DNA of 64,000 nt, from assembly GCF_000021565.1 (NCBI RefSeq), contig NC_012440.1, positions 1,194,210 through 1,258,209 on the forward strand. Reading direction: 5' to 3'. This document shows positions 1 to 64,000 of the stretch, one piece after another. Numbering within the stretch: position 1 is the first letter of the stretch; each line of letters opens with the position of its first letter. The position numbers and the translations under genes were made by a program. The DNA comes from Persephonella marina EX-H1. Its GTDB lineage: Bacteria; Aquificota; Aquificia; Aquificales; Hydrogenothermaceae. The notes beneath the pieces are model-generated. The model did not search any database. It was not told the origin of the DNA and saw only the letters and a list, made by a program, of their open reading frames with translations.

Positions 1-464
1 CTTCCCAGGAATGATCCTATACCTGCTCCTATAAGTGCTATAGGTCCTTCCTTTCCTGACACACCTCCACTTCCTATTGTCACTGCAGCTGTTATAAGTT
101 TCATAATTGATGTTTTAAGTCCAAGATACTTTCTGTGGTGGAATGCCCTTATAGCCGCATCTGTACCTACACCTGCCGATTCAGGTGAAAAGAGATATAC
201 CAGAATCCCTACAATGAGACCTCCAAGAGCTGTAGATATAGGGAGAAGGTATGCCCTTTCCATCTCAAAACTGAAAAAATGGGAACCACCTTCGCCAAAA
301 GGAGATGGAGGCTGGTATGATACTATCCCGCCAAGAAAGAAATCAGAGGATATCTTTATAGCTTTTAAGAATATTATGGCAAAAAGACCTGCAAACAGAC
401 CAATAAGAACGGGGAGGAGAAAACTTTGGTAGTTAAATCTGTAGCCGAATAAGTTTTTCAGCAA
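1..464 (-). CDS. ClC-family chloride channel/antiporter, N-terminal part (runs off window)
   Basis: The minus strand is open from a TTG at 464 to the window edge, giving about 154 residues of a membrane protein. Near the cut end the reading contains GSGGVSGKEGP, the conserved GKEGP anion-selectivity motif of ClC chloride channels and H+/Cl- antiporters, preceded by GVGTDAAIRAFHH where canonical ClCs have GSGIP. That GxGTDAAI variant is known in a bacterial/archaeal ClC branch, so the usual selectivity serine is absent. The first residues (LLKNLFGYRF) lead straight into a hydrophobic helix. No clear ribosome binding site precedes the TTG and no ATG is available, so the start is uncertain. The family is secure from the motif; ion specificity and channel versus antiporter mode cannot be told. 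Confidence 0.8.
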   Translation of the reverse strand, partial: MLKNLFGYRFNYQSFLLPVLIGLFAGLFAIIFLKAIKISSDFFLGGIVSYQPPSPFGEGGSHFFSFEMERAYLLPISTALGGLIVGILVYLFSPESAGVGTDAAIRAFHHRKYLGLKTSIMKLITAAVTIGSGGVSGKEGPIALIGAGIGSFLG

Positions 465-512
465 TTTTTCACATTAAAAATTTTATTTGGTAATAAAATT
501 ATAATCTAAATC

Positions 513-1961
513 TCATATATTTTTTATAAAAAGCATACTTATTACAGGAATTATCTCAAGTCTTCCAAAGATCATCTCAAACGATAAAGCTAACTTCTCA
601 AAATCGTTAAAAGCGGAAAAGTTGGAAGCGGGACCAACATCCCCAAGACCTGGACCTAAACTTGTTATACATGCTATAGAGGCTGAAAATGATGTTACAA
701 GATCATGACCGCTCAGCGTCAGTAGAAAACCGAAAAACACAGTTGTTGCAACATAAAGTGATAGGAAAGCCCAGAACATACTGATAGTTGATACATCAAG
801 CGGTTTTCCTTTTATTGTTATTCTGTAAACAGCTTTTGGATGGGCTATCTTTTTAAGCTCTGCCTTTACAGTTTTGTAAACCAGTATAGCTCTGAATATC
901 TTGATCCCACCACCAGTAGATCCTCCAACAGCTCCTATAAGGGAAAGTATCATCATTAAAGATAAAACAGAAGGATGCCAGTCTGAGTAATCTGTTGAGG
1001 AGAATCCTGTTGTAGTTGCTGTAGAAACTATCTGAAAGAGAGCATACCTGAAGCTCTCATACATATCCGGATAAAACCCCGAGAGATATAAAACAGCTGT
1101 GGCAAACATTACAGATCCACAGATAATAGCTAAAAACACTATAACTTCCTGATCGCTGAAGAACCTGATAACGGATCTTTTTTTATAAGCTACATAGTAT
1201 AGCTGGAGATTTATAGCACCCATTATCATAAATAGTGATATTATGATCTCAACAGCAAAGCTGTTAAAAGCTCCTACACTCTCATTTTCAGGTGCAAATC
1301 CGCCTGTTGCAACTGTTGAGAATGTGTATGTTATTGAGTTATACCAGCTCAGACCCGAGATTTTAAGGAGAATTATCTCAATAACCGTTAAGGTGATATA
1401 AACAAGGAATACGATCTTTGTTACCTCTTTAACGCGAGGTTCTATCTTTTCCTCAACTATCTTTGATGACTCAAACTTTACTATAGCTCTCCCTATAGGA
1501 AGTCTTGTTGAAAGGAAAGAGACCGCAAAAACAGCAAAACCAAGACCACCTATCCAGTTTGTTATACTTCTTAGAAGAAGTACACTTTCAGGGAGTTTCT
1601 CTATATCCTCAAGTATTGATGCACCTGTTGTTGTAAATCCGGATACAGACTCAAAGTAAGCGTCAATAGGATCATGTATATAACCGCTCAGTATATAACC
1701 TAAAGCTGTAAAAACGGGAAATATGAACCATATAGATACAGCTATAAAAAGGGCTTCCTTCTCAGAGAGTTTGTGTGATTTTATAGGAACTGATAGGGAG
1801 TATAGGAATAATGCGAGTAAAACAGGTATGAGAAAAGTAAGTATCTCCTCATCCTCAAGGTAAAGTGAGTATACAAGTGGCGGTATAAATGTTACCAGAG
1901 AGAGGATAAATAAAATGAATGTCTCAAATTTATAAATGATGCTGAATCTTAAATTACTCAT
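513..1961 (-). CDS. trkH: TrkH-type potassium uptake protein
   Basis: Integral membrane subunit of the Trk potassium uptake system. The 482-residue protein has the four membrane-pore-membrane repeats of the SKT superfamily, with selectivity-filter segments at about 108-114 (GFTTTGA), 216-223 (TVATGGFA), 315-322 (ATTTGFSS) and 433-440 (TSLGPGLG); each has the key glycine. The flexible region GGSTGGGIK near 347-354 is the usual intramembrane loop. The start codon lies inside the 3' end of trkA (8-nt overlap), so the two are translationally coupled and TrkA is the expected cytoplasmic gating partner. Length is typical. Confidence 0.95.
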   Translation of the reverse strand: MSNLRFSIIYKFETFILFILSLVTFIPPLVYSLYLEDEEILTFLIPVLLALFLYSLSVPIKSHKLSEKEALFIAVSIWFIFPVFTALGYILSGYIHDPIDAYFESVSGFTTTGASILEDIEKLPESVLLLRSITNWIGGLGFAVFAVSFLSTRLPIGRAIVKFESSKIVEEKIEPRVKEVTKIVFLVYITLTVIEIILLKISGLSWYNSITYTFSTVATGGFAPENESVGAFNSFAVEIIISLFMIMGAINLQLYYVAYKKRSVIRFFSDQEVIVFLAIICGSVMFATAVLYLSGFYPDMYESFRYALFQIVSTATTTGFSSTDYSDWHPSVLSLMMILSLIGAVGGSTGGGIKIFRAILVYKTVKAELKKIAHPKAVYRITIKGKPLDVSTISMFWAFLSLYVATTVFFGFLLTLSGHDLVTSFSASIACITSLGPGLGDVGPASNFSAFNDFEKLALSFEMIFGRLEIIPVISMLFIKNI

Positions 1962-3246
1962 AATCCTCTTTCTCTAAGACTATAAGAGTATCCCCTTTAA
2001 GTAAAACGGTACTTCCCCTTGCTATATACATCTCATCATCCCTTTTTATACCGAGGATAACAAAATTTCCTGATGATATCTCCTCAACCTTTCTGTCAGC
2101 AAGTTTTTCATCAACGTAAATCTCTGAGACTTTAAGATTTTTTATTATCTCAAATGTGTCTATAAAACCTTTATGTCTGATCTTTCTGTAAACCCTTCTA
2201 GCAACGATCTTCCTTGCAACAAGCGGAACATCTATCCCGAGTATATGGGCTATATCCTCATACTCAGGATGTTCTATAAAGGCAAGTATCTTTTTTGCAC
2301 CTAACCTTTTTGCAAGCATACAGGATAGTATGTTCTCCTCCCTGTAGCTTGCACTTATAACAAGGTCTGCACTGTCTATACCTTCATTTCTTAATGTGTC
2401 CTCATCAATAAGACCTGTATGTATAACAGTTGATTCCGGATATATCTCGGCAGCCTGTTCACACAGATCAATATCAGGTTCAAATATCTTTATCTCAAGA
2501 TTTTTGTACATTCTTAACTTTTTAATCAGGCTTAATCCTAACTTTGATATACCGAGAAAGTATATACTTCTGATAGGATCATTCTTTATCTTGAACTCCT
2601 TTATAAATCTCTCTAAGAGGGATTTCTCAAGAAGGATGTATATAACATCATCCTCAAGTATGATCTTCTGTCCTGTGGGAATAATAAACTTACCATCCCT
2701 TTCAAGTAAGGCTATTGTGAAAGGGGTTCTTATCCTTATCTCATTCAGATCAGCTATCTTCCTGTTAACAAAGCCGTCATACTTTGAAACCTTATAACTG
2801 AAAAGTAGAAACTTACCATCATCAAGCTCATTAAATGTTGTCATAAAAGGATACTTTATTATCATCTCAATATTTTTAAATATCTCATTGAATGTGTTGA
2901 CTATATCAACCTTTAGAAAGTTCTCTATCTCTTTCTTTGAAAGAATATCCTCATCAATCCTTACAAGTATCTTCTCTTTTTTGAATACAGCTCTGAGCAT
3001 CAAGGCTATTGATAGATTTATCTCGTCCTTGTTTGTAACAACTATGAAAAGCTCGTAATCCTTAAGGTCGGCTATACATTCCTCTTTGAACGCATCACAG
3101 TTGTAGGAGGCGACATCAACGGTCCTCTGTAGCTCCTCAATCTTATCTTTATCCTTATCTATGACGGCTATGTCATAACCTTCTTCAGATAATTTCTTTG
3201 CAAGGTAGCTCCCTACAACACCGGCACCTATAATGCATATCTTCAT
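1954..3246 (-). CDS. trkA: TrkA potassium uptake regulatory subunit (two RCK modules)
   Basis: Cytoplasmic nucleotide-binding regulator of TrkH. Residues 1-120 form a Rossmann/RCK domain opening with CIIGAGVVGSYLAKKL and ending its second strand at the acidic VIDKDKDK, as expected for NAD(H)/ATP binding. A TrkA-C domain follows (about 140-220), then a second, degenerate RCK repeat from about 227 (FLGISKLGLSL, lacking the GxGxxG pattern) and a second TrkA-C (about 350-430). Two-module architecture and 430-aa length match classical TrkA. The ATG at 3246 follows AGGGG with proper spacing. First gene of the trkA-trkH pair; divergent from the radical-SAM gene. Confidence 0.95.
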   Translation of the reverse strand: MKICIIGAGVVGSYLAKKLSEEGYDIAVIDKDKDKIEELQRTVDVASYNCDAFKEECIADLKDYELFIVVTNKDEINLSIALMLRAVFKKEKILVRIDEDILSKKEIENFLKVDIVNTFNEIFKNIEMIIKYPFMTTFNELDDGKFLLFSYKVSKYDGFVNRKIADLNEIRIRTPFTIALLERDGKFIIPTGQKIILEDDVIYILLEKSLLERFIKEFKIKNDPIRSIYFLGISKLGLSLIKKLRMYKNLEIKIFEPDIDLCEQAAEIYPESTVIHTGLIDEDTLRNEGIDSADLVISASYREENILSCMLAKRLGAKKILAFIEHPEYEDIAHILGIDVPLVARKIVARRVYRKIRHKGFIDTFEIIKNLKVSEIYVDEKLADRKVEEISSGNFVILGIKRDDEMYIARGSTVLLKGDTLIVLEKEDYE

Positions 3247-3363
3247 CTTTTCCCCTATGGATAAGAATGTAGCCAGAAGATAATTTTAAGATTATAACTA
3301 TGGAAATAGAAAGTCAAATACTGTATTGAAAATATTGATTTAAGGAATAAAATAATCTCCGCC

Positions 3364-4269
3364 ATGAAAAGATATCCATCTTACTTAAAGCTTTATGAGA
3401 GTGGTGAGCTTAAAGAGAGGGTTGAAAAGCTTTACACCAGACTTGAAAACTGTGATATATGTCCCCACAGATGTGAGGTTAACAGACTTAAAGATGAGAA
3501 AGGCTTCTGTAAAACGGGTGAGAAGGTTATTGTCTCATCATTCTTCCCTCACAGAGGAGAGGAGTTTCCTATAAGAGGTTACAGGGGAAGTGGAACTGTA
3601 TTCTTCTCTTACTGTAATATGAGGTGTGTTTACTGTCAGAACTATGATATAAGCCATTTAGGTGAAGGTAAACTTTACAGCCCTGAGGAGATAGCATCAA
3701 TAATGTTGTACCTTCAGGAAGAGGAATGTCACAACATTAACTGGGTATCCCCATCACATGTAGTTCCACAGCTTGTAAAGGCTCTTTATATAGCTGTAAA
3801 AAACGGGCTTAAAATACCCGTTGTTTATAACACATCATCCTATGACAGTATTGAAACATTAAAACTTTTAGATGGGATAGTTGATATATACCTTCCGGAT
3901 ATTAAATACCTGAAAGAAGATTACGGAAGAAGATACTCAAAGGTTAAAAACTATCCTGAAACTGTGAAAGAGGCTATAAAGGAGATGCACAGACAGGTAG
4001 GTGATCTTAAAACTGATGAGAATGGTATAGCATACAGAGGAGTTCTTGTTAGACATCTTGTTCTTCCTGAAGATATATCAACAACAAAAGATGTTATAGA
4101 ATTTCTTAAAACTGTATCACCAGATATGCATGTTAACATTATGCCTCAGTACCATCCTTACTACAGGGCATTTGAGTATCCTGAGCTTTCAAGAAGAATA
4201 AAATCGGATGAGTTTCTGAAAGCTCTTAAGTACGCACAGGACGCAGGTCTTAATCTGGTGAATGACTAA
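3364..4269 (+). CDS. Radical SAM protein, PflA/PflX-like (COG1313 type)
   Basis: Radical S-adenosylmethionine enzyme of the pyruvate-formate-lyase-activase-like group. The [4Fe-4S]-binding triad C84-x3-C88-x2-C91 lies in YCNMRCVYC. Four further cysteines at 30, 33, 37 and 49 (CDICPHRC...GFC) form the extra N-terminal cluster motif seen in this family. The rest reads as a half TIM barrel (SPSHVVPQ, VYNTSSYDS, DIYLPDIKY). The substrate is unknown for the family; a glycyl-radical activase role is only the historical annotation. No convincing ribosome binding site is seen; a TTGAAA-16-TAAAAT promoter-like pair at 3326-3353 would start RNA almost at the ATG, so the message may be nearly leaderless. 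Confidence 0.85.
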   Translation: MKRYPSYLKLYESGELKERVEKLYTRLENCDICPHRCEVNRLKDEKGFCKTGEKVIVSSFFPHRGEEFPIRGYRGSGTVFFSYCNMRCVYCQNYDISHLGEGKLYSPEEIASIMLYLQEEECHNINWVSPSHVVPQLVKALYIAVKNGLKIPVVYNTSSYDSIETLKLLDGIVDIYLPDIKYLKEDYGRRYSKVKNYPETVKEAIKEMHRQVGDLKTDENGIAYRGVLVRHLVLPEDISTTKDVIEFLKTVSPDMHVNIMPQYHPYYRAFEYPELSRRIKSDEFLKALKYAQDAGLNLVND

Positions 4270-4350
4270 AAATTGATCTTGGTTATTGACAAAAAATTTA
4301 TGCTGATTTATATTACATTGAGATTTAATCTCAATATAATAGGAATGATC

Positions 4351-5331
4351 ATGAGGAAATTAGTATTACCACTTATACTTTTTATAGGGTTTGCCTACGG
4401 AAAAAACAGCTCAGAAAAGCCTTTCATAGAGGAGCATATCTATCACAAACACAGGATAGATTTTGTAAATGCATCCGTTTTCCAGCAGACGGATGGTTAT
4501 GGAGCATTTTACAACACAACACATATTTTTATGTATCTTGATCTGTCAAAGACTGAACAGATCTTTATAAATAACTCTATAACTTTAGGGAACGGTCTGA
4601 ATAACAGATTTTCAAGTAAGGGATTTACATTCCTGCCTTCTGGGGATGATCTCCAGGATATGACTGAGGACATAAATGATACCGGGAGAAAGTATATCCT
4701 TGAGCTGTGGTACAAAAAGAAGTTTGAAGATTCTGTCTTTGTTGCAGGTTTGATAGATTCAGCCTCTTTCATAGACGAAAATAATGTTGCGAATGATGAG
4801 CATACACAGTTTTTAAACTCAGCTCTTATAAATAACCCTGTTGCACCGATACATTCTTACAATCCTGGATTTTATATTAAACATGATCTTAAAGGCATGG
4901 TTTTTAAAACCGTTTTTATAAAGAACACACCGGAAAAAGGAAATACAGGGTTCTTACAGCTGAATATCAGTAAAGAAAATCTGAATGTAAGACCATACTA
5001 CTACCATACATTCAGTGATTATGAGAATAAAGGTTTTGGTCTGTCGTCTGATATAGGTCTTGGAAGATCAGCTCTTTTCTTTAGAGGGAGTAAAAGATCA
5101 GGAGGTAAAGATCTATTTCTTTCTGCCGGTTTCCAGATTGAAGATATTTTCAGAAATGACAGGATAGCTTTTGGAACAGGATTTATAAAAGAAGAGATAA
5201 AAAAGTATGTTTACGAGATCTACTATCTTTACAGAATCAACAGTTATATATCTTTTACACTTGATTTTCAGCAGATAAAAGAGAGATCTTCAGAAAATAT
5301 ATTTGGAACAAGACTGTACATATCATATTAA
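4351..5331 (+). CDS. Outer-membrane beta-barrel protein, OprB/porin-like
   Basis: Exported protein of 326 residues. I place the start at the ATG at 4351 (behind AGGA) rather than further upstream, because it begins a clean signal peptide, MRKLVLPLILFIGFAYG. The mature part is rich in alternating aromatic/polar strands and ends in an aromatic residue (TRLYISY), the usual outer-membrane barrel insertion signal. Internal patterns (LSKTEQIFINNSITLGNG, LELWYKKKF, FVAGLIDSASFIDEN) resemble carbohydrate-selective OprB-type porins. It leads a tight plus-strand run with the small protein and FMN-binding protein that follow, suggesting an envelope-associated role. Barrel nature is well supported, specificity is not. 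Confidence 0.65.
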   Translation: MRKLVLPLILFIGFAYGKNSSEKPFIEEHIYHKHRIDFVNASVFQQTDGYGAFYNTTHIFMYLDLSKTEQIFINNSITLGNGLNNRFSSKGFTFLPSGDDLQDMTEDINDTGRKYILELWYKKKFEDSVFVAGLIDSASFIDENNVANDEHTQFLNSALINNPVAPIHSYNPGFYIKHDLKGMVFKTVFIKNTPEKGNTGFLQLNISKENLNVRPYYYHTFSDYENKGFGLSSDIGLGRSALFFRGSKRSGGKDLFLSAGFQIEDIFRNDRIAFGTGFIKEEIKKYVYEIYYLYRINSYISFTLDFQQIKERSSENIFGTRLYISY

Positions 5332-5342
5332 GGAGGGAAGTT

Positions 5343-5540
5343 ATGAACAGGGAAATCTTAAGGGAGATTGAAAAACTCTCAGAGGATGTATCAAAGGCTC
5401 TCCAGAGAGCTGATAACTATGATGAGAAGATCAGTATCTTTAAGCTTTACTACAGGATGCTTCTTCTTATGGAAAGACTCAAGCTTGAGGAGAACTTTTC
5501 CTGTGAAAAATTCAGAAGGTTTATGGGGTCAGGAAGATGA
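5343..5540 (+). CDS. Small helical protein of unknown function
   Basis: A 65-residue, highly charged, probably all-helical soluble protein (MNREILREIEKLSEDVSKAL...) with no signal peptide or membrane segment. It is a real gene by context: an AGGAGGG site sits just before its ATG, it lies 11 nt after the porin stop, and its stop overlaps the next start by 4 nt (ATGA), so it is translationally coupled to the FMN-binding protein. I do not recognise a family. A single cysteine at position 54 is the only notable residue. Its place between a porin and a flavoprotein suggests a role in that envelope module, which is inference only. Confidence 0.65.
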   Translation: MNREILREIEKLSEDVSKALQRADNYDEKISIFKLYYRMLLLMERLKLEENFSCEKFRRFMGSGR

Positions 5541-6049
5541 GATGGATATTTTTAGTTTTTTTCATTTCGTTGTCTGCCTATGGTGGCCTTTTGATAAAAC
5601 CTGAAGAGGCGTTAAAAGATTTATTTCCTGAAGGGGAGATTGATAAAAAGAATATTCTTCTGAAGAAAAAACAGGCTGAAGAGGTTGTGAAGCTATCAAG
5701 GATAAAGCTTAAAAGTAAGATTGTTACAGTTTATCTTGTCAGAAAAAGAGGTAAAACTGTTGCATACGGGATACTTGATACACACAGGGTAAGGACAAAA
5801 AATGAGGCTGTTCTCTACATACTGGACAAAAACTGCAGTCTGAAAGATATAGAAATCATAGCCTTTTACGAACCACCAGAATACATACCATCTGACAGAT
5901 GGCTCTCTATTTTTGAAGGAAAAAAGAATAGGGAGGATATAAAACAGATCCCGAATATAACTGGTGCTACTCTTTCAGCGAGAGCTGTTAAAAAGTACGC
6001 TTTAAAATCCATAGCGGTTTGCAGAGTTCTATTTGGAGATGAAAGATGA
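5537..6049 (+). CDS. Periplasmic FMN-binding domain protein (RnfG/NqrC-like)
   Basis: Exported 170-residue protein with an N-terminal signal/anchor (MRWIFLVFFISLSAYGG). Residues 142-147 read TGATLS, the [S/T]GAT[S/T] motif of FMN-binding domains in which the last Thr (T145) is covalently flavinylated through a phosphoester bond by ApbE; an ApbE gene lies 0.9 kb downstream on the other strand, which fits. The length suits a single FMN-binding domain. It overlaps both neighbours by 4 nt, so it is co-translated with the small protein before it and the two membrane proteins after it. Likely a periplasm-facing electron carrier; the partner reductase is unknown. Confidence 0.8.
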   Translation: MRWIFLVFFISLSAYGGLLIKPEEALKDLFPEGEIDKKNILLKKKQAEEVVKLSRIKLKSKIVTVYLVRKRGKTVAYGILDTHRVRTKNEAVLYILDKNCSLKDIEIIAFYEPPEYIPSDRWLSIFEGKKNREDIKQIPNITGATLSARAVKKYALKSIAVCRVLFGDER

Positions 6050-6522
6050 GATATGTTGTACAGCATAAAAAATCAAACTATATAAGGTTTCTTGTTATAT
6101 TTTTCTCACTTTCTGTCTATCTTTATCTCGTATCTGTTCTTGTGCTGAGATACGAACTGGATTATCTATTTCCTGATCAGATACTTCTCCAGATCAGAGG
6201 AAATCCTGATGAGTTTTTAGAGCCTGTTTCTTTCCATTCACTTCTTGAGGAGATCCATATATACCTTTTTATTAATCTGATGATCTTTTTAACCCTGTCC
6301 TCTATAAACCTTAGAACTTCTCTTCCTGATTATCTGAAATACACCTCAGGATCGGTGGCTCTCTTCTTTATCCTTTTAGAGTCTTTCAGCAAGATTCTTG
6401 TTTACTACGGTCTTGATACTTTCTCATTACTCTCTTTTCTCTCCTTTCTTTTATACAACTCAGTATTCTTTTTAATAAACAGTTTAAATACTTACTCCTT
6501 CCTCAGAGGGAGTATCAGATGA
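6046..6522 (+). CDS. Four-helix membrane protein, paralogue of the next gene
   Basis: Integral membrane protein of 158 residues with about four hydrophobic helices and a basic N-terminus. I do not recognise a family. After helix 1 it carries IRGNPDEFLEPVSFHSLLEEIH, and the next protein has the matching ILGNPDLFINPSSLEGLLKTAVPH at the same place, so the two are diverged duplicates sharing GNPDxFxxPxSxxxLL...H. The conserved His just before helix 2 could be a ligand or structural. Four-nt overlaps with both neighbours put it in the FMN-binding operon; a membrane electron-transfer or anchoring role is inference. Confidence 0.65.
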   Translation: MRYVVQHKKSNYIRFLVIFFSLSVYLYLVSVLVLRYELDYLFPDQILLQIRGNPDEFLEPVSFHSLLEEIHIYLFINLMIFLTLSSINLRTSLPDYLKYTSGSVALFFILLESFSKILVYYGLDTFSLLSFLSFLLYNSVFFLINSLNTYSFLRGSIR

Positions 6523-6968
6523 GGCATATCTCAGTACTTGTTTTTCTTTTTATAACAGGTGTTTTATTCCAGTTCTTTACAGGTATATGGATCTTTTACG
6601 AGAAGTACAGCTTTTCTCCCCAGATTATTCAGGACAGGATTTTAGGAAATCCAGATCTGTTTATCAATCCGTCCTCTTTAGAAGGTCTTTTGAAAACAGC
6701 TGTTCCACATATTATCTCTGTATCCTTTGTTTCCTTCATCATATTTCATCTTTTTTATTTTACGAAGACAAACTGCTTTAAGATCTATCTTTTTGTGATC
6801 GTTTTCATATCAGGACTGTTAAACAGTATCTCTAATCTATTGATACTTGAGATCTCACCGGTGTTTTCTTATCTTAAGCTTCTGTCTTTTATTGTCTTTG
6901 AGCTTTCTATAATCTTTGCTGTATTTTTACTTTTTTATGATATATACACCAGATTTAAGAAATCTTAG
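6519..6968 (+). CDS. Four-helix membrane protein, paralogue of the preceding gene
   Basis: Second member of the pair, 149 residues, about four transmembrane helices, with GNPDLFINPSSLEGLL in the first extramembrane loop followed by PH before helix 2. It overlaps the preceding gene by 4 nt and converges on apbE, overlapping its 3' end by 42 nt. Duplicated small membrane subunits beside an FMN-binding protein recall two-subunit membrane electron-transfer modules, but no haem, quinone or metal motif can be named except the shared His. Function unknown. Confidence 0.65.
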   Translation: MRHISVLVFLFITGVLFQFFTGIWIFYEKYSFSPQIIQDRILGNPDLFINPSSLEGLLKTAVPHIISVSFVSFIIFHLFYFTKTNCFKIYLFVIVFISGLLNSISNLLILEISPVFSYLKLLSFIVFELSIIFAVFLLFYDIYTRFKKS

Positions 6969-7898
6969 ATCCTCAACAAAACTGTCAATATTTTTACTCA
7001 GGATAACCCTGTTATTATCAAGGAAAAGTATGTAGCCTATACCTCTACTTTTTAAAAAATTCAGCGCTTTTTCAAGGGGCATAACTGAAACAGCTGTTGT
7101 GTAGCCATCAAGCTCTGTATTATCTCCATACCATAAAAGTGTTACAGAGATCTTCTTTTTCTGGGGTTTTCCTGTTTTTGGGTTTATAAGATGGTTGTTA
7201 TCCTTAGATTTTATGAATCTCTCATATATACCGCTTGTTGATACAGCTGTCCCATCATTTTTTGTCCTGAATCTTACTATCTCCCCCTCACCGTAAGGAT
7301 CTTTTATGTATATAACACATCTGTCTATACATCTTATATCACCTGATGCGAGAATAACGCCTTTTTTAACACCTTTTTCTTTTAAAAATCTGTAAACAAG
7401 ATCAACAGCATAGCCTTTTCCCATTCCACCAGGATCTAACTTTATATCCTTATCTATCTCTACATAACTTCCTTTTATTCTTATTCCCGAGCATGGATCA
7501 GGTCTTTTATAAACTTCCAGATCCTTCTCTTCAGGCACTCTCTCATCATCAAAACCGAATCTGAAAAGATCGGATGTTATCTTCCCAACTGTTATATCAA
7601 AATAACCTTCTGTCTCCTTACATATCTGGATTGATCTTTTTAAAGCTTCCAATGTCTCATCACTTAACCGGTGTTTTTTCCTTTTATTCAGAATGGATAT
7701 CTCAGAGCTTTCTTTATAGATTGATAGTTTCCTGTCTATATCCTTGAATATCTCAAAGGCAGGTTCAAAAAGCTCTTTCCTATCTTCTGGAAGTTTTACG
7801 GTTATATACGTTTCCATTATGATCTTTGTTCTTGTTAAGAGCTCTTCTGAAAAGGCTGTTTTAGCTGTAAAGAGGATTATAAAAACCAGAAAAAACAT
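6927..7898 (-). CDS. apbE: ApbE flavin transferase (FAD:protein FMN transferase)
   Basis: Transfers FMN from FAD to a Thr of FMN-binding domains in the periplasm, using Mg2+. Family motifs are all present: LDPGGMGKGYAVD, VSTSGIYERF, HLINPKTGKP and the metal-site DGYTTA. The reading frame is open further upstream, but I choose the ATG at 7898 because GGAGAG lies 5 nt before it and it starts a clean signal sequence (MFFLVFIILFTAKTAFS). It faces the FMN-binding protein gene, its most likely substrate, and converges on it with a 42-nt overlap. Usual length for the family. Confidence 0.92.
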   Translation of the reverse strand: MFFLVFIILFTAKTAFSEELLTRTKIIMETYITVKLPEDRKELFEPAFEIFKDIDRKLSIYKESSEISILNKRKKHRLSDETLEALKRSIQICKETEGYFDITVGKITSDLFRFGFDDERVPEEKDLEVYKRPDPCSGIRIKGSYVEIDKDIKLDPGGMGKGYAVDLVYRFLKEKGVKKGVILASGDIRCIDRCVIYIKDPYGEGEIVRFRTKNDGTAVSTSGIYERFIKSKDNNHLINPKTGKPQKKKISVTLLWYGDNTELDGYTTAVSVMPLEKALNFLKSRGIGYILFLDNNRVILSKNIDSFVEDLRFLKSGVYIIKK

Positions 7899-8003
7899 AA
7901 ACTCTCCATAATATGACAGAAATTTTTTTAGGTCATAAACATTATACATCCAGCCATCTATAATTGCAATTGAGATCAAATATAAATTAGAGAGGTGAGC
8001 GTT

Positions 8004-9254
8004 ATGAATAAAAAACTTGTTTCAGCTGTTTTACTACTTTCATCAGCAGCTTTTGGCCAGACAGTTGAGGAAAAAATAAAGGAGCTTGAGCAGCAGCAAC
8101 AGCAGATAATTGATGAGATAGCACAGCTTAGGGAGGAGATAACGATACCTGAGCTTAAGCCCCAGACATTCTCAGGGATGGGATATGCTGCGTCAAAGGT
8201 TTATTTCTCACCACAGGGATTATCAATAGGTGGTTATGGTGAGATCATCTACATGAACTACCAGTCCTCATCAAAAAAGGACAAAACCGATATGTACAGA
8301 TTTATACCTTACATAGGATACAAGTTTACAGACAGTATAATACTTAACGCTGAGATTGAGTTTGAACATGGAGCAAACACTGAAAGGGGCGGAGAGGTAA
8401 CAGTTGAGTTCCTCTACCTTGACTTTCTTTTTAATGAGAACTTTAATCTCAGGTTAGGAAACTTCCTCATACCTGTAGGTATAACGAACCTTCTACACGA
8501 GCCTATATTTTTTAACTCTGTTAACAGACCTGAGGTTGAGACAAAGATAATACCATCAACATGGAATGAAAACGGTGTTATGCTTTTCAGCAGTAAGGAT
8601 GACTGGAACTACTATCTTGCTGTTGTTAACGGTTTTCACGCAACTAAAAAAGGAGAGATAGGTTTTACATCAGATAAATGGGTTAGAAATGGAAGACAGG
8701 CTGGAGCAAATGCCGTTGCTGAGGATTTTGCTGTTGTTGGAAGGATAGATTACACAGCTGTTGATGGTCTATTCCTTGGAGCTTCAGTCTACCACGGAAA
8801 TTCAGGACAGGGTGAGAGATACAACGGTGAGAAGATAGACGGAACTGTTACAATCTATGAGATTCACGGCAAATACAGATTTAAAGAGTTTGAGCTGACA
8901 GGTATCTATGTATCAGGATCTCTCTCCGATGCGGATAAGATATCACTTTACAACGGAGAGGTTATAGGAAAGAATGTTTACGGTTATTATCTGAATCTTG
9001 CCTACGATGTAGCCCAGAAGTTAGGTAAAGATTTTAACCTTCCTGTATTTGTCAGATACGAGAGATACAACACCCAGGATAAAGTCCCTTCAGGCTTCAC
9101 AGCAGATCCGAACAACGATAAAACTGTATGGACTGTAGGAATAAACTACAGACCTATACCAAATGTTGTTCTTAAGGCTGACTACCAGTTTAGAGACAAC
9201 AAAGGATCTGGAGAAGCTGACATATTTGAGCTTGGTCTTGGATTTATATTCTGA
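8004..9254 (+). CDS. Outer-membrane porin with N-terminal coiled coil (OprP/O-like)
   Basis: Exported porin-like barrel. Start set at the ATG at 8004, 5 nt after AGGTGA, giving signal peptide MNKKLVSAVLLLSSAAFG; the upstream in-frame GTG lies inside that ribosome binding site. A short Gln/Glu-rich coiled coil follows (about residues 20-45), as in trimeric porins, then the barrel with porin-type segments GGYGEIIYMNYQ and LRLGNFLIPVGITNLLHEP, ending in Phe (ELGLGFIF). About 416 residues. It lies 12 nt before the two-haem lipoprotein gene, so the two may form an outer-membrane pair; this is inference from spacing. Confidence 0.82.
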   Translation: MNKKLVSAVLLLSSAAFGQTVEEKIKELEQQQQQIIDEIAQLREEITIPELKPQTFSGMGYAASKVYFSPQGLSIGGYGEIIYMNYQSSSKKDKTDMYRFIPYIGYKFTDSIILNAEIEFEHGANTERGGEVTVEFLYLDFLFNENFNLRLGNFLIPVGITNLLHEPIFFNSVNRPEVETKIIPSTWNENGVMLFSSKDDWNYYLAVVNGFHATKKGEIGFTSDKWVRNGRQAGANAVAEDFAVVGRIDYTAVDGLFLGASVYHGNSGQGERYNGEKIDGTVTIYEIHGKYRFKEFELTGIYVSGSLSDADKISLYNGEVIGKNVYGYYLNLAYDVAQKLGKDFNLPVFVRYERYNTQDKVPSGFTADPNNDKTVWTVGINYRPIPNVVLKADYQFRDNKGSGEADIFELGLGFIF

Positions 9255-9266
9255 TGGAGGTGAGGG

Positions 9267-11252
9267 ATGAGAAAGATATACATACTTTTGATAGCTCCCG
9301 CTATTTTTTACGGCTGTAAGATAGGAAGTACTGATATTGGCGATCCTGTAGGGGAGTATAAAGACGATCAGAAACCAAGGATTGTTGCAGGCTTCCCTTA
9401 CTTTACAAAGTATAAAAACCCTACAGCTTACATACCCCTTGAGTGTTACACAGACACAGGTAAAGCTCTAACAGGAAAAGCCTTTGCAAACCCCTGTTAT
9501 GTATGCCATAACGGTGGAAACACACCTGTTGATAACGCAGGAGACTGGGAGAACCAGATAAACTGGCTTAGATTTCCTTCTAATGACAACCCATGGCTTA
9601 ACGCTGTAGCTCCTGAGAAAACTTTTGAGAAAATTTTGCCAGATGGGAAGAGATGGACAGAGCTTGATATTCAGCAGAGGGAGATTAAAGATAACAGGGA
9701 AAATATAACCGTTTCCATAGACAGCTGGATAAGAAAAAATAACTGGGAAGAGGCTTATATCTCAAAGCTGTCTATAGGATCAGATAACCCTTTTTCCTTA
9801 GGAAGATATACCCTTGATCTTCCACCTTTGTACAGATGGAACGGCTCAGGTTTTGAAAGAACAGGTTATATAGACTCTGAAGGTTTTATATATACCTCAG
9901 AAACAGACCACTCAGACAGGACAAATACCTGGTGGAGAGCTTACGACTGGAAACATTTTCCCGGATACTTCCCGACAAACGGAAGGATAGATTCTGCGAT
10001 GATAAGACTTCCTGAGATTTTCAGAAAGGAAAACGGTCAGCATAGTAAGGATATTTACAGGATAAACCTTTCTATACTTGAGTGTGCTTTAAAACAGATA
10101 GATGAGAACTGTGATGTTGAGCCTTTAAACACAGATATACTGGACAGATACGGGATAAGCTACCAGATACTCAGTGATGGAATAAGATTTTTAAAAGTCC
10201 CTGATAGGTATGTTGGAGATGCCTCAGGTATAGCTGTCTGGCGGTTAAAAACTGGTGGTCAGAAAGTTGGTCTTTATCCTGTTGGGACTGAGCTTGCCCA
10301 TCCTGTTTACTATATAGATCCAGACTGGGAGATAAGACCTGAGCTTGGTGGAAAAACAGGAAAGATAAAGGAGTTCAGGTATATGAAAAAAGTTGTTATG
10401 CAGGATATATCCTCATCTGGAGAGGAAGAAGAGGGAGCCTCATACCCTGTTTATGATAACGGACTTATACTCAACGATCCCCAGACATGGCTTATGGGAG
10501 GCTGGATTGAGGACAGAGATGGAAGTCTGAGGCCCCAGACTGAAGAGGAGATGGCTTTCTGTATAGCCTGTCACGGTGCTATAAGCGGAACTGTTGATAA
10601 CACTTTCTCATTCTGGAGAAAACTACCTAAATTATCTGGCTGGAAGGATACAGATTACGGATACCACGGTGATGTAAAGGATATTAAATACTGGACTGAT
10701 CAGATAGATAATATTGAAGATATTAACGCTTCTGGATATCTCGGTAAGATAGCTGGAATTTACAATCCGAAAGATTACGGGGAGTACCAGCTTTATTTCA
10801 CACTCTCAAACGGTATAGATCATTTCAGAAGTAACAGGGAAGGAGTCTGCAGAATTTTAGGTTATGATCTTTATGATAAGAGTACAGACAGATGTACAGG
10901 ATCTTCAGGATCTGTTCCTTACTCAGATGCTTCAGATCTTTTAAGTATAAAATCACAGAAAAATATACTTACGGATCCTTCTCTTATAGGATATCTGAAT
11001 CCTGACGGCTCTATAAAACAGTCTCTTTTCCTGCCTTCTAAGGAAAGGGCTTACGGTCTGGACGGCAGATATATACAGGTTGTTCTTTCACAGCAGTTTG
11101 TATACGGCAGGGATCTTTTTGCCACAGCCTTTGGAACGAAAGATGGTGGAAACTCACTTGAAGGTGAGGACTTTTACAGGCTAAAAATAACAGGTCCTGG
11201 TCTTGAGGAAGAGGGGCTGATAGCTGTATTCAAAACATTACTTGGGTTTTAG
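9267..11252 (+). CDS. Large c-type cytochrome lipoprotein (two CxxCH), function unknown
   Basis: A 661-residue exported protein whose signal ends in a lipobox-like IFYGC (Cys17), so it is probably a lipoprotein. It has two c-type haem attachment motifs, CYVCH at 77-81 and CIACH at 432-436. Between them lie long aromatic-rich stretches without a family I can name. Start is firm: GGAGGTGAG just before the ATG. It directly follows a porin gene with 12 nt between, and lies 1.3 kb from apbE and the FMN-binding operon, suggesting a surface or periplasmic electron-transfer role. Whether it is an enzyme or only a carrier cannot be told. Convergent with tyrA (4-nt overlap). Confidence 0.8.
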   Translation: MRKIYILLIAPAIFYGCKIGSTDIGDPVGEYKDDQKPRIVAGFPYFTKYKNPTAYIPLECYTDTGKALTGKAFANPCYVCHNGGNTPVDNAGDWENQINWLRFPSNDNPWLNAVAPEKTFEKILPDGKRWTELDIQQREIKDNRENITVSIDSWIRKNNWEEAYISKLSIGSDNPFSLGRYTLDLPPLYRWNGSGFERTGYIDSEGFIYTSETDHSDRTNTWWRAYDWKHFPGYFPTNGRIDSAMIRLPEIFRKENGQHSKDIYRINLSILECALKQIDENCDVEPLNTDILDRYGISYQILSDGIRFLKVPDRYVGDASGIAVWRLKTGGQKVGLYPVGTELAHPVYYIDPDWEIRPELGGKTGKIKEFRYMKKVVMQDISSSGEEEEGASYPVYDNGLILNDPQTWLMGGWIEDRDGSLRPQTEEEMAFCIACHGAISGTVDNTFSFWRKLPKLSGWKDTDYGYHGDVKDIKYWTDQIDNIEDINASGYLGKIAGIYNPKDYGEYQLYFTLSNGIDHFRSNREGVCRILGYDLYDKSTDRCTGSSGSVPYSDASDLLSIKSQKNILTDPSLIGYLNPDGSIKQSLFLPSKERAYGLDGRYIQVVLSQQFVYGRDLFATAFGTKDGGNSLEGEDFYRLKITGPGLEEEGLIAVFKTLLGF

Positions 11253-12118
11253 TCCAGGGAGAGTCTTCTCTCCCTGCTTTCTGATAAAAGATCTATAAGC
11301 TTTTTCTCATCTTCATTTTTTATATAATCCTTCAGCTTTTCCATTGATTTTATAAACTGGTCTATAGTATGAAGAACCTCTTCCTTATTCTCAATAAATA
11401 TATCCTTCCACACAACAGGTGAGCTTGCTGCTATCCTTGTGAAATCTTTAAATCCTGCACCGGGATAAAGGAATAGATCTATATCTCTCTCCTTTGAAAG
11501 CTCAATAAGTGCATCAACGAGGGCAAAAGCAACAGCATGTGGGAGGTGTGAAACAGCTGCAAACACAAAGTCATGAACAAAAGGATCCATTATCTCAACC
11601 TTTGAGCCTAAATCTTCCCAGAACTTTTTTATTCTCTCTGTATGCTCATCCTGGTGGTCAACAGTAAGTATAACCTTTTTTCCTTTAAAAAGACCTACAA
11701 CGGCATTCTCAACACCTTCTTTTTCCGTTCCTGCTATCGGGTGTGCACCTATAAAAACTGCAGGCTTTAATATCTCTTCAAGCTTTTTAACAAGCTCTCC
11801 TTTTACACTTCCAACATCTGTTACTACAGTGTCCTTCCTTAGATATCTCTTTATATTTTCAGCAATGGTGAGAAATGTTTTTACCGGTGTTGATAGAATA
11901 ACAAGATCTATCTCATCCCATGGTATACTCTCTATATCTGTAAACCCTTTATCAATAGCTCCCATCTCAACAGCTTTTTTTATCCTGTACTCATTTAGAT
12001 CAAAACCGTATATCTTTCCCCTGTAGCCTTCTTTTCTCAGAGATAAGGCAACAGAACCGCCTATCAGACCAAGACCGATTATAAGTATACTCTTAAAACC
12101 ACCGAAATCCTTTCCCAA
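11249..12118 (-). CDS. tyrA: Prephenate/arogenate dehydrogenase
   Basis: Oxidative decarboxylation of prephenate (or arogenate) to the tyrosine precursor. N-terminal Rossmann fold LIIGLGLIGGSVALSLRKEG with the acidic end YGFD for NAD+; later GAHPIAGTEKEG and SHLPHAVAFALVDAL contain the substrate-binding histidines of the TyrA family. Monofunctional, with no chorismate mutase domain. A GTG at 12124 sits within the ribosome binding site; the TTG at 12118, 5 nt after AGGAGG, is the better start. Last gene of the minus-strand operon carA-CDF-usp-tyrA. NAD versus NADP preference and prephenate versus arogenate cannot be decided. Confidence 0.92.
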   Translation of the reverse strand: MGKDFGGFKSILIIGLGLIGGSVALSLRKEGYRGKIYGFDLNEYRIKKAVEMGAIDKGFTDIESIPWDEIDLVILSTPVKTFLTIAENIKRYLRKDTVVTDVGSVKGELVKKLEEILKPAVFIGAHPIAGTEKEGVENAVVGLFKGKKVILTVDHQDEHTERIKKFWEDLGSKVEIMDPFVHDFVFAAVSHLPHAVAFALVDALIELSKERDIDLFLYPGAGFKDFTRIAASSPVVWKDIFIENKEEVLHTIDQFIKSMEKLKDYIKNEDEKKLIDLLSESRERRLSLD

Positions 12119-12127
12119 GTCCACCTC

Positions 12128-12970
12128 CTACTTTATGAGTAATACAGGGATAGGTGATTTGTTCATTATGAAAGATGTAGTACTTCCAAGTATAAGCTCC
12201 TTAACCCTGCTCTCACCGTAAGCACCCATTATAAGAAGATCATACTTATCCCTGTTCTCCTTCAGGTAGTTCTCTATCTCTTCCTCAGGATATCCATACT
12301 TGAAGATCATCTTGAAATCAGCCTTCAGATACTCCTCAATAAGATCCTTTATATGCTTTTCTTTCTCACTGCTTTTCTCTTCAAGAACTGTGAGTACAGT
12401 TATGCTTTCAGGTTCAAGATCTTTATAGATGCTATTTAAATACTGGGCTGCATGGACCGATTTCTCCCTTCCGTCAAATGCGAGGATTACATTTTTTATC
12501 TCTTTAAATCTGTCTGATACAACCATAACGGGACATTTTGATTTTCTTGCCACAGCTTCAGCTGTTGATCCCAGGAATAGAGGGGCGTACTGGTTGTGTA
12601 TTCCCTTTTTTCCGAGTATTATCAGATCTTCAGGATCTGACATATCAACTATCTCATTTGCAACAACCCCGAAAGCCTGTGCTATAGAGCAGTCAGCACC
12701 TCCTTCTCTGCATCTCTTTGCAAACTCAGCAAGTAAAGCCTTTCCCCTCTCGTCCAGAACCTCTTTTATCTTTGGCGTAACATCTGAGTATGTTGTAAAA
12801 CCGAGAGCTCCTGCTATATCTTCTATAAAAGGTGACTCAAGGAGTCTTATATCAACGATATGAATCCCTACGACAGGCCTTTTGAACTTCCTTGAAAGGT
12901 ATATACCGTAATCCGCAGCTATCCAGGAGTTTTTTGAACCGTCAATTCCTACAAGAATCCTTCCTACCAT
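12128..12970 (-). CDS. Tandem universal stress protein (two UspA domains)
   Basis: Soluble 280-residue protein made of two UspA repeats. Domain 1 starts ILVGIDGSKNS and ends with LGKKG...LFLGSTAEAV; domain 2 starts VILAFDGREKS and ends with MGAYGESRVKELILGSTTS. Both keep the G-2x-G-9x-GS-type ATP-binding loop, so it probably binds ATP; the physiological role is not predictable. The ATG follows AGAGGTGA. It overlaps the upstream CDF gene by 7 nt and sits just before tyrA, so it is part of the carA operon. Tandem Usp proteins are common in Aquificota and archaea. Confidence 0.9.
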   Translation of the reverse strand: MVGRILVGIDGSKNSWIAADYGIYLSRKFKRPVVGIHIVDIRLLESPFIEDIAGALGFTTYSDVTPKIKEVLDERGKALLAEFAKRCREGGADCSIAQAFGVVANEIVDMSDPEDLIILGKKGIHNQYAPLFLGSTAEAVARKSKCPVMVVSDRFKEIKNVILAFDGREKSVHAAQYLNSIYKDLEPESITVLTVLEEKSSEKEKHIKDLIEEYLKADFKMIFKYGYPEEEIENYLKENRDKYDLLIMGAYGESRVKELILGSTTSFIMNKSPIPVLLIK

Positions 12971-14178
12971 CTTTTCACCTCTTTTTCTTTATTAAAGGCC
13001 TTCCATGAGTTTATTATCTCCTGTAGAGCCTCTCTGTAATCTTCCTTCTCAGTCTCCCATACCATAACACCAGCCCTTGCAAGATTCCATCTCACATCAA
13101 AATTCATAGGATGGTGCTTTGCAACAACTATATCAACACCTATCTTTGTTATTATATTTCCTGTTTCCTTCTCGTCAGGTTCTACAGGAATGGGCTGTCC
13201 CTCGTGTATCTCGTAATCCTTTGAAACATCAATAACAAGTATACTTCTTGCTGATGAGAAATCCTTTATCTTTTTATTTTCACATGTTAAAAATGCTATT
13301 CTGAGACCTTCCTGTCTTACAGGCTCATAATGTATAAATATAGAGTCTATATTTGGTATCTGCTCTTTTATCTCCCTCTCTATCTCATCAACGATCCTGT
13401 GTGTCTCCCTGAGTCCGTAATTATGGAGAAGAAGCTCAATATCTAAAAATTTGAAACTTCCAGCAACCCTTCCCCTTATATGCTTTATATCAACAACAGC
13501 TGGATGTCTGTAGATTATCTTTTTTATCTCTTCAATCTCCTCTTTCTCAAGGGATACATCAAGTAAAACCTTCAGACCTCTCATAAATATATCCCATCCA
13601 CTGTGAAATATAAAAAGAGCAACTATTACAGCAGCGTACTTGTCAAGATCTGTATATCCAAAGTATGTCCCTACAAGACCACCTATGACGATTACAGAGG
13701 ATAAAAAGTCAGCCCATATATGCTGTGCGTCCGCCATTAAGGCCGGAGAGTGGAGTTTTTTTGCTGCTTTAAGCTCAAGTCTTGAGTATATGAATGTTGC
13801 CACCATAGCGAAGAACATCACAGCTATAGCAACTTCTGTATGTTTTATAACCCTTTCAGCTTCAGAGAAAAAAGCTTCCCTGATTATCTCATAGGCTGCA
13901 AAGAAGAGGAATATGGCTATTAAAATAGCTGCAACATTCTCTACTTTGTAAAGTCCGTAAGGAAACTCTTTTGTTTTTTTAGCTGCAAGCTTTACACTGA
14001 TAAGTGATATTATTGAGGCTATAAGATCTGAAAATGAGTGAATAGCCTCAGCCATTAATGCAAGTGAGCCTGTTATAAGTGCAAATATAAACTTGAGTAC
14101 AGAAAGGGTCAGATTAAGTAAAAGAGAGCCTAAAGCCCATCTTTCCTTAAGTTTCTGATTTTTAGCCTGTTCTATCAT
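12964..14178 (-). CDS. Cation diffusion facilitator fused to a NifX/NifB-like C-terminal domain
   Basis: Membrane metal-ion/proton antiporter of the CDF family. The N-terminal 200 residues carry six helices and the two HxxxD half-sites of the transport centre: AIHSFSD in helix 2 and AQHIWAD in helix 5. A CDF cytoplasmic domain follows (about 205-290). From about residue 295 a further domain begins (LRIAFLTCENKKIKDFSSA...) that reads like the dinitrogenase iron-molybdenum cofactor (NifX/NifB C-terminal) fold and ends ...WETEKEDYREALQEI. Total 404 aa against about 300 for plain CDF. Its start overlaps the carA stop by 1 nt (TAATG). Substrate metal (Fe, Zn, Mn) unknown. Confidence 0.88.
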   Translation of the reverse strand: MIEQAKNQKLKERWALGSLLLNLTLSVLKFIFALITGSLALMAEAIHSFSDLIASIISLISVKLAAKKTKEFPYGLYKVENVAAILIAIFLFFAAYEIIREAFFSEAERVIKHTEVAIAVMFFAMVATFIYSRLELKAAKKLHSPALMADAQHIWADFLSSVIVIGGLVGTYFGYTDLDKYAAVIVALFIFHSGWDIFMRGLKVLLDVSLEKEEIEEIKKIIYRHPAVVDIKHIRGRVAGSFKFLDIELLLHNYGLRETHRIVDEIEREIKEQIPNIDSIFIHYEPVRQEGLRIAFLTCENKKIKDFSSARSILVIDVSKDYEIHEGQPIPVEPDEKETGNIITKIGVDIVVAKHHPMNFDVRWNLARAGVMVWETEKEDYREALQEIINSWKAFNKEKEVKRW

Positions 14179-15308
14179 TACCTCTTACATTCCTCTATAA
14201 GTTTTACAAAATCGTCAAATATATATAGTGAGTCATGTGGTCCCGGAGAGCTCTCTGGATGGTACTGGATTGAGAATACAGGGTAGTCTTTTAACCTTAT
14301 CCCTTCAATCGTGTCATCATTCAGGTTTATATGGGTTATCTCAGCATCAGATGGCAGTTTATCAGGATCAGTAGCGTAGTTGTGGTTCTGTGCGGTTATC
14401 TCTACCTTACCTGTTTTCAGATTTTTTACTGGATGGTTCCCACCGTGATGACCGAACTCCAATTTGTATGTCCTGCTTCCAACAGCCCATGATAAAAGCT
14501 GATGACCAAGGCATATACCAAAAACAGGTATCTCAGAATGTATAAGCCTTCTTATCTGTTCTATCTGGAAGTGTAAAATAGCCGGATCACCAGGACCATT
14601 GGATAGAAATATACCGTCAGGCCTGAACTTAAGTATCTCTTCTGCTGTTGTTGTGTGCGGGAATACTGTAAGCTCAAGACCTCTATCTGCAAGAAGTCTT
14701 AGGATATTTCTCTTTACACCGTAATCAAGGACAGCAACCTTATATTTCCCCTCAGTTACTCTGCTGTAACCTTCAGGCCATCTCCATGTTCCCTCGTTCC
14801 ACTTATAAACTTCCCTGTGGCTTACCTTGGATACAAGATCAAGCTCTGATATATCCGGGATTGACCTTGCCTTTTTAACAGCTTCCTTAGGGTCTATATC
14901 CCCGATCCCTATATAACCTTTCATAACCCCGTACTGTCTTATTATACGAACTAAAGCCCTTGTATCTATCCCGAAAATTCCTATTACCTCATTTTCCTCA
15001 AGGTATTCCTCCAGACTTTTTTCACTTCTCCAGTTTGACACAATAGACGAGAGATCCTTTATAACAAAGCCGTTTACATGAACCCTTTCAGATTCAACAT
15101 CTTCAGAGTTGATACCGTAATTTCCAACCTCAGAAGGAGTCATAACAACAATCTGTCCTTTGTATGATGGATCTGTTAGTATCTCCTGATAACCTGTCAT
15201 TGATGTGTTGAATATTACCTCTCCACCTGTTTCCCTTTTATTGAATCCTGAAAATGCATAACCGTAAAAAAAATGACCATCTTCAAGGGCTAAGATAGCT
15301 CTTTCCAT
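14178..15308 (-). CDS. carA: Carbamoyl-phosphate synthase small subunit (glutaminase)
   Basis: Hydrolyses glutamine and channels ammonia to CarB for carbamoyl phosphate (arginine and pyrimidine synthesis). N-terminal CPSase_sm domain with GEVIFNTSMTGYQEILTDPS, then a class I amidotransferase domain with the nucleophile Cys in GICLGHQLL and catalytic His/Glu in HPESSPGPHD. The 376-aa length is normal. First gene of a four-gene minus-strand operon; carB is not in the window. Divergent from ispE with about 100 bp between. Confidence 0.96.
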   Translation of the reverse strand: MERAILALEDGHFFYGYAFSGFNKRETGGEVIFNTSMTGYQEILTDPSYKGQIVVMTPSEVGNYGINSEDVESERVHVNGFVIKDLSSIVSNWRSEKSLEEYLEENEVIGIFGIDTRALVRIIRQYGVMKGYIGIGDIDPKEAVKKARSIPDISELDLVSKVSHREVYKWNEGTWRWPEGYSRVTEGKYKVAVLDYGVKRNILRLLADRGLELTVFPHTTTAEEILKFRPDGIFLSNGPGDPAILHFQIEQIRRLIHSEIPVFGICLGHQLLSWAVGSRTYKLEFGHHGGNHPVKNLKTGKVEITAQNHNYATDPDKLPSDAEITHINLNDDTIEGIRLKDYPVFSIQYHPESSPGPHDSLYIFDDFVKLIEECKR

Positions 15309-15345
15309 TTACTACCTCACATAAATGATTTTCAATATTTTATCA

Positions 15346-15374
15346 TTGATTGGTATTTATCAGACAGATAAAAT
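15346..15374 (+). promoter_or_regulatory. Sigma70-type promoter for ispE
   Basis: TTGATT at 15346-15351 and TAAAAT at 15369-15374 are separated by 17 bp and lie 38 bp before the ispE ATG in the divergent carA/ispE region. Probably drives ispE, the tRNA-Gln and prs, since no other strong promoter is seen before prs. Confidence 0.55.
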
Positions 15375-15411
15375 TCATATATTATTATCAGAAATAAATT
15401 AAGGAGATATT

Positions 15412-16236
15412 ATGAGAGTTTTGAGATCACCTGCAAAAGTAAATTTAGGGCTCTGGGTAACAGGTAAAAGGGCAGACGGCTACCATGACATAGTTACAGT
15501 TTTCCATACAGTTGATTTTCACGACAGAATATTTATAAAAAGATCTCACAGCCTGAAGATTAAAACATCTTCACCTTTAATCCCGGAAGGGGAAGAGAAT
15601 ATCGTTTATAAAGCTTTAAAAAGATTTGAGGAATGGACAGGTGTATCACCGGAAGTTGAGGTTTTTATAGAAAAAAATATCCCGGCAGGGGCAGGTCTTG
15701 GTGGTGGTAGCTCAAATGCTGCCGTTGTTTTAAAAGAGGTAAACAGTATGTATGGAGAGATTCTTTCTGAGAAGGAGCTTTCTGAACTTGCATCAACAAT
15801 CGGGGCCGATGTTCCGTTCTTCCTGAAAGGTGGTCTTGCCGTTGCTGAAGGAATAGGTGATAAGCTGAGATTTCTGGACAAAAAGATAGAAAGGGAAATT
15901 TTTATAATATACCCTGCAGTTCATGTATCAACAAAGGAGATATACTCTAAGGTCACCCCTGATATATTGACAAAAAAAGAGGATTTACATATAATAGATA
16001 GTCTGTTAGATGATTTTGAATACTTTTTAGAGAACATTGAGAATACGCTTGGTGAGATAGCTTTAGAGAGCTATCCACAGATGCGAGAGGTTTATAACAC
16101 CCTTGAGTATCTGGGATATAAACCTTTCGTGTCTGGAAGCGGAAGTTCTATTTTCGCCTTTGGTAAGCCAGAGGCTGAGATAGAGAAGATCTGTCAGGTG
16201 AAAGGCTGGAAACTGATAAAAACAGTTCTCAGATAG
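15412..16236 (+). CDS. ispE: 4-diphosphocytidyl-2-C-methyl-D-erythritol kinase
   Basis: GHMP kinase of the non-mevalonate isoprenoid pathway; phosphorylates CDP-methylerythritol at the 2-OH. The start shows the family opening SPAKVNLGLWVTGKRADGYH with the catalytic Lys; the ATP loop is PAGAGLGGGSSNAA at about residues 93-106, followed by GADVPFFLKGG, and GSGSSIFAFG near the C-terminus. 274 aa, usual length. AAGGAG precedes the ATG. Followed after 4 nt by tRNA-Gln and then prs, so the tRNA appears embedded in a protein operon. Confidence 0.95.
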   Translation: MRVLRSPAKVNLGLWVTGKRADGYHDIVTVFHTVDFHDRIFIKRSHSLKIKTSSPLIPEGEENIVYKALKRFEEWTGVSPEVEVFIEKNIPAGAGLGGGSSNAAVVLKEVNSMYGEILSEKELSELASTIGADVPFFLKGGLAVAEGIGDKLRFLDKKIEREIFIIYPAVHVSTKEIYSKVTPDILTKKEDLHIIDSLLDDFEYFLENIENTLGEIALESYPQMREVYNTLEYLGYKPFVSGSGSSIFAFGKPEAEIEKICQVKGWKLIKTVLR

Positions 16237-16240
16237 ATGG

Positions 16241-16316
16241 TGGGGAGTAGTTCAGCTGGCAGAACACCGGTCTTTGGAACCGGGTGTCGCAGGTTCGAGT
16301 CCTGCCTCCCCAGCCA
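16241..16316 (+). tRNA. tRNA-Gln (anticodon TTG)
   Basis: Full cloverleaf: acceptor TGGGGAG pairs with CTCCCCA, D-arm GTTCAGCTGGCAGAAC, anticodon stem CCGGT/ACCGG with loop CTTTGGA giving TTG, T-arm GCAGG TTCGAGT CCTGC, discriminator G and an encoded CCA. It starts 4 nt after the ispE stop and has no promoter of its own, so it must be processed from the ispE-prs transcript. Confidence 0.97.
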
Positions 16317-16364
16317 TTATTATCTTAATTTTAAATTCCGTAAAAAATTTGTACGGAGGATATT

Positions 16365-17300
16365 TTGAGTAAACATATAAAGCTTATTACCGGAAATGCT
16401 AATCCGGATTTTGCTGAGAAGATAGCGGACTATCTTCACGTTCCTCTTGTTGATACTCTTGTTACAAGGTTCAGTGATGGTGAGATTAGGGTTCAGATAA
16501 AGGAGAATGTTAGAGGGGCTGATGTATTTGTTATACAGCCTTTAACACAGCCTGCAAACGATCATATAATGGAGCTTCTTCTAATACTTGATGCTTTAAA
16601 AAGATCATCAACACACAGAATTACAGCTGTTATTCCTTACTTTGCATACGCAAGACAGGATAGAAAGGACAGACCTAGAGTTCCTATATCTGCAAAACTT
16701 TTAGCTGATATTATAGAAAAGGCCGGTGCACAGAGGGTTCTCACTGTAGATCTTCACTCTGCACAGATACAGGGATTTTTTGACTGTCCTGTTGATAACC
16801 TTTACGCCTTACCTGTAATACTTGATTACCTGAGAAATAAAAATCTTGAGAATATGGTTATCGTATCACCAGATGCAGGTGGTGTTGAAAGGGCAAGGAT
16901 GCTTGCGAACAGACTCGGGGCAAGCCTTGCGATAATCTACAAAAAAAGACCAGCACCTAACGTTGTTGAGACACTTGATGTTATAGGTGATATTGAAGGT
17001 AAAAACGCTATCATAATTGATGACATAATAGATACAGCTGGAACAATAGTATCAGCTGCAAATATGCTTAAAGAGAAAGGAGCAAAATCTGTTATAGCGG
17101 CATGTACACATCCTGTTTTTTCAGGACCTGCTGTTGATAGACTTAAAAACTCAGAGATAGAAGAGGTTATTGTTACAGATACTATACCTACAACAGGAAA
17201 AGAGTTTGATAAATTAACTGTTCTCTCTGTGGCTGAGCTTGTAGGTGAGGCTATAAGAAGAATAAATATAGAAAGTTCAGTAAGTTCATTGTTTGTATAA
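16365..17300 (+). CDS. prs: Ribose-phosphate pyrophosphokinase
   Basis: Makes PRPP from ribose 5-phosphate and ATP for nucleotide, His and Trp synthesis. Class I PRPP synthase signatures: GNANPDFAEKIADYL at the N-terminus, flexible loop YFAYARQDRKDRPR, metal-binding DLHSAQIQGFF, and the PRPP loop IIDDIIDTAGTI. 311 aa. Start is TTG at 16365, well spaced from ACGGAGGA. Lies between the tRNA-Gln and rplY, reading the same way. Confidence 0.97.
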   Translation: MSKHIKLITGNANPDFAEKIADYLHVPLVDTLVTRFSDGEIRVQIKENVRGADVFVIQPLTQPANDHIMELLLILDALKRSSTHRITAVIPYFAYARQDRKDRPRVPISAKLLADIIEKAGAQRVLTVDLHSAQIQGFFDCPVDNLYALPVILDYLRNKNLENMVIVSPDAGGVERARMLANRLGASLAIIYKKRPAPNVVETLDVIGDIEGKNAIIIDDIIDTAGTIVSAANMLKEKGAKSVIAACTHPVFSGPAVDRLKNSEIEEVIVTDTIPTTGKEFDKLTVLSVAELVGEAIRRINIESSVSSLFV

Positions 17301-17317
17301 GGAGGTAAAGTTTAGAG

Positions 17318-17917
17318 ATGATCCAGAGAATAGAATGGCAGGCTATTCCAAGAACTGTAGGTAAGAAAAGCGAAGTAAAGAGCTTCAGAAAGAAAGGCTA
17401 TATTCCTGTTGAGGTTTACGGAAAAGGAAGAGAAAATGCCCATGCTTACATCTACTGGAAGCTTCTTGCTGACAGACCAAAGGGAATGTTCCTTATTGAC
17501 CTGAAAATTGAAGGTGAGAAAGAACCAAGGGTATGCATTCTTAAAGACATCCAGTATAACTATCTTGGAGATCAGCCTATACATATAGACCTTTATGAGG
17601 TTACATTTGGTGTTGAACTTGATGTTGATGTTCCTGTTGAGCTTGTTGGTAAGCCAAAAGGTCTTGAAGTTGGTGGTGTTTTAGAACAGCACCTTCACAC
17701 TATAACAATCAGAACAGTTCCAAGAAAGATACCAGATAGAATAGAGGTTGATGTTTCAGATCTTGATGTTGGCGATGTTCTCCACGTGAGGGATATAACA
17801 CCACCTGAAGGCGTAAGAATTATGGAAAACCCTGATGAGGTTATCGCTGTTGTAATTGAGCCTGAGGTGACAGAGGTTACAGAAGAAGAAGAGGCTACAG
17901 AAGAAACAACTGAATAA
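17318..17917 (+). CDS. rplY: 50S ribosomal protein bL25, long (Ctc/TL5) form
   Basis: Binds 5S rRNA on the large subunit. The first 90 residues are the L25 domain (RTVGKKSEVKSFRKKGYIPV, EVYGK), followed by the C-terminal beta domain of general stress protein Ctc (VDVPVELVGKPKGLEVGG, HVRDITPPEG) and an acidic tail rich in Glu and Thr. 199 aa, typical for the Ctc form. An AGGAGG lies about 11 nt before the ATG. The stop shares one base with the start of pth (TAATG), a classic prs-rplY-pth order. Confidence 0.95.
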   Translation: MIQRIEWQAIPRTVGKKSEVKSFRKKGYIPVEVYGKGRENAHAYIYWKLLADRPKGMFLIDLKIEGEKEPRVCILKDIQYNYLGDQPIHIDLYEVTFGVELDVDVPVELVGKPKGLEVGGVLEQHLHTITIRTVPRKIPDRIEVDVSDLDVGDVLHVRDITPPEGVRIMENPDEVIAVVIEPEVTEVTEEEEATEETTE

Positions 17918-18486
17918 TGATAAAAGCTGTTATCGGTCTTGGAAATCCAGGTAAACAGTATGAAGATACCCGCCACAATGTTGGCTTTATGATAGCTGAC
18001 GTTGTGGCTTCATTACTTAAATGTAATAAAAAGTATATAGAGAGATGCTTTTCCCATATATATGTCTGTGAGGATCACTATCTTCTGATAGTTAAACCAC
18101 AAACATTTATGAATAACAGCGGTGTGGCTGTAAAGAATCTACTTGAGGATTACGATCTTAAACCTGATGAAATACTCGTTGTATATGACGATCTTGATCT
18201 TCCACTGGGAACTGTAAGACTCAGAAAGAAAGGCTCAAGCGGTGGACACAGAGGAATACAGTCAATTATAGAGAGCATAAAAACAGACGAGTTTCCAAGA
18301 ATAAAAGTTGGAATAGGAAGACCTGAGAGAAAGGAGCAGGTTGTTGATTACGTCCTTTCTCCATTTAAGAAGGAAGAAAAAATACTGCTTGACAAGGTTA
18401 TATCCCATACAGCCCAGTGTATACTTAATGTGTTAAAATATGGTATTGATAAGTCATTGAATTTGTGTAATAAAAAGATTGTTTGA
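17917..18486 (+). CDS. pth: Peptidyl-tRNA hydrolase
   Basis: Releases tRNA from drop-off peptidyl-tRNA. Shows the Pth1 signatures GLGNPGKQYEDTRHNVGF (Asn and catalytic His), KPQTFMNNSG, and VYDDLDLPLG with the Asp, plus GGHRGIQSI. 189 aa. It starts on the stop codon of rplY (TAATG) and so is translationally coupled; about 66 nt with strong RNA structure separates it from rpsF. Confidence 0.96.
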   Translation: MIKAVIGLGNPGKQYEDTRHNVGFMIADVVASLLKCNKKYIERCFSHIYVCEDHYLLIVKPQTFMNNSGVAVKNLLEDYDLKPDEILVVYDDLDLPLGTVRLRKKGSSGGHRGIQSIIESIKTDEFPRIKVGIGRPERKEQVVDYVLSPFKKEEKILLDKVISHTAQCILNVLKYGIDKSLNLCNKKIV

Positions 18487-18494
18487 GAATCCTT

Positions 18495-18533
18495 GCTTCC
18501 TGACCCAGTCAGGAGGCTGATTTAATAAAATCA
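18495..18533 (+). promoter_or_regulatory. Two stem-loops in the rpsF 5' leader (candidate S6:S18-type regulatory RNA)
   Basis: A 10-bp stem GCTTCCTGAC / GTCAGGAGGC closes a CCA loop (18495-18517, one G-U pair). A second perfect 6-bp stem TGATTT / AAATCA follows at once (18518-18533), 8 nt before the rpsF ribosome binding site. There is no T-run, so it is not an intrinsic terminator. rpsF-ssb-rpsR operons in many bacteria are controlled by an S6:S18-binding leader; position and shape fit, but I cannot confirm the conserved core. Confidence 0.4.
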
Positions 18534-18552
18534 TCCATAAGGAGGTAGAGCG

Positions 18553-18900
18553 TTGCGTTACTACGAGCTTGTTTTTGTGTTGAAACCAACACTTACAGAG
18601 GAGGAGATCAGCTCAAAAGTTGAGTCAGTTCAGAGCCTGATCACCTCAAACGGCGGAGAGATTTACAACTTTGAGAAATGGGGTAGAAAAGAGCTTGCAT
18701 ACCCTATCCAGAATTTCAACTCAGGTTACTACTTTATCATCAACTTTAAAACTGAAAATTACGAGCTTCCTTCAAAGTTAGAGTACAACCTGAGACTTGA
18801 TGAGGATGTTATAAGATTTTTAGCTTTTAAAACAAAACCGCCTAAAAAGGAAGAAGTTAAAGAGGAAACCTCAGCTGAGAAAGTAGAGGCAGCTGAGTAA
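18553..18900 (+). CDS. rpsF: 30S ribosomal protein bS6
   Basis: Binds 16S rRNA as a heterodimer with S18. Opening RYYELVFVLKPTLTEEE, middle GRKELAYPIQNFNSGYYF and the alternating beta-alpha pattern are diagnostic. An Ala/Glu-rich tail follows residue 95. 115 aa. Start is TTG at 18553 behind GGAGGT. First gene of rpsF-ssb-rpsR-rplI. Confidence 0.96.
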   Translation: MRYYELVFVLKPTLTEEEISSKVESVQSLITSNGGEIYNFEKWGRKELAYPIQNFNSGYYFIINFKTENYELPSKLEYNLRLDEDVIRFLAFKTKPPKKEEVKEETSAEKVEAAE

Positions 18901-18910
18901 GGAGACAGTT

Positions 18911-19324
18911 ATGCTTAATAAAGTTTTTTTAATTGGCAGATTAACAAGGGATCCTGAGATAAGATTCCTTCCAAGCGGGTCACAGGTTACATCATTTTCT
19001 GTAGCTGTTAACAGATCCTACAGGGTAAATAATGAGTGGAAAGAGGAGACCTATTTCTTTGATGTGGAGGCTTTCGGTTATCTTGCTGAGAGACTTGGAA
19101 AACAGTTGAATAAGGGAACACAGATTCTTATTGAAGGACAGCTCAGACAGGATAGATGGGAAACAGCAGGTGGTGATAAAAGAACCAAGGTAAAGATTGT
19201 TGCTGATAAGGTAAGTATACTTTCACCTAAAGGTGAAAAAGCTGAAAAATCTGAGGAAGAGCCTGAACTTGATATAGAAAACAGTATTGAGGATTTTTCC
19301 TCAGATGAAGATGTACCATTTTAA
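18911..19324 (+). CDS. ssb: Single-stranded DNA-binding protein
   Basis: OB-fold protein that coats ssDNA during replication and repair. The start [19 protein letters not shown] and the segments VNRSYRV and [19 protein letters not shown] are typical SSB, and the tail is acidic, ending DEDVPF, the conserved C-terminal peptide that recruits partner proteins. 137 aa. AAGGAG precedes the ATG, 10 nt after the rpsF stop. Confidence 0.96.
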
Positions 19325-19347
19325 ATCTAAAAAAGGAGGTAAAAAAA

Positions 19348-19602
19348 TTGGCTAATAATGTTAAGAGCCCAACAGCTCAAAATAAACCATTTTTCCAGAA
19401 GAGAAAAAAGTACTGTAAGTTCTGTGCAGAAGGAAAGGAACCTAACTATAAAGATACAGAGTACCTAAAGCAGTTCATATCTGAGAGAGGTAAGATCATT
19501 CCAAGAAGAATATCCGGAACATGTGGTAAACATCAGAGAAAGCTAACAGTTGAGATCAAAAGAGCTAGACAGCTCGCACTTTTACCTTACGTAATAATGT
19601 AG
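19348..19602 (+). CDS. rpsR: 30S ribosomal protein bS18 (zinc-ribbon type)
   Basis: 16S rRNA-binding partner of S6. Conserved core [19 protein letters not shown] followed by [20 protein letters not shown]. It keeps YCKFC and GTCGKH, so it is the Cys-containing, probably zinc-binding (C+) form. 84 aa. Start is TTG at 19348, behind AGGAGGT. Confidence 0.96.
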
Positions 19603-19616
19603 GAGGTTGAGAGAGA

Positions 19617-20066
19617 ATGAAAGTGATTTTAACTAAAGATGTAGAAGGCTGGGGAACTATAGGTGATATCATAGACGTTAAAAGAGGTTTTGCAAGAAAT
19701 TACCTCATACCTAAAGGCTTTGCCCTTGAGGCTACAGAGAGCCATATTAAGCATGTTCAGGAGATACTCAAGCAGAAGGCAAGAAAGCTTGAAAGGGAAA
19801 AGGCAAAAGCTGAAGAGATAGCAAAACAGCTTGAAGGTCTTGAGATAGAGATAAAGAAATCAGTTGGAACTACAGGAAAGCTCTTTGGATCTGTTACAAC
19901 ATCAGACATAGCAGAGGTTCTGAAAGAAAAAGGTATAGAGGTAGAAAAGAAAAAGATCATGCTGAGAAACCCTATAAAAAATATCGGATCATACAATATC
20001 ACTATCAGACTCCATCCACAGGTGAGTGCTACAATCAAGGTACATGTAACACCTGAAAATATATAA
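19617..20066 (+). CDS. rplI: 50S ribosomal protein bL9
   Basis: 23S rRNA-binding protein with two globular domains on a long helix. N-terminal MKVILTKDVEGWGTIGD and DVKRGFARNYLIPKGFA are diagnostic; the connecting helix is residues 41-75, and the C-terminal domain has GKLFGSVTTSDIAEVL. 149 aa, normal. Last gene of the rpsF operon; a strong terminator follows. Confidence 0.96.
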   Translation: MKVILTKDVEGWGTIGDIIDVKRGFARNYLIPKGFALEATESHIKHVQEILKQKARKLEREKAKAEEIAKQLEGLEIEIKKSVGTTGKLFGSVTTSDIAEVLKEKGIEVEKKKIMLRNPIKNIGSYNITIRLHPQVSATIKVHVTPENI

Positions 20067-20070
20067 TCAG

Positions 20071-20095
20071 AAGGCCTCCTTAGGAGGCCTTTTTA
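20071..20095 (+). terminator. Intrinsic terminator after rplI
   Basis: A perfect 9-bp GC-rich stem (AAGGCCTCC / GGAGGCCTT) with a TTA loop, followed by a short T-run, 4 nt after the rplI stop. Separates the ribosomal operon from dnaB. Confidence 0.9.
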
Positions 20096-20175
20096 GTTTG
20101 AACAGAATATTCACTAAGCCTAACTTATAACTTATAATTAACTAACGATCTGCATAGAAATTTTTGAGGTTTTAT

Positions 20176-21627
20176 ATGGATCATTTTGATATTCCACTTC
20201 CACATGATGAAGAGTCTGAAAGAGCCATTTTAGGCTCACTTATGATTGAACCTTCTGTTGTTGACCTTGTTCTGAATATTTTAAGACCTTCTGATTTTTT
20301 CAACAGTAAACACAGGATAATATACCAGGCAATAATAGATATTTCAGAAAAGGGGAAAGTTCCTGATATCCTGGTTGTCAGAAATCATCTGAAAAGTAAA
20401 GGAAAGCTGAAGCAGATAGGGGGAAGCTCATACCTGGGTCTTATCGTTAATGAGGCCTGTCCACCAAATGTTGTGGAGAGCGTGGCGAGACAGATAAAGG
20501 AGAAATCTATAGCGAGAGGTCTTATACAGGTTTCCCAGAATATTATACAGAAGGCAAAGGATTACAAAGATGTTAATGAGCTTGTTGAAGAGGCAGAATC
20601 AGAGATATTTAAACTTAACGAAGAAAGGGCAGTAACACATTACTACGAGATAAAGGATGTAGTTAAAGAAACATTAAATATAATAAATGAGTTATCAAAA
20701 AAAGAGACTGTTATAACAGGTATCCCTTCAGGTTTTTACGATCTTGACAGGCTGACAACAGGATTTCATCCTGGAGACCTTGTAATAATAGCCGCAAGAC
20801 CTGCTATGGGTAAAACATCCCTTGCACTCTCAATACTCCATAATGTTTCTGTTGTTGAAAAGATCCCTTCGGCATTTTTCTCACTTGAGATGTCAAAGGA
20901 ACAGATTGTTATGAGACTTTTATCCTTAGAAACAAGAATACATCTAAAAAAGATAAGATCAGGCTTTTTAAATCAGGATGAGATACTGAAGATAACTGAC
21001 CTTGCCTCAATTCTTTCTGATGCTCCAATTTACATAGATGATACAGCGTCACTGTCAATACTTGATCTCAGGGCGAAAGCAAGAAGACTTAAAAGGGAAA
21101 AGGATATACAGCTTATCGTGATAGATTACCTTCAGCTTATGAGATCCCACAGAAGAACAGAGAACAGACAGCAGGAGGTTGCTGAGATATCAAGGGGATT
21201 AAAGGCTCTTGCAAAGGAACTTAACATACCTGTCATATCTCTTGCTCAGCTTTCAAGACAGGCGGAGATGAGGGCAGATAAAAGACCACAGCTTGCAGAC
21301 TTACGTGAGAGTGGAAGTATTGAACAGGATGCTGATCTTGTTATGTTTATCCACAGACCTGAGTATTACAAGAAAAATCCTACACCTGAGGAAGAGGGGC
21401 TTGCAGAGATCATAATAGCAAAACAGAGAAATGGTCCTACAGGAACAGTTAATCTGGCGTTTATTAAGGACATAACAAAGTTTGAGAATCTTGCAAAGCA
21501 AAGATTTGAAGAACCTGTTACCGAGGAAGTTCCAGACGATAATGCTATAATAGATCAGGCACACTGGGATAACGATGAGCTTTTCTCAGATATTGATATT
21601 ACAGGTGAGGATATAACGGATATATAG
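20176..21627 (+). CDS. dnaB: Replicative DNA helicase DnaB
   Basis: Hexameric 5'-3' helicase of the replication fork. The N-terminal primase-interacting domain opens with LPHDEESERAILGSLMIEP; the RecA-like domain has Walker A ARPAMGKTSLAL at about residue 213-224, Walker B LIVIDYLQLM and the DnaB motif RESGSIEQDADLVMFI. No intein. I choose the ATG at 20176 (5 nt after TGAGGT) over the in-frame TTG at 20164, which falls in that ribosome binding site. Followed by mlaE after 1 nt. Confidence 0.96.
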   Translation: MDHFDIPLPHDEESERAILGSLMIEPSVVDLVLNILRPSDFFNSKHRIIYQAIIDISEKGKVPDILVVRNHLKSKGKLKQIGGSSYLGLIVNEACPPNVVESVARQIKEKSIARGLIQVSQNIIQKAKDYKDVNELVEEAESEIFKLNEERAVTHYYEIKDVVKETLNIINELSKKETVITGIPSGFYDLDRLTTGFHPGDLVIIAARPAMGKTSLALSILHNVSVVEKIPSAFFSLEMSKEQIVMRLLSLETRIHLKKIRSGFLNQDEILKITDLASILSDAPIYIDDTASLSILDLRAKARRLKREKDIQLIVIDYLQLMRSHRRTENRQQEVAEISRGLKALAKELNIPVISLAQLSRQAEMRADKRPQLADLRESGSIEQDADLVMFIHRPEYYKKNPTPEEEGLAEIIIAKQRNGPTGTVNLAFIKDITKFENLAKQRFEEPVTEEVPDDNAIIDQAHWDNDELFSDIDITGEDITDI

Positions 21628-21628
21628 A

Positions 21629-22375
21629 ATGGAAAAGATAAAAAATTTTGTTGAACACACAGGGGCAGCATTTTTACTCTTTCTTGAGACCTTGAAAGTT
21701 ATCATTTTATCTCCTCCCAAGGTTAAGCATATACTTAAATATATGGAGGAGATAGGAGTTACAGCTGCACCTTTAATAGCTATAACAGGATTTTTTACAG
21801 GTGGCGTTCTTGTAGTTGAGACATACCCAACATTTCATAAGTTCAATGCAGAATTTCTGATAGGTGCTCTTGTCTCGTTATCACTTTCAAGGGAGCTCTC
21901 TCCAGTCCTTGTTGCCCTTCTCGTTACAGCAAGGTCAGGTTCTGCAATGGCTGCGAATATCGGAACGATGAAGATAACGGAGCAGATAGATGCTCTAAAG
22001 GTTATGGCTGTTAATCCTGTGAGATATCTGATAGCTCCAAGACTTATAGCTTCTCTTTTGATGGTTCCTGCCCTTGTTATCCTGTCATACACTTTTGGAC
22101 TTTTAGGTGGTTATTTTGTTGGTGTGAACCTTTACGGTATAAATCCTTACCTTTTTGTTGAGAAGATGAAAGATTTTACGGAGCTTTACGATATACTTGG
22201 AGGACTCTATAAATCAATGGGATTTGCAACAATAATTACGATAGTTTCATGTTATTTCGGCTATGTTACTAAAGGTGGAGCAGAAGGTGTTGGCAGATCA
22301 ACAACCACAGCTGTTGTGGTCTCATCCGTTCTGGTTCTTATCGTTGACTACTTCCTTACAGCTATTATCTATTAA
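21629..22375 (+). CDS. mlaE: MlaE-type ABC transporter permease (lipid transport)
   Basis: Inner-membrane permease of the Mla/YrbE family that moves phospholipids between inner and outer membrane. 248 residues with five to six helices; signatures ITGFFTGGVLVVE, LSRELSPVLVALLVTARSGSAMAA and GTMKITEQIDALKVMAVNP are diagnostic. The partner ATPase (mlaF) and MCE protein (mlaD) are not next to it. It begins 1 nt after the dnaB stop. Confidence 0.93.
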   Translation: MEKIKNFVEHTGAAFLLFLETLKVIILSPPKVKHILKYMEEIGVTAAPLIAITGFFTGGVLVVETYPTFHKFNAEFLIGALVSLSLSRELSPVLVALLVTARSGSAMAANIGTMKITEQIDALKVMAVNPVRYLIAPRLIASLLMVPALVILSYTFGLLGGYFVGVNLYGINPYLFVEKMKDFTELYDILGGLYKSMGFATIITIVSCYFGYVTKGGAEGVGRSTTTAVVVSSVLVLIVDYFLTAIIY

Positions 22376-22403
22376 TTAATAAATACATTCTGGGGGAATA
22401 GAG

Positions 22404-22691
22404 ATGAAGAGGTTTCTGCTGTTATTTTTCATCATGATCTTAACATTCGGTACATCCTTTTCTTTAACAGCTGAGGATGCTGAGAGAATAATAAAAGAGT
22501 ATATTGAAGGTAGTTCTTACACATCTAAGATAAACATATGTGAGAACGAAAAATATTTTATAGGTGAGGTATTTTTAGAAGGTTATGAAGGTAAGACTGT
22601 GATAAGAAAGGTATTTGTTAATAAAGAAACAGGTGGTATATATCCTACAATGGCAGAAGCTTATAATCACTGTTATATGATGGAAAAGTAA
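22404..22691 (+). CDS. Small exported protein, PepSY-like
   Basis: A 95-residue protein with signal peptide MKRFLLLFFIMILTFGTSFS. The mature part TAEDAERIIKEYI ... FVNKETGGIYP looks like one PepSY-type repeat (helix followed by beta hairpin with [VI]x[KV]xTG), a fold that often inhibits or anchors periplasmic enzymes. Two Cys (CENEKYF, HCYMME) could form a disulfide. GGGG precedes its ATG, and it ends 2 nt before pfkA. Family call is tentative. Confidence 0.6.
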   Translation: MKRFLLLFFIMILTFGTSFSLTAEDAERIIKEYIEGSSYTSKINICENEKYFIGEVFLEGYEGKTVIRKVFVNKETGGIYPTMAEAYNHCYMMEK

Positions 22692-22693
22692 AG

Positions 22694-23668
22694 ATGAAAA
22701 AGATAGCTGTTCTTACAAGTGGTGGAGATGCACCAGGTCTGAACGCATGTATAAGGGCTGTAGTAAGGGCGGGACATTACTACAACTGTGAAGTTATAGG
22801 TGTGAGAAGAGGGTTTAAAGGTCTTATAGAAAAGCAGTTTATCTCTCTCACACCACGTGATGTTGGTGGAATTATAGATAAAGGGGGAACTTTTCTCCTC
22901 TCGGCGAGGGAAGACAGATTTTTAGAGTATAAATACAGGAAGATCGCTGCTAATAACATAAGGGAAGAGAAGATTGATGGACTCTTTGTTATAGGTGGTA
23001 ATGGATCTTTCCAGGGAGCATACCTTCTTTCCAAGGAGTTTGGGATTCCCATTATAGGTATTCCAAAAACGATAGATAACGATACATACGGGACTGAGTA
23101 CACTATAGGTTTTGATACAGCTGTGAACAATGCTGTTGACGCCATAGACAAGATAAGGGATACATCTGAATCACACGAGAGGGTTTTTGTTATAGAAGTT
23201 ATGGGAAGAAAAAGTGGATTTTTAGCCCTTGCTGCTGGTATATCAACAGGTGCTGATGTGACACTCATACCTGAGTATCCATTTCCGATGCATGTTATTG
23301 TAAAATCAATCGTTGATGCACTTAACAGAGGTAAGAAGTTTGCTATTGTTGTTGTGGCTGAAGGGGTTGCATCAGCTAAAGAGATAGCTGATATACTTAA
23401 TGAAAAACTTAAACCTTTTGATTTTGGTGGTGTAAGATACTCAGTTTTAGGCTACATACAGAGAGGTGGATCTCCCACTTCCTATGACAGAATAATGGCT
23501 TCCAGATTTGGTGTTTTTGCTGTTGAGGAGTTTATGAGAGGAAACAGAGATTTTATGGTTGCACTTGAAAATGGAAAGATACTTTCAAAACCTCTTGAAG
23601 TATCCTTTGGAAGAATAAAAAAGCCGGATCTTAAGGATTTTGAGCTTAACAACATACTGACAATCTAA
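22694..23668 (+). CDS. pfkA: 6-phosphofructokinase
   Basis: Phosphorylates fructose 6-phosphate in glycolysis. PfkA hallmarks: GGDAPGLNACIRAVV at the N-terminus, PKTIDNDTYGTEYTIGFDTA with the catalytic Asp, EVMGRKSGFLAL, and GYIQRGGSPTSYDR. The nucleotide loop reads GGNGSFQGA: the residue after GG, normally Asp and a Mg2+ ligand, is Asn, while the next Gly marks the ATP- rather than PPi-dependent type. 324 aa. Two nt after the small exported protein. Confidence 0.93.
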   Translation: MKKIAVLTSGGDAPGLNACIRAVVRAGHYYNCEVIGVRRGFKGLIEKQFISLTPRDVGGIIDKGGTFLLSAREDRFLEYKYRKIAANNIREEKIDGLFVIGGNGSFQGAYLLSKEFGIPIIGIPKTIDNDTYGTEYTIGFDTAVNNAVDAIDKIRDTSESHERVFVIEVMGRKSGFLALAAGISTGADVTLIPEYPFPMHVIVKSIVDALNRGKKFAIVVVAEGVASAKEIADILNEKLKPFDFGGVRYSVLGYIQRGGSPTSYDRIMASRFGVFAVEEFMRGNRDFMVALENGKILSKPLEVSFGRIKKPDLKDFELNNILTI

Positions 23669-23684
23669 GATAAAGGAATAAATT

Positions 23685-23966
23685 TTGAATATGAAGATAA
23701 CAGATGTGAAGATATACCCTTTTGATACAGGTAGAATAGGCGGCAGGGTTAGGGCTGTTGCTGATATAACAATAGAAGACACATTCATTATAAAAGGTAT
23801 AAAACTTGTAGAGTCTAAACATGGTGGCCTGTTTATAACATTTCCGAAAAAGATGAGCTCAAAAGGTGTTTACGTGGACATAATCCAGTCACTGGACAAC
23901 GATTTTACGGAGCAGGTAAGAAGAGCTGTTGTTGATAAGTATAAAGAAATCATGGGAATAGAATAA
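23685..23966 (+). CDS. spoVG: SpoVG family RNA/DNA-binding regulator
   Basis: Small nucleic-acid-binding protein widespread outside sporulating bacteria. TDVKIYPFDTGRIGGRVRAV, DITIEDTFIIKGIKLVE and GLFITFPKK match SpoVG. 93 aa from the TTG at 23685, which is 8 nt after AAAGGA; an ATG two codons later is the alternative. Its stop abuts the convergent DUF481 gene. Confidence 0.93.
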   Translation: MNMKITDVKIYPFDTGRIGGRVRAVADITIEDTFIIKGIKLVESKHGGLFITFPKKMSSKGVYVDIIQSLDNDFTEQVRRAVVDKYKEIMGIE

Positions 23967-24689
23967 TCAAAAATCAACTATTAAAGATGTGAGAAATGTT
24001 GTGTCTGTTTTTTTGATATCAGGTGAGGGTGGTTTATTCTGGTAGGCGATCTTAAGACCAACACCAAGTGAAAGATTGCCGTTTATTTTTACTTCAAATG
24101 CTGTGTTAGAGTTTAAAAAGTAGACATCTGTTTTTTGAAGATCCGTCTCATACTTTAATTCCTGTTTAAATCTAAGATTTTCCTTTATATCCCATACATA
24201 ATCTAGATTAAGCCCACCTGTAGGATAATCTTCAGAGCCTCCGGCTTTATACTGTTCAACAGCATAACCTAAAGATCCCATCCCTTTAAGCTTGTGTTTT
24301 TCTGTTTTGAATATGTCGTAACCAAGGCCTGCTGAAAGAACATTTCTGTAGTCATAACCTGAGAATTTATCCCTGTAGTAATCATCCTGTAAAAAGCCGA
24401 AAAATTTATTGAAAACAACCCTTTCCAGTCTTCCTGAAAGGTTCAGCTTGTTTGTGTTTTCCCTTTTATCAGCTTTTCCATAAAGAAACTCACCTTTAAG
24501 CTTAACCCTTGTACCGTTATAATCCCTGTTACCCTCTATTTTTGAGGCAAATGTTTCTGTTTCGGAATTCCCTGATGTTTTTACATATGAAAGCTCAGCA
24601 TGAACTTTCCATCTGTTCTCTGTTTCTTTTGCATAAACAAGAGATGAAAAAGCACAGATTACCAGAATAAGTTTTAGATATTTTTTCAT
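23967..24689 (-). CDS. DUF481 outer-membrane beta-barrel protein (YdiY-like)
   Basis: Exported 240-residue barrel: signal peptide MKKYLKLILVICAFSSLVYA, then beta strands with the DUF481 pattern (AELSYVKTSGNSETETFASKIEG, LKGEFLYG) and a final Phe (LTSLIVDF). DUF481 proteins are outer-membrane proteins of unknown function, some alkali- or salt-induced. It stands alone, convergent with spoVG without a gap. Confidence 0.85.
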   Translation of the reverse strand: MKKYLKLILVICAFSSLVYAKETENRWKVHAELSYVKTSGNSETETFASKIEGNRDYNGTRVKLKGEFLYGKADKRENTNKLNLSGRLERVVFNKFFGFLQDDYYRDKFSGYDYRNVLSAGLGYDIFKTEKHKLKGMGSLGYAVEQYKAGGSEDYPTGGLNLDYVWDIKENLRFKQELKYETDLQKTDVYFLNSNTAFEVKINGNLSLGVGLKIAYQNKPPSPDIKKTDTTFLTSLIVDF

Positions 24690-24745
24690 AAAAACCCTCC
24701 CCTTTTGTTAACAATAGTAATATTAATTATTTATTAAGTCAATAA

Positions 24746-25033
24746 TTATGGGTATAGCTGTTCTCCTGTCTCAGGATCGTATATGAATATAGCTTTGACT
24801 GGACATGCCTCTGCTGATCTGAATATCTCTTCCTCTTCCTCAGGTGTAAGATCAAGTATTACTTCCTGTCTTTTAACATGCTGGGCTTTCTCCATAACTT
24901 CTTCTTTTGGTTTTCCTGGTTCAAGAACTACAGCTTTATGTCTTTTATCAAGTTCAATATACTTTGTCTCTTCAGCACAGGGACCTATCCCTTCACATAT
25001 TGTTCTATCAACTACTATTTTTAGTTTTCCCAT
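24746..25033 (-). CDS. Small ferredoxin with three cluster cysteines
   Basis: A 95-residue soluble ferredoxin. Cluster ligands appear as C-EGIGP-C near residues 13-19 and a late ACPVKAIF Cys near 77. The C-x5-C-xn-CP arrangement with only three Cys is that of 3Fe-4S or three-Cys 4Fe-4S ferredoxins. It has a charged insert EKAQHVKRQEVILDLTPEEEEE between the halves. Monocistronic, behind GGAGGATA. The redox partner is unknown. Confidence 0.85.
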   Translation of the reverse strand: MGKLKIVVDRTICEGIGPCAEETKYIELDKRHKAVVLEPGKPKEEVMEKAQHVKRQEVILDLTPEEEEEIFRSAEACPVKAIFIYDPETGEQLYP

Positions 25034-25112
25034 TATATCCTCCGCAATAATTTTTTATTTATAACAACGGCAATTATAATTATATTACCTAAACAAAACA
25101 AGGATATAAGTC

Positions 25113-26627
25113 ATGAAAGATTTTTCTTTATCAATCCTTTCAGGTCTTTTTATTGCACTCTCTTTCCCTGATTACTTTATACCCTTTGTGTATATAGCTG
25201 GTTTTTTCTTTATCTTTAAAAATTTAGAGAGGGAGAACTTAAGATCAAACCTGATTTTTTCATTTATCACAGGACTTTCCTTTTCTGTCTTCTCATTTTA
25301 CTGGATAGTTTTTGCTTTAACATACTACGGGGATGTCTCAACATTGTCCGGTGTTTTACTCTTTTCGCTTTTTTCAGTAGCTTTCAGTGTTATACAGTTT
25401 GTAGCTTTTGTTGTGGTCATGTTTTTTCTCAAAATAAGATACAGACATAGATTTATCTTTCTTGCACCTTTTGTATGGATATTCTTTGAGTTTTTAAGAG
25501 AGTTCTTTCCCTTTGGTGGATTTCCGTGGAATCTGATGGGTTATACACTCTCATACATAAATCCTGTTGCACAGTTGTCCTCTGTTTTTGGAGTATATGG
25601 ACTTTCTTTTCTCTCTGTGACTGGAGCTGTTGCTGTTTATTACTTTCTTTCTTACAGAAATAAAAACTCCCTTGTATTTATTACCTCTTATATAGCTATT
25701 TTTATTCTGATTTTTACTGCAGGTACTCTGAGAGTAAATATGTATAAACCTGAAGGTGTTAAAAAGACTGTTGCTGTCGTACAGGGAAATATACCTCAGG
25801 ATGAAAAGATGAGATCACAGAAAAAAAAGATTATAAATAGATATCTACATCTGATCCATAAAGTAAAAAGATTTGATCCAGATATCATCATTCTCCCTGA
25901 GTCTGCTTTGCCGTTCTATCCACTTTACGGTCAGCATTACGTTTACAAAAGGTATTTTTTTGAAGGTGTAAAGGATATAAAAAAACCTTTTCTTATAGGT
26001 CTTGATAATGTTTTCTTTGAAAAAGAGAAGATAAACCTTTATAACTCGCTTGTTCTTTTTGATAAAGATGGTGAGATAGTGGAGTTTTACAACAAGATAA
26101 AACTTGTCCCTTTTGGTGAGTATGTTCCATTTCCGTTTAAGGTCTTCTCAAAGCTGTTTCCTTATCTTGAGGGATACGATTTTGTATCAGGAAAAGATCA
26201 GAAAATACTTGTTTACAAAGAGTTTAAGATAGTTCCACTGATCTGTTTTGAGGCCATATTTCCCTATTTTGTGAGTAGTTTTTCAGAAAAAGGAAATCTT
26301 ATAGTTAATGTAACAAATGATGCCTGGTTTGGTAAATCACCTGCTCCTTTTCAGCATTTTGAGATGGCAAGGATCAGAGCGATAGAGAACGGTAAATATC
26401 TTGTAAGATCGGCAAATACTGGTATTTCAGCAATTATAAATCCTGTTGGAGAGATAGAAGGATCCATTCCGATATTTGAAGAGGGGTATCTTGTAGGAGA
26501 TATTTATCTAATACAGAAAAGAACCTTCTGGAGCAGATATACAGAACTTGTTTATCTTTTCTTTTTTGTATCTTTTGTAGCTAATATTTTAGCTTTAGAG
26601 CTTGGTTTTAAAAGAAACAAATCTTGA
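25113..26627 (+). CDS. lnt: Apolipoprotein N-acyltransferase
   Basis: Inner-membrane enzyme that N-acylates the lipidated Cys of lipoproteins. N-terminal half has about six helices; the C-terminal nitrilase domain shows the catalytic triad Glu in LPESALPF, Lys in NKIKLVPFGEYVPF and Cys in ICFEAIFPY, plus the signature NVTNDAWFGKSPAPFQH. 504 aa, ending in a final helix and basic tail. Its stop overlaps the -35 box of the tRNA-His promoter. Confidence 0.96.
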   Translation: MKDFSLSILSGLFIALSFPDYFIPFVYIAGFFFIFKNLERENLRSNLIFSFITGLSFSVFSFYWIVFALTYYGDVSTLSGVLLFSLFSVAFSVIQFVAFVVVMFFLKIRYRHRFIFLAPFVWIFFEFLREFFPFGGFPWNLMGYTLSYINPVAQLSSVFGVYGLSFLSVTGAVAVYYFLSYRNKNSLVFITSYIAIFILIFTAGTLRVNMYKPEGVKKTVAVVQGNIPQDEKMRSQKKKIINRYLHLIHKVKRFDPDIIILPESALPFYPLYGQHYVYKRYFFEGVKDIKKPFLIGLDNVFFEKEKINLYNSLVLFDKDGEIVEFYNKIKLVPFGEYVPFPFKVFSKLFPYLEGYDFVSGKDQKILVYKEFKIVPLICFEAIFPYFVSSFSEKGNLIVNVTNDAWFGKSPAPFQHFEMARIRAIENGKYLVRSANTGISAIINPVGEIEGSIPIFEEGYLVGDIYLIQKRTFWSRYTELVYLFFFVSFVANILALELGFKRNKS

Positions 26628-26652
26628 AAAAAATCTTAAACAGTCATATAAT
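26624..26652 (+). promoter_or_regulatory. tRNA-His promoter
   Basis: TTGAAA at 26624-26629 and a perfect TATAAT at 26647-26652, 17 bp apart, end 13 nt before the tRNA. The -35 lies on the lnt stop codon. Confidence 0.75.
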
Positions 26653-26665
26653 ATTAGCCTCTTAT

Positions 26666-26739
26666 GGAGGGTGTAGCTCAGCTGGCAGAGCACAAGGTTG
26701 TGGCCCTTGGGGTCGCGGGTTCAAGTCCCGTCACCCTCC
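26666..26739 (+). tRNA. tRNA-His (anticodon GTG)
   Basis: Encoded G-1 (26666) opposite C73 (26739), the His identity pair. Acceptor GAGGGTG/CACCCTC, D-arm GCTCAGCTGGCAGAGC, anticodon stem CAAGG/CCTTG with loop TTGTGGC giving GTG, T-arm GCGGG TTCAAGT CCCGT. No CCA is encoded. A Tn7-like element begins 33 nt after its 3' end, so this gene is the probable attachment landmark. Confidence 0.97.
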
Positions 26740-26766
26740 CTTTCCTAAAGTCAGCTAATAACTGGA

Positions 26767-26771
26767 ATTGT
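26767..26771. repeat. Target-site duplication, tRNA-His side
   Basis: ATTGT directly before the TGTAG terminus; the identical five bases follow the other terminus at 44559-44563. Five-bp duplications are the rule for Tn7-like DDE transposases. Confidence 0.85.
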
Positions 26772-26776
26772 TGTAG

Positions 26777-26837
26777 TTTTTCAGAAAAAATGAGACTTTT
26801 TCAGATAGGTTGAGACTCTTTTCAAATAAATTGAGAC
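26777..26837 (+). repeat. Tandem TnsB-type binding boxes, tRNA-proximal transposon end
   Basis: Three abutting boxes of 20-21 bp: 26777-26796, 26797-26816 and 26817-26837, all TTTTTCA(G)AxAxxxTGAGAC-like and each ending in GAGAC. A fourth weak GAGAC lies at 26852-26856. The tight tandem packing resembles the Tn7 right end. The start codon of the following gene (26842) lies right against the last box, so end-bound TnsB would probably repress it. Confidence 0.8.
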
Positions 26838-26841
26838 TATA

Positions 26842-27948
26842 ATGGAAAAAAGAGACTATACTCTACTTTTTGCGGACGAATTATATTTATCATCTAAATT
26901 TCGTGGATTTATAAATGGATATTTTATTAAGAGAATAAATACTAATTGGAATCATCCGATAGATATAGAATTGGTTAAAATACCTATTCCAATTTATTAC
27001 TTTAATACAATCAATTTAAAAAGAGGTTTTTGGGTTTATTTCTATCATAACACACCGTTTTTTCATGTCTTGAAAAATTATCCTAAACAATTGATTTATT
27101 TATATACTTCCCTGTTCGGAGACATCTCTCATTTGATAGAAAAAAAGAAACCCAAAAGCTCATCTGAAGAGTTTGAGTTTTATAGTTTTACGGAAAGGAC
27201 TTTCTTTGGTTCAGAAATTTGGGATTTTCCTATTAAGTTGTCTTTAAACAAATATAAAATAGAACATAGATATTTAAGAAACTTAAGAGAAATTAAATGT
27301 TTTTCAAGTCTTGCAAATAATTTTCCAAATTTAAGCTATTCATATATGGTAATATTTACTAAAAAATTATTTTGGTCACAAATTGAAAAAAGTATTTTTT
27401 ATTTCCGATTTGAAAATTTAAGAACCGAAGAAAATAAAAATAAAATTCTTTATATTAATTTTTACATTCCTATTTTTACATTATATCAATCTTTTATATT
27501 TTTCTTTAAATTTATTCAAGAATGGTTAATGAGCGATTTTCTCTTTTTTGGTAAGGACAATATAATAAAAGAAAATGGGAAAATTGTAAGAAAAGGCTCT
27601 AAGTTTTCAAAATTTGAACTTGCTTTCTTGGATTTCATTTTAAATAATGAACATATTTATAAAACTTTTGAAAAAATTTTTAACAAAATTGTAATTTCAA
27701 AAGATCATTTAATGAAATTAGAACCGTTTTTCATAGAAAATATTGAATTCCCAGTATGGATTAGTGGAACTATAATTAAAAAGAGATCTATAAAAAATAA
27801 CTTTGATTATGCAGATATATTAGTTTCTCGTATAAGACCAATCTGGGAACTTTTTGTAAATTGGGATGATATTAAATACTTAACATATCCAGAAAAATAC
27901 CACATTAGAAAATTAAGAAAAAGATTTGAGGAAGAGTATTTCTTTTAA
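26842..27948 (+). CDS. Cargo protein of unknown function at the tRNA-proximal end
   Basis: A 368-residue protein I do not recognise. Rich in Phe, Tyr, Ile and Lys, without a signal peptide or clear membrane domain, although FYIPIFTLYQSFIFFFKFIQ near residue 215 is strongly hydrophobic. It starts (MEKRDYTLLFADELYL) inside the transposon-end boxes with no ribosome binding site, possibly leaderless or started further in. The long clean frame in AT-rich DNA supports a real gene. Codon use is that of the element, not the core. It could be a transposition accessory factor or a defence gene; nothing decides this. Confidence 0.55.
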   Translation: MEKRDYTLLFADELYLSSKFRGFINGYFIKRINTNWNHPIDIELVKIPIPIYYFNTINLKRGFWVYFYHNTPFFHVLKNYPKQLIYLYTSLFGDISHLIEKKKPKSSSEEFEFYSFTERTFFGSEIWDFPIKLSLNKYKIEHRYLRNLREIKCFSSLANNFPNLSYSYMVIFTKKLFWSQIEKSIFYFRFENLRTEENKNKILYINFYIPIFTLYQSFIFFFKFIQEWLMSDFLFFGKDNIIKENGKIVRKGSKFSKFELAFLDFILNNEHIYKTFEKIFNKIVISKDHLMKLEPFFIENIEFPVWISGTIIKKRSIKNNFDYADILVSRIRPIWELFVNWDDIKYLTYPEKYHIRKLRKRFEEEYFF

Positions 27949-27984
27949 AAGTCAGATAGAGTTGTCTTATATTCTAAATGAATA

Positions 27985-28290
27985 TTAACAAAGGATGTAC
28001 AAGAGCTTTTATCAGAAATATATAGGATGGATGTAAGTTTATCCTTATTTACACAATCACGGACAGACTACTTCTTAGGATACAGGAGAAAAAATAGACC
28101 ATTAAATGGAATATACCCAGTAATCTATACAGCATATTCTGCAAAGTGATGTAGGATGGGAAGTATCCAAAGGATAGTAAATGTTGAAAGCATTAAATGA
28201 TTTAAAAGACAAGGTAGTAGAGGATGTAAAGAAACCTATAGTTTGTTGGGATAGAATATATGTTCAGCTTATTTTCCAGTTTGAGGATAG
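27985..28290 (+). pseudogene. Decayed IS256-family (mutator-type) transposase fragment
   Basis: Frame read from about 27988 gives TKDVQELLSEIYRMDVSLSL, then RTDYFLGYRRKNRPLNGIYP and VIY, matching the IS256-family block that runs [T/S]xDIxxxLxEIYGxxVSxxxIxxITD...WQNRPLxxxYPIxYLDA. After a stop the sequence resumes with MLKALNDLKDKVVEDVK (compare the xLxxLNDLKxRGVEDI block) and, after an internal deletion, WDRIYVQLIFQFEDRI (compare W...NL..FF.FP..IR). Several stops and missing blocks, including the catalytic residues, show it is dead. No terminal inverted repeats are visible. Confidence 0.6.
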
Positions 28291-28641
28291 GATTTAGGAT
28301 ATGGTAAATTTTACACAGTTATATAGACATTCCCCTCCGCATTCCCCATCCCAATTTACATAGCTATACTCCTGCATCTACTTCCTTATTTTGTTCTATC
28401 TTATATATTTTGGTAAACATCCTCTATCTATAAACTTTTTGAGCTATTTGCCACTGATTTTAGTTAATTATTACTTTAGGGAAAATAAGTCTCATATCGA
28501 TATTTCTTAAATCCTATTTTATTGGCTTAATTCCAGAATCAGCATTAATTTTAGCCGATGTTAAATCTTCCATGGTTTACCCAAACTTAGATTTTGCCTT
28601 TCAGGTTATTTAGGAAACTAAATTTTATCTTTCACTCAATC
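28291..28641. other. Non-coding stretch inside the transposon
   Basis: About 350 bp with stops in all frames, lying between the IS256 remnant and the 3' end of the defence operon. A minus-strand reading with KINADSG is faintly reminiscent of IS605 OrfB (INADxNGA) but too short to call. Probably scrap DNA. Confidence 0.4.
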
Positions 28642-29352
28642 TTAAAGATCTTCTAATATAAACTCATTTAACTGTCTTTTATAGGCTTCCCATTTAGGCA
28701 AAAACTTATCCATATAAGCTTTGAATTTTTTATTATGTTTTTTTTCAAAAAAGTGAATCATTTCATGGACTATTATGTATTCCAAACATTCTATTGGTTT
28801 TTTTATAAGTTCCAAGTTTATCCAAATTCTTTTAGCTTCTGGGTTACACGTACCCCATCTTGTTTTCATTTTTTTTATTTTAACTTCGTTAACTTTTATG
28901 CCTATTATTTTCTCCCATTTAGGTATTAAAGTCTCCAGTTCTTTCTTTAACTCTTTTCGAAGCCAGTTTTGATAATAATTTTCTCTCTGCTCTTGTGTAT
29001 AGTGCTTTGGAACATAAAAATATATATATTTTTTATTCTTTATTTCTATCTTGGGTCTTTTTGACTCTTCTATTCTTAAGAGATATCTTTGTCCTTTGAA
29101 ATAATGGCTTTCTCCTGATACATATCTCCTTTTGGTTTGTCTTGATTGAGACTGAAAATTCTTAATATGTTTTTTTATCCAAGGTAGTTTTTTAATAATA
29201 AATAATCTTACTGTTTCATCAGAAACACTTATTGGAACAGATACTCTTACTGTTCCCTCTGGAGGTAAAACATTTAGATGGAAGTTTTTTATATTTTTTT
29301 TATACACTAAAACTTCTAAGTCTTTAACTTTTATTAGTTTTTTCTCTACCAT
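28642..29352 (-). CDS. YgjP-like zinc metallopeptidase (DUF45)
   Basis: Predicted 236-residue zinc protease. The active-site motif is IIVHEMIHFFEKKHNKKF, that is HExxH with a downstream His, and the upstream MKTRWGTCNPEAKRIWINLEL is the conserved RWGSC-type block of the YgjP/DUF45 family. N-terminal half is basic and beta-rich. Two nt after hsdR, in the same operon; members of this family very often end type I restriction-modification operons, though their substrate there is unknown. Confidence 0.88.
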   Translation of the reverse strand: MVEKKLIKVKDLEVLVYKKNIKNFHLNVLPPEGTVRVSVPISVSDETVRLFIIKKLPWIKKHIKNFQSQSRQTKRRYVSGESHYFKGQRYLLRIEESKRPKIEIKNKKYIYFYVPKHYTQEQRENYYQNWLRKELKKELETLIPKWEKIIGIKVNEVKIKKMKTRWGTCNPEAKRIWINLELIKKPIECLEYIIVHEMIHFFEKKHNKKFKAYMDKFLPKWEAYKRQLNEFILEDL

Positions 29353-29353
29353 C

Positions 29354-32300
29354 TTAGTACTCTTCTTGTTTTAAGACTAATTCAAAGATTTTTTCAGTAA
29401 GTTCTCTATTATGTAAAACTTTATAGATTGCATTTTTTATTCTTCGTTCTTTTATTACGTTTCCTCTCCACGAATCTTGTTTAGCATTTATGATTACTTC
29501 ATCTAATTTATTTGTAAGTACTTCTCTGTTTTCAAAACCATCTAAAGCATCGTAAATAGCTCTTTTTGCTTTGCTATCTTTTATACTTTCTGGATAAGGA
29601 TTTTCCTCATCTTCCAATTTTAAAAGCATTTTTGTTAATTTTTCTATTTCTTTTAAATAACTTTCATAATCAATAACTTCTTTTTTTCTTTTGGCTACCA
29701 GTTCCTCTAGTATCTGGGACATTTTTTCATAATAAATAGGATTAACTTCTCTTTCATCTGTTATAAGCTTTCTTATGTTATTTTCTATTACTTCAGCAAT
29801 CGCTTCTTTACTTTTGCCTATGGTTCTTGGAAGCTTTTCAATAGCACTTTTTATTCCTTCTAATGCAACAATTTCTAGCAGAGATGTATCTTCAAATAAA
29901 GCTAATGTTTTGCTTTCTTCTGCACTTATATAGGTATCAATCAGATATCTCATTGCAGGGTCAAATACCTTTAGGTCTAAATAATCACTACTTATTAGTT
30001 TAAGTTCATCTCTTACAGCTGTATAATGTTCTACCTTTTTCTTTATTTCTTCTTGTTCTTTTTTGCTATAACCTATTTCATCAAGCTCATTAGCTACATT
30101 TGTGTATGTTCTGATTAAAGAAGAAACCTTTTTATAAAACTCAAGTCTTAATTGCTGTTTTTTTTCAGAGTTATCGCCAATGAAGTAATCTCTGTATTCA
30201 TTTATACCTTTTGGATGTTTTACGCTCTCCGTTATTAAATCAAGCTGTTCTAATAATTCGTCTAATTTTTTCTTGGCTTCTGTTAGTCTATCTTTTATTA
30301 ATCCTTTTACATCTTCTTTTTCAAATTCAGCAAAAGCTCCAGAAGTATAATCTTTTATAGCTTTTTCCATAGAATTGAATAAATCTCTATAATCAACTAT
30401 ATAGCCATAATCTTTATCAAACTCATCTCCTTTATCTTTATCATCAAGTCTATTTACTCTGCATATTGCTTGAAATAATCCGTGATCCTTCATAGGTTTG
30501 TCTATAAAAAGATAAGTAGCACTTGGAGCATCAAAACCTGTTAAAAGTTTATCTACTACTATTAAAAGTTTCATCTGTCCAGGCTCATCTATAAATTTTT
30601 TCTTTACATCTTTTTCAAACTTATCTATCCAATAATCTTTTACTGCTTCGTCTTCAGAAATATTATAATATTCAGCGATCATCTTTTTATAGACTTCATA
30701 TTTTTTTAGTTGCTCTGCTTCTCCTTCCTCTCCAGTCTCTTCTCCTTTTATACTCGTAATACTTGGTCTGTATGATGTAACTATGGCTAATTTGTTAAAT
30801 CCTTTTGATTTAAAAATTTCATAATACTTACAAGCTTCATATACACTTCCAGCAACAAGCATTGCATTTCCTCTACCTGATGCAAGTCTGGGTCTTATTT
30901 CAAAGTCAAAAATTATATCTGCCACTATTTTTTCCATTCTATCTTTTGAGCTATATAGTTTTTTAAGGGTTCCCCATCTTTGCTTTAACTGGGCTTTAGC
31001 TATATCTGATAAACCTTTAGTTTTAGTTTCAAACCATTTATCAATTTTTTCTTTTGAAACAACCTTTATATCCACATCCCTTGCTTCATATCTCAAATCA
31101 AGAACAACCTCATCATTAACAGCTTCATCAAATTTGTAGGTATGAATATATTTTCCGAATGTTTCTAATGTTGTGGGTTTATCTTTCTTTAAAAGAGGTG
31201 TTCCTGTAAAACCGATGAAAATAGCATTAGGTAAAAACTCTTTCATTGCTTTGTGTAATTTTCCTGATTGAGTTCTATGACATTCATCTACAAAGACAAT
31301 TATATCTCCTTTTGCTTTAAAGTCTTTGGGTAAGTCTTTTCTAAGCGCTTCTATATACTCATCATAATCCTTATCTGTTACCTCAGCTCTACCAAATTTA
31401 TGAATTAAAGAACATATTAGTCTTTCTTCTGTTTTATTAAGTTGATCCAATAAGTCTTTAGCCGATTTTGTTCTATAGATATCTTCGCCCACTCCTTTAA
31501 AAACCTTTTCAATCTGTTCATCAAGTTCAACTCTGTCCGTTATTATTAGAACTCTACCATTTGGATTATTTTCAAGTATCCATTTTGCAAGCCATACCAT
31601 TGTTAAGGATTTACCGCTACCCTGAGTATGCCAGATAATACCCCCTTCTCTTTGCTTTAAACTCCTTTGGGCTGCTTTTACTCCAAAATATTGGTTATGT
31701 CTTGGCAATTTTTTTATTCCAGCATCAAAAACAACAAAATCATGGATTATCTCAAGTAGTCTTTTTTTGTTTAAGAGTCTGTAAATATCACAATCTAAAA
31801 TATTATTAGATTTTTCACATTTATCTCTTGGCAATGTTCTTGGGATATTTTGCTTTTTATTATGGTCAAATTCTGGATTTTCTTCTTTCCATTCTAAATA
31901 ATACCTTTCTGGGGTTTCTATTGTTCCATATCTAAGTCCTTGAGTATCATTTCCAGCCATAACAAGTTGGATTGTTGAAAAAAAGTCCTGTATAAATTCT
32001 TTTTTCTGATTATCTAAATTCTGCCTGATTCCTTCAGATATAGATATCCTTGATCTTTTTAGCTCTAACACTCCAACAGCTATTCCATTTATATAAATCA
32101 CAATATCAGGTCTTTTGGTGTGTTTTCCTTTGATAGTTACTTCTTCAGCTATAGCAAAGTGGTTATTTTCGGGGTTTTCCCAATCGATAAAATCAACATG
32201 AACAGATTGCTCTGAAGGATTTGGTTTAATACTTATACCATATCTTAGTAGGTTGTAAATTTCTTTATTTTTGTCGTATAAACTTTTTTGCTGGTTTGTG

Positions 32301-32515
32301 GCAATTTTTTTTAGTTCGCTTATTGCTTTGTTTATTATTTTATCTTTATAACCTTGCTTTTTTAGAAAGTTAGTTAAATATTCTTCCTCTATATTTGAAC
32401 TATTTTCTCTTTTTTCCCAATTTCCAAGATAATCATATCCTAAGGCTTCTTGAAAAAATTTTACAACTCTATTTTGTGTTTCCCTTTCCCTTTGATTTAC
32501 TTTTATAATTTGCAT
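29354..32515 (-). CDS. hsdR: Type I restriction enzyme, R (motor/nuclease) subunit
   Basis: Translocates and cleaves unmethylated DNA as part of the HsdR2M2S1 complex. The N-terminal nuclease has RPDIVIYINGIAVGVLELK (PD...ExK, Asp137 and E151-L-K153). Superfamily 2 motor: Walker A WHTQGSGKS at 295-303, DECH box VDECHRTQSG at 409-418, GFTGTPL motif III, and a C-terminal helical domain binding HsdM. 1053 aa, full length and unbroken. Lies 2 nt downstream of the ABC ATPase gene and 2 nt upstream of the metallopeptidase. Confidence 0.97.
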   Translation of the reverse strand: MQIIKVNQRERETQNRVVKFFQEALGYDYLGNWEKRENSSNIEEEYLTNFLKKQGYKDKIINKAISELKKIATNQQKSLYDKNKEIYNLLRYGISIKPNPSEQSVHVDFIDWENPENNHFAIAEEVTIKGKHTKRPDIVIYINGIAVGVLELKRSRISISEGIRQNLDNQKKEFIQDFFSTIQLVMAGNDTQGLRYGTIETPERYYLEWKEENPEFDHNKKQNIPRTLPRDKCEKSNNILDCDIYRLLNKKRLLEIIHDFVVFDAGIKKLPRHNQYFGVKAAQRSLKQREGGIIWHTQGSGKSLTMVWLAKWILENNPNGRVLIITDRVELDEQIEKVFKGVGEDIYRTKSAKDLLDQLNKTEERLICSLIHKFGRAEVTDKDYDEYIEALRKDLPKDFKAKGDIIVFVDECHRTQSGKLHKAMKEFLPNAIFIGFTGTPLLKKDKPTTLETFGKYIHTYKFDEAVNDEVVLDLRYEARDVDIKVVSKEKIDKWFETKTKGLSDIAKAQLKQRWGTLKKLYSSKDRMEKIVADIIFDFEIRPRLASGRGNAMLVAGSVYEACKYYEIFKSKGFNKLAIVTSYRPSITSIKGEETGEEGEAEQLKKYEVYKKMIAEYYNISEDEAVKDYWIDKFEKDVKKKFIDEPGQMKLLIVVDKLLTGFDAPSATYLFIDKPMKDHGLFQAICRVNRLDDKDKGDEFDKDYGYIVDYRDLFNSMEKAIKDYTSGAFAEFEKEDVKGLIKDRLTEAKKKLDELLEQLDLITESVKHPKGINEYRDYFIGDNSEKKQQLRLEFYKKVSSLIRTYTNVANELDEIGYSKKEQEEIKKKVEHYTAVRDELKLISSDYLDLKVFDPAMRYLIDTYISAEESKTLALFEDTSLLEIVALEGIKSAIEKLPRTIGKSKEAIAEVIENNIRKLITDEREVNPIYYEKMSQILEELVAKRKKEVIDYESYLKEIEKLTKMLLKLEDEENPYPESIKDSKAKRAIYDALDGFENREVLTNKLDEVIINAKQDSWRGNVIKERRIKNAIYKVLHNRELTEKIFELVLKQEEY

Positions 32516-32517
32516 TT

Positions 32518-34743
32518 TTACTCCCTTAGTAATAAAGAAATATCTTCTGCATATAATTTTTTTAGTTCACCAATACTAACATCTACCAATGGCTCATACA
32601 TAAAAGCATTTATATGGATATACTCAGGAGTTATAATTAAAACTCTTTCTAATTTTTTCAATGTTTCGCTGTCATTTGAAATTTCTCTAAATCTCTCAAA
32701 CAAATATCTTGTAAATTTCCATTCATTTTCATCAATGTCGTTATTTAATTTGCTTAACATATACTTTTCTGCTTTCAATCTTGTTGCTATAGCCAAAACA
32801 ATCTTACCTTCTAGTTTTATATGGTTATCCCTATCATTTTTTATTATATCTGTTATATTAAATATCATCTCATATATATTTGTATTTAATTCTTCATTTG
32901 TAAATAAACTTGCAAAAAGATTACTTACATCGAAATTCTTAATATACTTTTCATAAATCTCTTTTAAATCCTTAAGCTTTATATTTTTACTTGGTTTATA
33001 ATGCAGACAGTATGTTAATTTTTTGTAATCTTCGCTGCTTTTTCCTTCAATATACTCTGCTAAATTCCTAATAAATGGAATTGTAGCTATAAAAATTTTT
33101 TTTGCATTTTTTTTATTTGTCCCAGAAGAACCATTTGCAAAATTTTCTAAATATTTTTTCCATTCCTCGAAGGGATTAGAAATTTCTTTTAGGTCATTTA
33201 GTTTGATTTTACCATTTGGTAATCTGTTTGCGATTTTACATTTATTTTTATTTACAATTATTCTACTTCTTATAGTTCTAAAAAAGTCAAAATTATGAGT
33301 TAAGATAATAATGTAAAAATTTTCATATTCTGCAATTTCTTTGAGATATTCAATAATTGCATATTTGTTCTTATAATCAAATGAGTCTGCAATATCATCT
33401 ATTATTATTATTGTATCCTTGCCTGATTTTTTTTGAGCCTCTAAGTCAAAAATAATGTCTAATAAATATAAAGCTCTTTTTTCTCCATTGCTTAATTTTG
33501 ATATGAGATTTTTTTTGTCGTTGTATTCTTTCTTATCTTCTCCGTCTTTAAAAATAAATTTTATACTCGGAACATCCTGTTTAAGGATAACTTCTTCTTT
33601 ATTCTCTATAGCCAATTCAAAAGGCATATCTATAAACTTATTATTAAAAATCTCTATTATCTTTTCCCAATCTGTTTCTTCATTGCGAGCTTTCTCTAAG
33701 AGGTTATTTAAATCTTCTTTGTATTTATTGTATTTTTCAATAAAATTTAATGATGACTCTTTTAGTTTTATCAAGTATGAAAGCCAAATTTTCTCTTTAA
33801 ATTTTTTCAAATTTTCAAATTCTACTATTATTTTGGGATTTTTTCGTAGTATAGAACGAAAATTTCTTAGTTTTTGGTTCCTATTTAAACCCTTGTCTAT
33901 TTTTTCAAATATACTTTTTAATTCTTCATTTTCTAAGATTTTTTTCTTTTGTTCTTCTAAGAACTTATTTAACTCTTTTTCATTATTAAACTCTTCTTTA
34001 TTAGTTCCATTTGATAAGCTAATGGTATGTCCTGCTTTAAAAAAATTGTTTCCTTTGAGACTTTTTATAACTTCATTGGCATTATAATGGTCAAAATTTT
34101 CTCTAAAGTATGGTGATTTATTGATAAGTTCTTTATACTTTTTTATATAATCTTCTATATGTTTCTTCACGTCCTTATTGCTTAAAAGATTTAAAACATC
34201 ATTATTAAAAATGTCTGAATATACCAACTCTGAATACTTAGAATAATTATCATCTTTTTCTTTTAATTTTTTATCAATTTCAGTAAGAAAATCTTCTAAA
34301 CTTTTATTAAATTCTTCTTTGAAAATATTTTCAATGTCTTTAGGTTTTACTTTTGAAATATTACTTAGTTCTTTTATCAATATATTTTTTTCATCTTTAA
34401 AATCTTTATAAATTTTATCATAATTAGCTCTTAACTTTTTACTTGCTAACAAAACGGAAATACTTTTAGAAGCATAATCTTCATTATATGATTCAATAAC
34501 AAATACATTTTCCCGATTTAAATCTTCACCATTTAGTTTTAATTCAACCTTAGTTTCTCTGTGTGGAAAATGTAAATCTTTTGTCTCTTTTTTTTCTGAA
34601 TAATCTTTAAAAGTTTTAGCAAAAGAGGTTTTCATTGTCCCATTTGGTGCATATATTGCAAAAACTCTGCCATTTTCGAAGTTAAACTCATAATCTAATT
34701 TTCTTATTCCATAACAATTTTCGAGTTTCACCTTCAATATCAT
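32518..34743 (-). CDS. ABC-type ATPase embedded in the restriction-modification operon
   Basis: A 741-residue protein with ABC/SMC-like ATPase halves around a long helical middle. Walker A is IYAPNGTMKTSFAKTF (32-40), unusual in having TMKT where GSGKT/S is normal; the ABC signature is LSNGEKRAL, Walker B IIIIDDIADSFD, and the switch His lies in ILTHNFDFFR. The C-terminus carries NAFMYEPLVDVSIGELKKLY. The layout recalls RloC/PrrC-like and other defence ATPases, but no nuclease motif can be assigned. Start chosen at 34743 (8 nt after GGGAGG), overlapping hsdS by 56 nt, so it is coupled to the specificity subunit. Probable phage-defence component; mechanism unknown. Confidence 0.75.
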   Translation of the reverse strand: MILKVKLENCYGIRKLDYEFNFENGRVFAIYAPNGTMKTSFAKTFKDYSEKKETKDLHFPHRETKVELKLNGEDLNRENVFVIESYNEDYASKSISVLLASKKLRANYDKIYKDFKDEKNILIKELSNISKVKPKDIENIFKEEFNKSLEDFLTEIDKKLKEKDDNYSKYSELVYSDIFNNDVLNLLSNKDVKKHIEDYIKKYKELINKSPYFRENFDHYNANEVIKSLKGNNFFKAGHTISLSNGTNKEEFNNEKELNKFLEEQKKKILENEELKSIFEKIDKGLNRNQKLRNFRSILRKNPKIIVEFENLKKFKEKIWLSYLIKLKESSLNFIEKYNKYKEDLNNLLEKARNEETDWEKIIEIFNNKFIDMPFELAIENKEEVILKQDVPSIKFIFKDGEDKKEYNDKKNLISKLSNGEKRALYLLDIIFDLEAQKKSGKDTIIIIDDIADSFDYKNKYAIIEYLKEIAEYENFYIIILTHNFDFFRTIRSRIIVNKNKCKIANRLPNGKIKLNDLKEISNPFEEWKKYLENFANGSSGTNKKNAKKIFIATIPFIRNLAEYIEGKSSEDYKKLTYCLHYKPSKNIKLKDLKEIYEKYIKNFDVSNLFASLFTNEELNTNIYEMIFNITDIIKNDRDNHIKLEGKIVLAIATRLKAEKYMLSKLNNDIDENEWKFTRYLFERFREISNDSETLKKLERVLIITPEYIHINAFMYEPLVDVSIGELKKLYAEDISLLLRE

Positions 34744-36052
34744 TATTTTTTCCCTCCCCATTATTTATAGTTTTTAATCTAACCTTTCCAGTCAAAAGAA
34801 GCTCCATAGCTCCTTTTTTAATTTGTTCGTATTTTTCTTTTTTCTTTTTAAGGGCTTCTATTTCGGCATCCATATCTGAAAGGATTTTAGCAATGGCTTG
34901 TTGTTCTTCAAGGGTTGGGGGAATATATATTGATAGTTCTTTAACACTATCTATTTTTAAATTATTAACTCCAGAGCCTGCGGCTAATAGGTCAAAACTT
35001 TTTTGAACTTTATAGGAAGATAATAGATAATAAAAAAATTCAATGTTTTGTTTTCCCTTTCTTTTTAATAATAACCAACCATCATGGATACAACCTTTAA
35101 TTTTACTTATATATGGTCTACCATAACTCATTGAGTTAGATAAAATTAAATCATTATAGTTCACAACTACTGATTGTTTAGCTCCTTCTTGAGTTATCTT
35201 AATTTCGGTTTTTACCAAATATTTATCTTCAGGCTTAACATCGCTTATTTTAATCCAATTGATACCATTGCTTTTTTTCGTAATATACTTTTCTATAGGT
35301 CTTGGTGAAGCTCCTCTTTTTATATCAAAAACTTCCCCTAATTTCATCTTAACCCATTTACCCTTAAACCCTTGAAGTCTTTTTTTTCCTGTTAGAAGCT
35401 CCTGCATTGCTCCTTTTTTGATGAGTTTCTTTTTTTCTATGAGTTTATCAAGGCTTTCTATAAGGTTATCAATATCACTTAAAACTTTAGCTATATCTTT
35501 TTGTTCGGGGAGGGGTGGGAGAGGTAGTAAAAGATTTGATAATTGATATTGTGAAAGTGTTGGTATGGCTTGACCATCTAAAACTTTATTTAATAAATTT
35601 TTAAAAGTAAAAGAATTCAAGTAAAAATTAATAAATTTATTATTAGTCCTTTTGAAAACCTTTATTATTACTAACTGTGGATTTATTGTAGTAGGAAATA
35701 CGACTTTTTCAATAATAGCTACTTTACCCAAAGTTGAACCTGTCTTTACAAATATAATATCCCCTGTTTTAATTTTTATTTCAGGGGATTCTTCATATTT
35801 ATTCCATGAAACAAATGTTAGATTTGATTTTAAATTTAGCTTACCATCTACTATATTAATAGGACTCAAAGAAATAGCACCTCTCCAAGGCTTTACAATA
35901 TCCTTTTTTGTATATCCTCTAAAGCCTATTCTCCCTACAATTTTTGAAACTTCTCCCAACCTCTTAACTTCCCAATCCTCTGGAATAATCCCTATTTCAG
36001 TTTTTTTATATCCTGTTGGTATTTTATTATTCATTATTTTTTCCTCTATCAA
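34688..36052 (-). CDS. hsdS: Type I restriction-modification specificity subunit
   Basis: DNA-recognition subunit with two target-recognition domains. Repeat 1 opens YKKTEIGIIPEDWEVKRLGE and ends LPPLPEQKDIAKVLSDID...KKGAMQELLTGKKRL; repeat 2 opens GKWVKMKLGEVFDIKRG and ends IPPTLEEQQAIAKILSDMD...KKGAMELLLTGKVRL, the two conserved spacer helices. The frame continues about 28 residues past the usual TGKVRL end, reading through the ATPase start, so the original stop may have been lost. It begins within the 3' end of the HEPN gene (26-nt overlap). The recognition sequence cannot be predicted. Confidence 0.95.
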   Translation of the reverse strand: MIEEKIMNNKIPTGYKKTEIGIIPEDWEVKRLGEVSKIVGRIGFRGYTKKDIVKPWRGAISLSPINIVDGKLNLKSNLTFVSWNKYEESPEIKIKTGDIIFVKTGSTLGKVAIIEKVVFPTTINPQLVIIKVFKRTNNKFINFYLNSFTFKNLLNKVLDGQAIPTLSQYQLSNLLLPLPPLPEQKDIAKVLSDIDNLIESLDKLIEKKKLIKKGAMQELLTGKKRLQGFKGKWVKMKLGEVFDIKRGASPRPIEKYITKKSNGINWIKISDVKPEDKYLVKTEIKITQEGAKQSVVVNYNDLILSNSMSYGRPYISKIKGCIHDGWLLLKRKGKQNIEFFYYLLSSYKVQKSFDLLAAGSGVNNLKIDSVKELSIYIPPTLEEQQAIAKILSDMDAEIEALKKKKEKYEQIKKGAMELLLTGKVRLKTINNGEGKNNDIEGETRKLLWNKKIRL

Positions 36053-36797
36053 TTAATTCATAAGCCAAACTTGCCAAAACTATATAATGAATAGCCAAAT
36101 TTTTATCTATTTTATAAGCAGGTGTGTGAACCTTTTCATTGCGAAAAAATTGAATTGCCATGTGTAAAAATTTTACTCCTTCAAAAAAATCCCTTTCAGT
36201 TTCGTTTTGAGGTGAATGTCCAAAAATCTTTTCATAATTTTGTTCTCTAAATGCTTCTGTTGCTCTTTCTTTGCCTGTAATCTCTCTTAATTTTTCTCTT
36301 ACAATTTTAAAAGACTCTTCAACAGCATGAAAATAATGTCCGTCTGCTAATAATTCCTTGACATGAGCAAAAACTTTATTGTTTAGAACTATATTGATAT
36401 TTCCATTAATTATGTTTGCTTCTAAATTCGATACTTCTTTATTTAAATCAATAATATTGTTATCTAATTTTTTAGCTATTTTATAAGCCGCCTTTATTAA
36501 CTCATCGGGATAATTTTCTTTTTTGAAATCACCTATTAAAATTTTATGCTCAATGTATTCTATTAGCTTTATAATACTTTTGGCCACTGTTTTGTTGTCT
36601 TCAATTCTCCAGAAAGCACGTAATCTATTTGCTTTAGAACCTGAGCGATAATTGTATTTGTCATCAAATATATTAACGTTAAGCTCTTCTTTAAAAAATT
36701 CCTCCATTGATAAATTGCTAAAATCTGAGACATATCCATCACCCATTTCAAAAAGTTTTTCTAAAACCTGTTTATCAAAGGTGTTTAAATTTGCCAT
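36027..36797 (-). CDS. AbiJ-like protein with C-terminal HEPN (TIGR02391-type) domain
   Basis: A 256-residue soluble protein. Residues 1-80 (KLFEMGDGYVSDFSNLSMEE, NIFDDKYNYRSGSKANRLRA) resemble the N-terminal domain found in AbiJ-type abortive-infection proteins. The C-terminal part (about 140-250: HVKELLADGHYFHAVEESFK ... FFRNEKVHTPA) is a TIGR02391/Ymh-like domain and carries RNEKVH at 219-224, an RxxxxH HEPN ribonuclease motif. It sits between hsdM and hsdS, 10 nt after hsdM, so it is an inbuilt part of the operon. A back-up suicide RNase triggered when restriction fails is a reasonable guess, not shown. Confidence 0.72.
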   Translation of the reverse strand: MANLNTFDKQVLEKLFEMGDGYVSDFSNLSMEEFFKEELNVNIFDDKYNYRSGSKANRLRAFWRIEDNKTVAKSIIKLIEYIEHKILIGDFKKENYPDELIKAAYKIAKKLDNNIIDLNKEVSNLEANIINGNINIVLNNKVFAHVKELLADGHYFHAVEESFKIVREKLREITGKERATEAFREQNYEKIFGHSPQNETERDFFEGVKFLHMAIQFFRNEKVHTPAYKIDKNLAIHYIVLASLAYELIDRGKNNE

Positions 36798-36807
36798 TTT
36801 ATCCTAC

Positions 36808-39504
36808 CTAAAAACTAAATCCCATTGTTTTTAAATGCTCTTTTACTTTTTGCTCGTATTCTTCTGCTTCTTTCTCAATTTCAGGTAATGGATTTTCGTA
36901 TCTTTCATAAAGTTCTTTTATTCTATTAATCAGTTTCATAATTAATTCTTCAATCTCATCATTTACCGCTTCTTTTAAAGATTTCAACCATTTTTTATTT
37001 ATTACTAAATCTCTAACTTCTTCCTGTGTAAAACTTTTATACTTTTCAAGAAGTTTTTTATCAAGCTCTTTTTCTTTCTCTTTTATCTCTTTCTTAAGAT
37101 CTGCCTCTTTTTCTAAAAGGTTTAGGTATTTTTCTAAAATACTAATCTCTTTTAAAAATTCTCTATTAGTATCTTTTGCTATTAAATTTTGAGTTTTTTC
37201 CTCAAGTTCATTTTTTAAACTTTTAATTTCTTTCTTTTTATCTTTTATGACTTTTAAAATTTCTAAGAGTTCGTTTAGAAGTTTTTTTTCTTTCTCATCA
37301 GAAGTAGTTTTAGCTTTTTCTTTTAAATACTTTTGAGAAAGCTCTTTTTTAGAGAAAATACCTAAAGAATGGGCTAATTCCAATTTGTTTAGCATTAATA
37401 TCTCCAATTCTTTTTCAAGTCCTAATAATTGATTATATTCATCTTCGAAATATTCCTCCCACGCTAATCTTTTAAAATCTTCTAAATTTTCTAAAACATC
37501 AGATTTTTTCTCTACCTCAAATAACGCTTCATCTTCTCCAGAATTTTCTTCTTTTAACTCTTCTCTTTGTCTGATAATTTCATCTTTTTGTGCTTCCAAG
37601 CTTTCAATTTCTTCTTTTTCTTCTTTGAAAAATTCATTTATAACAATATCTTTTGGCAAAATATCACAAGTCCAACCTTTGTCTATTTCTTTACCTTTCT
37701 TGTTCTTCTCTATTATTCTATAAGGTTCTGCAACCCAGCCTTTTTCAATAATCATATAGATATCATCTTTTATTGTTTCATCCCAGTAATCCATAAGAAT
37801 TTGATAAATTGCATACTCATCAATCAGATTTAAAGGTTTATAAAATTCAAGTAAACTTTCTGAAATAGTTTTGATAAACTCTTTTGGATGAGTGTTTTTA
37901 TCAATTCCTGTTAAAATAGGCATATTTTCATCTGTCCATTTTTCAAATACTGCTAAAGCATGTGATTTGAACTCTTTCACTTCTTCCGCATTTTCTATGA
38001 TTTCTGTTAAGTTATCAATATCAACATTCAAAGTGTAATAACCTTCTTCTTTTTTTCTAAATAACCGATTTTTTAAATCATTAAAAACATTTAAAATTTC
38101 TATCTTGTCTATATCCCTTTTTGGAATGCCTCCATGTAAATGTGCATAAATATCTTGAATATCTTCTTTTTCTGTACTTTCAATATATCTTGGAATATTT
38201 AAGTTGTAGTCATTTTTCTCAATCTCCTCAAGGCTTACCATACGGGAATAGCCAGGGATTTCTTTAAAATTAACAAATGTATCTACAATTTTATGAATAT
38301 CCCTTTCTCTTAATCTGTTTTTGTTTCCGTCTTTCCTGTATCCCTTAGATGCATCAATTATAAAAATTCCTTTTCTTGCTTGAGCATTTTTTTTGTCTAT
38401 TACTAAAATAACAGCAGGAATACCAGTTCCATAAAATAGGTTTGGAGGCAAGCCTATAATACCCTTTATATATCCTTTTTTAATCAAATTCTTTCTAATC
38501 TCAGCTTCAGCATTCCCTCTAAATAAAACACCATGAGGCAAAATAATTGCACCTTTTCCTTTAGACTTTAGAGACTTTATAAAATGAAGTAGAAAAGCAT
38601 AATCTCCATTTTTAGCTGGAGGAACTCCATCGTCAAATCTGTGGTATTGGTCATTTTTTACATTAACACCATCCATCCAGTTTTTTTGTGAAAATGGTGG
38701 ATTTGCAACTGCAAAATCAAATGTTTTTAAACTTCCATCAGGATTTTTAAATTTAGGGTGTGATAATGTATTCCCTTGTGCTATTTCCGCATCAGGTCTT
38801 CCGTGCAGTATCATATTCATTCTTGCAATATTAGCTACATTTATATCTATTTCTTGTCCGTAAAGGGATATTTTTACAGGAGCTTCATCTGCTACTTTTA
38901 AAAGCAGAGAACCACTTCCACAAGTTGGGTCGTATGCTGTTTGGTCTGGTGAGGTTGCTTTTTCAACACCGATAATTTTAGCCATTACTCTTGATACTTC
39001 AGCAGGAGTGTAAAACTGTCCTTTGCTTTTACCTGCTTCTGTTGCAAATTTCTTCATAAAGTATTCATATACGTCACCGAGGATATCGTCTCCATCCGAT
39101 CTGTTTCTTGAAAAATTAAGCTCTGGATTTTCAAAAATACCTATAAGCTTTGTTAATCTATCAACCTTTTCTTTTCCAGTGCCAAGCTTTGTATCATCAT
39201 CAAAATCAACTATATCTATCACACCCTTTAAACCATTTTCTTCAGCTAATTTTGATAAAACTATATTTATTCTTTCTCCAATATTTTTTTTACCTTTTGC
39301 TTCTATTAAATCGTCAAAGCTTCCACCTTCAGGAACTATAAATCCATCTTCATTATAAGGGTCTCCTTTGTATTTGTCTGTTACATACTTAACAAATAGG
39401 ATAGTTAATACATAGTCTTTATACTGGCTTGCATCCATTCCCCCTCTGAGTGCATTTGCAGCCTCCCAAAGATGATTGTAAAGTTGTGTTTTCTTGATTG
39501 CCAA
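36808..39504 (-). CDS. hsdM: Type I restriction-modification methyltransferase, long form
   Basis: N6-adenine methyltransferase of the type I complex. HsdM N-terminal helical domain (LWEAANALRGGMDASQYKDY), then GQFYTPAEVSRVM at 162-174, SAM-binding DPTCGSGSLLLKV at 192-204 and catalytic NPPFSQKNW at 268-276. At 898 aa it is far longer than the usual 500: from about 590 a Lys/Glu-rich coiled coil runs to the end. This enlarged type is known but uncommon. The TTG start at 39504 follows AGGAGGG. First gene of the hsdM-HEPN-hsdS-ATPase-hsdR-YgjP operon. Confidence 0.95.
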   Translation of the reverse strand: MAIKKTQLYNHLWEAANALRGGMDASQYKDYVLTILFVKYVTDKYKGDPYNEDGFIVPEGGSFDDLIEAKGKKNIGERINIVLSKLAEENGLKGVIDIVDFDDDTKLGTGKEKVDRLTKLIGIFENPELNFSRNRSDGDDILGDVYEYFMKKFATEAGKSKGQFYTPAEVSRVMAKIIGVEKATSPDQTAYDPTCGSGSLLLKVADEAPVKISLYGQEIDINVANIARMNMILHGRPDAEIAQGNTLSHPKFKNPDGSLKTFDFAVANPPFSQKNWMDGVNVKNDQYHRFDDGVPPAKNGDYAFLLHFIKSLKSKGKGAIILPHGVLFRGNAEAEIRKNLIKKGYIKGIIGLPPNLFYGTGIPAVILVIDKKNAQARKGIFIIDASKGYRKDGNKNRLRERDIHKIVDTFVNFKEIPGYSRMVSLEEIEKNDYNLNIPRYIESTEKEDIQDIYAHLHGGIPKRDIDKIEILNVFNDLKNRLFRKKEEGYYTLNVDIDNLTEIIENAEEVKEFKSHALAVFEKWTDENMPILTGIDKNTHPKEFIKTISESLLEFYKPLNLIDEYAIYQILMDYWDETIKDDIYMIIEKGWVAEPYRIIEKNKKGKEIDKGWTCDILPKDIVINEFFKEEKEEIESLEAQKDEIIRQREELKEENSGEDEALFEVEKKSDVLENLEDFKRLAWEEYFEDEYNQLLGLEKELEILMLNKLELAHSLGIFSKKELSQKYLKEKAKTTSDEKEKKLLNELLEILKVIKDKKKEIKSLKNELEEKTQNLIAKDTNREFLKEISILEKYLNLLEKEADLKKEIKEKEKELDKKLLEKYKSFTQEEVRDLVINKKWLKSLKEAVNDEIEELIMKLINRIKELYERYENPLPEIEKEAEEYEQKVKEHLKTMGFSF

Positions 39505-39764
39505 GATTTAAACCCTCCTATTTCTTGGTACTTGAAAAACTCCCATTTCTACAGGTGAATTGTTTCAATACAATCTAAAATTATGATATTACATCATGTT
39601 AAGAATCATGTCTATTTTTCCTTCTGTATTACTTTTCCTTTAAATTTCAATTTAAAATTATTTTAACCAAAATGGCCATAAACGTATACCCTCGCTATGT
39701 GTTTCACATAGTATAATTTCTGTATCTACTATAAATAATCATCCGGATTTTCAATAACTTCGTA
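39505..39764. promoter_or_regulatory. Intergenic region before hsdM with hairpin and operator-like palindromes
   Basis: Holds the hsdM promoter region. A 7-bp hairpin CTATGTG-TTT-CACATAG lies at 39695-39711, about 54 nt after tniQ; no T-run follows on the minus strand, so it is not a clear terminator. Nearer hsdM are ATTGT-N6-ACAAT and ATGAT-N5-ATCAT inverted repeats that could be operators. No C-protein-like regulator gene is seen. Confidence 0.4.
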
Positions 39765-40934
39765 TCAAAGCTCTACGGTTCTTCTTTTATCTAAATAACA
39801 ATCAAACATTTTAGATAATTTTTTGTAGCTTGGTTTTATTCCTTTTTTCTTTAAATATTTAACTGCACTTTTAATTTCTTCATCCGTTGGGAAATAATGT
39901 TTATTACTAAATTGTTTAATAAGCTCATCATACCAGAAAGGAATGTATTCAATACCTCTGTTTAGAAATGGAAATCCTATTTTATTATCTTTAATATATT
40001 TTTCAAAACTATCTTTACTTTTAAATATCTCCATAGCTACTGTGAATAAAATATAGTGTTCTTTTATAGATAGATCTTCTAGAAATCTTTTCTTTTTGTT
40101 TTTCTCTTCGGGAAGTTGGATATTTAATAAATGAGATTCTTCGTTTAGTAATTCGATTGTTCGGAAATTATAAAAATATAAAAATCTTAAAACTTGCTTA
40201 AGTATAGGAAAAAAGAAAATAGATAAAATGGGTTTTCCTTCAAATATAAAAACTCCTGATTCCAATATTTCATTTATTTTCTGTATATTTTTGAAACCAC
40301 TCGATAATTTGGATACATACTTGATAGGAGACTGACTAAAAGAAAATCCACATTTATGACAGTGATATTCTTTTATATCATATTTTCTTTTGTTTGGAGA
40401 AAATACTTCTCCACATTCTGGACAGTTATCGTATAAAAAACATTTATGCTTTAAACAAATTGTAGAAAAAGATAACCTCCAGTATTTTTTTAAATATTGT
40501 TCTTTACTTTCTTTTAAACATAAAGGACAAAATCTTATCGCTTTTTTTATAGCTCTTCCTTTTCTAAATCTCGGCTGTAAAATAAATAAATTTCTGTTTG
40601 ATTTATTTAAATTTATAAACAGGTATCCTTCATACGATTTTAATGTCATACCTAAAAAGTCTTCTTTTTTATAATAGGTTTTAGAAACTAACTGTTTAAT
40701 AAAATTTTCATTGATCCCAACTAAATCAATATCTCTGTGAAATATATGTCTATCAAAATTATAAAAATATAAAGATATAAAAGCTGGAGGGTTCATATAG
40801 TGAGCATAAGCCTCTCTTAATAGCCATGAAGATAAAAGCTCATTTTTTAATGGCTTTAGTCTTATTGGAAATTTAGAGTTTTTATGTTTGAAAGTATTTG
40901 AGTAAGATGATTGGCTTTTAAAATAATCTCCCAA
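39765..40934 (-). CDS. tniQ: TniQ/TnsD-like target-selection protein
   Basis: Chooses the insertion site for the Tn7-like transposase. 389 aa with the TniQ opening PIRLKPLKNELLSSWLLREAY and the double zinc ribbon: C136, C139, C160, H163, C171, C174, C192 and C195. The C-terminal region (PTDEEIKSAVKYLKKKGIKP) reads like a helix-turn-helix DNA-binding segment, as in TnsD-type proteins that read a fixed chromosomal site; here that would be the tRNA-His locus. Shorter than Tn7 TnsD (about 500). Start is TTG at 40934. Last of the tnsABC-tniQ run. Confidence 0.9.
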   Translation of the reverse strand: MGDYFKSQSSYSNTFKHKNSKFPIRLKPLKNELLSSWLLREAYAHYMNPPAFISLYFYNFDRHIFHRDIDLVGINENFIKQLVSKTYYKKEDFLGMTLKSYEGYLFINLNKSNRNLFILQPRFRKGRAIKKAIRFCPLCLKESKEQYLKKYWRLSFSTICLKHKCFLYDNCPECGEVFSPNKRKYDIKEYHCHKCGFSFSQSPIKYVSKLSSGFKNIQKINEILESGVFIFEGKPILSIFFFPILKQVLRFLYFYNFRTIELLNEESHLLNIQLPEEKNKKKRFLEDLSIKEHYILFTVAMEIFKSKDSFEKYIKDNKIGFPFLNRGIEYIPFWYDELIKQFSNKHYFPTDEEIKSAVKYLKKKGIKPSYKKLSKMFDCYLDKRRTVEL

Positions 40935-40951
40935 TTTTATAAATTCCTATA

Positions 40952-41863
40952 TTAATTTAAATGTATAATATCTCTACTTTGTGATAATGGAATATAATCA
41001 ATTTCCTTTAAATCTTCCTCAGATATTTTTTCTTTTCCAGTCTTTATAGCATTTATTGCCATTAGATTTACTATTTCTACAATTTCACCTATTAATCCTT
41101 CACTATAAGTTAGTATCTTATTAGCTAATTGCATATTTTTGTGAATATAAGAAGGTTTTCTTAAAGGAAGAGTCTTCTCTAAAGAGAGTAATAATCCTAT
41201 GTAATTTTTATTAAATGACCATCTCTCCAAATAGACGGGTCTAAATCTACTGCTTATCTGTTTGTCAGTACTAACGGCATTAACTGCTTCTATTATTCCT
41301 GCTAAAACTATAGGAATTTTTAAAATATTTGATAAGTTTTTTATAGCATTCATAAACTCTCGCTGTTTACTGAAATTTCCGCTTAAAATATTGTGAATTT
41401 CATCAATTATTAGCATTCTTACTTTGAAAACTTTAAAGAAATATACGATTTTTTCTTCTTGTAAAGATAAAGTTTCGCTCTTCCTTACTTCAATATTCAA
41501 GCTCATAAATATGTAATTATACAAAGCCTTAATATCGGGTCTGGGTGGAGCTTGAACCATAACAACAGGGATTTGTGCTGCTTCTATTTCCTCAATAGGA
41601 GGATTTAAATCATGGAATTTTTTGATAATACTTGTTTTTCCATTATTACTCTCTCCTACTAATAGTAAATTAGGCATTCTGCTTCTTGGAGGTTCGTTCA
41701 TTAAATTATTTAATTTCTCTATAATTCTTTTTGCCTTTGGGTAATAAACAAACTTTTCGCTTTTAATGTAATTAATTCTTATTTTATCCGATGCATATAA
41801 CTTTTCTTTTGTTTTTTTCTCTAGAAACTTTAGGTACTCTTTATCAAAATCATAAAGACCCAT
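40952..41863 (-). CDS. tnsC: TnsC/TniB-like AAA+ transposition regulator
   Basis: ATP-dependent link between target selector and transposase. Walker A GESNNGKTS at 70-78, Walker B LIIDEIHN at 151-158, followed by the sensor region IPIVLAGIIEA. At 303 aa it is TniB-sized rather than Tn7 TnsC-sized (555), so it lacks the large extensions of Tn7 TnsC. Starts behind AGGAG, 4 nt after the tnsB stop. Confidence 0.92.
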   Translation of the reverse strand: MGLYDFDKEYLKFLEKKTKEKLYASDKIRINYIKSEKFVYYPKAKRIIEKLNNLMNEPPRSRMPNLLLVGESNNGKTSIIKKFHDLNPPIEEIEAAQIPVVMVQAPPRPDIKALYNYIFMSLNIEVRKSETLSLQEEKIVYFFKVFKVRMLIIDEIHNILSGNFSKQREFMNAIKNLSNILKIPIVLAGIIEAVNAVSTDKQISSRFRPVYLERWSFNKNYIGLLLSLEKTLPLRKPSYIHKNMQLANKILTYSEGLIGEIVEIVNLMAINAIKTGKEKISEEDLKEIDYIPLSQSRDIIHLN

Positions 41864-41867
41864 GATA

Positions 41868-43727
41868 TTATTCTCCTATATCAATATCAAAGTTTGGAAT
41901 ATTATCTAAATCAAAATCTACATTTAAATTAGTATCTTTTTTCTGAGTATTATTGCTACTTCCTAAGTATTCTTTCCTATTTTCTAAATAATTTTTAGAT
42001 GACTTCTTACGGCGTACTTTTTTAGATTTTTTTACAGCCTCCTTTTCTATTTCTCTAAGTTTTTTAAATTCTTTAAAAATATTAACTTCATTCTTTTGAT
42101 CAATTTTTTTCTTAGACAAATATTTCTTAACCTGTTTTAACTCTGAGAGAGTTATTTTAGGATTGAGTGTATTCCTATAAGGTATTTCAAAATAATGTTC
42201 TATGGAAGAATCCCATAAATAAATTTTACTTAAGTCCATAGGGTCGTATTTTATTGTATATTTTTTATTCCTTTCGAGATTTATGTATTTTTTCAAGCTT
42301 TCACTGAAATATTTTATTCCAAATAAACTAATACCATCTTTTTGTATACTTCTATATACAGTTGGTAATAATGATATTCTTATTCTTTCAATTTCATCTG
42401 TAGGTATTATTGGAGGTAGTCCTATACTTCTATTTTTTTCATCAAAAATACCTTTTTTATATTTTTCTTCAGGAGATATACCTAAAGATGAATGCTTCTT
42501 TTTATGATATATGTTCACAATATAACTAGCTATGTATTTCTCAAGTTCAAATAACGTATAAGCAGAATGCTTTTCTGAGTTATAATTCTCCCTATAGGTT
42601 TTATTGGAAAATGTTGTACCTGGTAGATTGTGCATTTCCTCATTAAGAGTTCTCATAAATCTTTCTATATGTCCTCCAAAATGAGGAGATCCTTTAGGTC
42701 TATAGTTTATTTCGATTTGATACATATCACAAAAATCCTTTAATGCTCGACTGTGAAATTCTTTTGCATTATCTAAATGTAAAGACTTAGGAACACCGTA
42801 TATAATCCACGCACCTTCTATTCCTAATTTTTCTAAATATTCTTCTTTAGTAGATATACCTAGCATTAATAATTGACCTATTGAAAAGACACTTGGGAAT
42901 TCTAATGAAATAAAAAAACTGTAAACCATTCTACTATATATATCCATAGCTATAGTTATCCAAGGTCTGCCTACAGGTTGCCTGTGTATTTCATCTACTA
43001 CAATTATGTCAAGTAAAGTATGATCTATTTGAATAACTTCTAAGGGGAAATTTACTTCAAAACTTTTTTCAGAGCTTTTAAACTTACTTAAGTATTTAGT
43101 TTTTCCATACCTTTTTTTACATACTTCTTGTTTATCAAGGTCATTAGCTCTTCTCCAAACAGTGGAAAGGGATGGAGGTTTTAAGTTGTTTTCTTCACAA
43201 AAGATACATATTTCATTATAAATTCTACTAATAGAATATTTTTGCTTTGACAAGTACTTTTCTTTTAGAAAGAGTTGAATTATATCTTCTACTTCATCAT
43301 TAAATTTGGTTTTTCTTTTTTTTAAAAAACATCTATTTGGAACTAATGATTCTAAAGATTCTGTTTTTTCAAAACTCTTTATCCATCTGTAAAGTGTAGA
43401 CACAGATAAATTGAATTCTTTTGCCCTTTTTATTACATCTTTTTTACAACGTGAACTGGTTAAAAGTGGTTTTATAATTTCATACCTTCTTTTTGCTATT
43501 TCAAATTCTTTTGATGATTTGTCTGAAAACTCACTATTTACTATCTTATTAAATTTATTCTTAAGATTTTCATCGTATGGTTCTATATCTTTAACCTTTA
43601 TTATTTCTGAGATTCCATTTTCTAAATCCTTAGCTATGACACTTTGTAAATCAGATTTAAAAGATAAGATCTCATAAAGTTTATCCTTATATAAAAACTT
43701 AGTTCCTTGCTTAATGGATATTTTCAT
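41868..43727 (-). CDS. tnsB: TnsB/TniA-like DDE transposase
   Basis: Cuts and joins the transposon 3' ends. 619 aa: N-terminal helix-turn-helix domains (SSRCKKDVIKRAKEFNLSVS, TLYRWIKSF) that bind the end boxes, then an integrase-like core with Asp235 (IQIDHT), Asp319 (HLDNAKEF) and Glu355 (HFGGHIER), all three catalytic residues intact, and a basic C-terminus for TnsC contact. ATG follows AAGGAG. The tnsA-coded 3' end lies 10 nt upstream. Confidence 0.95.
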   Translation of the reverse strand: MKISIKQGTKFLYKDKLYEILSFKSDLQSVIAKDLENGISEIIKVKDIEPYDENLKNKFNKIVNSEFSDKSSKEFEIAKRRYEIIKPLLTSSRCKKDVIKRAKEFNLSVSTLYRWIKSFEKTESLESLVPNRCFLKKRKTKFNDEVEDIIQLFLKEKYLSKQKYSISRIYNEICIFCEENNLKPPSLSTVWRRANDLDKQEVCKKRYGKTKYLSKFKSSEKSFEVNFPLEVIQIDHTLLDIIVVDEIHRQPVGRPWITIAMDIYSRMVYSFFISLEFPSVFSIGQLLMLGISTKEEYLEKLGIEGAWIIYGVPKSLHLDNAKEFHSRALKDFCDMYQIEINYRPKGSPHFGGHIERFMRTLNEEMHNLPGTTFSNKTYRENYNSEKHSAYTLFELEKYIASYIVNIYHKKKHSSLGISPEEKYKKGIFDEKNRSIGLPPIIPTDEIERIRISLLPTVYRSIQKDGISLFGIKYFSESLKKYINLERNKKYTIKYDPMDLSKIYLWDSSIEHYFEIPYRNTLNPKITLSELKQVKKYLSKKKIDQKNEVNIFKEFKKLREIEKEAVKKSKKVRRKKSSKNYLENRKEYLGSSNNTQKKDTNLNVDFDLDNIPNFDIDIGE

Positions 43728-43736
43728 GGCGTCTCC

Positions 43737-44365
43737 TTATTGTAGAAACAAAACAGAATCTACGGACAGTTCCTTTCGTAAGTTTGTCCTCAATTCTTTT
43801 TTGTATAATAGAAACCAAATAACGGGTAATACTTTGCTTTTTTCTTCTATCTGAAGTAAATCTTTTATTGATTTACTACCGTACTTTGATAGAAAACAAA
43901 AAATTTTTCCACTAATATCATCAAAATTTTCTGGTTTGATTCTGTGTAATCTCAAAAACTCTATATTCTTCAACAGAGTCTCATTTAGATCTTCATCAGT
44001 AAAAACTTTAAATTCATAACCGTTTTTTAGACAATAACTTTTTATAGTTTCTAATTTATTAATTAATTTCTTATCTCCCTTATCTATTTCACTCTTATAT
44101 TTTATTTTATTTCTCCTATAACTTCTTTTCCGTTCTTATAGATGATATAAACATCAGGTATATATATAACTTTTCTGTTATTAACTTCACCTAGAATCTC
44201 TATAGGTTGTTCTATATATTTATCTACATTTTCATCATACTCTAACATTAGGAATATTTTTTTCTCCAGTTGAGATTCAAATTCTACTCGTCTATTATTT
44301 TTTATACTAAAAAATGAACCTGCTACAGAACGTGACTGGATAGGAATTTTTCTAATTTTTTGCAT
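43737..44365 (-). pseudogene. tnsA: TnsA endonuclease, interrupted by a -1 frameshift
   Basis: TnsA cuts the 5' strands so that transposition is cut-and-paste. The first 87 residues carry the nuclease triad: Glu in VEFESQLEKK, Asp in IYIPDVYI and ExK in GEIK, then stop at TAA near 44102. Reading shifted by -1 at the A-rich ATAAAATAAAATA continues without a break as KYKSEIDKGDKKLINKLE ... NETLLKNIEFLRLHRIKPEN ... to 43737, the winged-helix C-terminal domain that contacts TnsC. Joined, the product would be about 210 aa, normal for TnsA. Either a recent inactivating indel, a sequencing error in an A-run, or frameshifting. Confidence 0.8.
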
Positions 44366-44558
44366 AGCTATAACCTATACAAACTCTTTTTAATTCTTAA
44401 GCTTAAAGGTAAAGTCTCAAACGAAAAGTTGCAAGCTTTCTGAAAAAGATAAGTGTAGTTTCAATGTTTTTGAAAAAAGTCTCAATTCTTATGAAAAAAA
44501 ATTACGATAAATAGATATTTAGATCATAATTTGGTATCATTATATGTGAAAAACTACA
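44366..44558. repeat. Distal transposon end with spaced TnsB-type boxes
   Basis: Boxes in inverse orientation: 44414-44433 (GTCTCAAACGAAAAG, partial), 44458-44477 and 44479-44498 (GTYTCAATxxTTxTGAAAAA), and a terminal box at 44534-44553, ending ACTACA at 44558. The roughly 35-bp gap before the terminal box makes this the spaced, Tn7-left-like end. The tnsA start is only about 50 bp inside the innermost box, so TnsB binding may autoregulate the tns genes. Confidence 0.75.
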
Positions 44559-44563
44559 ATTGT
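44559..44563. repeat. Target-site duplication, distal side
   Basis: ATTGT, identical to 26767-26771, between the ACTACA terminus and the relic end that starts at 44564. Confidence 0.85.
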
Positions 44564-44608
44564 TGTAGTTTTTCAGAAAATATGAAACTTTTTCAGATAG
44601 ATTGAAAC
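44564..44608 (+). repeat. Relic of a second transposon end (same type as the tRNA-proximal end)
   Basis: Forty-one of 45 bases equal the first 45 bases of the element (26772-26816), including TGTAGTTTTTCAG and two boxes; both boxes read GAAAC in place of GAGAC. The third box and the rest are missing. It points the same way as the tRNA-proximal end, so before the present insertion it lay exactly 33 nt from tRNA-His. Confidence 0.85.
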
Positions 44609-44736
44609 CTTATTTATCTATTCCATAAATCCACTTTTTAAGTCCAAGAATCATTAATCTATTCTAAGTATTTTTAATATTGTAAATTTCCATCAAGTTA
44701 TAATGTGTATGTACATCATAATTTAGGGGGACTGAT

Positions 44737-44992
44737 TTGAAGAGAACCCAGATTTACTTAGATGAAGATATTTATAACTATTTAAAAGCCGAAAGTAAAA
44801 AAAACGGGAAAAACTATATCCGAAATTATAAGAGAAAAGCTCAGAGCAGAAATAAGCCAGACTAAAGAAAATCTTATAAAAACAATTGATGAAGTAGCTG
44901 GAATATGGAAAGATAGAACTGAAGATATTGAAAAAACAGTGAGAGATTTAGGGAAGAGAAGAAGAATAAAAAATTCTGAAATAAGTCTATAA
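44737..44992 (+). pseudogene. Frameshifted ribbon-helix-helix antitoxin gene (VapB/CopG-like)
   Basis: TTG at 44737 behind AGGGGG begins LKRTQIYLDEDIYNYLKAES, the beta strand and first helix of an RHH antitoxin. One extra base in the A-run around 44784-44806 shifts the frame; the other frame continues TISEIIREKLRAEI ... EVAGIWKDRTEDIEKTVRDL and ends at 44992. The GIWKDR tail is typical of VapB partners of PIN toxins, but no toxin gene follows. Probably left over from the earlier element or its neighbour. Confidence 0.65.
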
Positions 44993-45096
44993 TTAAAACT
45001 TACTATAGCTTAAACAATCTCACTCCATGAACTTCCTATCATGCCCTTAAAACTGATAAAATATTAATGTTAAAAAAATTTCAGACAGGAGATATT

Positions 45097-45507
45097 ATGA
45101 GAAAGTTAGCTGTTGCTCTAGGACTGCTGGTTTTTGTGATAACAGGTTGTGCACAATTCCAGACAATGACATCTAAGGAACCTGTTCAGCTTGTTGCTAA
45201 AACAGAAAACTTAGGCAGATACAGTTTTGTAGTTCCTGCCAACTTCAAGTTTAAAGAGAACTACTCGTTCATATTTGAGAACAATGGTGATGTTAGAGCT
45301 TATCTGATATACATGGGTAAAGGATCTGTTGCAAAGCTTGTAGATTTCTTTGATAAGAACATGCCTAAAAAAGGATGGAATCCGGATGTCTCACTTGTAG
45401 GGAAGACTGCTGTTCTTTCATACACAAAGGATAACAAGCTCATCATTATGAAAATAGAGCCGCATATGGGATTTACATACCTTAAGGTTATGCTTACAAC
45501 ACAGTAA
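45097..45507 (+). CDS. Small exported lipoprotein of unknown function
   Basis: 136 residues from the ATG at 45097 (behind AGGAG); a longer frame from 45067 lacks a signal. MRKLAVALGLLVFVITGC is a lipoprotein signal with the lipid-modified Cys at 18. The mature domain (LGRYSFVVPANFKFKENYSF ... GSVAKLVDFFDKNMPKKGW) is a small alpha/beta fold seen in other uncharacterised Aquificota lipoproteins. Codon use is core-like, so it is the native neighbour beyond the transposon site. Confidence 0.75.
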   Translation: MRKLAVALGLLVFVITGCAQFQTMTSKEPVQLVAKTENLGRYSFVVPANFKFKENYSFIFENNGDVRAYLIYMGKGSVAKLVDFFDKNMPKKGWNPDVSLVGKTAVLSYTKDNKLIIMKIEPHMGFTYLKVMLTTQ

Positions 45508-45547
45508 TTGATTTAATCCATTTAAGGTATAAATTGTTTTTGCTTTT

Positions 45548-45631
<84 letters not shown>

Positions 45632-45660
45632 TATTTTATGATATAATCTTTCCTCACTTT

Positions 45661-45744
45661 GCGAGCGTGGCGGAATTGGCAGACGCGCAGGACTTAGGAT
45701 CCTGTGGCCGCAAGGCCGTGAGGGTTCGACTCCCTCCGCTCGCA
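45661..45744 (+). tRNA. tRNA-Leu (anticodon TAG)
   Basis: Class II tRNA close in sequence to the preceding one, with acceptor GCGAGCG/CGCTCGC, loop CTTAGGA giving TAG, variable arm GTGGCCGCAAGGCCGTGA and discriminator A; no CCA encoded. A TATAAT at 45642-45647, 13 nt upstream, suggests its own promoter. Confidence 0.96.
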
Positions 45745-45878
45745 TTCAATGTTTTCCCAATATTTTCAACTGTTTCAGAGATTTTTCTCTATTTGGAAAA
45801 TTCCAGAAAATTCCTAAAAATTTGGTTGCATTCTGCACCCAGTTTTCACCCAGGCTAATTAATAGTTAAAATCTTATC

Positions 45879-45930
45879 TATACGATGGTATCATATAAAA
45901 TTATTGCTTTTTATACGATGACGTCGTATA
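45879..45930. promoter_or_regulatory. Paired palindromic operator-like sites
   Basis: TATACGATGACGTCGTATA (45912-45930) is an inverted repeat with 7-bp arms and 5-nt centre; TATACGATGGTATCATATA (45879-45897) is a slightly degenerate copy, 33 bp upstream, three helical turns away. They lie just before the DUF4143-type ATPase gene and are candidate repressor sites. Confidence 0.5.
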
Positions 45931-45965
45931 GTTATACACAGAATTTACGATAAAGGATAGACAGA

Positions 45966-47126
45966 TTGGAAGAGATTTTTTACAGATTCAATCCATGGTG
46001 GGAAGAAGAATTCAAAATAAATTTTATCGATAGACCTAAATATACAATTCCTTTATTGTCATCTATAGATAAACCATCTATTGAAATAATTACAGGACTT
46101 CGCCGCATAGGTAAAACATCAATAATGAAAATACTTATAAATAAACTCATAAACGAAAAAAACGTACAGCCAAATCGTATATTTTTTATATCCTTAGATT
46201 TTTATAAGCTTGAAGATTTAAGCGTATTAGACATAGTAGAAGAATATCTAAAATTACAAAAGATACCCTTTTCAGAAAGAATTTATCTCTTTTTAGATGA
46301 GATTACATATAAAAAAGATTTTTCAGTGCAGTTAAAAAACATTTATGATCTTTATAATGCAAAGATATTCGTTTCTTCCTCTTCCGCATCAGTTCTAAAG
46401 GATAAAAAAGCATATTTGACAGGAAGGGAAAAGATCACAGAGGTTTTACCACTTGATTTTGACGAATTTTTAAACTTTAAAGAAATAAAAATTAAAAAGG
46501 CAGATAAACATTTACTAAAAGCCTACTTTGAAGATTATATGAAAATTGGAGGGATACCAGAGTATGTTTTGACAGAAGATATAGAATACATAAAACAGTT
46601 AGTAGATGATATTATCTATAAAGACATAATAGCTATGCACAACATAAAAGAAAAAACTGCTGTTAGAGAATTTTTCTTTTTGTTAATGGAAAGAGCAGGG
46701 AAACAGTTAAGTTTAAATAAAATATCCAAAGTATTAGGTATAAGTGTTGATACAGCAAAAAGATTTTTTGAGTATTTCTTAGACACATATATAATTTATG
46801 CAATAGAAAGATGCGGAAAGCTGAATAAAAGATTAAAATCACCTAAAAAAATATATGCTGGGGATGTTGGGATAAGAAATATGATTACAGGTTTTAGAGA
46901 TTTAGGAGCAGTGTTTGAAAATTTAGTGTTTCTAAAAATAAAAAATAGAAAATCCTGTTATGTTTTACATGACGGCATAGAACTTGATTTTTTAACAGAA
47001 GATAAAATCCTTATTGAGGCAAAATATGAAAGGGATTTAAACGAAAAACAGCTTAAATTATTTAACGAATATCCAGCAAAAGAAAAAATCTTAGTTGATA
47101 GTTTTGAAAAATATCAAAGCTTATAG
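45966..47126 (+). CDS. AAA-14/DUF4143 family ATPase
   Basis: A 386-residue P-loop ATPase of the AAA_14 plus DUF4143 type common in archaea and thermophiles. Walker A TGLRRIGKTSIMK at about 43-55, Walker B IYLFLDEITYKKDF, sensor IFVSSSSASVLKDKKAYLTG; C-terminal DUF4143 with winged-helix ISKVLGISVDTAKRFFEYF and a PD-(D/E)xK-like end (ELDFLTEDKILIEAKYE). Role unknown; often in mobile or toxin-like contexts. Starts at TTG behind AAGGA. AT-rich with foreign-looking codon use, so probably acquired. Confidence 0.85.
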   Translation: MEEIFYRFNPWWEEEFKINFIDRPKYTIPLLSSIDKPSIEIITGLRRIGKTSIMKILINKLINEKNVQPNRIFFISLDFYKLEDLSVLDIVEEYLKLQKIPFSERIYLFLDEITYKKDFSVQLKNIYDLYNAKIFVSSSSASVLKDKKAYLTGREKITEVLPLDFDEFLNFKEIKIKKADKHLLKAYFEDYMKIGGIPEYVLTEDIEYIKQLVDDIIYKDIIAMHNIKEKTAVREFFFLLMERAGKQLSLNKISKVLGISVDTAKRFFEYFLDTYIIYAIERCGKLNKRLKSPKKIYAGDVGIRNMITGFRDLGAVFENLVFLKIKNRKSCYVLHDGIELDFLTEDKILIEAKYERDLNEKQLKLFNEYPAKEKILVDSFEKYQSL

Positions 47127-47150
47127 TAATTAAAGACAGAAGAATTAACT

Positions 47151-47255
47151 CTGTCCCGATTTAAAAAAATCGGTCCTTCGGGACACTTGACGAACTAATA
47201 GAATAACGATACTTTTAGATAAAGCCCATATAAAATAAAGAAAATATCGGGACAG
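47151..47255. mobile_element. Short inverted-repeat element (MITE-like)
   Basis: 105 bp bounded by perfect 10-bp inverted repeats CTGTCCCGAT and ATCGGGACAG. Just inside the left end is another palindrome (CCGATTT-AAAA-AAATCGG) and a second GGGAC. No ORF. No clear target duplication. Could be a MITE or a degraded IS end. Confidence 0.45.
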
Positions 47256-47305
47256 TTCAATGAATGAAAAGCTGATCATAGAAAAACTGCTGAATATTAG
47301 ATTGC

Positions 47306-47950
47306 TCACATAATCCCCATATACTTGTGAACCTGTGGGATAACCCTCGCTTCAATACTGTGTTTTTCAAGAAGTTCTCTCTGTAATTTTAGAGCCTTAT
47401 CTATCATATCTTTTCTGTTGCTTTCAGGCTGAAGTATAAGCGGTTTTTCTGTGTAATATATCTGATACATAAGAATATCTTTTATTCTCAGGGTCTCATC
47501 AACAATAAATTTAAACTCATCAACAGACGGTATTAGTTCTTTATTTATGAAATAAAAGGAGTCAGGTTTTGGGGAGACAACGATGTATATACTTTCTCCA
47601 AACTCTCTTAGAACATTTTTAACCTCCTCTGTAAGAACAGTCCCGTTTGTCTCTATTATCAGACTGTAACCTTCTTTAATAATTTCTGTCATCAGTTTAT
47701 CAACATTTTCACATATTAAAGGTTCCCCACCTGTAAGACAGACTTTTCTGTTTGGATATCTTTTCAGTTCAGAAATTATCTCATCTGATGTAAGTTTGCT
47801 GAAGGTTTTTCCATCATAAGAGTAAGGTGTATCACACCACTCACACCTTAGATTGCATCCTTCAAGTCTTATAAATGTTACCGGATAACCTATTAAGCTA
47901 CCTTCTCCTTCAATTGAAGGGAATATCTCAACTACATTAAATTTTTCCAA
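47306..47950 (-). CDS. queE: 7-carboxy-7-deazaguanine synthase
   Basis: Radical SAM enzyme of queuosine (preQ0) synthesis converting 6-carboxytetrahydropterin to CDG. N-terminal EIFPSIEGEGSLIGYPVTFI and the cluster motif CNLRCEWCDTPYSYDG (Cx3Cx2C), then CLTGGEPL for SAM. 214 aa. Other queuosine genes are not nearby. Monocistronic. Confidence 0.94.
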   Translation of the reverse strand: MEKFNVVEIFPSIEGEGSLIGYPVTFIRLEGCNLRCEWCDTPYSYDGKTFSKLTSDEIISELKRYPNRKVCLTGGEPLICENVDKLMTEIIKEGYSLIIETNGTVLTEEVKNVLREFGESIYIVVSPKPDSFYFINKELIPSVDEFKFIVDETLRIKDILMYQIYYTEKPLILQPESNRKDMIDKALKLQRELLEKHSIEARVIPQVHKYMGIM

Positions 47951-48037
47951 TAAATCAACACCCTGATAAAAATTGACACAGGTAAAATAATATATCTGTT
48001 TTTACTTTAAATTCAAAGAAGGGGAGAGATCTCTCCC

Positions 48038-48388
48038 CTAACTGAGGGCTGAAAGTTTCTCTTTTACCTGAGAGAGTTCTTCCTGAATTTTGGAGTATCT
48101 CTCAGCGGACTGTGGATCTGTTTTCTTCCTGAGCTCTTTTGATAATCTGGAAAGCTTTCTGTATTCCTTCTGGTAAAACCATTTTGCTATCTCATTTGCT
48201 GTTTTAAATAGATCTTTGCTGTAAGCTCTTAGATTCCTTTTGAATCTTCTCAGCTCCTTTTTGGGAGCGTGTATTGAAAGAAGTTTCAGATCCTTGTCTT
48301 TACCTTCAAGGGCTATCTTTTCCATAACAGATCTGAAAGAGCCCTGATACTTTCTCTTTTCACCACTGACAGAAACCCATACCTCCAT
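48038..48388 (-). CDS. Small helical protein of unknown function
   Basis: 116 residues, very basic and helix-rich (KKELRRFKRNLRAYSKDLFK, LSRLSKELRKKTDPQ), no signal or membrane segment, predicted coiled coil in the last 40. No family recognised. Behind AGGAGGTGCGG; it follows the next-upstream gene by 11 nt, so the two form a small operon. Confidence 0.65.
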   Translation of the reverse strand: MEVWVSVSGEKRKYQGSFRSVMEKIALEGKDKDLKLLSIHAPKKELRRFKRNLRAYSKDLFKTANEIAKWFYQKEYRKLSRLSKELRKKTDPQSAERYSKIQEELSQVKEKLSALS

Positions 48389-48399
48389 ATCCGCACCTC

Positions 48400-48894
48400 C
48401 TATGAGTTTTCTTTCAATGGTGAAAAGTTACCTGTATTTCTAATATAAATATCGCCAAGTGCTGTTAATTTACAAGGCTCATTACACGATGGGTAGTTTG
48501 ATAAAACAAGACTGCACAGAATATTATTATACAGCTCTTCACTCTCTTTTTCATTAAGCTGTTCAACTATACCAATCTTCAGATAAAGATTTTCATCTTT
48601 GTAATTTCTGTATATACATTTCAGTTCCCTGATATGACCTTTCAGCTTACATATCTTCTCTTTTACAGAACTTCCATAACTATGTCCGATCAGAACGACG
48701 GATAATCTCTCCTCAGGAATAATATCACCTGATAGGAAAACGAAGAAACCATTCTTCTCAAGAAGAGGACTGTCATTCTCCATTAATGCTTTTCTCAGAT
48801 GATCAATAAACTTCTCATCCGTGTTGTACTTACCGGGCTTAAAAAGCTCAATAGGTTCACTCCATTTTATTACCACTTTTATATCTTTCATCAT
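48400..48894 (-). CDS. Uncharacterised soluble protein
   Basis: 164 residues, no signal, four to five Cys including PSCNEPC near the C-terminus that might bind a metal. An alpha/beta sequence (FFVFLSGDIIPEERLSVVLIGHSYG) without a family I can name. ATG behind AGGAGGAGG. First of a two-gene operon with the 116-aa protein. Core-like codon use. Confidence 0.65.
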   Translation of the reverse strand: MMKDIKVVIKWSEPIELFKPGKYNTDEKFIDHLRKALMENDSPLLEKNGFFVFLSGDIIPEERLSVVLIGHSYGSSVKEKICKLKGHIRELKCIYRNYKDENLYLKIGIVEQLNEKESEELYNNILCSLVLSNYPSCNEPCKLTALGDIYIRNTGNFSPLKENS

Positions 48895-49011
48895 ACATCC
48901 CTCCTCCTTTTATAATTAAACTACTCATTTCAATACAAGTATCAATGATTAATCAGTTTTGATATAATAAAAGCTTGTATTTTTTAAGAAAAATCAAAAA
49001 AGGAGTGACAG

Positions 49012-50352
49012 ATGAGCGTTACTGTAGAAGAGAAAGGTCTTGTTAGAACACTTACTATTGAAGAAAAAGGTCAGGAGATAAAAAGTTTAATTGACAATGT
49101 TGTCAGAGAGATAGCTAAAAACGTTAATATCCCAGGTTTTAGAAAGGGACATGTTCCGCCTGCTGTGATAAAGGCAAGATATAAGCAGGCTATAAAGGAA
49201 GAGGTTGCAAGAAAGTTTATATCTGAAAAGCTACAGTCTATTTTAGAGGAGCAGAAGTTATCCCCTGTTTCACCTGATATAACCTTTGGTGATGTTGAAC
49301 TTTCAGGAGACTCATTAAAGATGAAGGTTGCTTTTGAGGTTGCACCTGAGTTTGAGCTTAAGGATTATGAAGGTCTTGAGATAGAGATGATAAAACATGA
49401 GGTAAGCGATGAGGATGTAGAAAAAGCTATACAGAACCTTTTAGAACAGCACGCAACGTACAAATTAGCAGACAAAGAGGTTGAGGATGGAGATCTTATA
49501 AAGATCCACTACCACATAAAAGCTGACACAGGTGAAGAAGAGGAAGATGAGTTTGAGGTTGCTGTAGGACAGGGCCAGCTCAGACCTGAGATAGAGGAAA
49601 AGATAAAAGGTAAAAAAGCTGGAGATGAGGTGACAGCCGAGAATGTATCACTTTACAACGAGAAAGGTGAAGAGTTTGGTAAGGCAACTGTGACTGTGAG
49701 AATACTTGAGGTTAAAGAAAAGGTTCTCCCAGAGTTTAATGATGAGTTTGTGAAGAGTATAAATCTCGGTGAGAATGTTGAAGAAGCTAAGAAAAAAATA
49801 AAAGAGAGTCTTGAAAATCAGATAAAAGAGGCAAAGGAAAGGGAGCTTGAACAGAAGATCATTGATAAATTAGCTGAGCAGTATGATTTTGAGGTTCCAC
49901 AATCTCTTGTTAAAGCAGAGCTTGAGTATCTACTGCAGGAGTATGCCAAACAGCTTGAGACTTACGGGATAAAACCAAATCAGGAGATGATGGCAGCCGC
50001 TGCTGAAGGTCTAAAACAGACAGCAGAGAAAAATGTCAGGGTTATGTTTGTTATAAATAAGATAGCTGAAAAAGAAGGTATCAAAGTAGAGGAAGAGGAG
50101 ATAAACAGAGAGATAGAGAATATGGCCAAAGCTTACAATATGACAGCAGATCAGCTAAAACAGTATCTTGAAGAAAAAGGACTTATAAATAATATTATTT
50201 ACTCGATACTTAAGAAAAAAGTTCTTGACTTAATAAAAGAAAGGGCTAATATTGTTGAGATGACAAAGGAGGAGTACGAAAAGAAGAAGGCCGAAGAGGA
50301 AAAAGCTGGAACTGAAGCAGAAAAAGAAGCTGAAGAAAAAAAGGAGGAGTAA
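49012..50352 (+). CDS. tig: Trigger factor (ribosome-bound chaperone)
   Basis: Binds L23 at the tunnel exit and shields nascent chains. Ribosome-binding signature GFRKGHVPPAVIKARY at about 43-58, FKBP-like PPIase domain at about 155-240 (EVEDGDLIKIHYHI), and a long helical C-terminal chaperone domain ending in a Lys/Glu/Ala tail. 446 aa. AAAGGAG precedes the ATG. Heads the conserved order tig-clpP-clpX-engB. Confidence 0.96.
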   Translation: MSVTVEEKGLVRTLTIEEKGQEIKSLIDNVVREIAKNVNIPGFRKGHVPPAVIKARYKQAIKEEVARKFISEKLQSILEEQKLSPVSPDITFGDVELSGDSLKMKVAFEVAPEFELKDYEGLEIEMIKHEVSDEDVEKAIQNLLEQHATYKLADKEVEDGDLIKIHYHIKADTGEEEEDEFEVAVGQGQLRPEIEEKIKGKKAGDEVTAENVSLYNEKGEEFGKATVTVRILEVKEKVLPEFNDEFVKSINLGENVEEAKKKIKESLENQIKEAKERELEQKIIDKLAEQYDFEVPQSLVKAELEYLLQEYAKQLETYGIKPNQEMMAAAAEGLKQTAEKNVRVMFVINKIAEKEGIKVEEEEINREIENMAKAYNMTADQLKQYLEEKGLINNIIYSILKKKVLDLIKERANIVEMTKEEYEKKKAEEEKAGTEAEKEAEEKKEE

Positions 50353-50355
50353 TAT

Positions 50356-50964
50356 ATGAGCAAAGATTTAGATAGTATCGTAAGCCAGTTAGTTCCTATC
50401 GTTATTGAACAGACACCAAGAGGTGAGAGAGCTTACGATATATATTCGAGGCTTTTAAAAGACAGAATTATTATGCTTGGTTTTCCTATTGATGACCATA
50501 TAGCGAACCTTATTATCGCACAGCTTCTATTCCTGGAATCAGAGGATCCAGAGAAGGATATCTATATGTATATAAACTCACCAGGTGGCGTTGTGACATC
50601 AGGTCTTGCTATATACGACACTATGAGATACATAAAACCTGATGTAGTTACGATATGTATGGGACAGGCTGCATCTATGGGAGCTTTTCTCCTCTCTGCA
50701 GGAGCAAAAGGAAAGAGATACGCACTTCCAAGCTCAAGAATAATGATACACCAGCCACTTGGCGGATTTCAGGGACAGGCTACAGACATAGAGATACATG
50801 CAAAGGAGATACTGAGACTTAAGAAATACCTTAATGAAAGACTTGCAGAACATACCGGTCAGCCATTGGAAAAGATAGAAAGGGATACAGAGAGAGACTT
50901 CTTCATGTCTGCTCATGATGCTGTTGAGTACGGTCTTATAGATAAAGTAATAGAGAAGAGGTAA
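50356..50964 (+). CDS. clpP: ClpP protease subunit
   Basis: Serine protease tetradecamer that degrades substrates fed by Clp[21 protein letters not shown] at the N-terminus, nucleophile Ser in [12 protein letters not shown], His in [10 protein letters not shown] and catalytic Asp in [11 protein letters not shown]. 202 aa with a short propeptide. Lies 3 nt after tig and 2 nt before clpX. Confidence 0.97.
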
Positions 50965-50966
50965 GT

Positions 50967-52202
50967 ATGAACAGGATAAATAGATGCTCTTTCTGTGGGA
51001 AGACACAGGAAGAGACAAAAGTCTTAGTGGCAGGACCAAACGATATATTTATATGTGATGACTGTATAACACAGTGTAATCTACTTATAAAAGAAGAGCT
51101 TGAGAGTATTGAGAAGGACACACCTGAGCTTAAATCACTTCCAACACCTGCCGAGATAAAGAAAAAGTTAGACGAGTATGTTATAGGACAGGAAAGGGCA
51201 AAGAAGATACTTTCAGTAGCTGTTTATAACCATTATAAGAGAATATTCCATCCGGGAAGATACACAGATGATGATGTAGAACTGGAGAAAAGTAATATCC
51301 TTTTAATAGGTCCTACAGGTTCTGGTAAAACCCTCCTTGCAAGAACACTTGCAAAGATACTTAACGTTCCGTTTGCGATAGCAGATGCAACAAACATAAC
51401 AGAGGCAGGTTATGTCGGTGAGGATGTTGAGAGTATCCTTGTAAGACTTGTTCAGGCGGCAGATTATGATATAGAAAAGGCTGAAAAAGGCATCATATAT
51501 ATAGATGAGATAGATAAGATAGCTAAAAAGTCAGGGGAAAACCCATCTATCACACGGGATGTTTCAGGGGAAGGTGTTCAGCAGGCACTTTTAAAGATAC
51601 TTGAGGGAACTGTTGCAAATATACCACCTCAAGGTGGAAGAAAACATCCCCATCAGGAGTTTATACAGCTTGATACATCAAACATACTTTTTATACTTGG
51701 TGGTGCCTTTGTAGGTCTTGAGGATATTATAAAACAGAGAATTGGTAAGAAATCAATAGGATTTGCAACTCAGATAAGATCAAAAGAAGAGGAAGAAGGA
51801 AATATACTTTCAAAGGTCAGGGTTGAAGACCTTATAAAGTTTGGTCTTATTCCTGAGTTTATAGGAAGAATACCTGTTGTGGCAACGCTTGACGAGCTTG
51901 ATGAGGATGCACTTGTAAGGGTTTTAACAGAGCCAAAAAACGCTCTTATAAAACAGTATAAAAAACTTCTCTCTATGGACGGGGTTGAGCTTGAGTTTAC
52001 AGATGATGCTATAAGAGCGATAGCAAAAGAAGCTATTGATAGGAAAACAGGTGCGAGGGGCTTAAGGGCTATAGTTGAGGAGATAATGCTTGATGTTATG
52101 TACGAGATACCTCAGGCTCAGGGTGTTAAAAAGGTAGTGATAGATAAAGATGTTGTTTTGAAGAAAAAACAGCCAGTTATGATTTACGAGAAAGCTAGCT
52201 AA
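50967..52202 (+). CDS. clpX: ClpX unfoldase
   Basis: AAA+ ATPase that recognises and unfolds substrates for ClpP. N-terminal zinc domain [10 protein letters not shown]...FICDDC, Walker [15 protein letters not shown], Walker [12 protein letters not shown], the ClpP-binding IGF-like loop in the [10 protein letters not shown] segment, and sensor 2 [11 protein letters not shown]. 411 aa. Confidence 0.97.
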
Positions 52203-52203
52203 T

Positions 52204-52815
52204 ATGTCTGTTATAAAAAAAGTCCAGTTTATAAAAAGTGCTGTAAATCCTAAGGATTACCCTCAGCCTAAATATCCTGAGGTTGCTGTTGTAGGAAGAT
52301 CCAATGTTGGTAAATCTTCCCTTATAAATGCGATATTTAAAAGAAACATAGCGAAGGTTTCATCTTCACCGGGAAAAACAAGGCTTATAAACTTTTTCCT
52401 TCTCAACGACAGGATCTCTTTTGTTGATCTTCCCGGATACGGTTACGCTGCTGTTTCAAAGGCAGAAAGAGCAAAATGGAAAAAGATGATAGAAAAGTAC
52501 TTTCAAACGAGGGAAAATCTATCCCTTGTTATAATGCTTGTTGACAGCAGGCATCCACCTACAAAGTTAGATATTATGATGAAAGAATGGCTTGAGGACC
52601 TTGGAATTCCTTATATAGTTGTTGCAACAAAAGCTGACAAACTTAATCAGAGTGAGAAGGCAAGGACAAAAAAGGTTATAAGGGAAACACTTGGACTTCC
52701 AAAGGATTTTCCAGTATTTCTAACCTCAGCAAAAGAGGGAACAGGTATTAAAGAGCTTATGAGCTATGTTTTGGATTTTCTTACAGAGGAAAGATCCCAT
52801 AAATCGGTAATCTGA
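52204..52815 (+). CDS. engB: EngB/YsxC ribosome-biogenesis GTPase
   Basis: Essential GTPase of large-subunit assembly. G1 GRSNVGKSSLI, G2 region SSSPGKTRLINFF, G3 DLPGYGYAAVSK, G4 TKADKL, G5 TSAKEG. 203 aa. One nt after the clpX stop; last in the tig cluster. Confidence 0.96.
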   Translation: MSVIKKVQFIKSAVNPKDYPQPKYPEVAVVGRSNVGKSSLINAIFKRNIAKVSSSPGKTRLINFFLLNDRISFVDLPGYGYAAVSKAERAKWKKMIEKYFQTRENLSLVIMLVDSRHPPTKLDIMMKEWLEDLGIPYIVVATKADKLNQSEKARTKKVIRETLGLPKDFPVFLTSAKEGTGIKELMSYVLDFLTEERSHKSVI

Positions 52816-52868
52816 TCAGTTAAAAGCTGATAAAATATTATCTGTCAACAAATTTGAAGGTGGTGAAA

Positions 52869-53639
52869 TTGTCTTTAATAGGTGAGATATTCAGCAGGAA
52901 AAAACCTCTTATCTGTTACTTTATGGCAGGTTATCCCTCCCTTGAAAAAAGTTATGAAACAGCAAAGGCTTTAATACAGTCAGGGGCTGATATTCTTGAG
53001 GTTGGAGTTCCATTTTCTGATCCTGTAGCAGATGGTCCAACAATTCAGGTCGCCCATGAAAAAGCTGTAAAAGACGGGATAACACCTGTAAATGTTTTTC
53101 AGCTTACTGAAAAGCTAAAAAAAGAGTTTCCAGATATTCCTTTGATATTGATGACTTACTATAACCCTATATACGTTATGGGAGAACAGGATTTCTGTAA
53201 GCTTGCTAAAGAGAAGGGAGCAGATGGTTTCATAGTGCCTGATCTTCCACCTGAAGAAGCGGAAAATTTTAAGAGAATAGCAAACAGTTCTGGTCTTGAG
53301 ACGATCTTTTTACTTGCCCCAACGTCACACGAGAGAAGAATAAAGCTTATAGGTGAGATGAGCGACAGTTTTATATACTATGTTTCCCTCACAGGTATTA
53401 CAGGTGAGAGGGATACACTTCCGTGGGAGGAGCTTGAGAACAAGGTCAGACAGATAAAAAAGATCACAGGCAAAAAGGTTGCTGTAGGATTTGGCGTATC
53501 AAAAAAGGAGCATACACAGAAGCTATCACAGATATCTGATGGTGTGATAGTTGGAAGTGCTGTTGTAAAACTTCAGGGTAAGGCAGATATAGAAGGGATT
53601 AAAAGCCTTGTAAAACAGCTGAAAGAGGGTATGGAATGA
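52869..53639 (+). CDS. trpA: Tryptophan synthase alpha subunit
   Basis: Cleaves indole-3-glycerol phosphate to indole and G3P. Catalytic Glu and Asp in ILEVGVPFSDPVADGP, then GADGFIVPDLPPEEA and the phosphate-binding VAVGFGVSKKE. I choose the TTG at 52869 (5 nt after AGGTGGTG); the frame is open from 52854, but that TTG lies before the ribosome binding site. trpB is absent here. The 3' end overlaps hisH by 4 nt. Confidence 0.94.
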   Translation: MSLIGEIFSRKKPLICYFMAGYPSLEKSYETAKALIQSGADILEVGVPFSDPVADGPTIQVAHEKAVKDGITPVNVFQLTEKLKKEFPDIPLILMTYYNPIYVMGEQDFCKLAKEKGADGFIVPDLPPEEAENFKRIANSSGLETIFLLAPTSHERRIKLIGEMSDSFIYYVSLTGITGERDTLPWEELENKVRQIKKITGKKVAVGFGVSKKEHTQKLSQISDGVIVGSAVVKLQGKADIEGIKSLVKQLKEGME

Positions 53640-54256
53640 TAACCGTTGTTGATTATGGAATGGGAAATCTGAGAAGTGTTGCTAAAGCACTTGAGAAGGT
53701 TGGGCTTGATGTGAAGGTATCCTCTGATCCTGAAGATGTTCTTAATTCAAAAGCTATCGTTGTTCCAGGTGTTGGTGCTTTTGGTGATGCTATGCATAAT
53801 CTTGACAGACTTGGTCTGCTGGATCCTGTGATCAGATCAATAGAGTCTGGTAAGCCTTATCTCGGGATATGTCTTGGACTTCAGATACTTTTTGAGTATG
53901 GTTATGAGTTTGGAGAACATAAGGGACTAGGTGTTCTGAGAGGAAAAGTAATAAGATTTGAAAACAGGGAAGGCTTTAAAGTCCCACACATGGGATGGAA
54001 TCAGGTCTGGATAAAACAGAAAGATGGACTTTTCTCAGATATAAAGGATGGTGAGTACTACTACTTTGTCCACTCATTTTATGCTGTTCCTTCTGAGGAA
54101 AGTGATATAGCCTCAACAACAGATTATATAACAGAGTTCTGCTCAGCTGTTCAGAAAGGAAATGTGTGGGCTGTCCAGTTTCACCCTGAGAAAAGCCAGA
54201 AAGCAGGGCTTAAATTACTTGAAAACTTTAAAGGTTTTGTAGAAAAAGAGAGCTGA
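53636..54256 (+). CDS. hisH: Imidazole glycerol phosphate synthase, glutaminase subunit
   Basis: Supplies ammonia to HisF in histidine synthesis. Opening VVDYGMGNLRSVAKALEKVG, nucleophile Cys in GICLGLQILFEYG, His/Glu in VQFHPEKSQKAG. 206 aa. ATG overlaps the trpA stop (ATGA), so two unrelated amino-acid pathways share one transcript. Confidence 0.95.
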   Translation: MITVVDYGMGNLRSVAKALEKVGLDVKVSSDPEDVLNSKAIVVPGVGAFGDAMHNLDRLGLLDPVIRSIESGKPYLGICLGLQILFEYGYEFGEHKGLGVLRGKVIRFENREGFKVPHMGWNQVWIKQKDGLFSDIKDGEYYYFVHSFYAVPSEESDIASTTDYITEFCSAVQKGNVWAVQFHPEKSQKAGLKLLENFKGFVEKES

Positions 54257-54345
54257 TGACGAATATATGATATAGTTGATAGGATTTTTATATTTTATAC
54301 ATTAATATAGTTACTGTATCTAAAATCAATAGAGAGGTGATAAAA

Positions 54346-55731
54346 ATGGCTTTTCATCCTCAAGATGTAAAGTTTGATCTTGATCTTATTATGAAATATG
54401 CAAAACCTGCACCAAGATACACAAGTTACCCAACAGCTCAGGAGTTCACACCGGAGATAACAGAAAAACAGTGGAGAGAAAAAGTAATACAATCAAATAA
54501 AAGAAAAACACCCCTATCCCTCTATTTCCATATACCTTTCTGTGAGTCTGCATGTCATTTCTGCGGTTGTAATGTTATTATCACGAGAAGAAAAGAAGTA
54601 GTTCAGCCTTATTTAGAGCATCTTTTTAAAGAGATGGACATTATGTGCTCACTTTTAGACCGCTCAAGAAAGGTCGTTCAGCTCCACTGGGGTGGTGGAA
54701 CGCCTAACTACCTTGAAGATGATCAGACAGTAAAACTTATGGAAGAGATAAAGAAAAGGTTTGATTTTGATGAAAATGCTGAGATGTCTATAGAGGTAGA
54801 CCCGAGACATGTTACAAAGGAAAGAATATTCCTTCTTAGAAAGATAGGTTTCAACAGGATAAGTTTTGGTATTCAGGATTTTAATCCAAAAGTTCAGGAA
54901 GCTGTTAACAGGATACAGCCTGAGGAGCTTATATTTAACGTTATGTCGTGGATAAGGGAAGCCGGGTTTGAAAGTGTGAATATAGATCTTATTTACGGTC
55001 TTCCCTACCAGACTCTTGAAACGTTTACAGAAACTGTTGAGAAGGTTATAAAGCTCAATCCAGATAGAATAGCAAACTTTAATTTTGCTTATGTTCCATG
55101 GCTTAAAAGACTTCAGAGAAGAATAGATGAATCTAAACTCCCACCACCTGCTGAAAAACTTGAGATACTGAAGATGACTATAGAAAAGCTGACAGATGCA
55201 GGATACCTTTTCATAGGTATGGATCATTTTGCAAAACCTGATGATGAGCTTGCCGTTGCCCAGAGAGAAAGAACTCTCCACAGAAACTTCCAGGGATACA
55301 CAACACACGCAGAGGCTGAGCTTATAGGTTTTGGTGCAACATCTATAAGCATGCTATATGATGCCTATGCACAGAACCATAAAAAGCTGAAAGACTACTA
55401 TGAGATGATTGAGGAAGGAAAACTTCCTATAGAAAGGGGAATAATCCTCACACAGGATGACATTATCAGAAGGGACGTTATAATGAGGCTTATGTCCCAC
55501 TTCCAGCTTTACAAGAAAGAGATTGAGGAAAAATACGGAATAGATTTTGATCAGTATTTTGCATCAGAGATGGAAGAACTTAAAGAGCTTGAAAAAGATG
55601 GACTTTTAAAGCTTTATCCAGACAGAATAGATGTAACACCTGCTGGAAGACTTCTTATAAGAAATATAGCTGTTACCTTTGATATCTATACAAAGGCTAA
55701 AAAGGAAAAGAGATTTTCCAAAGCTATATAA
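54346..55731 (+). CDS. hemN: Oxygen-independent coproporphyrinogen III oxidase
   Basis: Radical SAM haem-pathway enzyme. The cluster and HemN-specific motif YFHIPFCESACHFCGCNV is at about 58-75 (Cx3CxxC followed by the HemN-type extra Cys); HWGGGTPNYL and SIEVDPRHV are typical. The start at the ATG at 54346 follows GAGGTGA; the upstream in-frame GTG is part of that site. True HemN rather than HemW by the CGC motif. About 461 aa. Confidence 0.95.
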   Translation: MAFHPQDVKFDLDLIMKYAKPAPRYTSYPTAQEFTPEITEKQWREKVIQSNKRKTPLSLYFHIPFCESACHFCGCNVIITRRKEVVQPYLEHLFKEMDIMCSLLDRSRKVVQLHWGGGTPNYLEDDQTVKLMEEIKKRFDFDENAEMSIEVDPRHVTKERIFLLRKIGFNRISFGIQDFNPKVQEAVNRIQPEELIFNVMSWIREAGFESVNIDLIYGLPYQTLETFTETVEKVIKLNPDRIANFNFAYVPWLKRLQRRIDESKLPPPAEKLEILKMTIEKLTDAGYLFIGMDHFAKPDDELAVAQRERTLHRNFQGYTTHAEAELIGFGATSISMLYDAYAQNHKKLKDYYEMIEEGKLPIERGIILTQDDIIRRDVIMRLMSHFQLYKKEIEEKYGIDFDQYFASEMEELKELEKDGLLKLYPDRIDVTPAGRLLIRNIAVTFDIYTKAKKEKRFSKAI

Positions 55732-56001
55732 ATGTATCTTAAAAAGTTACTATTAATATTACTGGTTGTTTTTTCTGTAGGTTACTCTGCCGTTCATCAC
55801 CATCAGGACGGTAGGGTTCATTTAGACTGTCCTGTATGTTTATTCCAGATAAATAATCTGTCTGATGGTTCTGTAGAAAGCTTTGAAGCTGTAATCTTAC
55901 AGTTTCCCTCAGACATATACTTTCCTGAAAATCAGGTTTTATATCTTCAGAGGATAGTCTCATACATATACCAGCGTGCACCTCCTTTATCCGATCTCTG
56001 A
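55732..56001 (+). CDS. Small exported His/Cys-rich protein (DUF2946-like)
   Basis: 89 residues with signal peptide MYLKKLLLILLVVFSVGYS, then HHHQDGRVHLDCPVCLFQ, a His cluster with CPVC, and a RAPP ending. This layout recalls DUF2946-type small proteins linked to metal uptake. It begins directly on the hemN stop and ends 41 nt before the barrel gene. Metal binding (Cu or Zn) is a plausible inference. Confidence 0.65.
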   Translation: MYLKKLLLILLVVFSVGYSAVHHHQDGRVHLDCPVCLFQINNLSDGSVESFEAVILQFPSDIYFPENQVLYLQRIVSYIYQRAPPLSDL

Positions 56002-56042
56002 TCGGCTTTTAAACAGGTAAAAACAATAAAAGGAGGTGCGTT

Positions 56043-56972
56043 ATGCATTTTTATATCTTTATTCTGTTTTTTTCTATTTTTAGTTATGTTAAAGCTTTTG
56101 AGAATATAAACTTTATCTTTGATTTTTCCTACGTTGGAAGGGATAAGGATATCTACAGTGTTGATGATGAGCATTCTGATTTTATGATGAATAAAGATAA
56201 AGGATTCAATCTGAATTATGGGGAGTTGAGTATCTCATACCCAGTTGAAAAAGGTATAAAGTTAAAGGGCGTTTTCCATTTAACTGAGGAATCCTTTGAG
56301 ATAGGTGAGCTTTATTTTTTCACAGGAGATACTTTCAGATTAAAAGGTGGAAAGTTCAGAAGCTCTGTAGGAATACTGAATGAAAGACATCAGCATGAAT
56401 GGGAATTTTCCGATATTCCTGTTTTTTACCAGAGCTTCTTTGGATACCACGCCTTAACTGAGAAAGGTATTCAGGTTTCTTATCATCATAAATATATCAT
56501 TTCGGGCTTTGAGATACTTCAGGGTGAGAATGAGTACAGTTTTGGAAAGGGAAAAGGTGATCTTTTTACATTTTTTGTAAAAGGGAATCTTCCTTATATA
56601 AAACCTGTTTTTTCGTATCTTGATGGTGGATTTAGAGAAGATCAATCTTCAGGAAGAACAAGAATGATATTTACAGGTGCAGAGATTTCGTCTTTTAAAA
56701 ATGTCAGATTTCAGGGAGAGTATGCGTATAGAATAAAAGAGGGTGATAAATCTTCCGGATATTACATCCAGATGGTTTACAGTGCAGAGAAAGCTGTTGA
56801 AACGGGATTGAGATATGGATATGTTGAGAACGGTGAGTACAGGTATTCAGGGATGATAACCTTCAGATTTTCAGAGTATATAAAATTAAGAGCTCAGTAT
56901 AACTATTACAGATCACAGATCAATGAGTTTATTTTGGAACTGACATTTAAAACTGGAGAAGATGAACATTGA
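56043..56972 (+). CDS. Outer-membrane beta-barrel protein
   Basis: 309 residues with signal MHFYIFILFFSIFSYVKA. Barrel-like strands with KGGKFRSSVGILNERHQHEW and FSDIPVFYQSFFG, a block typical of a family of putative outer-membrane proteins that have GxxNxxHxHxWxFxDxP. The two His may bind metal. Lacks a TonB box or plug domain. AAGGAGGTGCG before the ATG; paired with the small His/Cys-rich protein, so possibly metal-related. Confidence 0.7.
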   Translation: MHFYIFILFFSIFSYVKAFENINFIFDFSYVGRDKDIYSVDDEHSDFMMNKDKGFNLNYGELSISYPVEKGIKLKGVFHLTEESFEIGELYFFTGDTFRLKGGKFRSSVGILNERHQHEWEFSDIPVFYQSFFGYHALTEKGIQVSYHHKYIISGFEILQGENEYSFGKGKGDLFTFFVKGNLPYIKPVFSYLDGGFREDQSSGRTRMIFTGAEISSFKNVRFQGEYAYRIKEGDKSSGYYIQMVYSAEKAVETGLRYGYVENGEYRYSGMITFRFSEYIKLRAQYNYYRSQINEFILELTFKTGEDEH

Positions 56973-57038
56973 TACACTTTTCAAATGACTGATTTTTAAT
57001 ATATTATTTATTCTTTAACAGGAATCTGAGGTGTGAAT

Positions 57039-59804
57039 ATGGACAGAATTGTGATACATGGTGCAAGACAGCATAACCTGAAAAATATTGATCTGGAGAT
57101 ACCTAAGAATAAGCTGATCGTTATTACAGGTCCTTCAGGATCGGGAAAGTCATCACTTGCCTTTGATACCATATATGCTGAAGGGCAGAGAAGGTATGTT
57201 GAAAGCCTCTCTGCCTATGCAAGACAGTTTTTAGGTCTTATGGAAAAACCAGATGTTGACAGTATTGATGGTCTCTCACCTGCTATAGCTATTGATCAGA
57301 AAACAACATCAAAAAACCCAAGATCAACAGTTGGAACCGTAACGGAGATTTACGACTACCTTAGGCTTTTGTTTGCAAGGGTAGGGAAACCACACTGTCC
57401 GGAATGTAACAGTATAATAGCCTCACAGTCTGCTGAGGAGATATCTGAGCAGATCCTGAAGTTTCCAGAGGGAAGCAAGATACAGATCCTTGCTCCTGTT
57501 ATCAGAGGGAAGAAAGGAGAGCATAAGGATATTTTTGAAAAGATAAACAGAATGGGATTTCCAAGGGTCAGGGTTGACGGTGATATATATCTTGTGGAGG
57601 AAGTTCCAAAACTTGAAAAGAATAAAAAACATACCATAGAGATCGTTATAGACAGAATTGTTATAAAAGAGGGAATCAGAACAAGACTGAATGACAGTAT
57701 AGAGCAGGCTTTAAAGTTGGGTGACGGCATCGTAGTTGTGAACAATCTATCTGAAGGAAAGGATCATATTTTCAGCGAGAAGTTTGCCTGTCCACAACAT
57801 GGATTTTCTATAGCGGAGCTTTCTCCAAGACTTTTCTCATTTAACAGTCCTTACGGAGCCTGTCCCGAATGTAAAGGGCTTGGGATAATACATAAGATAG
57901 ATATTGATACACTTATAGATTACAACAGGGCTGTTATTGAGTCATTCCGTATAACAGATAGTTTTTACTTTAAGTATGTGAAAGGGATTATATACGACAT
58001 CATCTATTATCACGGTATAAATAAATTCACAAAGTTTAAGGACCTTCCTGAGGATGTTAAGGATGAGCTTATTCTTGAGATAGTTCCTCATCTTGAAAGA
58101 AAGTATCTTGAGACGGACAACGAGAAGCAGAGAGCAGAGCTTGAAAAGTTTATAAGGGAAGTAAGATGTCCTGTGTGTAAAGGATCAAGACTGAAAAAGG
58201 AAGCTCTCTATGTCCTTATAAACGGCAGATCTATCTGGGATGTGGTCAGGATGAATATCCTGGAGAGCTACAGATTTTTTGAGGATTTTGAGAAATCTCC
58301 AATGTCTGAGAAGGACAGAGTTATAGGAGAGAAGATCATAAAGGAGATAAAGGAAAGACTGAAATTTTTAATAGATGTTGGTCTTGATTATCTTACACTT
58401 GAGAGATCCGCAACAACGCTCTCAGGAGGAGAAGCTCAGAGAATAAGACTTGCTACACAGATAGGATCAAAGCTCAGCGGAGTTCTCTATGTCCTTGATG
58501 AGCCTTCAATAGGTCTCCACCCAAGGGATACTGCGAAACTTATAAACACGTTGAAAGAGCTTAGAGATCTTGATAATACTGTGATAGTTGTTGAACACGA
58601 TCCAGAAACGATTGAAGAGGCTGATGTTATAGTTGATATGGGTCCAGGAAGCGGTGTGTATGGTGGGGAGATCGTTGCTGTAGGGACGCCAGAAGAGATA
58701 ATGGAAAACCCCCATTCATTAACAGGTAAGTATCTGAGCGGAAAACTGAAGATACCGGTTCCTAAGGAAAGAAGAAAGCCTGATCCAGATAGAAAGCTTG
58801 TTATAAAAGGTGCTAAGGAACACAACCTGAAAAATATAGATGTAGAGATCCCACTTGGACTTTTTGTCGCTGTTACAGGGGTTTCAGGAAGTGGAAAATC
58901 AACGCTTATATACGATATTCTCTGGCAGGCAGCAAAAAACAGATTTCACCACAGAAATGATTATGTTGGAGATCATGATACTATAGAAGGGTGGGAACAT
59001 ATAGACAAGGTAATAAATGTTGACCAGTCTCCAATTGGAAGAACGCCAAGATCAAACCCTGCAACTTACACAAAGGTTTTTGATCAGATAAGAGCACTTT
59101 TTGCAGCAACACCAGAGGCAAAAATAAGAGGATACACACCTGGTAGATTCTCATTTAATGTGAAAGGTGGAAGATGTGAAGCATGTAAAGGAGATGGTGT
59201 TGTAAAAATAGAGATGCACTTCTTACCTGATGTTTATGTAACATGTGAGGTATGTCAGGGGAAAAGGTACAACAGGGAGACTTTATCTGTTTTATACAAG
59301 GGAAAGAATATATCTGATATTCTTGATATGACTGTAGCAGAAGCACTTGAGTTTTTTGAGAATGTGCCTTCTATCAGAAATAAACTTAAGGTTTTAAATG
59401 ATGTAGGACTTGATTATATAAAACTTGGACAGCCTGCAACAACACTCTCAGGCGGAGAAGCTCAGAGGATAAAACTGACAAGGGAGCTCTCAAAAAGAGA
59501 TACAGGAAAAACTCTTTATTTTCTTGATGAGCCAACTACAGGACTTCACTCACATGATGTGGAAAAGCTTATAAGGGTTCTTAATAAACTTGTGGATAAA
59601 GGAAATACAGTGGTAGTTATTGAACATAATCTTGATATAATCAAAAATGCAGACTGGATTATAGATCTTGGTCCAGAGGGAGGAGACAGAGGAGGACAGA
59701 TTGTAGCTGTAGGAACACCTGAGGAGATAATGGAAAATCCAAACTCGTATACAGGACAGTTCCTGAAAAAGTATCTTCAGGATGAGAGATTAACGAGCGT
59801 TTAG
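57039..59804 (+). CDS. uvrA: Excinuclease ABC subunit A
   Basis: Damage-sensing ATPase of nucleotide excision repair. Two ABC modules: Walker [15 protein letters not shown] and [13 protein letters not shown], signatures [13 protein letters not shown] and [13 protein letters not shown], Walker [13 protein letters not shown] and [12 protein letters not shown]. Zinc fingers CPEC/CPVC and CEACKGDG...CEVCQG. 921 aa. Start at the ATG at 57039 behind GAGGTGTG; the GTG before it lies in the ribosome binding site. Confidence 0.97.
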
Positions 59805-59873
59805 AAGGTTTTAAAAAGATTCTGTATTTATTTGAAGATAAAATACATATAAATCTTTCATAAAGGTAATTTT

Positions 59874-60621
59874 TTTTATCTTCCACTTAGTTCAAAGAAA
59901 ACTGGCTTTGTTCTTCGTCCTGATGTTCCTAAGGACTTGCAGCTTTCTATCCCACTTAGTTCAAAGAAAACAATCAGTCTATAGCAACTTCACCTTTACC
60001 TTAAAGGCTTTCTATCCCACTTAGTTCAAAGAAAACTTCATCTATGGGGAGCAAAGAAAAAACAGAGACTCTTCTTTCTATCCCACTTAGTTCAAAGAAA
60101 ACGAAGACAAAGAAGGAGTTAGATATTTCATCTCAGCTGGCTTTCTATCCCACTTAGTTCAAAGAAAACCATTGTATTAACATTCAAGAGATTTGTCAAT
60201 AGGTACTTTCTATCCCACTTAGTTCAAAGAAAACTTCAACATTGCTTTCTATTTGGAATGACAAATACGGCTTTCTATCCCACTTAGTTCAAAGAAAACC
60301 CCTCAACACCTTTAGCTTTCAGTTCGTCTATTTTTCTTTCTATCCCACTTAGTTCAAAGAAAACAAGTTACAGGGAATGTTCCTCTGGTTCTTAGAGGCT
60401 TTCTATCCCACTTAGTTCAAAGAAAACAGGACTGGTTACCTGTCTTTTTTCTTATTTTTTTGCTTTCTATCCCACTTAGTTCAAAGAAAACCTCCATTTT
60501 CTTTTCCTCCTTTTTTGTTTGATCGCTTTCTATCCCACTTAGTTCAAAGAAAACTGAGCAGGCAAATATGCTGATAGCTGTTTTCGTTGATACTTTCTAT
60601 CCCACTTAGTTCAAAGAAAAC
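59874..60621 (-). CRISPR. CRISPR array, 12 repeats of 29 nt, 11 spacers, read leftward
   Basis: Eleven identical 29-nt repeats start at 59943, 60008, 60074, 60141, 60206, 60271, 60336, 60399, 60463, 60526 and 60593; a twelfth at 59874-59902 has four mismatches in its first nine bases (plus-strand view). Spacers are 34-40 nt. Read on the minus strand the repeat begins GTTTTCTTTG and ends GGGATAGAAAG, like type I-B repeats with their AUUGAAAS-type handle, so transcription is leftward from the 60.6-kb side; the degenerate repeat is then the old, leader-distal end. Cas6 nearby would cut it. Confidence 0.97.
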
Positions 60622-60978
60622 CCATCATTCTAACGATATAAAAAAATATAGTGATTTGGCAAGCTATAAAGCTATTTAGAGAAGGATCATTCTACTTTTA
60701 TACATCTTTGCAAAAATAAGTAATCTGCATCAAAGCTGTAGTAATGCAATTATACTTATTATCATTATCTTATAAACGTTGATTATCAAGGATTAAAAAT
60801 CTTAGTCTTTCTCACTCAAAATGCATTTAATCTGACCCTATTCTCATACCATGTAACCATTTTATACTTATTATAAGGTAAGAAAATATCTGCTATAATT
60901 CTAAAAAAATAGAAGACAAAACTTTATTAAAACAGAAAATCGCTTTTTACTGGGGGAATAAACTTCAGGAAGGGAGAT
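60622..60978. other. CRISPR leader and divergent cas promoter region
   Basis: 357 bp without genes, very AT-rich. The part next to the array (60622-60750) is the leader by position (adjacent to identical repeats, opposite the degenerate one). Near the cas side a TATAAT at 60894-60899, with a weak TTATAA 17 bp upstream, could start the cas operon. An AGGAAGGGAG ribosome binding site precedes cas6. Confidence 0.6.
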
Positions 60979-61776
60979 ATGAGAATAAAAATCATAATCG
61001 AAGCAGAGAAACACCCTATTATATACAGACATAGGGCAGTTTCATTCATTAAAGAAGCTTTAAAAAAAGCTGATATAGACTACAAAGAATATCTTTACAG
61101 AGGCAAGATAACCAAACCTTTCTGCTTTAACATTCCTTCTCCTAAAAATGTTCCTTCACAAAAAGAAGAAATACAGATAGATGAAAACTTCATAATAGAA
61201 GATACTGTTTATTCATTGAACGGATCCTATCTTTCCCTATATGTATCTGCTTCTGATTATCGGTTCTTAATAAGCCTATTTAATGGAATCAAAAGAATGG
61301 GAGCTTTTGATTTTAGCTCAGATACAAATATGCTGATAAACGGCAAAAAGATATCTTGGGGTATAAAAAAGGTTATTTACCTTAACGAGAGACCTATTAG
61401 ATCTGATAGGATCATTTTTAAAACAAATTCACCCATATTAGTAGAAGATATAAATGACAAACCAGTTCTGTTTTCAGACAAAAATTTTGAAAAAGAACTA
61501 AATGAAATAACAGACAGAATACTCAGATCTGAACATATTAAAGGCAGAGGACTTGAAAAACCATTAAAGTTCAAACCTCTAAAAATGAACAAAAAAGTTA
61601 TAAAGCACACATTAAAAAAGTTCAGAGAGAAAACAGGAAAACCTATCATGTATCTCACAGGAAATTACGGAATTTTTGAGCTGTCTGGACATCCGAAGGA
61701 TCTTGAGATTCTCTACAAGATCGGCATTGGCAACAGAACCGGCCAGGGCTTCGGCATGGTGGAGGTAGTGGGATAA
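60979..61776 (+). CDS. cas6: Cas6 CRISPR RNA endonuclease
   Basis: Cuts the CRISPR transcript within the repeat, leaving an 8-nt handle. 265 aa, double ferredoxin-like fold; the Gly-rich loop GIGNRTGQGFGMVE closes the C-terminus, and HPIIYRHRAVSFIKEAL near the N-terminus has the likely catalytic His. Codes from the ATG at 60979 and overlaps the next gene by 1 nt. Divergent from the array. Confidence 0.93.
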   Translation: MRIKIIIEAEKHPIIYRHRAVSFIKEALKKADIDYKEYLYRGKITKPFCFNIPSPKNVPSQKEEIQIDENFIIEDTVYSLNGSYLSLYVSASDYRFLISLFNGIKRMGAFDFSSDTNMLINGKKISWGIKKVIYLNERPIRSDRIIFKTNSPILVEDINDKPVLFSDKNFEKELNEITDRILRSEHIKGRGLEKPLKFKPLKMNKKVIKHTLKKFREKTGKPIMYLTGNYGIFELSGHPKDLEILYKIGIGNRTGQGFGMVEVVG

Positions 61777-63479
61777 TGGAAAGGGTTTATCTTGGAGACT
61801 GGCTTTGTAATGCAGGAATTATAGGGTTTTTGAAGATAAATCATCATCTATGGAAAATAGAAAGAGAAAAACTGATATCTCAGGATGAAAGTCTGTTAAA
61901 GTTCGGAGATAACTATTTAGAGTTTGACAGGAAGATATTTGAAGGTTTCTCTGAGAGGTTTTTTGATTATGCTTTTCACCAGTATGGTAGGTATGAAAAT
62001 TTATTAAATCTTTTTAAAGAATACATAGAAGATTTACAAAATTTGGATGATGAGGAAAATTTTGAAAAATTAGCAAAGAAATATTTTAAAAATAAAGATA
62101 TAAAAATAGAGAACCTACCAACTCTTTTACCAGTTGAAATATTTGATAGATTTAAAAGGATTTTACAGGGATTTACTCTTTTGAAGAAAAAGTTGAATAA
62201 GATACCTTCAAAAAATGATATAAAAAAAGATAAAAATTTACTAATTGATGTTTTAAATGAAGCTATCTCAATAATGGAATCTGAAAGAGAAGAATTTTGG
62301 GAAAGTGATGTTCAGATATATCTAAGAAATATCTACGGACAGAAAAGCTTTTTAAACCTTAGTGTTAATAAAGATAGATTTGAAAAATTTTATAAAGATT
62401 TTGAAAAACCTTTAATTGAAAGCAGTGTTAAACGTGACAAAACTTATAAATGCATAAACTGCATAGACAGGCAAGCCAAAAAAGATACTATTTTTGATAC
62501 AGGAATTTCTAAATTTTATGGATTAAATCCAGATAGTGTGAACTTTGTCTGGAACTTTAAACCAAAACTTCCCCTCTGTGAAATCTGTGAAATTATTTAT
62601 TTCTCTTATTTTGCTGGATTAATCCCCGTGAATAAGAATGGAAAAACTGTTTTCTATTATGTTAATTCCGACACTTCATTAGAAAGTCTGTTAAAAGAAA
62701 ATCTTTTACTTGAAAGAAAACTTACAAAAGAGATTTCTGAAAATCCATTTATTGAATTTTTCACAGAACTTGTTTTGATGTCTGAAGAAGAAAGAGCAAG
62801 ATATACATTACAAAACACAGTTATTATAGAATTGGACTTAAACAATGAAACGATGCCAAAGATTTACAGTTTTAATATTTCAAGGGAAAAAGCAGAATTT
62901 TTAGTAAACAACAAAGAAAACTTCCAAAAATTATCAAAAGTATTTTACAAGATAAAGAATGACAGCTTTTCAGTATTACCGGAAGTTATAGAAAAAACGT
63001 TAAACAACAGTTTGAACTTTAAGTATTTAAACAGATTGATAAAATTACATTTAAAAAACGCCAATGACTCAAGCTATTACGCCACAAATATAACCAGCTA
63101 TCAGCTTCAGTTATTAAATCTTTTAACAAAGGAATTTTTACAAAAAGTAATTTTAGGAGGAACTGATATGGGTATTGATGAAAATAATCTCTGGAGCATT
63201 TACTACCAGGGTATAGACCTTGCAAAAAAACTAAGAGAATCTAATGCTGAAAATAAGATCCAATCAATTGCTTACAAACTTCTTAATGCTCTCAGGATAG
63301 GAGATACAAATCAGTTTATGGATGTCCTGATCAGAACATATATGGCTTATGGAGAAGAAATTCCTTCCACTTTTGTGAAAGCCATATCTGATAAAAATAC
63401 ATTTTATCCTTTAGGCTATAGCTTTTTAAATGGATTACTCGGCAAAGAAAAACCAAAGGAGGTTTCAAATAATGAGTAA
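61776..63479 (+). CDS. Cas8, Cst1 (CXXC-CXXC) type, of subtype I-B
   Basis: Large Cascade subunit (PAM recognition). 567 aa with two zinc-type pairs, CINC near residue 226-229 and CEIC near 267-270, the hallmark of the Cst1 (CXXC-CXXC) family of Tneap-type I-B systems. The rest is poorly conserved and Lys/Asn/Phe-rich. Its end overlaps cas7 by 8 nt. Family from the CXXC pairs plus neighbours; would be cas8b/cst1. Confidence 0.85.
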   Translation: MERVYLGDWLCNAGIIGFLKINHHLWKIEREKLISQDESLLKFGDNYLEFDRKIFEGFSERFFDYAFHQYGRYENLLNLFKEYIEDLQNLDDEENFEKLAKKYFKNKDIKIENLPTLLPVEIFDRFKRILQGFTLLKKKLNKIPSKNDIKKDKNLLIDVLNEAISIMESEREEFWESDVQIYLRNIYGQKSFLNLSVNKDRFEKFYKDFEKPLIESSVKRDKTYKCINCIDRQAKKDTIFDTGISKFYGLNPDSVNFVWNFKPKLPLCEICEIIYFSYFAGLIPVNKNGKTVFYYVNSDTSLESLLKENLLLERKLTKEISENPFIEFFTELVLMSEEERARYTLQNTVIIELDLNNETMPKIYSFNISREKAEFLVNNKENFQKLSKVFYKIKNDSFSVLPEVIEKTLNNSLNFKYLNRLIKLHLKNANDSSYYATNITSYQLQLLNLLTKEFLQKVILGGTDMGIDENNLWSIYYQGIDLAKKLRESNAENKIQSIAYKLLNALRIGDTNQFMDVLIRTYMAYGEEIPSTFVKAISDKNTFYPLGYSFLNGLLGKEKPKEVSNNE

Positions 63480-64000
63480 CTTACAACCAAAAGGATTAAC
63501 AATATCAATAATCTTTGATGCGATGAGTTTAAACTATGGAGAAGGAGTTGGAAATATTTCTGAACTAAAAAAATTATCAAGGTCTGGCGAGCTTTACTCT
63601 TATGAATCAAGACAGGCAATAAGGTTTGATACATACCGATTACTAAAAGAAATTTTTGGGATAGATAGTGATAAAGAAGAACCTCTAACAGGGGACAATG
63701 ATGTTGTTCAATTTAAACCTGAAGCTAATGTAAAAGATTATATTGAAGCTGATTTATTTGGTTATATGAAAACAGAAAAAGATAAAGGGGCTTTAACAAG
63801 GCCTGCAGTAGTTAGAATAAATCCAGCAATATCTTTAGAACCTATGAATTTAGATGTGGAGTTTGGAACAAATCTAAATTTTGCTCAAAGAGCAGGAACA
63901 AATCCTAATCCTTTCCAGTTTGAACACCATTCTTCCCTTTACTCGTACACCATAACCATAGAACTTGATAAAGTAGGTAAAGACGAAAACGACGAAATTG
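63472..64000 (+). CDS. cas7: Cas7, Cst2/DevR type (cut by window end)
   Basis: Backbone subunit of the crRNA complex. Starts at the ATG at 63472 behind AGGAGG, overlapping cas8 by 8 nt; the first 176 codons are present. LTISIIFDAMSLNYGEG, SRQAIRFDTYRLLKE and the block GALTRPAVVRINPAISLEP match the Cst2/DevR family. The remaining I-B genes (cas5, cas3, cas4, cas1, cas2) would lie beyond the window. Confidence 0.9.
   Translation, partial: MSNLQPKGLTISIIFDAMSLNYGEGVGNISELKKLSRSGELYSYESRQAIRFDTYRLLKEIFGIDSDKEEPLTGDNDVVQFKPEANVKDYIEADLFGYMKTEKDKGALTRPAVVRINPAISLEPMNLDVEFGTNLNFAQRAGTNPNPFQFEHHSSLYSYTITIELDKVGKDENDEI

Follow-up and report, generated by a model that had tools for sequence, protein, structure and literature searches.

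Transposons of the Tn7-like superfamily, which are under development as programmable insertion tools, differ widely in how they find their targets. Tn7 itself turns its tnsA-proximal right end (Tn7R) toward glmS. Its insertion is orientation-specific (PMC2918618). Other members lie downstream of tRNA genes, and the acquisition of such sites through TnsD/TniQ proteins has been described (PMC8649781, PMC11406308); in CyCAST, homing to tRNA-Leu places the insertion 30-33 nt downstream of the gene (PMC10293859). The TnsD proteins published as tRNA readers carry long, multi-HTH C-termini, Tn6022 requires TnsF to find comM, and the existence of short TniQs that lack a partner is recognized as puzzling; target choice by a short TniQ with neither Cas proteins, TnsF nor a long TnsD is an open question (PMC10293859). 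Here we describe a Tn7-like transposon of Persephonella marina EX-H1 that probably homed, under the direction of its TniQ, to a set position 3' of the tRNA-His gene.

Results

Ends, duplication and empty sites

The element spans 17,787 bp, at positions 26772-44558 of the 64-kb window (the whole stretch of DNA analyzed, to which all coordinates refer). The features that delimit it are as follows.

26667-26740, + strand: tRNA-His (GTG), intact, the presumed attachment gene (ARAGORN; Rfam RF00005)
26767-26771, + strand: left target-site duplication, ATTGT (sequence inspection, end/duplication scan)
26772-26837, + strand: left (cargo) end, TGTAGTTTTTCA with three TnsB-type repeats at 26777, 26797 and 26818 (repeat scan)
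44428-44558, - strand: right (tnsA) end, four TnsB-type repeats (repeat scan)
44559-44563, + strand: right target-site duplication, ATTGT, common to an older element (sequence inspection)
44564-44608, + strand: remnant left end of the older element (alignment to the present left end, repeat scan)
45067-45507, + strand: lipoprotein gene outside the element, next after tRNA-His in empty-site genomes (homology)

The left terminus opens with TGTAGTTTTTCA at 26772 and the right one closes with TGAAAAACTACA, up to 44558, their inverted repeats being 12 bp long and the 5-bp ATTGT flanking both. The preliminary description had proposed a complete Tn7-like element with precisely these borders, and a blind scan of the window for TGT..ACA termini with a 5-bp duplication returned this pair and no other. 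The arrays of TnsB-type sites at both ends are equally characteristic of the superfamily: the 64 kb hold three such 20-mers at the left end, four at the right, two in the remnant and a single one elsewhere, against an expectation of about 0.6 per strand in shuffled sequence. Between the tRNA gene and the element lie 31 nt, of which 26 nt precede the duplication, slightly fewer than the 33 nt first reported; an Rfam search of the element found no RNA family beyond the tRNA. The GC content of 27.5%, compared with 35-37% in the flanks, fits a recent acquisition.

Of the empty and filled sites that other Aquificota might have offered, only the former came to light. Nine genomes from another genus of the same family preserve a syntenic empty locus of tRNA-His, lipoprotein gene, tRNA-Leu and tRNA-Leu, with lnt upstream of tRNA-His in most of them; as the lipoprotein gene of the window stands beyond the element, the 17.8 kb together with the remnant constitute an insertion. 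The refuting condition named in the preliminary description, the same 17.8 kb in related strains with no empty-site counterpart, was not borne out. A search by TnsB and tRNA flanks among 136 Aquificota genomes found no further copy sited at tRNA-His, leaving one genome with the element at this gene. The locus thus combines a 31-nt spacing 3' of an intact tRNA with a site used twice and known in its empty form, as befits tRNA homing.

A single base pair used twice

Directly 3' of the right ATTGT lies a second left end, TGTAGTTTTTCAGAAAATATGAAACTTTTTCAGATAGATTGAAAC (44564-44608), which matches the present left end at 41/46 bases, retains two TnsB-type sites and is decayed beyond. The locus therefore reads tRNA, 26 nt, ATTGT, new element, ATTGT and old left end, an order from which it follows that the older element had targeted this very base pair and was oriented as the present one is; the present element entered between it and the tRNA. 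Adjacent Tn7-like insertions that yield extra ends are already known (PMC8649781).

The cargo end faces tRNA-His and the tnsA end points away. Two relatives are arranged alike: a complete element in a Thermodesulfobacterium MAG (G139), with the duplication TAAAT, ends 7 nt from a tRNA-Arg, and the left end in G549, which has three repeats, lies 27 nt from a tRNA-Arg, with no matching duplication found at the right junction. Each of the three elements has its cargo end turned toward the 3' end of the tRNA, and the spacings of 31 nt in the window and 27 nt in G549 are close to the 30-33 nt of CyCAST (PMC10293859). The preliminary description had passed over three features of this locus, namely the second left end at 44564-44608, the outward-pointing tnsA end and the frameshift in tnsA described below.

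The tRNA could be incidental to an insertion hot spot, its flank shaped by a different mobile element that uses tRNA-His or the second insertion steered by the end of the older element. The 31-nt flank contains AGCTAATAACT, which also follows tRNA-His copies in G084, G067 (there as AGCTAATAATT) and G071, where it adjoins a large serine recombinase gene, and what the tnsA end faces is not the tRNA but the left end of the older element. We nevertheless regard a hot spot as improbable, since active targeting of tRNA genes is favored by the repeated use of one base pair and by the two other relatives that lie next to a tRNA in a matching orientation, and a prior end cannot account for the first insertion.

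Transposition genes

39765-40934, - strand: tniQ, 389 aa, zinc-finger TniQ core, likely target selector (Pfam TniQ, 9.7e-31)
40952-41863, - strand: tnsC, 303 aa, TniB-size AAA+ regulator (Pfam TniB, 2.3e-74; top PDB match VchTnsC)
41868-43727, - strand: tnsB, 619 aa, DDE transposase (top PDB match Tn6677 TnsB)
43737-44365, - strand: tnsA, frameshifted (each half separately matches TnsA homologues)

Pfam matches and trees identify the DDE transposase TnsB, TnsC ATPase and TniQ/TnsD protein expected of a Tn7-like element. Within the tnsA-tnsB-tnsC-tniQ set as first described, the latter three reading frames are intact in a Pfam search and tnsA is split: its frame encodes the N-terminal 87 aa and stops just past GEIK, the catalytic ExK motif, with the rest of the protein encoded in another frame 3' of a tandem 5-bp AAAAT. 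The homologues matched by both halves carry Pfam TnsA domains. We considered a programmed frameshift, for which a strong slippery site was not seen in the sequence; the tandem AAAAT would be the simpler cause. Since tnsA is broken at ExK, this copy is probably incapable of cut-and-paste transposition, and the frameshift probably postdates the insertion, leaving the copy immobile or limited to cointegrates. TnsA is common yet not obligatory in the superfamily, several groups of which do without it (PMC8649781).

The AlphaFold model of TniQ (AF2, pLDDT 86) shows a TniQ fold followed by helix-turn-helix-like C-terminal helices at residues 333-388. Foldseek retrieved TniQ/TnsD structures only, with low whole-chain TM-scores.

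Cargo and an orphan gene at the left end

26842-27948, + strand: left-end orphan gene, 368 aa, in the position of the TnsE-type genes of relatives
28642-29352, - strand: YgjP/SprT-like metallopeptidase (Pfam PF01863, 4.8e-63)
29354-32515, - strand: hsdR, type I restriction subunit (profile searches)
32518-34761, - strand: AAA_13-like ATPase, candidate defence gene PDC-S46 (PADLOC, 1.2e-241; Pfam AAA_13)
34688-36052, - strand: hsdS, specificity subunit (Pfam, PADLOC)
36027-36797, - strand: Hypoth_Ymh / TIGR02391 protein (Pfam, NCBIfam)
36808-39504, - strand: hsdM, methyltransferase (profile searches)

The cargo had been described as a type I restriction-modification and abortive-infection operon. 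Its restriction-modification part is borne out by hsdM, hsdS and hsdR; a role of the Ymh-family protein in abortive infection is suggested by family names alone, and a PDB search for a relative of the AAA_13-like ATPase returned none. Restriction-modification is the commonest defence cargo of Tn7-like elements (PMC8649781), which makes the cargo of this one ordinary.

The 368-aa orphan matched nothing in Pfam, NCBIfam, PADLOC, plasmids or viral contigs, and nothing convincing in Aquificota genomes, where one match was marginal (E 0.0096); a single-sequence structure model was uninformative (pLDDT 34). The TnsE-type gene of G131 is homologous to a fragment in G139, whose own TnsE_C match is weak (0.11). 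The orphan may be a candidate target selector, or equally mere cargo.

Kinship of TnsB and TniQ

The trees of TnsB and TniQ that the preliminary description had envisaged place the element in a thermophile/vent clade with both comM- and tRNA-inserted members. Its TnsB is 44% identical to that of G131, 39% to those of G099 and G103 and 37% to that of G023; elements interrupt comM in G131, G099 and G103, with duplications GAGGG in G131 and GGGGA in G099. The TnsB tree of 87 rows, 36 of them comM-inserted, puts the window in a supported clade of 11 rows, mostly thermophile or vent bacteria, with Tn5053-type TniA (L144) on a distant branch, and the TniQ tree recovers a nearly identical clade. Upon addition of Campylobacterota and other relatives, the TnsB clade grows to 13 rows (SH-aLRT 97), comM being the target in five and a tRNA in three; the two tRNA-sited rows other than the window are both at tRNA-Arg, and the exact placement of the window within the clade is not fixed by the tree. 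Extending the TniQ tree likewise groups the window with rows inserted in comM (moderate support, 94), its nearest row being the TniQ of the comM-inserted G131 at 40-41% identity. Both proteins thus share ancestry with those of comM-inserted elements. Given this nearest row, sequence alone cannot show whether a TniQ reads tRNA genes or belongs to an element that inserts in comM.

Elements inserted in dprA form a separate, related clade (support 96 for six rows, 100 with two further rows of no located target), four of them with the duplications AGTAT, ACAAC, AATCA and TTGGA. Duplication scans for G023, L142, L060, L061 and G346 found none; the element of G136 (L060) runs off its contig. Viral contigs yielded one distant TnsB. 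Among the records examined, profile searches found TnsF in only five, and in neither the element nor its clade; the comM of the present genome is an intact 526-aa frame. The family seems to switch its landing address readily.

Guidance by a CRISPR RNA supplied in trans would accord with the tRNA genes that serve as attachment sites of many CASTs (PMC11406308) and with the distant relationship of this TnsB to those of types I-F3 and V-K. We consider it highly implausible here: as noted originally, no cas gene lies within the element (PADLOC), which has neither the Cas effector nor the guide array of a CRISPR-associated transposon, and its sequence contains nothing guide-like that matches the attachment region, the longest exact match being 13 nt (10-12 in shuffles), A/T-rich and upstream of the tRNA.

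Discussion

Homing of the element to tRNA-His is supported by its ends and duplication, by the empty sites, by the repeated use of one base pair and by its place in a clade whose members insert in comM or beside tRNAs, and the agreement between the TnsB and TniQ trees counts in the same direction. In the simplest model TniQ is the likely tRNA reader: its C-terminal helix-turn-helix would bind the conserved tRNA gene, TnsC would be recruited, and TnsB would join the ends 26-31 nt past the tRNA, which stays intact while the host would gain a type I restriction-modification island. Against this model we count the shortness of TniQ (389 aa), the cargo end turned toward the tRNA, opposite to Tn7, the 7-nt spacing in G139 and the single genome with an insertion at tRNA-His.

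TniQ could also be a mere adaptor, the tRNA region being read by a separate selector such as the 368-aa orphan or a host protein in trans. Short TniQs elsewhere need a partner, as with TnsF for comM (PMC10293859), TniQs are similar between comM- and tRNA-inserted elements, and the orphan, which has no known relative, sits where related elements have a tnsE-type gene. It lies, however, on the strand opposite to tniQ and outside its operon, a TnsE-type gene takes its place in the tRNA-Arg relative G549, it is perhaps ordinary cargo, and TniQ possesses its own helix-turn-helix-like C-terminal region in the predicted structure. A separate selector appears unlikely, if less so than the other alternatives, and we retain TniQ as the probable reader. 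Its C-terminal part differs between tRNA- and comM-sited members, with one type in most, and is absent in G139 and G626.

More tentatively, the clade, which is drawn mostly from thermophiles, vents and Campylobacterota and has a short TniQ and no detectable TnsF, may have changed targets repeatedly with no swap of core genes, inserting precisely into comM or dprA, both genes of DNA transformation, or just past tRNAs. Either a TniQ of ~400 aa with one HTH could be retuned, or unrecognized selectors, the 368-aa orphan for example, could be exchanged. The clade supplies related natural pairs from hot environments (comM vs. tRNA-His, with TniQs ~40% identical), a ready system in which to swap target-reading parts and possibly a source of site-specific transposases that are thermostable. 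Any targeting model must accommodate the reversed orientation and the base pair hit twice, which are hard constraints.

Comparison with known systems

The element resembles Tn6022/AbaR-type and other comM-inserted elements, with which it shares a single operon of separate tnsA, tnsB, TniB-size tnsC and short tniQ, a 5-bp duplication, a cargo end that in its relatives bears a TnsE-type gene, and ancestry, its nearest located TnsB/TniQ relatives including such elements. Unlike the Tn6022 type, it lies beside a tRNA rather than in comM, which is intact in this host, has no TnsF in operon with tniQ, carries an orphan at the place of tnsE and has a broken tnsA. Insertion ~30 nt 3' of a tRNA gene recalls CAST types I-B2 and I-D (PmcCAST, CyCAST; PMC10293859), yet in these TnsA and TnsB are joined as TnsAB, the TnsD is long and dedicated, and Cas genes are present, whereas here TnsA and TnsB are separate, a single short TniQ is present and Cas is missing.

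The assignment to neither classic Tn7 nor Tn5053 stands. With Tn7 the element shares three left and four right TnsB sites, the 5-bp duplication and safe-site insertion 3' of an essential gene, but it differs in target, in its short TnsC/TniB, in having no recognizable TnsE and in the end turned toward the target. Tn5053/Tn402 likewise have a TniB-size TnsC and TniQ; they lack TnsA, use a resolvase and target res sites, whereas this element retains a tnsA, now broken, its TnsB is distant from TniA, and a Pfam search found no resolvase within it. The type I restriction cargo has precedents in Tn7-like elements, as do tRNA sites, which outside CRISPR systems are less exceptional than initially supposed (PMC8649781, PMC11406308). 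What is noteworthy about this element is its kinship with comM inserters, with a dprA clade nearby, combined with the lack of TnsF, a reversed orientation and a base pair used twice.

Insertion into dprA in Campylobacterota

In six Campylobacterota genomes (G389, G449, G169, G415, G379 and G411), dprA is interrupted by Tn7-like elements whose TnsB proteins are related to that of the window's element, and 5-bp duplications (AGTAT, ACAAC, AATCA and TTGGA) flank four of the six insertions. A literature text search found no publication on Tn7-like insertion into dprA. Both dprA and comM have a role in natural transformation.

dprA-inserted elements by genome and contig, with sequence records
G389, contig C1: L197/L217
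G449, contig C1: L201/L221
G169, contig C1: L206/L226
G415, contig C1: L202/L222

Related elements also form a 12-row Campylobacterota clade (G334, G346, G457, G183, G390, G148, G482, G509, G333, G516, G266 and G485), within which neither comM nor dprA was found as a target.

Surroundings of the element

The 3' flank of tRNA-His (26741-26766) contains AGCTAATAACT, which recurs beside tRNA-His copies in three other genera (records L145, L146 and L147), with one variant base in L146; the copy of this flank in G071:C114 adjoins a large serine recombinase gene. A ribbon-helix-helix antitoxin-like gene (44737-44992), frameshifted within an A run, lies between the remnant left end of an older element and the lipoprotein gene.

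Gene order and comM insertion

L017/L018 (G131), L026 (G099), L062, G168, G192, G214, G212, G512 and G626 hold comM-inserted Tn7-like elements that belong to the window's clade or lie close to it. In the G099 element a TnpB/OrfB-like gene separates tnsC from tniQ (L026, 7091-8356); its near copy in G103 has no such gene there. A Nitrosophilus labii plasmid (L142, 12101-18929) carries two successive tnsA-tnsB pairs followed by a single tnsC-tniQ. Because a profile search limited to the comM-inserted elements of G131, G099 and L062 found no TnsF, the known selector for comM in Tn6022 (PMC10293859), TnsF-independent targeting of comM may be common among such elements.

Follow-up and report, generated by a model that had tools for sequence, protein, structure and literature searches.

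A single insertion point downstream of the tRNA-His gene of Persephonella marina EX-H1 has probably been colonized twice, by an older, related element that inserted at the identical base and decayed, and later by the Tn7-like element that now occupies the site. This reading draws on direct observations in the window (the whole 64,000-nucleotide stretch of DNA analyzed) and in related genomes: the geometry of the site, the identity between a relic end and an intact end, the extra DNA behind the relic, and the empty arrangement in relatives. The locus clearly illustrates an already known type of event, the reuse of an attachment site.

The Tn7-like Element Downstream of tRNA-His

The attachment region and the present element are organized as follows.

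26667 to 26740, plus strand: tRNA-His (GTG), presumed attachment gene (ARAGORN)
26767 to 26771, unstranded: ATTGT, proximal copy of the 5-bp target site duplication (TSD), read from the sequence
26772 to 44558, unstranded: present Tn7-like element, 17,787 bp, delimited by termini, TSD and genes
26772 to 26838, plus strand: intact tRNA-proximal end, with three consensus TnsB-type boxes (26778, 26798 and 26819) and a weaker fourth behind
29354 to 39504, minus strand: cargo, a type I restriction-modification locus (hsdR, an AAA_13/PDC-S46 protein, hsdS, a Ymh-domain protein and hsdM; Pfam and PADLOC)
39765 to 40934, minus strand: tniQ (TnsD-like, presumed target selector; Pfam PF06527, 9.7e-31)
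40952 to 41863, minus strand: tnsC (TniB family ATPase; Pfam PF05621, 2.3e-74)
41868 to 43727, minus strand: tnsB transposase, reading frame intact, catalytic D, D and E conserved with relatives
43737 to 44365, minus strand: tnsA, with one frameshift
44428 to 44558, minus strand: intact distal end, with boxes at 44428, 44458 (GAAAC) and 44479 and a weak terminal box at 44534
44559 to 44563, unstranded: ATTGT, distal TSD copy and border common to the present element and the relic, read from the sequence

The termini read TGTAGTTTTTC starting at 26772 and GAAAAACTACA finishing at 44558. The element has the ends of a Tn7-like transposon, namely a 5-bp TSD, TGT...ACA termini and arrays of TnsB sites of about 20 bp, together with the corresponding proteins: a TnsC ATPase, a TniQ/TnsD protein and a TnsB that is a DDE transposase with a Mu-type C-terminal domain (PF09299, 1.9e-11), in which D235, D319 and E355 are conserved in the alignment. 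When a 19-nt weight matrix built on the six intact boxes was scored over the 64-kb window, these boxes reached 24.2-26.5; outside them and the two boxes of the relic described below, the top score was 12.9, shared by the weak box in the intact distal end and a single site elsewhere.

The frames of tniQ, tnsC and tnsB are all intact. The tnsA gene is split into frames at 44102-44365 and 43737-44111, the break falling just past a GEIK motif. With weak scores, the upstream frame resembles positions 1-49 of Pfam TnsA_N (PF08722), and the downstream frame resembles positions 48-85 and TnsA_C (PF08721). Programmed frameshifting is thought unlikely because, by our own reading, a slippery heptamer is absent at the shift point. 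If the frameshift is real, the present element would be inactive or limited to a replicative pathway, and its current activity is therefore uncertain.

Restriction-modification systems, the type of locus carried here, are the commonest defense cargo in a survey of Tn7-like elements (PMC8649781). The AAA_13-type protein encoded between hsdS and hsdR (32518-34761) is a strong match to the candidate defense family PDC-S46 in PADLOC. A 368-aa open frame (26842-27948) starts inside the proximal end, overlapping the weaker fourth box, and Pfam and PADLOC returned no match for it.

A Relic End Abutting the Distal Target Site Duplication

Directly behind the distal ATTGT lies a second copy of the tRNA-proximal end.

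44564 to 44608, plus strand: relic tRNA-proximal end of an older element, comprising the terminus and two boxes (44570 and 44590), 41/45 identical to 26772-26816

The sequence-only reading had reported this copy, with 41/45 identity and in the same orientation, and both inspection of the sequence and BLAST confirm it. From 44564 the relic reads TGTAGTTTTTCAGAAAATATGAAACTTTTTCAGATAGATTGAAAC and aligns ungapped with the proximal end, differing at positions 18, 23, 38 and 43; three of the four differences are G-to-A changes. It includes the terminus and, of the three TnsB-type boxes, the first two, in register and abutting the target duplication, and the identity collapses abruptly past position 45. 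The two boxes score 20.4 and 25.6 with the weight matrix. In genome-wide BLAST, the relic has an E-value of 1.5e-14 when ATTGT is included with the end and of 4.3e-11 when the query is just the 45 bp. Across the genome (1,983,966 bases on two contigs), only the proximal end and the relic match the end in full, so the sequence is not one that is common in the genome outside transposons. Judged by the E-values, the genomic uniqueness and the box scores, the relic is a genuine transposon end, not a chance repeat.

A weight-matrix box scan of 44609-45100 recognized neither the opposite end of the older element nor an outer second ATTGT, and a complete second end pair, as a simple duplication would leave, was not found. 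The sequence GAAAAACTATA at 44808 was considered as the distal end of the older element and rejected, as it belongs to an antitoxin coding sequence. Because a matching opposite end and an outer TSD are absent, the relic is classed as a remnant and not as an element, and the abrupt end of its similarity directly after the second box calls for a deletion or rearrangement. That just 45 bp remain, with an outer end not found, could suggest a stray fragment or a chance resemblance in place of an insertion footprint. This is extremely improbable: the E-values of 1e-11 to 1e-14 refute chance resemblance, and the exact abutment on the TSD, the periodicity of the boxes and the presence of additional DNA where relatives have an empty site all argue against a stray fragment.

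DNA behind the Relic and the Native Flank

The sequence between the relic and the next conserved gene is divided as follows.

44609 to 45053, unstranded: non-native DNA behind the relic, about 445 bp, presumed interior of the older element, absent at this place in ten relatives
44738 to 44992, plus strand: degenerate antitoxin gene of the RHH (ribbon-helix-helix) type, frameshifted, toxin partner absent
45054 to 45096, unstranded: probable native spacer after the target site, at a distance of 43 nt from the lipoprotein start that sister-genus genomes share
45097 to 45507, plus strand: lipoprotein-like gene, located directly behind tRNA-His in relatives

In ten relatives, nine from the sister genus (g7) and one from g10, tRNA-His is followed by the small lipoprotein gene after a gap of about 20-60 nt; in the window, the start codon of this gene lies 489 nt past the last base of the relic. 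Native-like sequence appears to resume at 45054, where the window reads TGATAAAATATTAATG and the G014 group, after its ATTGT, reads TTATAATATATAAATG; the two agree at 13/16 positions, and each begins 43 nt upstream of the lipoprotein start. A match of this quality at a distance-matched place has p ~0.0008 under a Markov null, the comparison being post hoc. The antitoxin remnant shares 71-76% DNA identity with intact antitoxin genes dispersed through the rest of the family and is without counterpart in the present element, with which the 445 bp behind the relic share only short chance matches. Because the antitoxin is absent from the present element and native-like sequence resumes at 45054, the foreign DNA probably spans 26772 to 45053, its last 490 bp (44564-45053) being separate from the present element.

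The same border could have formed from a tandem copy of one element. Either a replicative, TnsA-deficient insertion, a cointegrate that was never resolved, or a circle whose ends are joined by ATTGT would have produced two directly repeated copies, the outer one then being deleted to its first 45 bp. The frameshift in tnsA would favor such a replicative pathway, the ATTGT border fits it equally well, and three G-to-A changes among four differences are expected for drift from an identical end. However, the 445 bp behind the relic do not derive from the present element, which lacks the antitoxin (though cargo can change), and differences at 4 of 45 positions require a long time, yet tnsB stays intact. 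Both boxes are also changed at the same position, for which the random chance is about 0.07 given three G-to-A changes among ten G. A tandem copy is thus an unlikely origin of the relic, and two successive insertions are the preferred reading.

GAAAC Boxes and Target Immunity

The sequence-only reading had proposed that two elements used the same site to the base, the later one landing at the border of the earlier, and that GAAAC in the relic boxes might mark a different TnsB lineage. The first proposal is upheld by the geometry, the foreign cargo behind the relic and the empty site in ten relatives; the second is not. Under it, the GAAAC boxes of the older element would be invisible to the present TnsB and immunity would be inactive. 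Both relic boxes do read GAAAC. One box in the intact distal end of the present element (44458-44476, minus strand) has it as well, as had been remarked correctly, and on this ground GAAAC was rejected as a lineage mark. The three G-to-A changes are of the kind expected of decay, and the chance of a same-position change in both boxes is too weak a figure for a lineage claim. The relic end is otherwise 91% identical to the present one, which suggests that the same or a very close TnsB acted on both, because relatives with about 42% identical TnsB, the comM-type elements, show visibly different end sequences.

An element with GAAAC-type ends, which the proposal would lead one to expect among relatives, was not found in family genomes or in the genome-contig and viral-contig collections. 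With the end as query, 41 family genomes gave only chance-level matches outside the genome itself; DNA pattern scans for similar ends found none in the genome-contig collection and two contigs, probably by chance, in the viral-contig collection. Taken together, two distinct TnsB lineages are a quite improbable explanation of the double occupancy.

In prototype Tn7, target immunity relies on the binding of TnsB to end sequences. A stump of two boxes, which lacks most of the end, would give little or no immunity, and a special escape is needless if the older element had already been reduced to such a stump. Escape through a lineage difference is a guess; that the older element had decayed beforehand is the simpler account. 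It is rather unlikely that, of two elements with nearly identical ends, the older was still whole when the later one inserted at the same base, which would imply a family without effective immunity or a distinct specificity of the older TnsB. Target immunity is reviewed in PMC11406308, and repeated insertion of CAST elements at the same locus upon long incubation is cited in PMC12452197.

Two Probable Insertions at One Base

The ARAGORN end of the tRNA gene (26740) lies 26 nt from ATTGT and 31 nt from the present element; a distance of 33 nt, given earlier, is correct when counted from base 73 to the first base of the element. The insertion point downstream of the tRNA gene occupies a position that would fit direction by TniQ, and it was apparently used twice at the same base. 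tRNA genes are established TniQ-targeted attachment sites for Tn7-like elements (PMC11406308). With tRNA-His as attachment gene, the TnsD-like TniQ would bind there and set a fixed insertion distance downstream. The older element would have inserted with its box-dense end facing the tRNA, duplicating ATTGT, and decay would then have left of it the proximal terminus with two TnsB boxes and some 445 bp, the antitoxin fragment among them. The present element would later have entered at those five bases again, separating the older end from the tRNA, so that the locus now runs tRNA, ATTGT, present element, ATTGT, remnant of the older element with its end first, native flank. With the insertion distance set from the tRNA, a later element is bound to land on the tRNA side of its predecessor, and this is the order observed. 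We infer this order of events, the targeting of tRNA-His by TniQ and the decay of the older element before the second insertion.

Two insertions at one base would be evidence from nature that the distance between tRNA-His and the insertion point is set from the tRNA to the exact base, and the relic is a concrete piece of DNA with which to ask how much of an end target immunity needs; otherwise, the locus is a case of ordinary attachment-site reuse. If the two-insertion history is true, an intact older element would carry the antitoxin as its first cargo and would be followed by ATTGT and TGATAAAATATT.

Comparison with Known Systems

Within the phylum, TnsB relatives with about 38-44% identity occur in five genomes (G007, G033, G131, G079 and G085). 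In three Aquificota genomes, comM is split by Tn7-like elements (L084/L085 in G007, L086 in G033 and L118 in G131). Those TnsB relatives whose location could be established lie within comM, and no relative element was found at tRNA-His; TnsB scans of the genome-contig and viral-contig collections yielded no confirmed relatives. Literature searches on Tn7-like double insertions at tRNA sites turned up nothing beyond general remarks about target immunity and insertions next to one another.

The present element resembles the tRNA-attached branch of Tn7-like elements that gave rise to type I-B2 and I-D CASTs (PMC11406308) in its tnsABC and tniQ genes, 5-bp TSD, apparently fixed distance downstream of a tRNA gene and defense cargo. 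It differs in that tnsA and tnsB are separate here but fused there, tnsA is frameshifted, CRISPR genes are absent among the identified genes, the host belongs to Aquificota and the attachment gene is tRNA-His. The comM-inserted Aquificota elements (G007/G033 and G131) share its gene order, with 41-44% identity in TnsB and 37-42% in TniQ, whereas their insertion site is comM and the end sequences of those examined differ from those in the window.

Adjacent or internal Tn7-like insertions that give extra ends are on record in PMC8649781, which cites earlier work. The locus is like the adjacent and nested elements with multiple left and right ends described there in that insertion occurred at or beside an older element, but here just one end of the older one is left and the insertion points coincide to the base. 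On the Nitrosophilus labii plasmid pHRV44, two tnsA-tnsB sets follow each other (L132:9101-15929), with a TnsB 41% identical to that of the window. The second set starts directly behind the apparently shortened tnsB of the first, as if one Tn7-like element had entered another. There the insertion appears to lie inside a transposase gene of the plasmid, whereas the present element and the relic in the window stand side by side at a tRNA gene.
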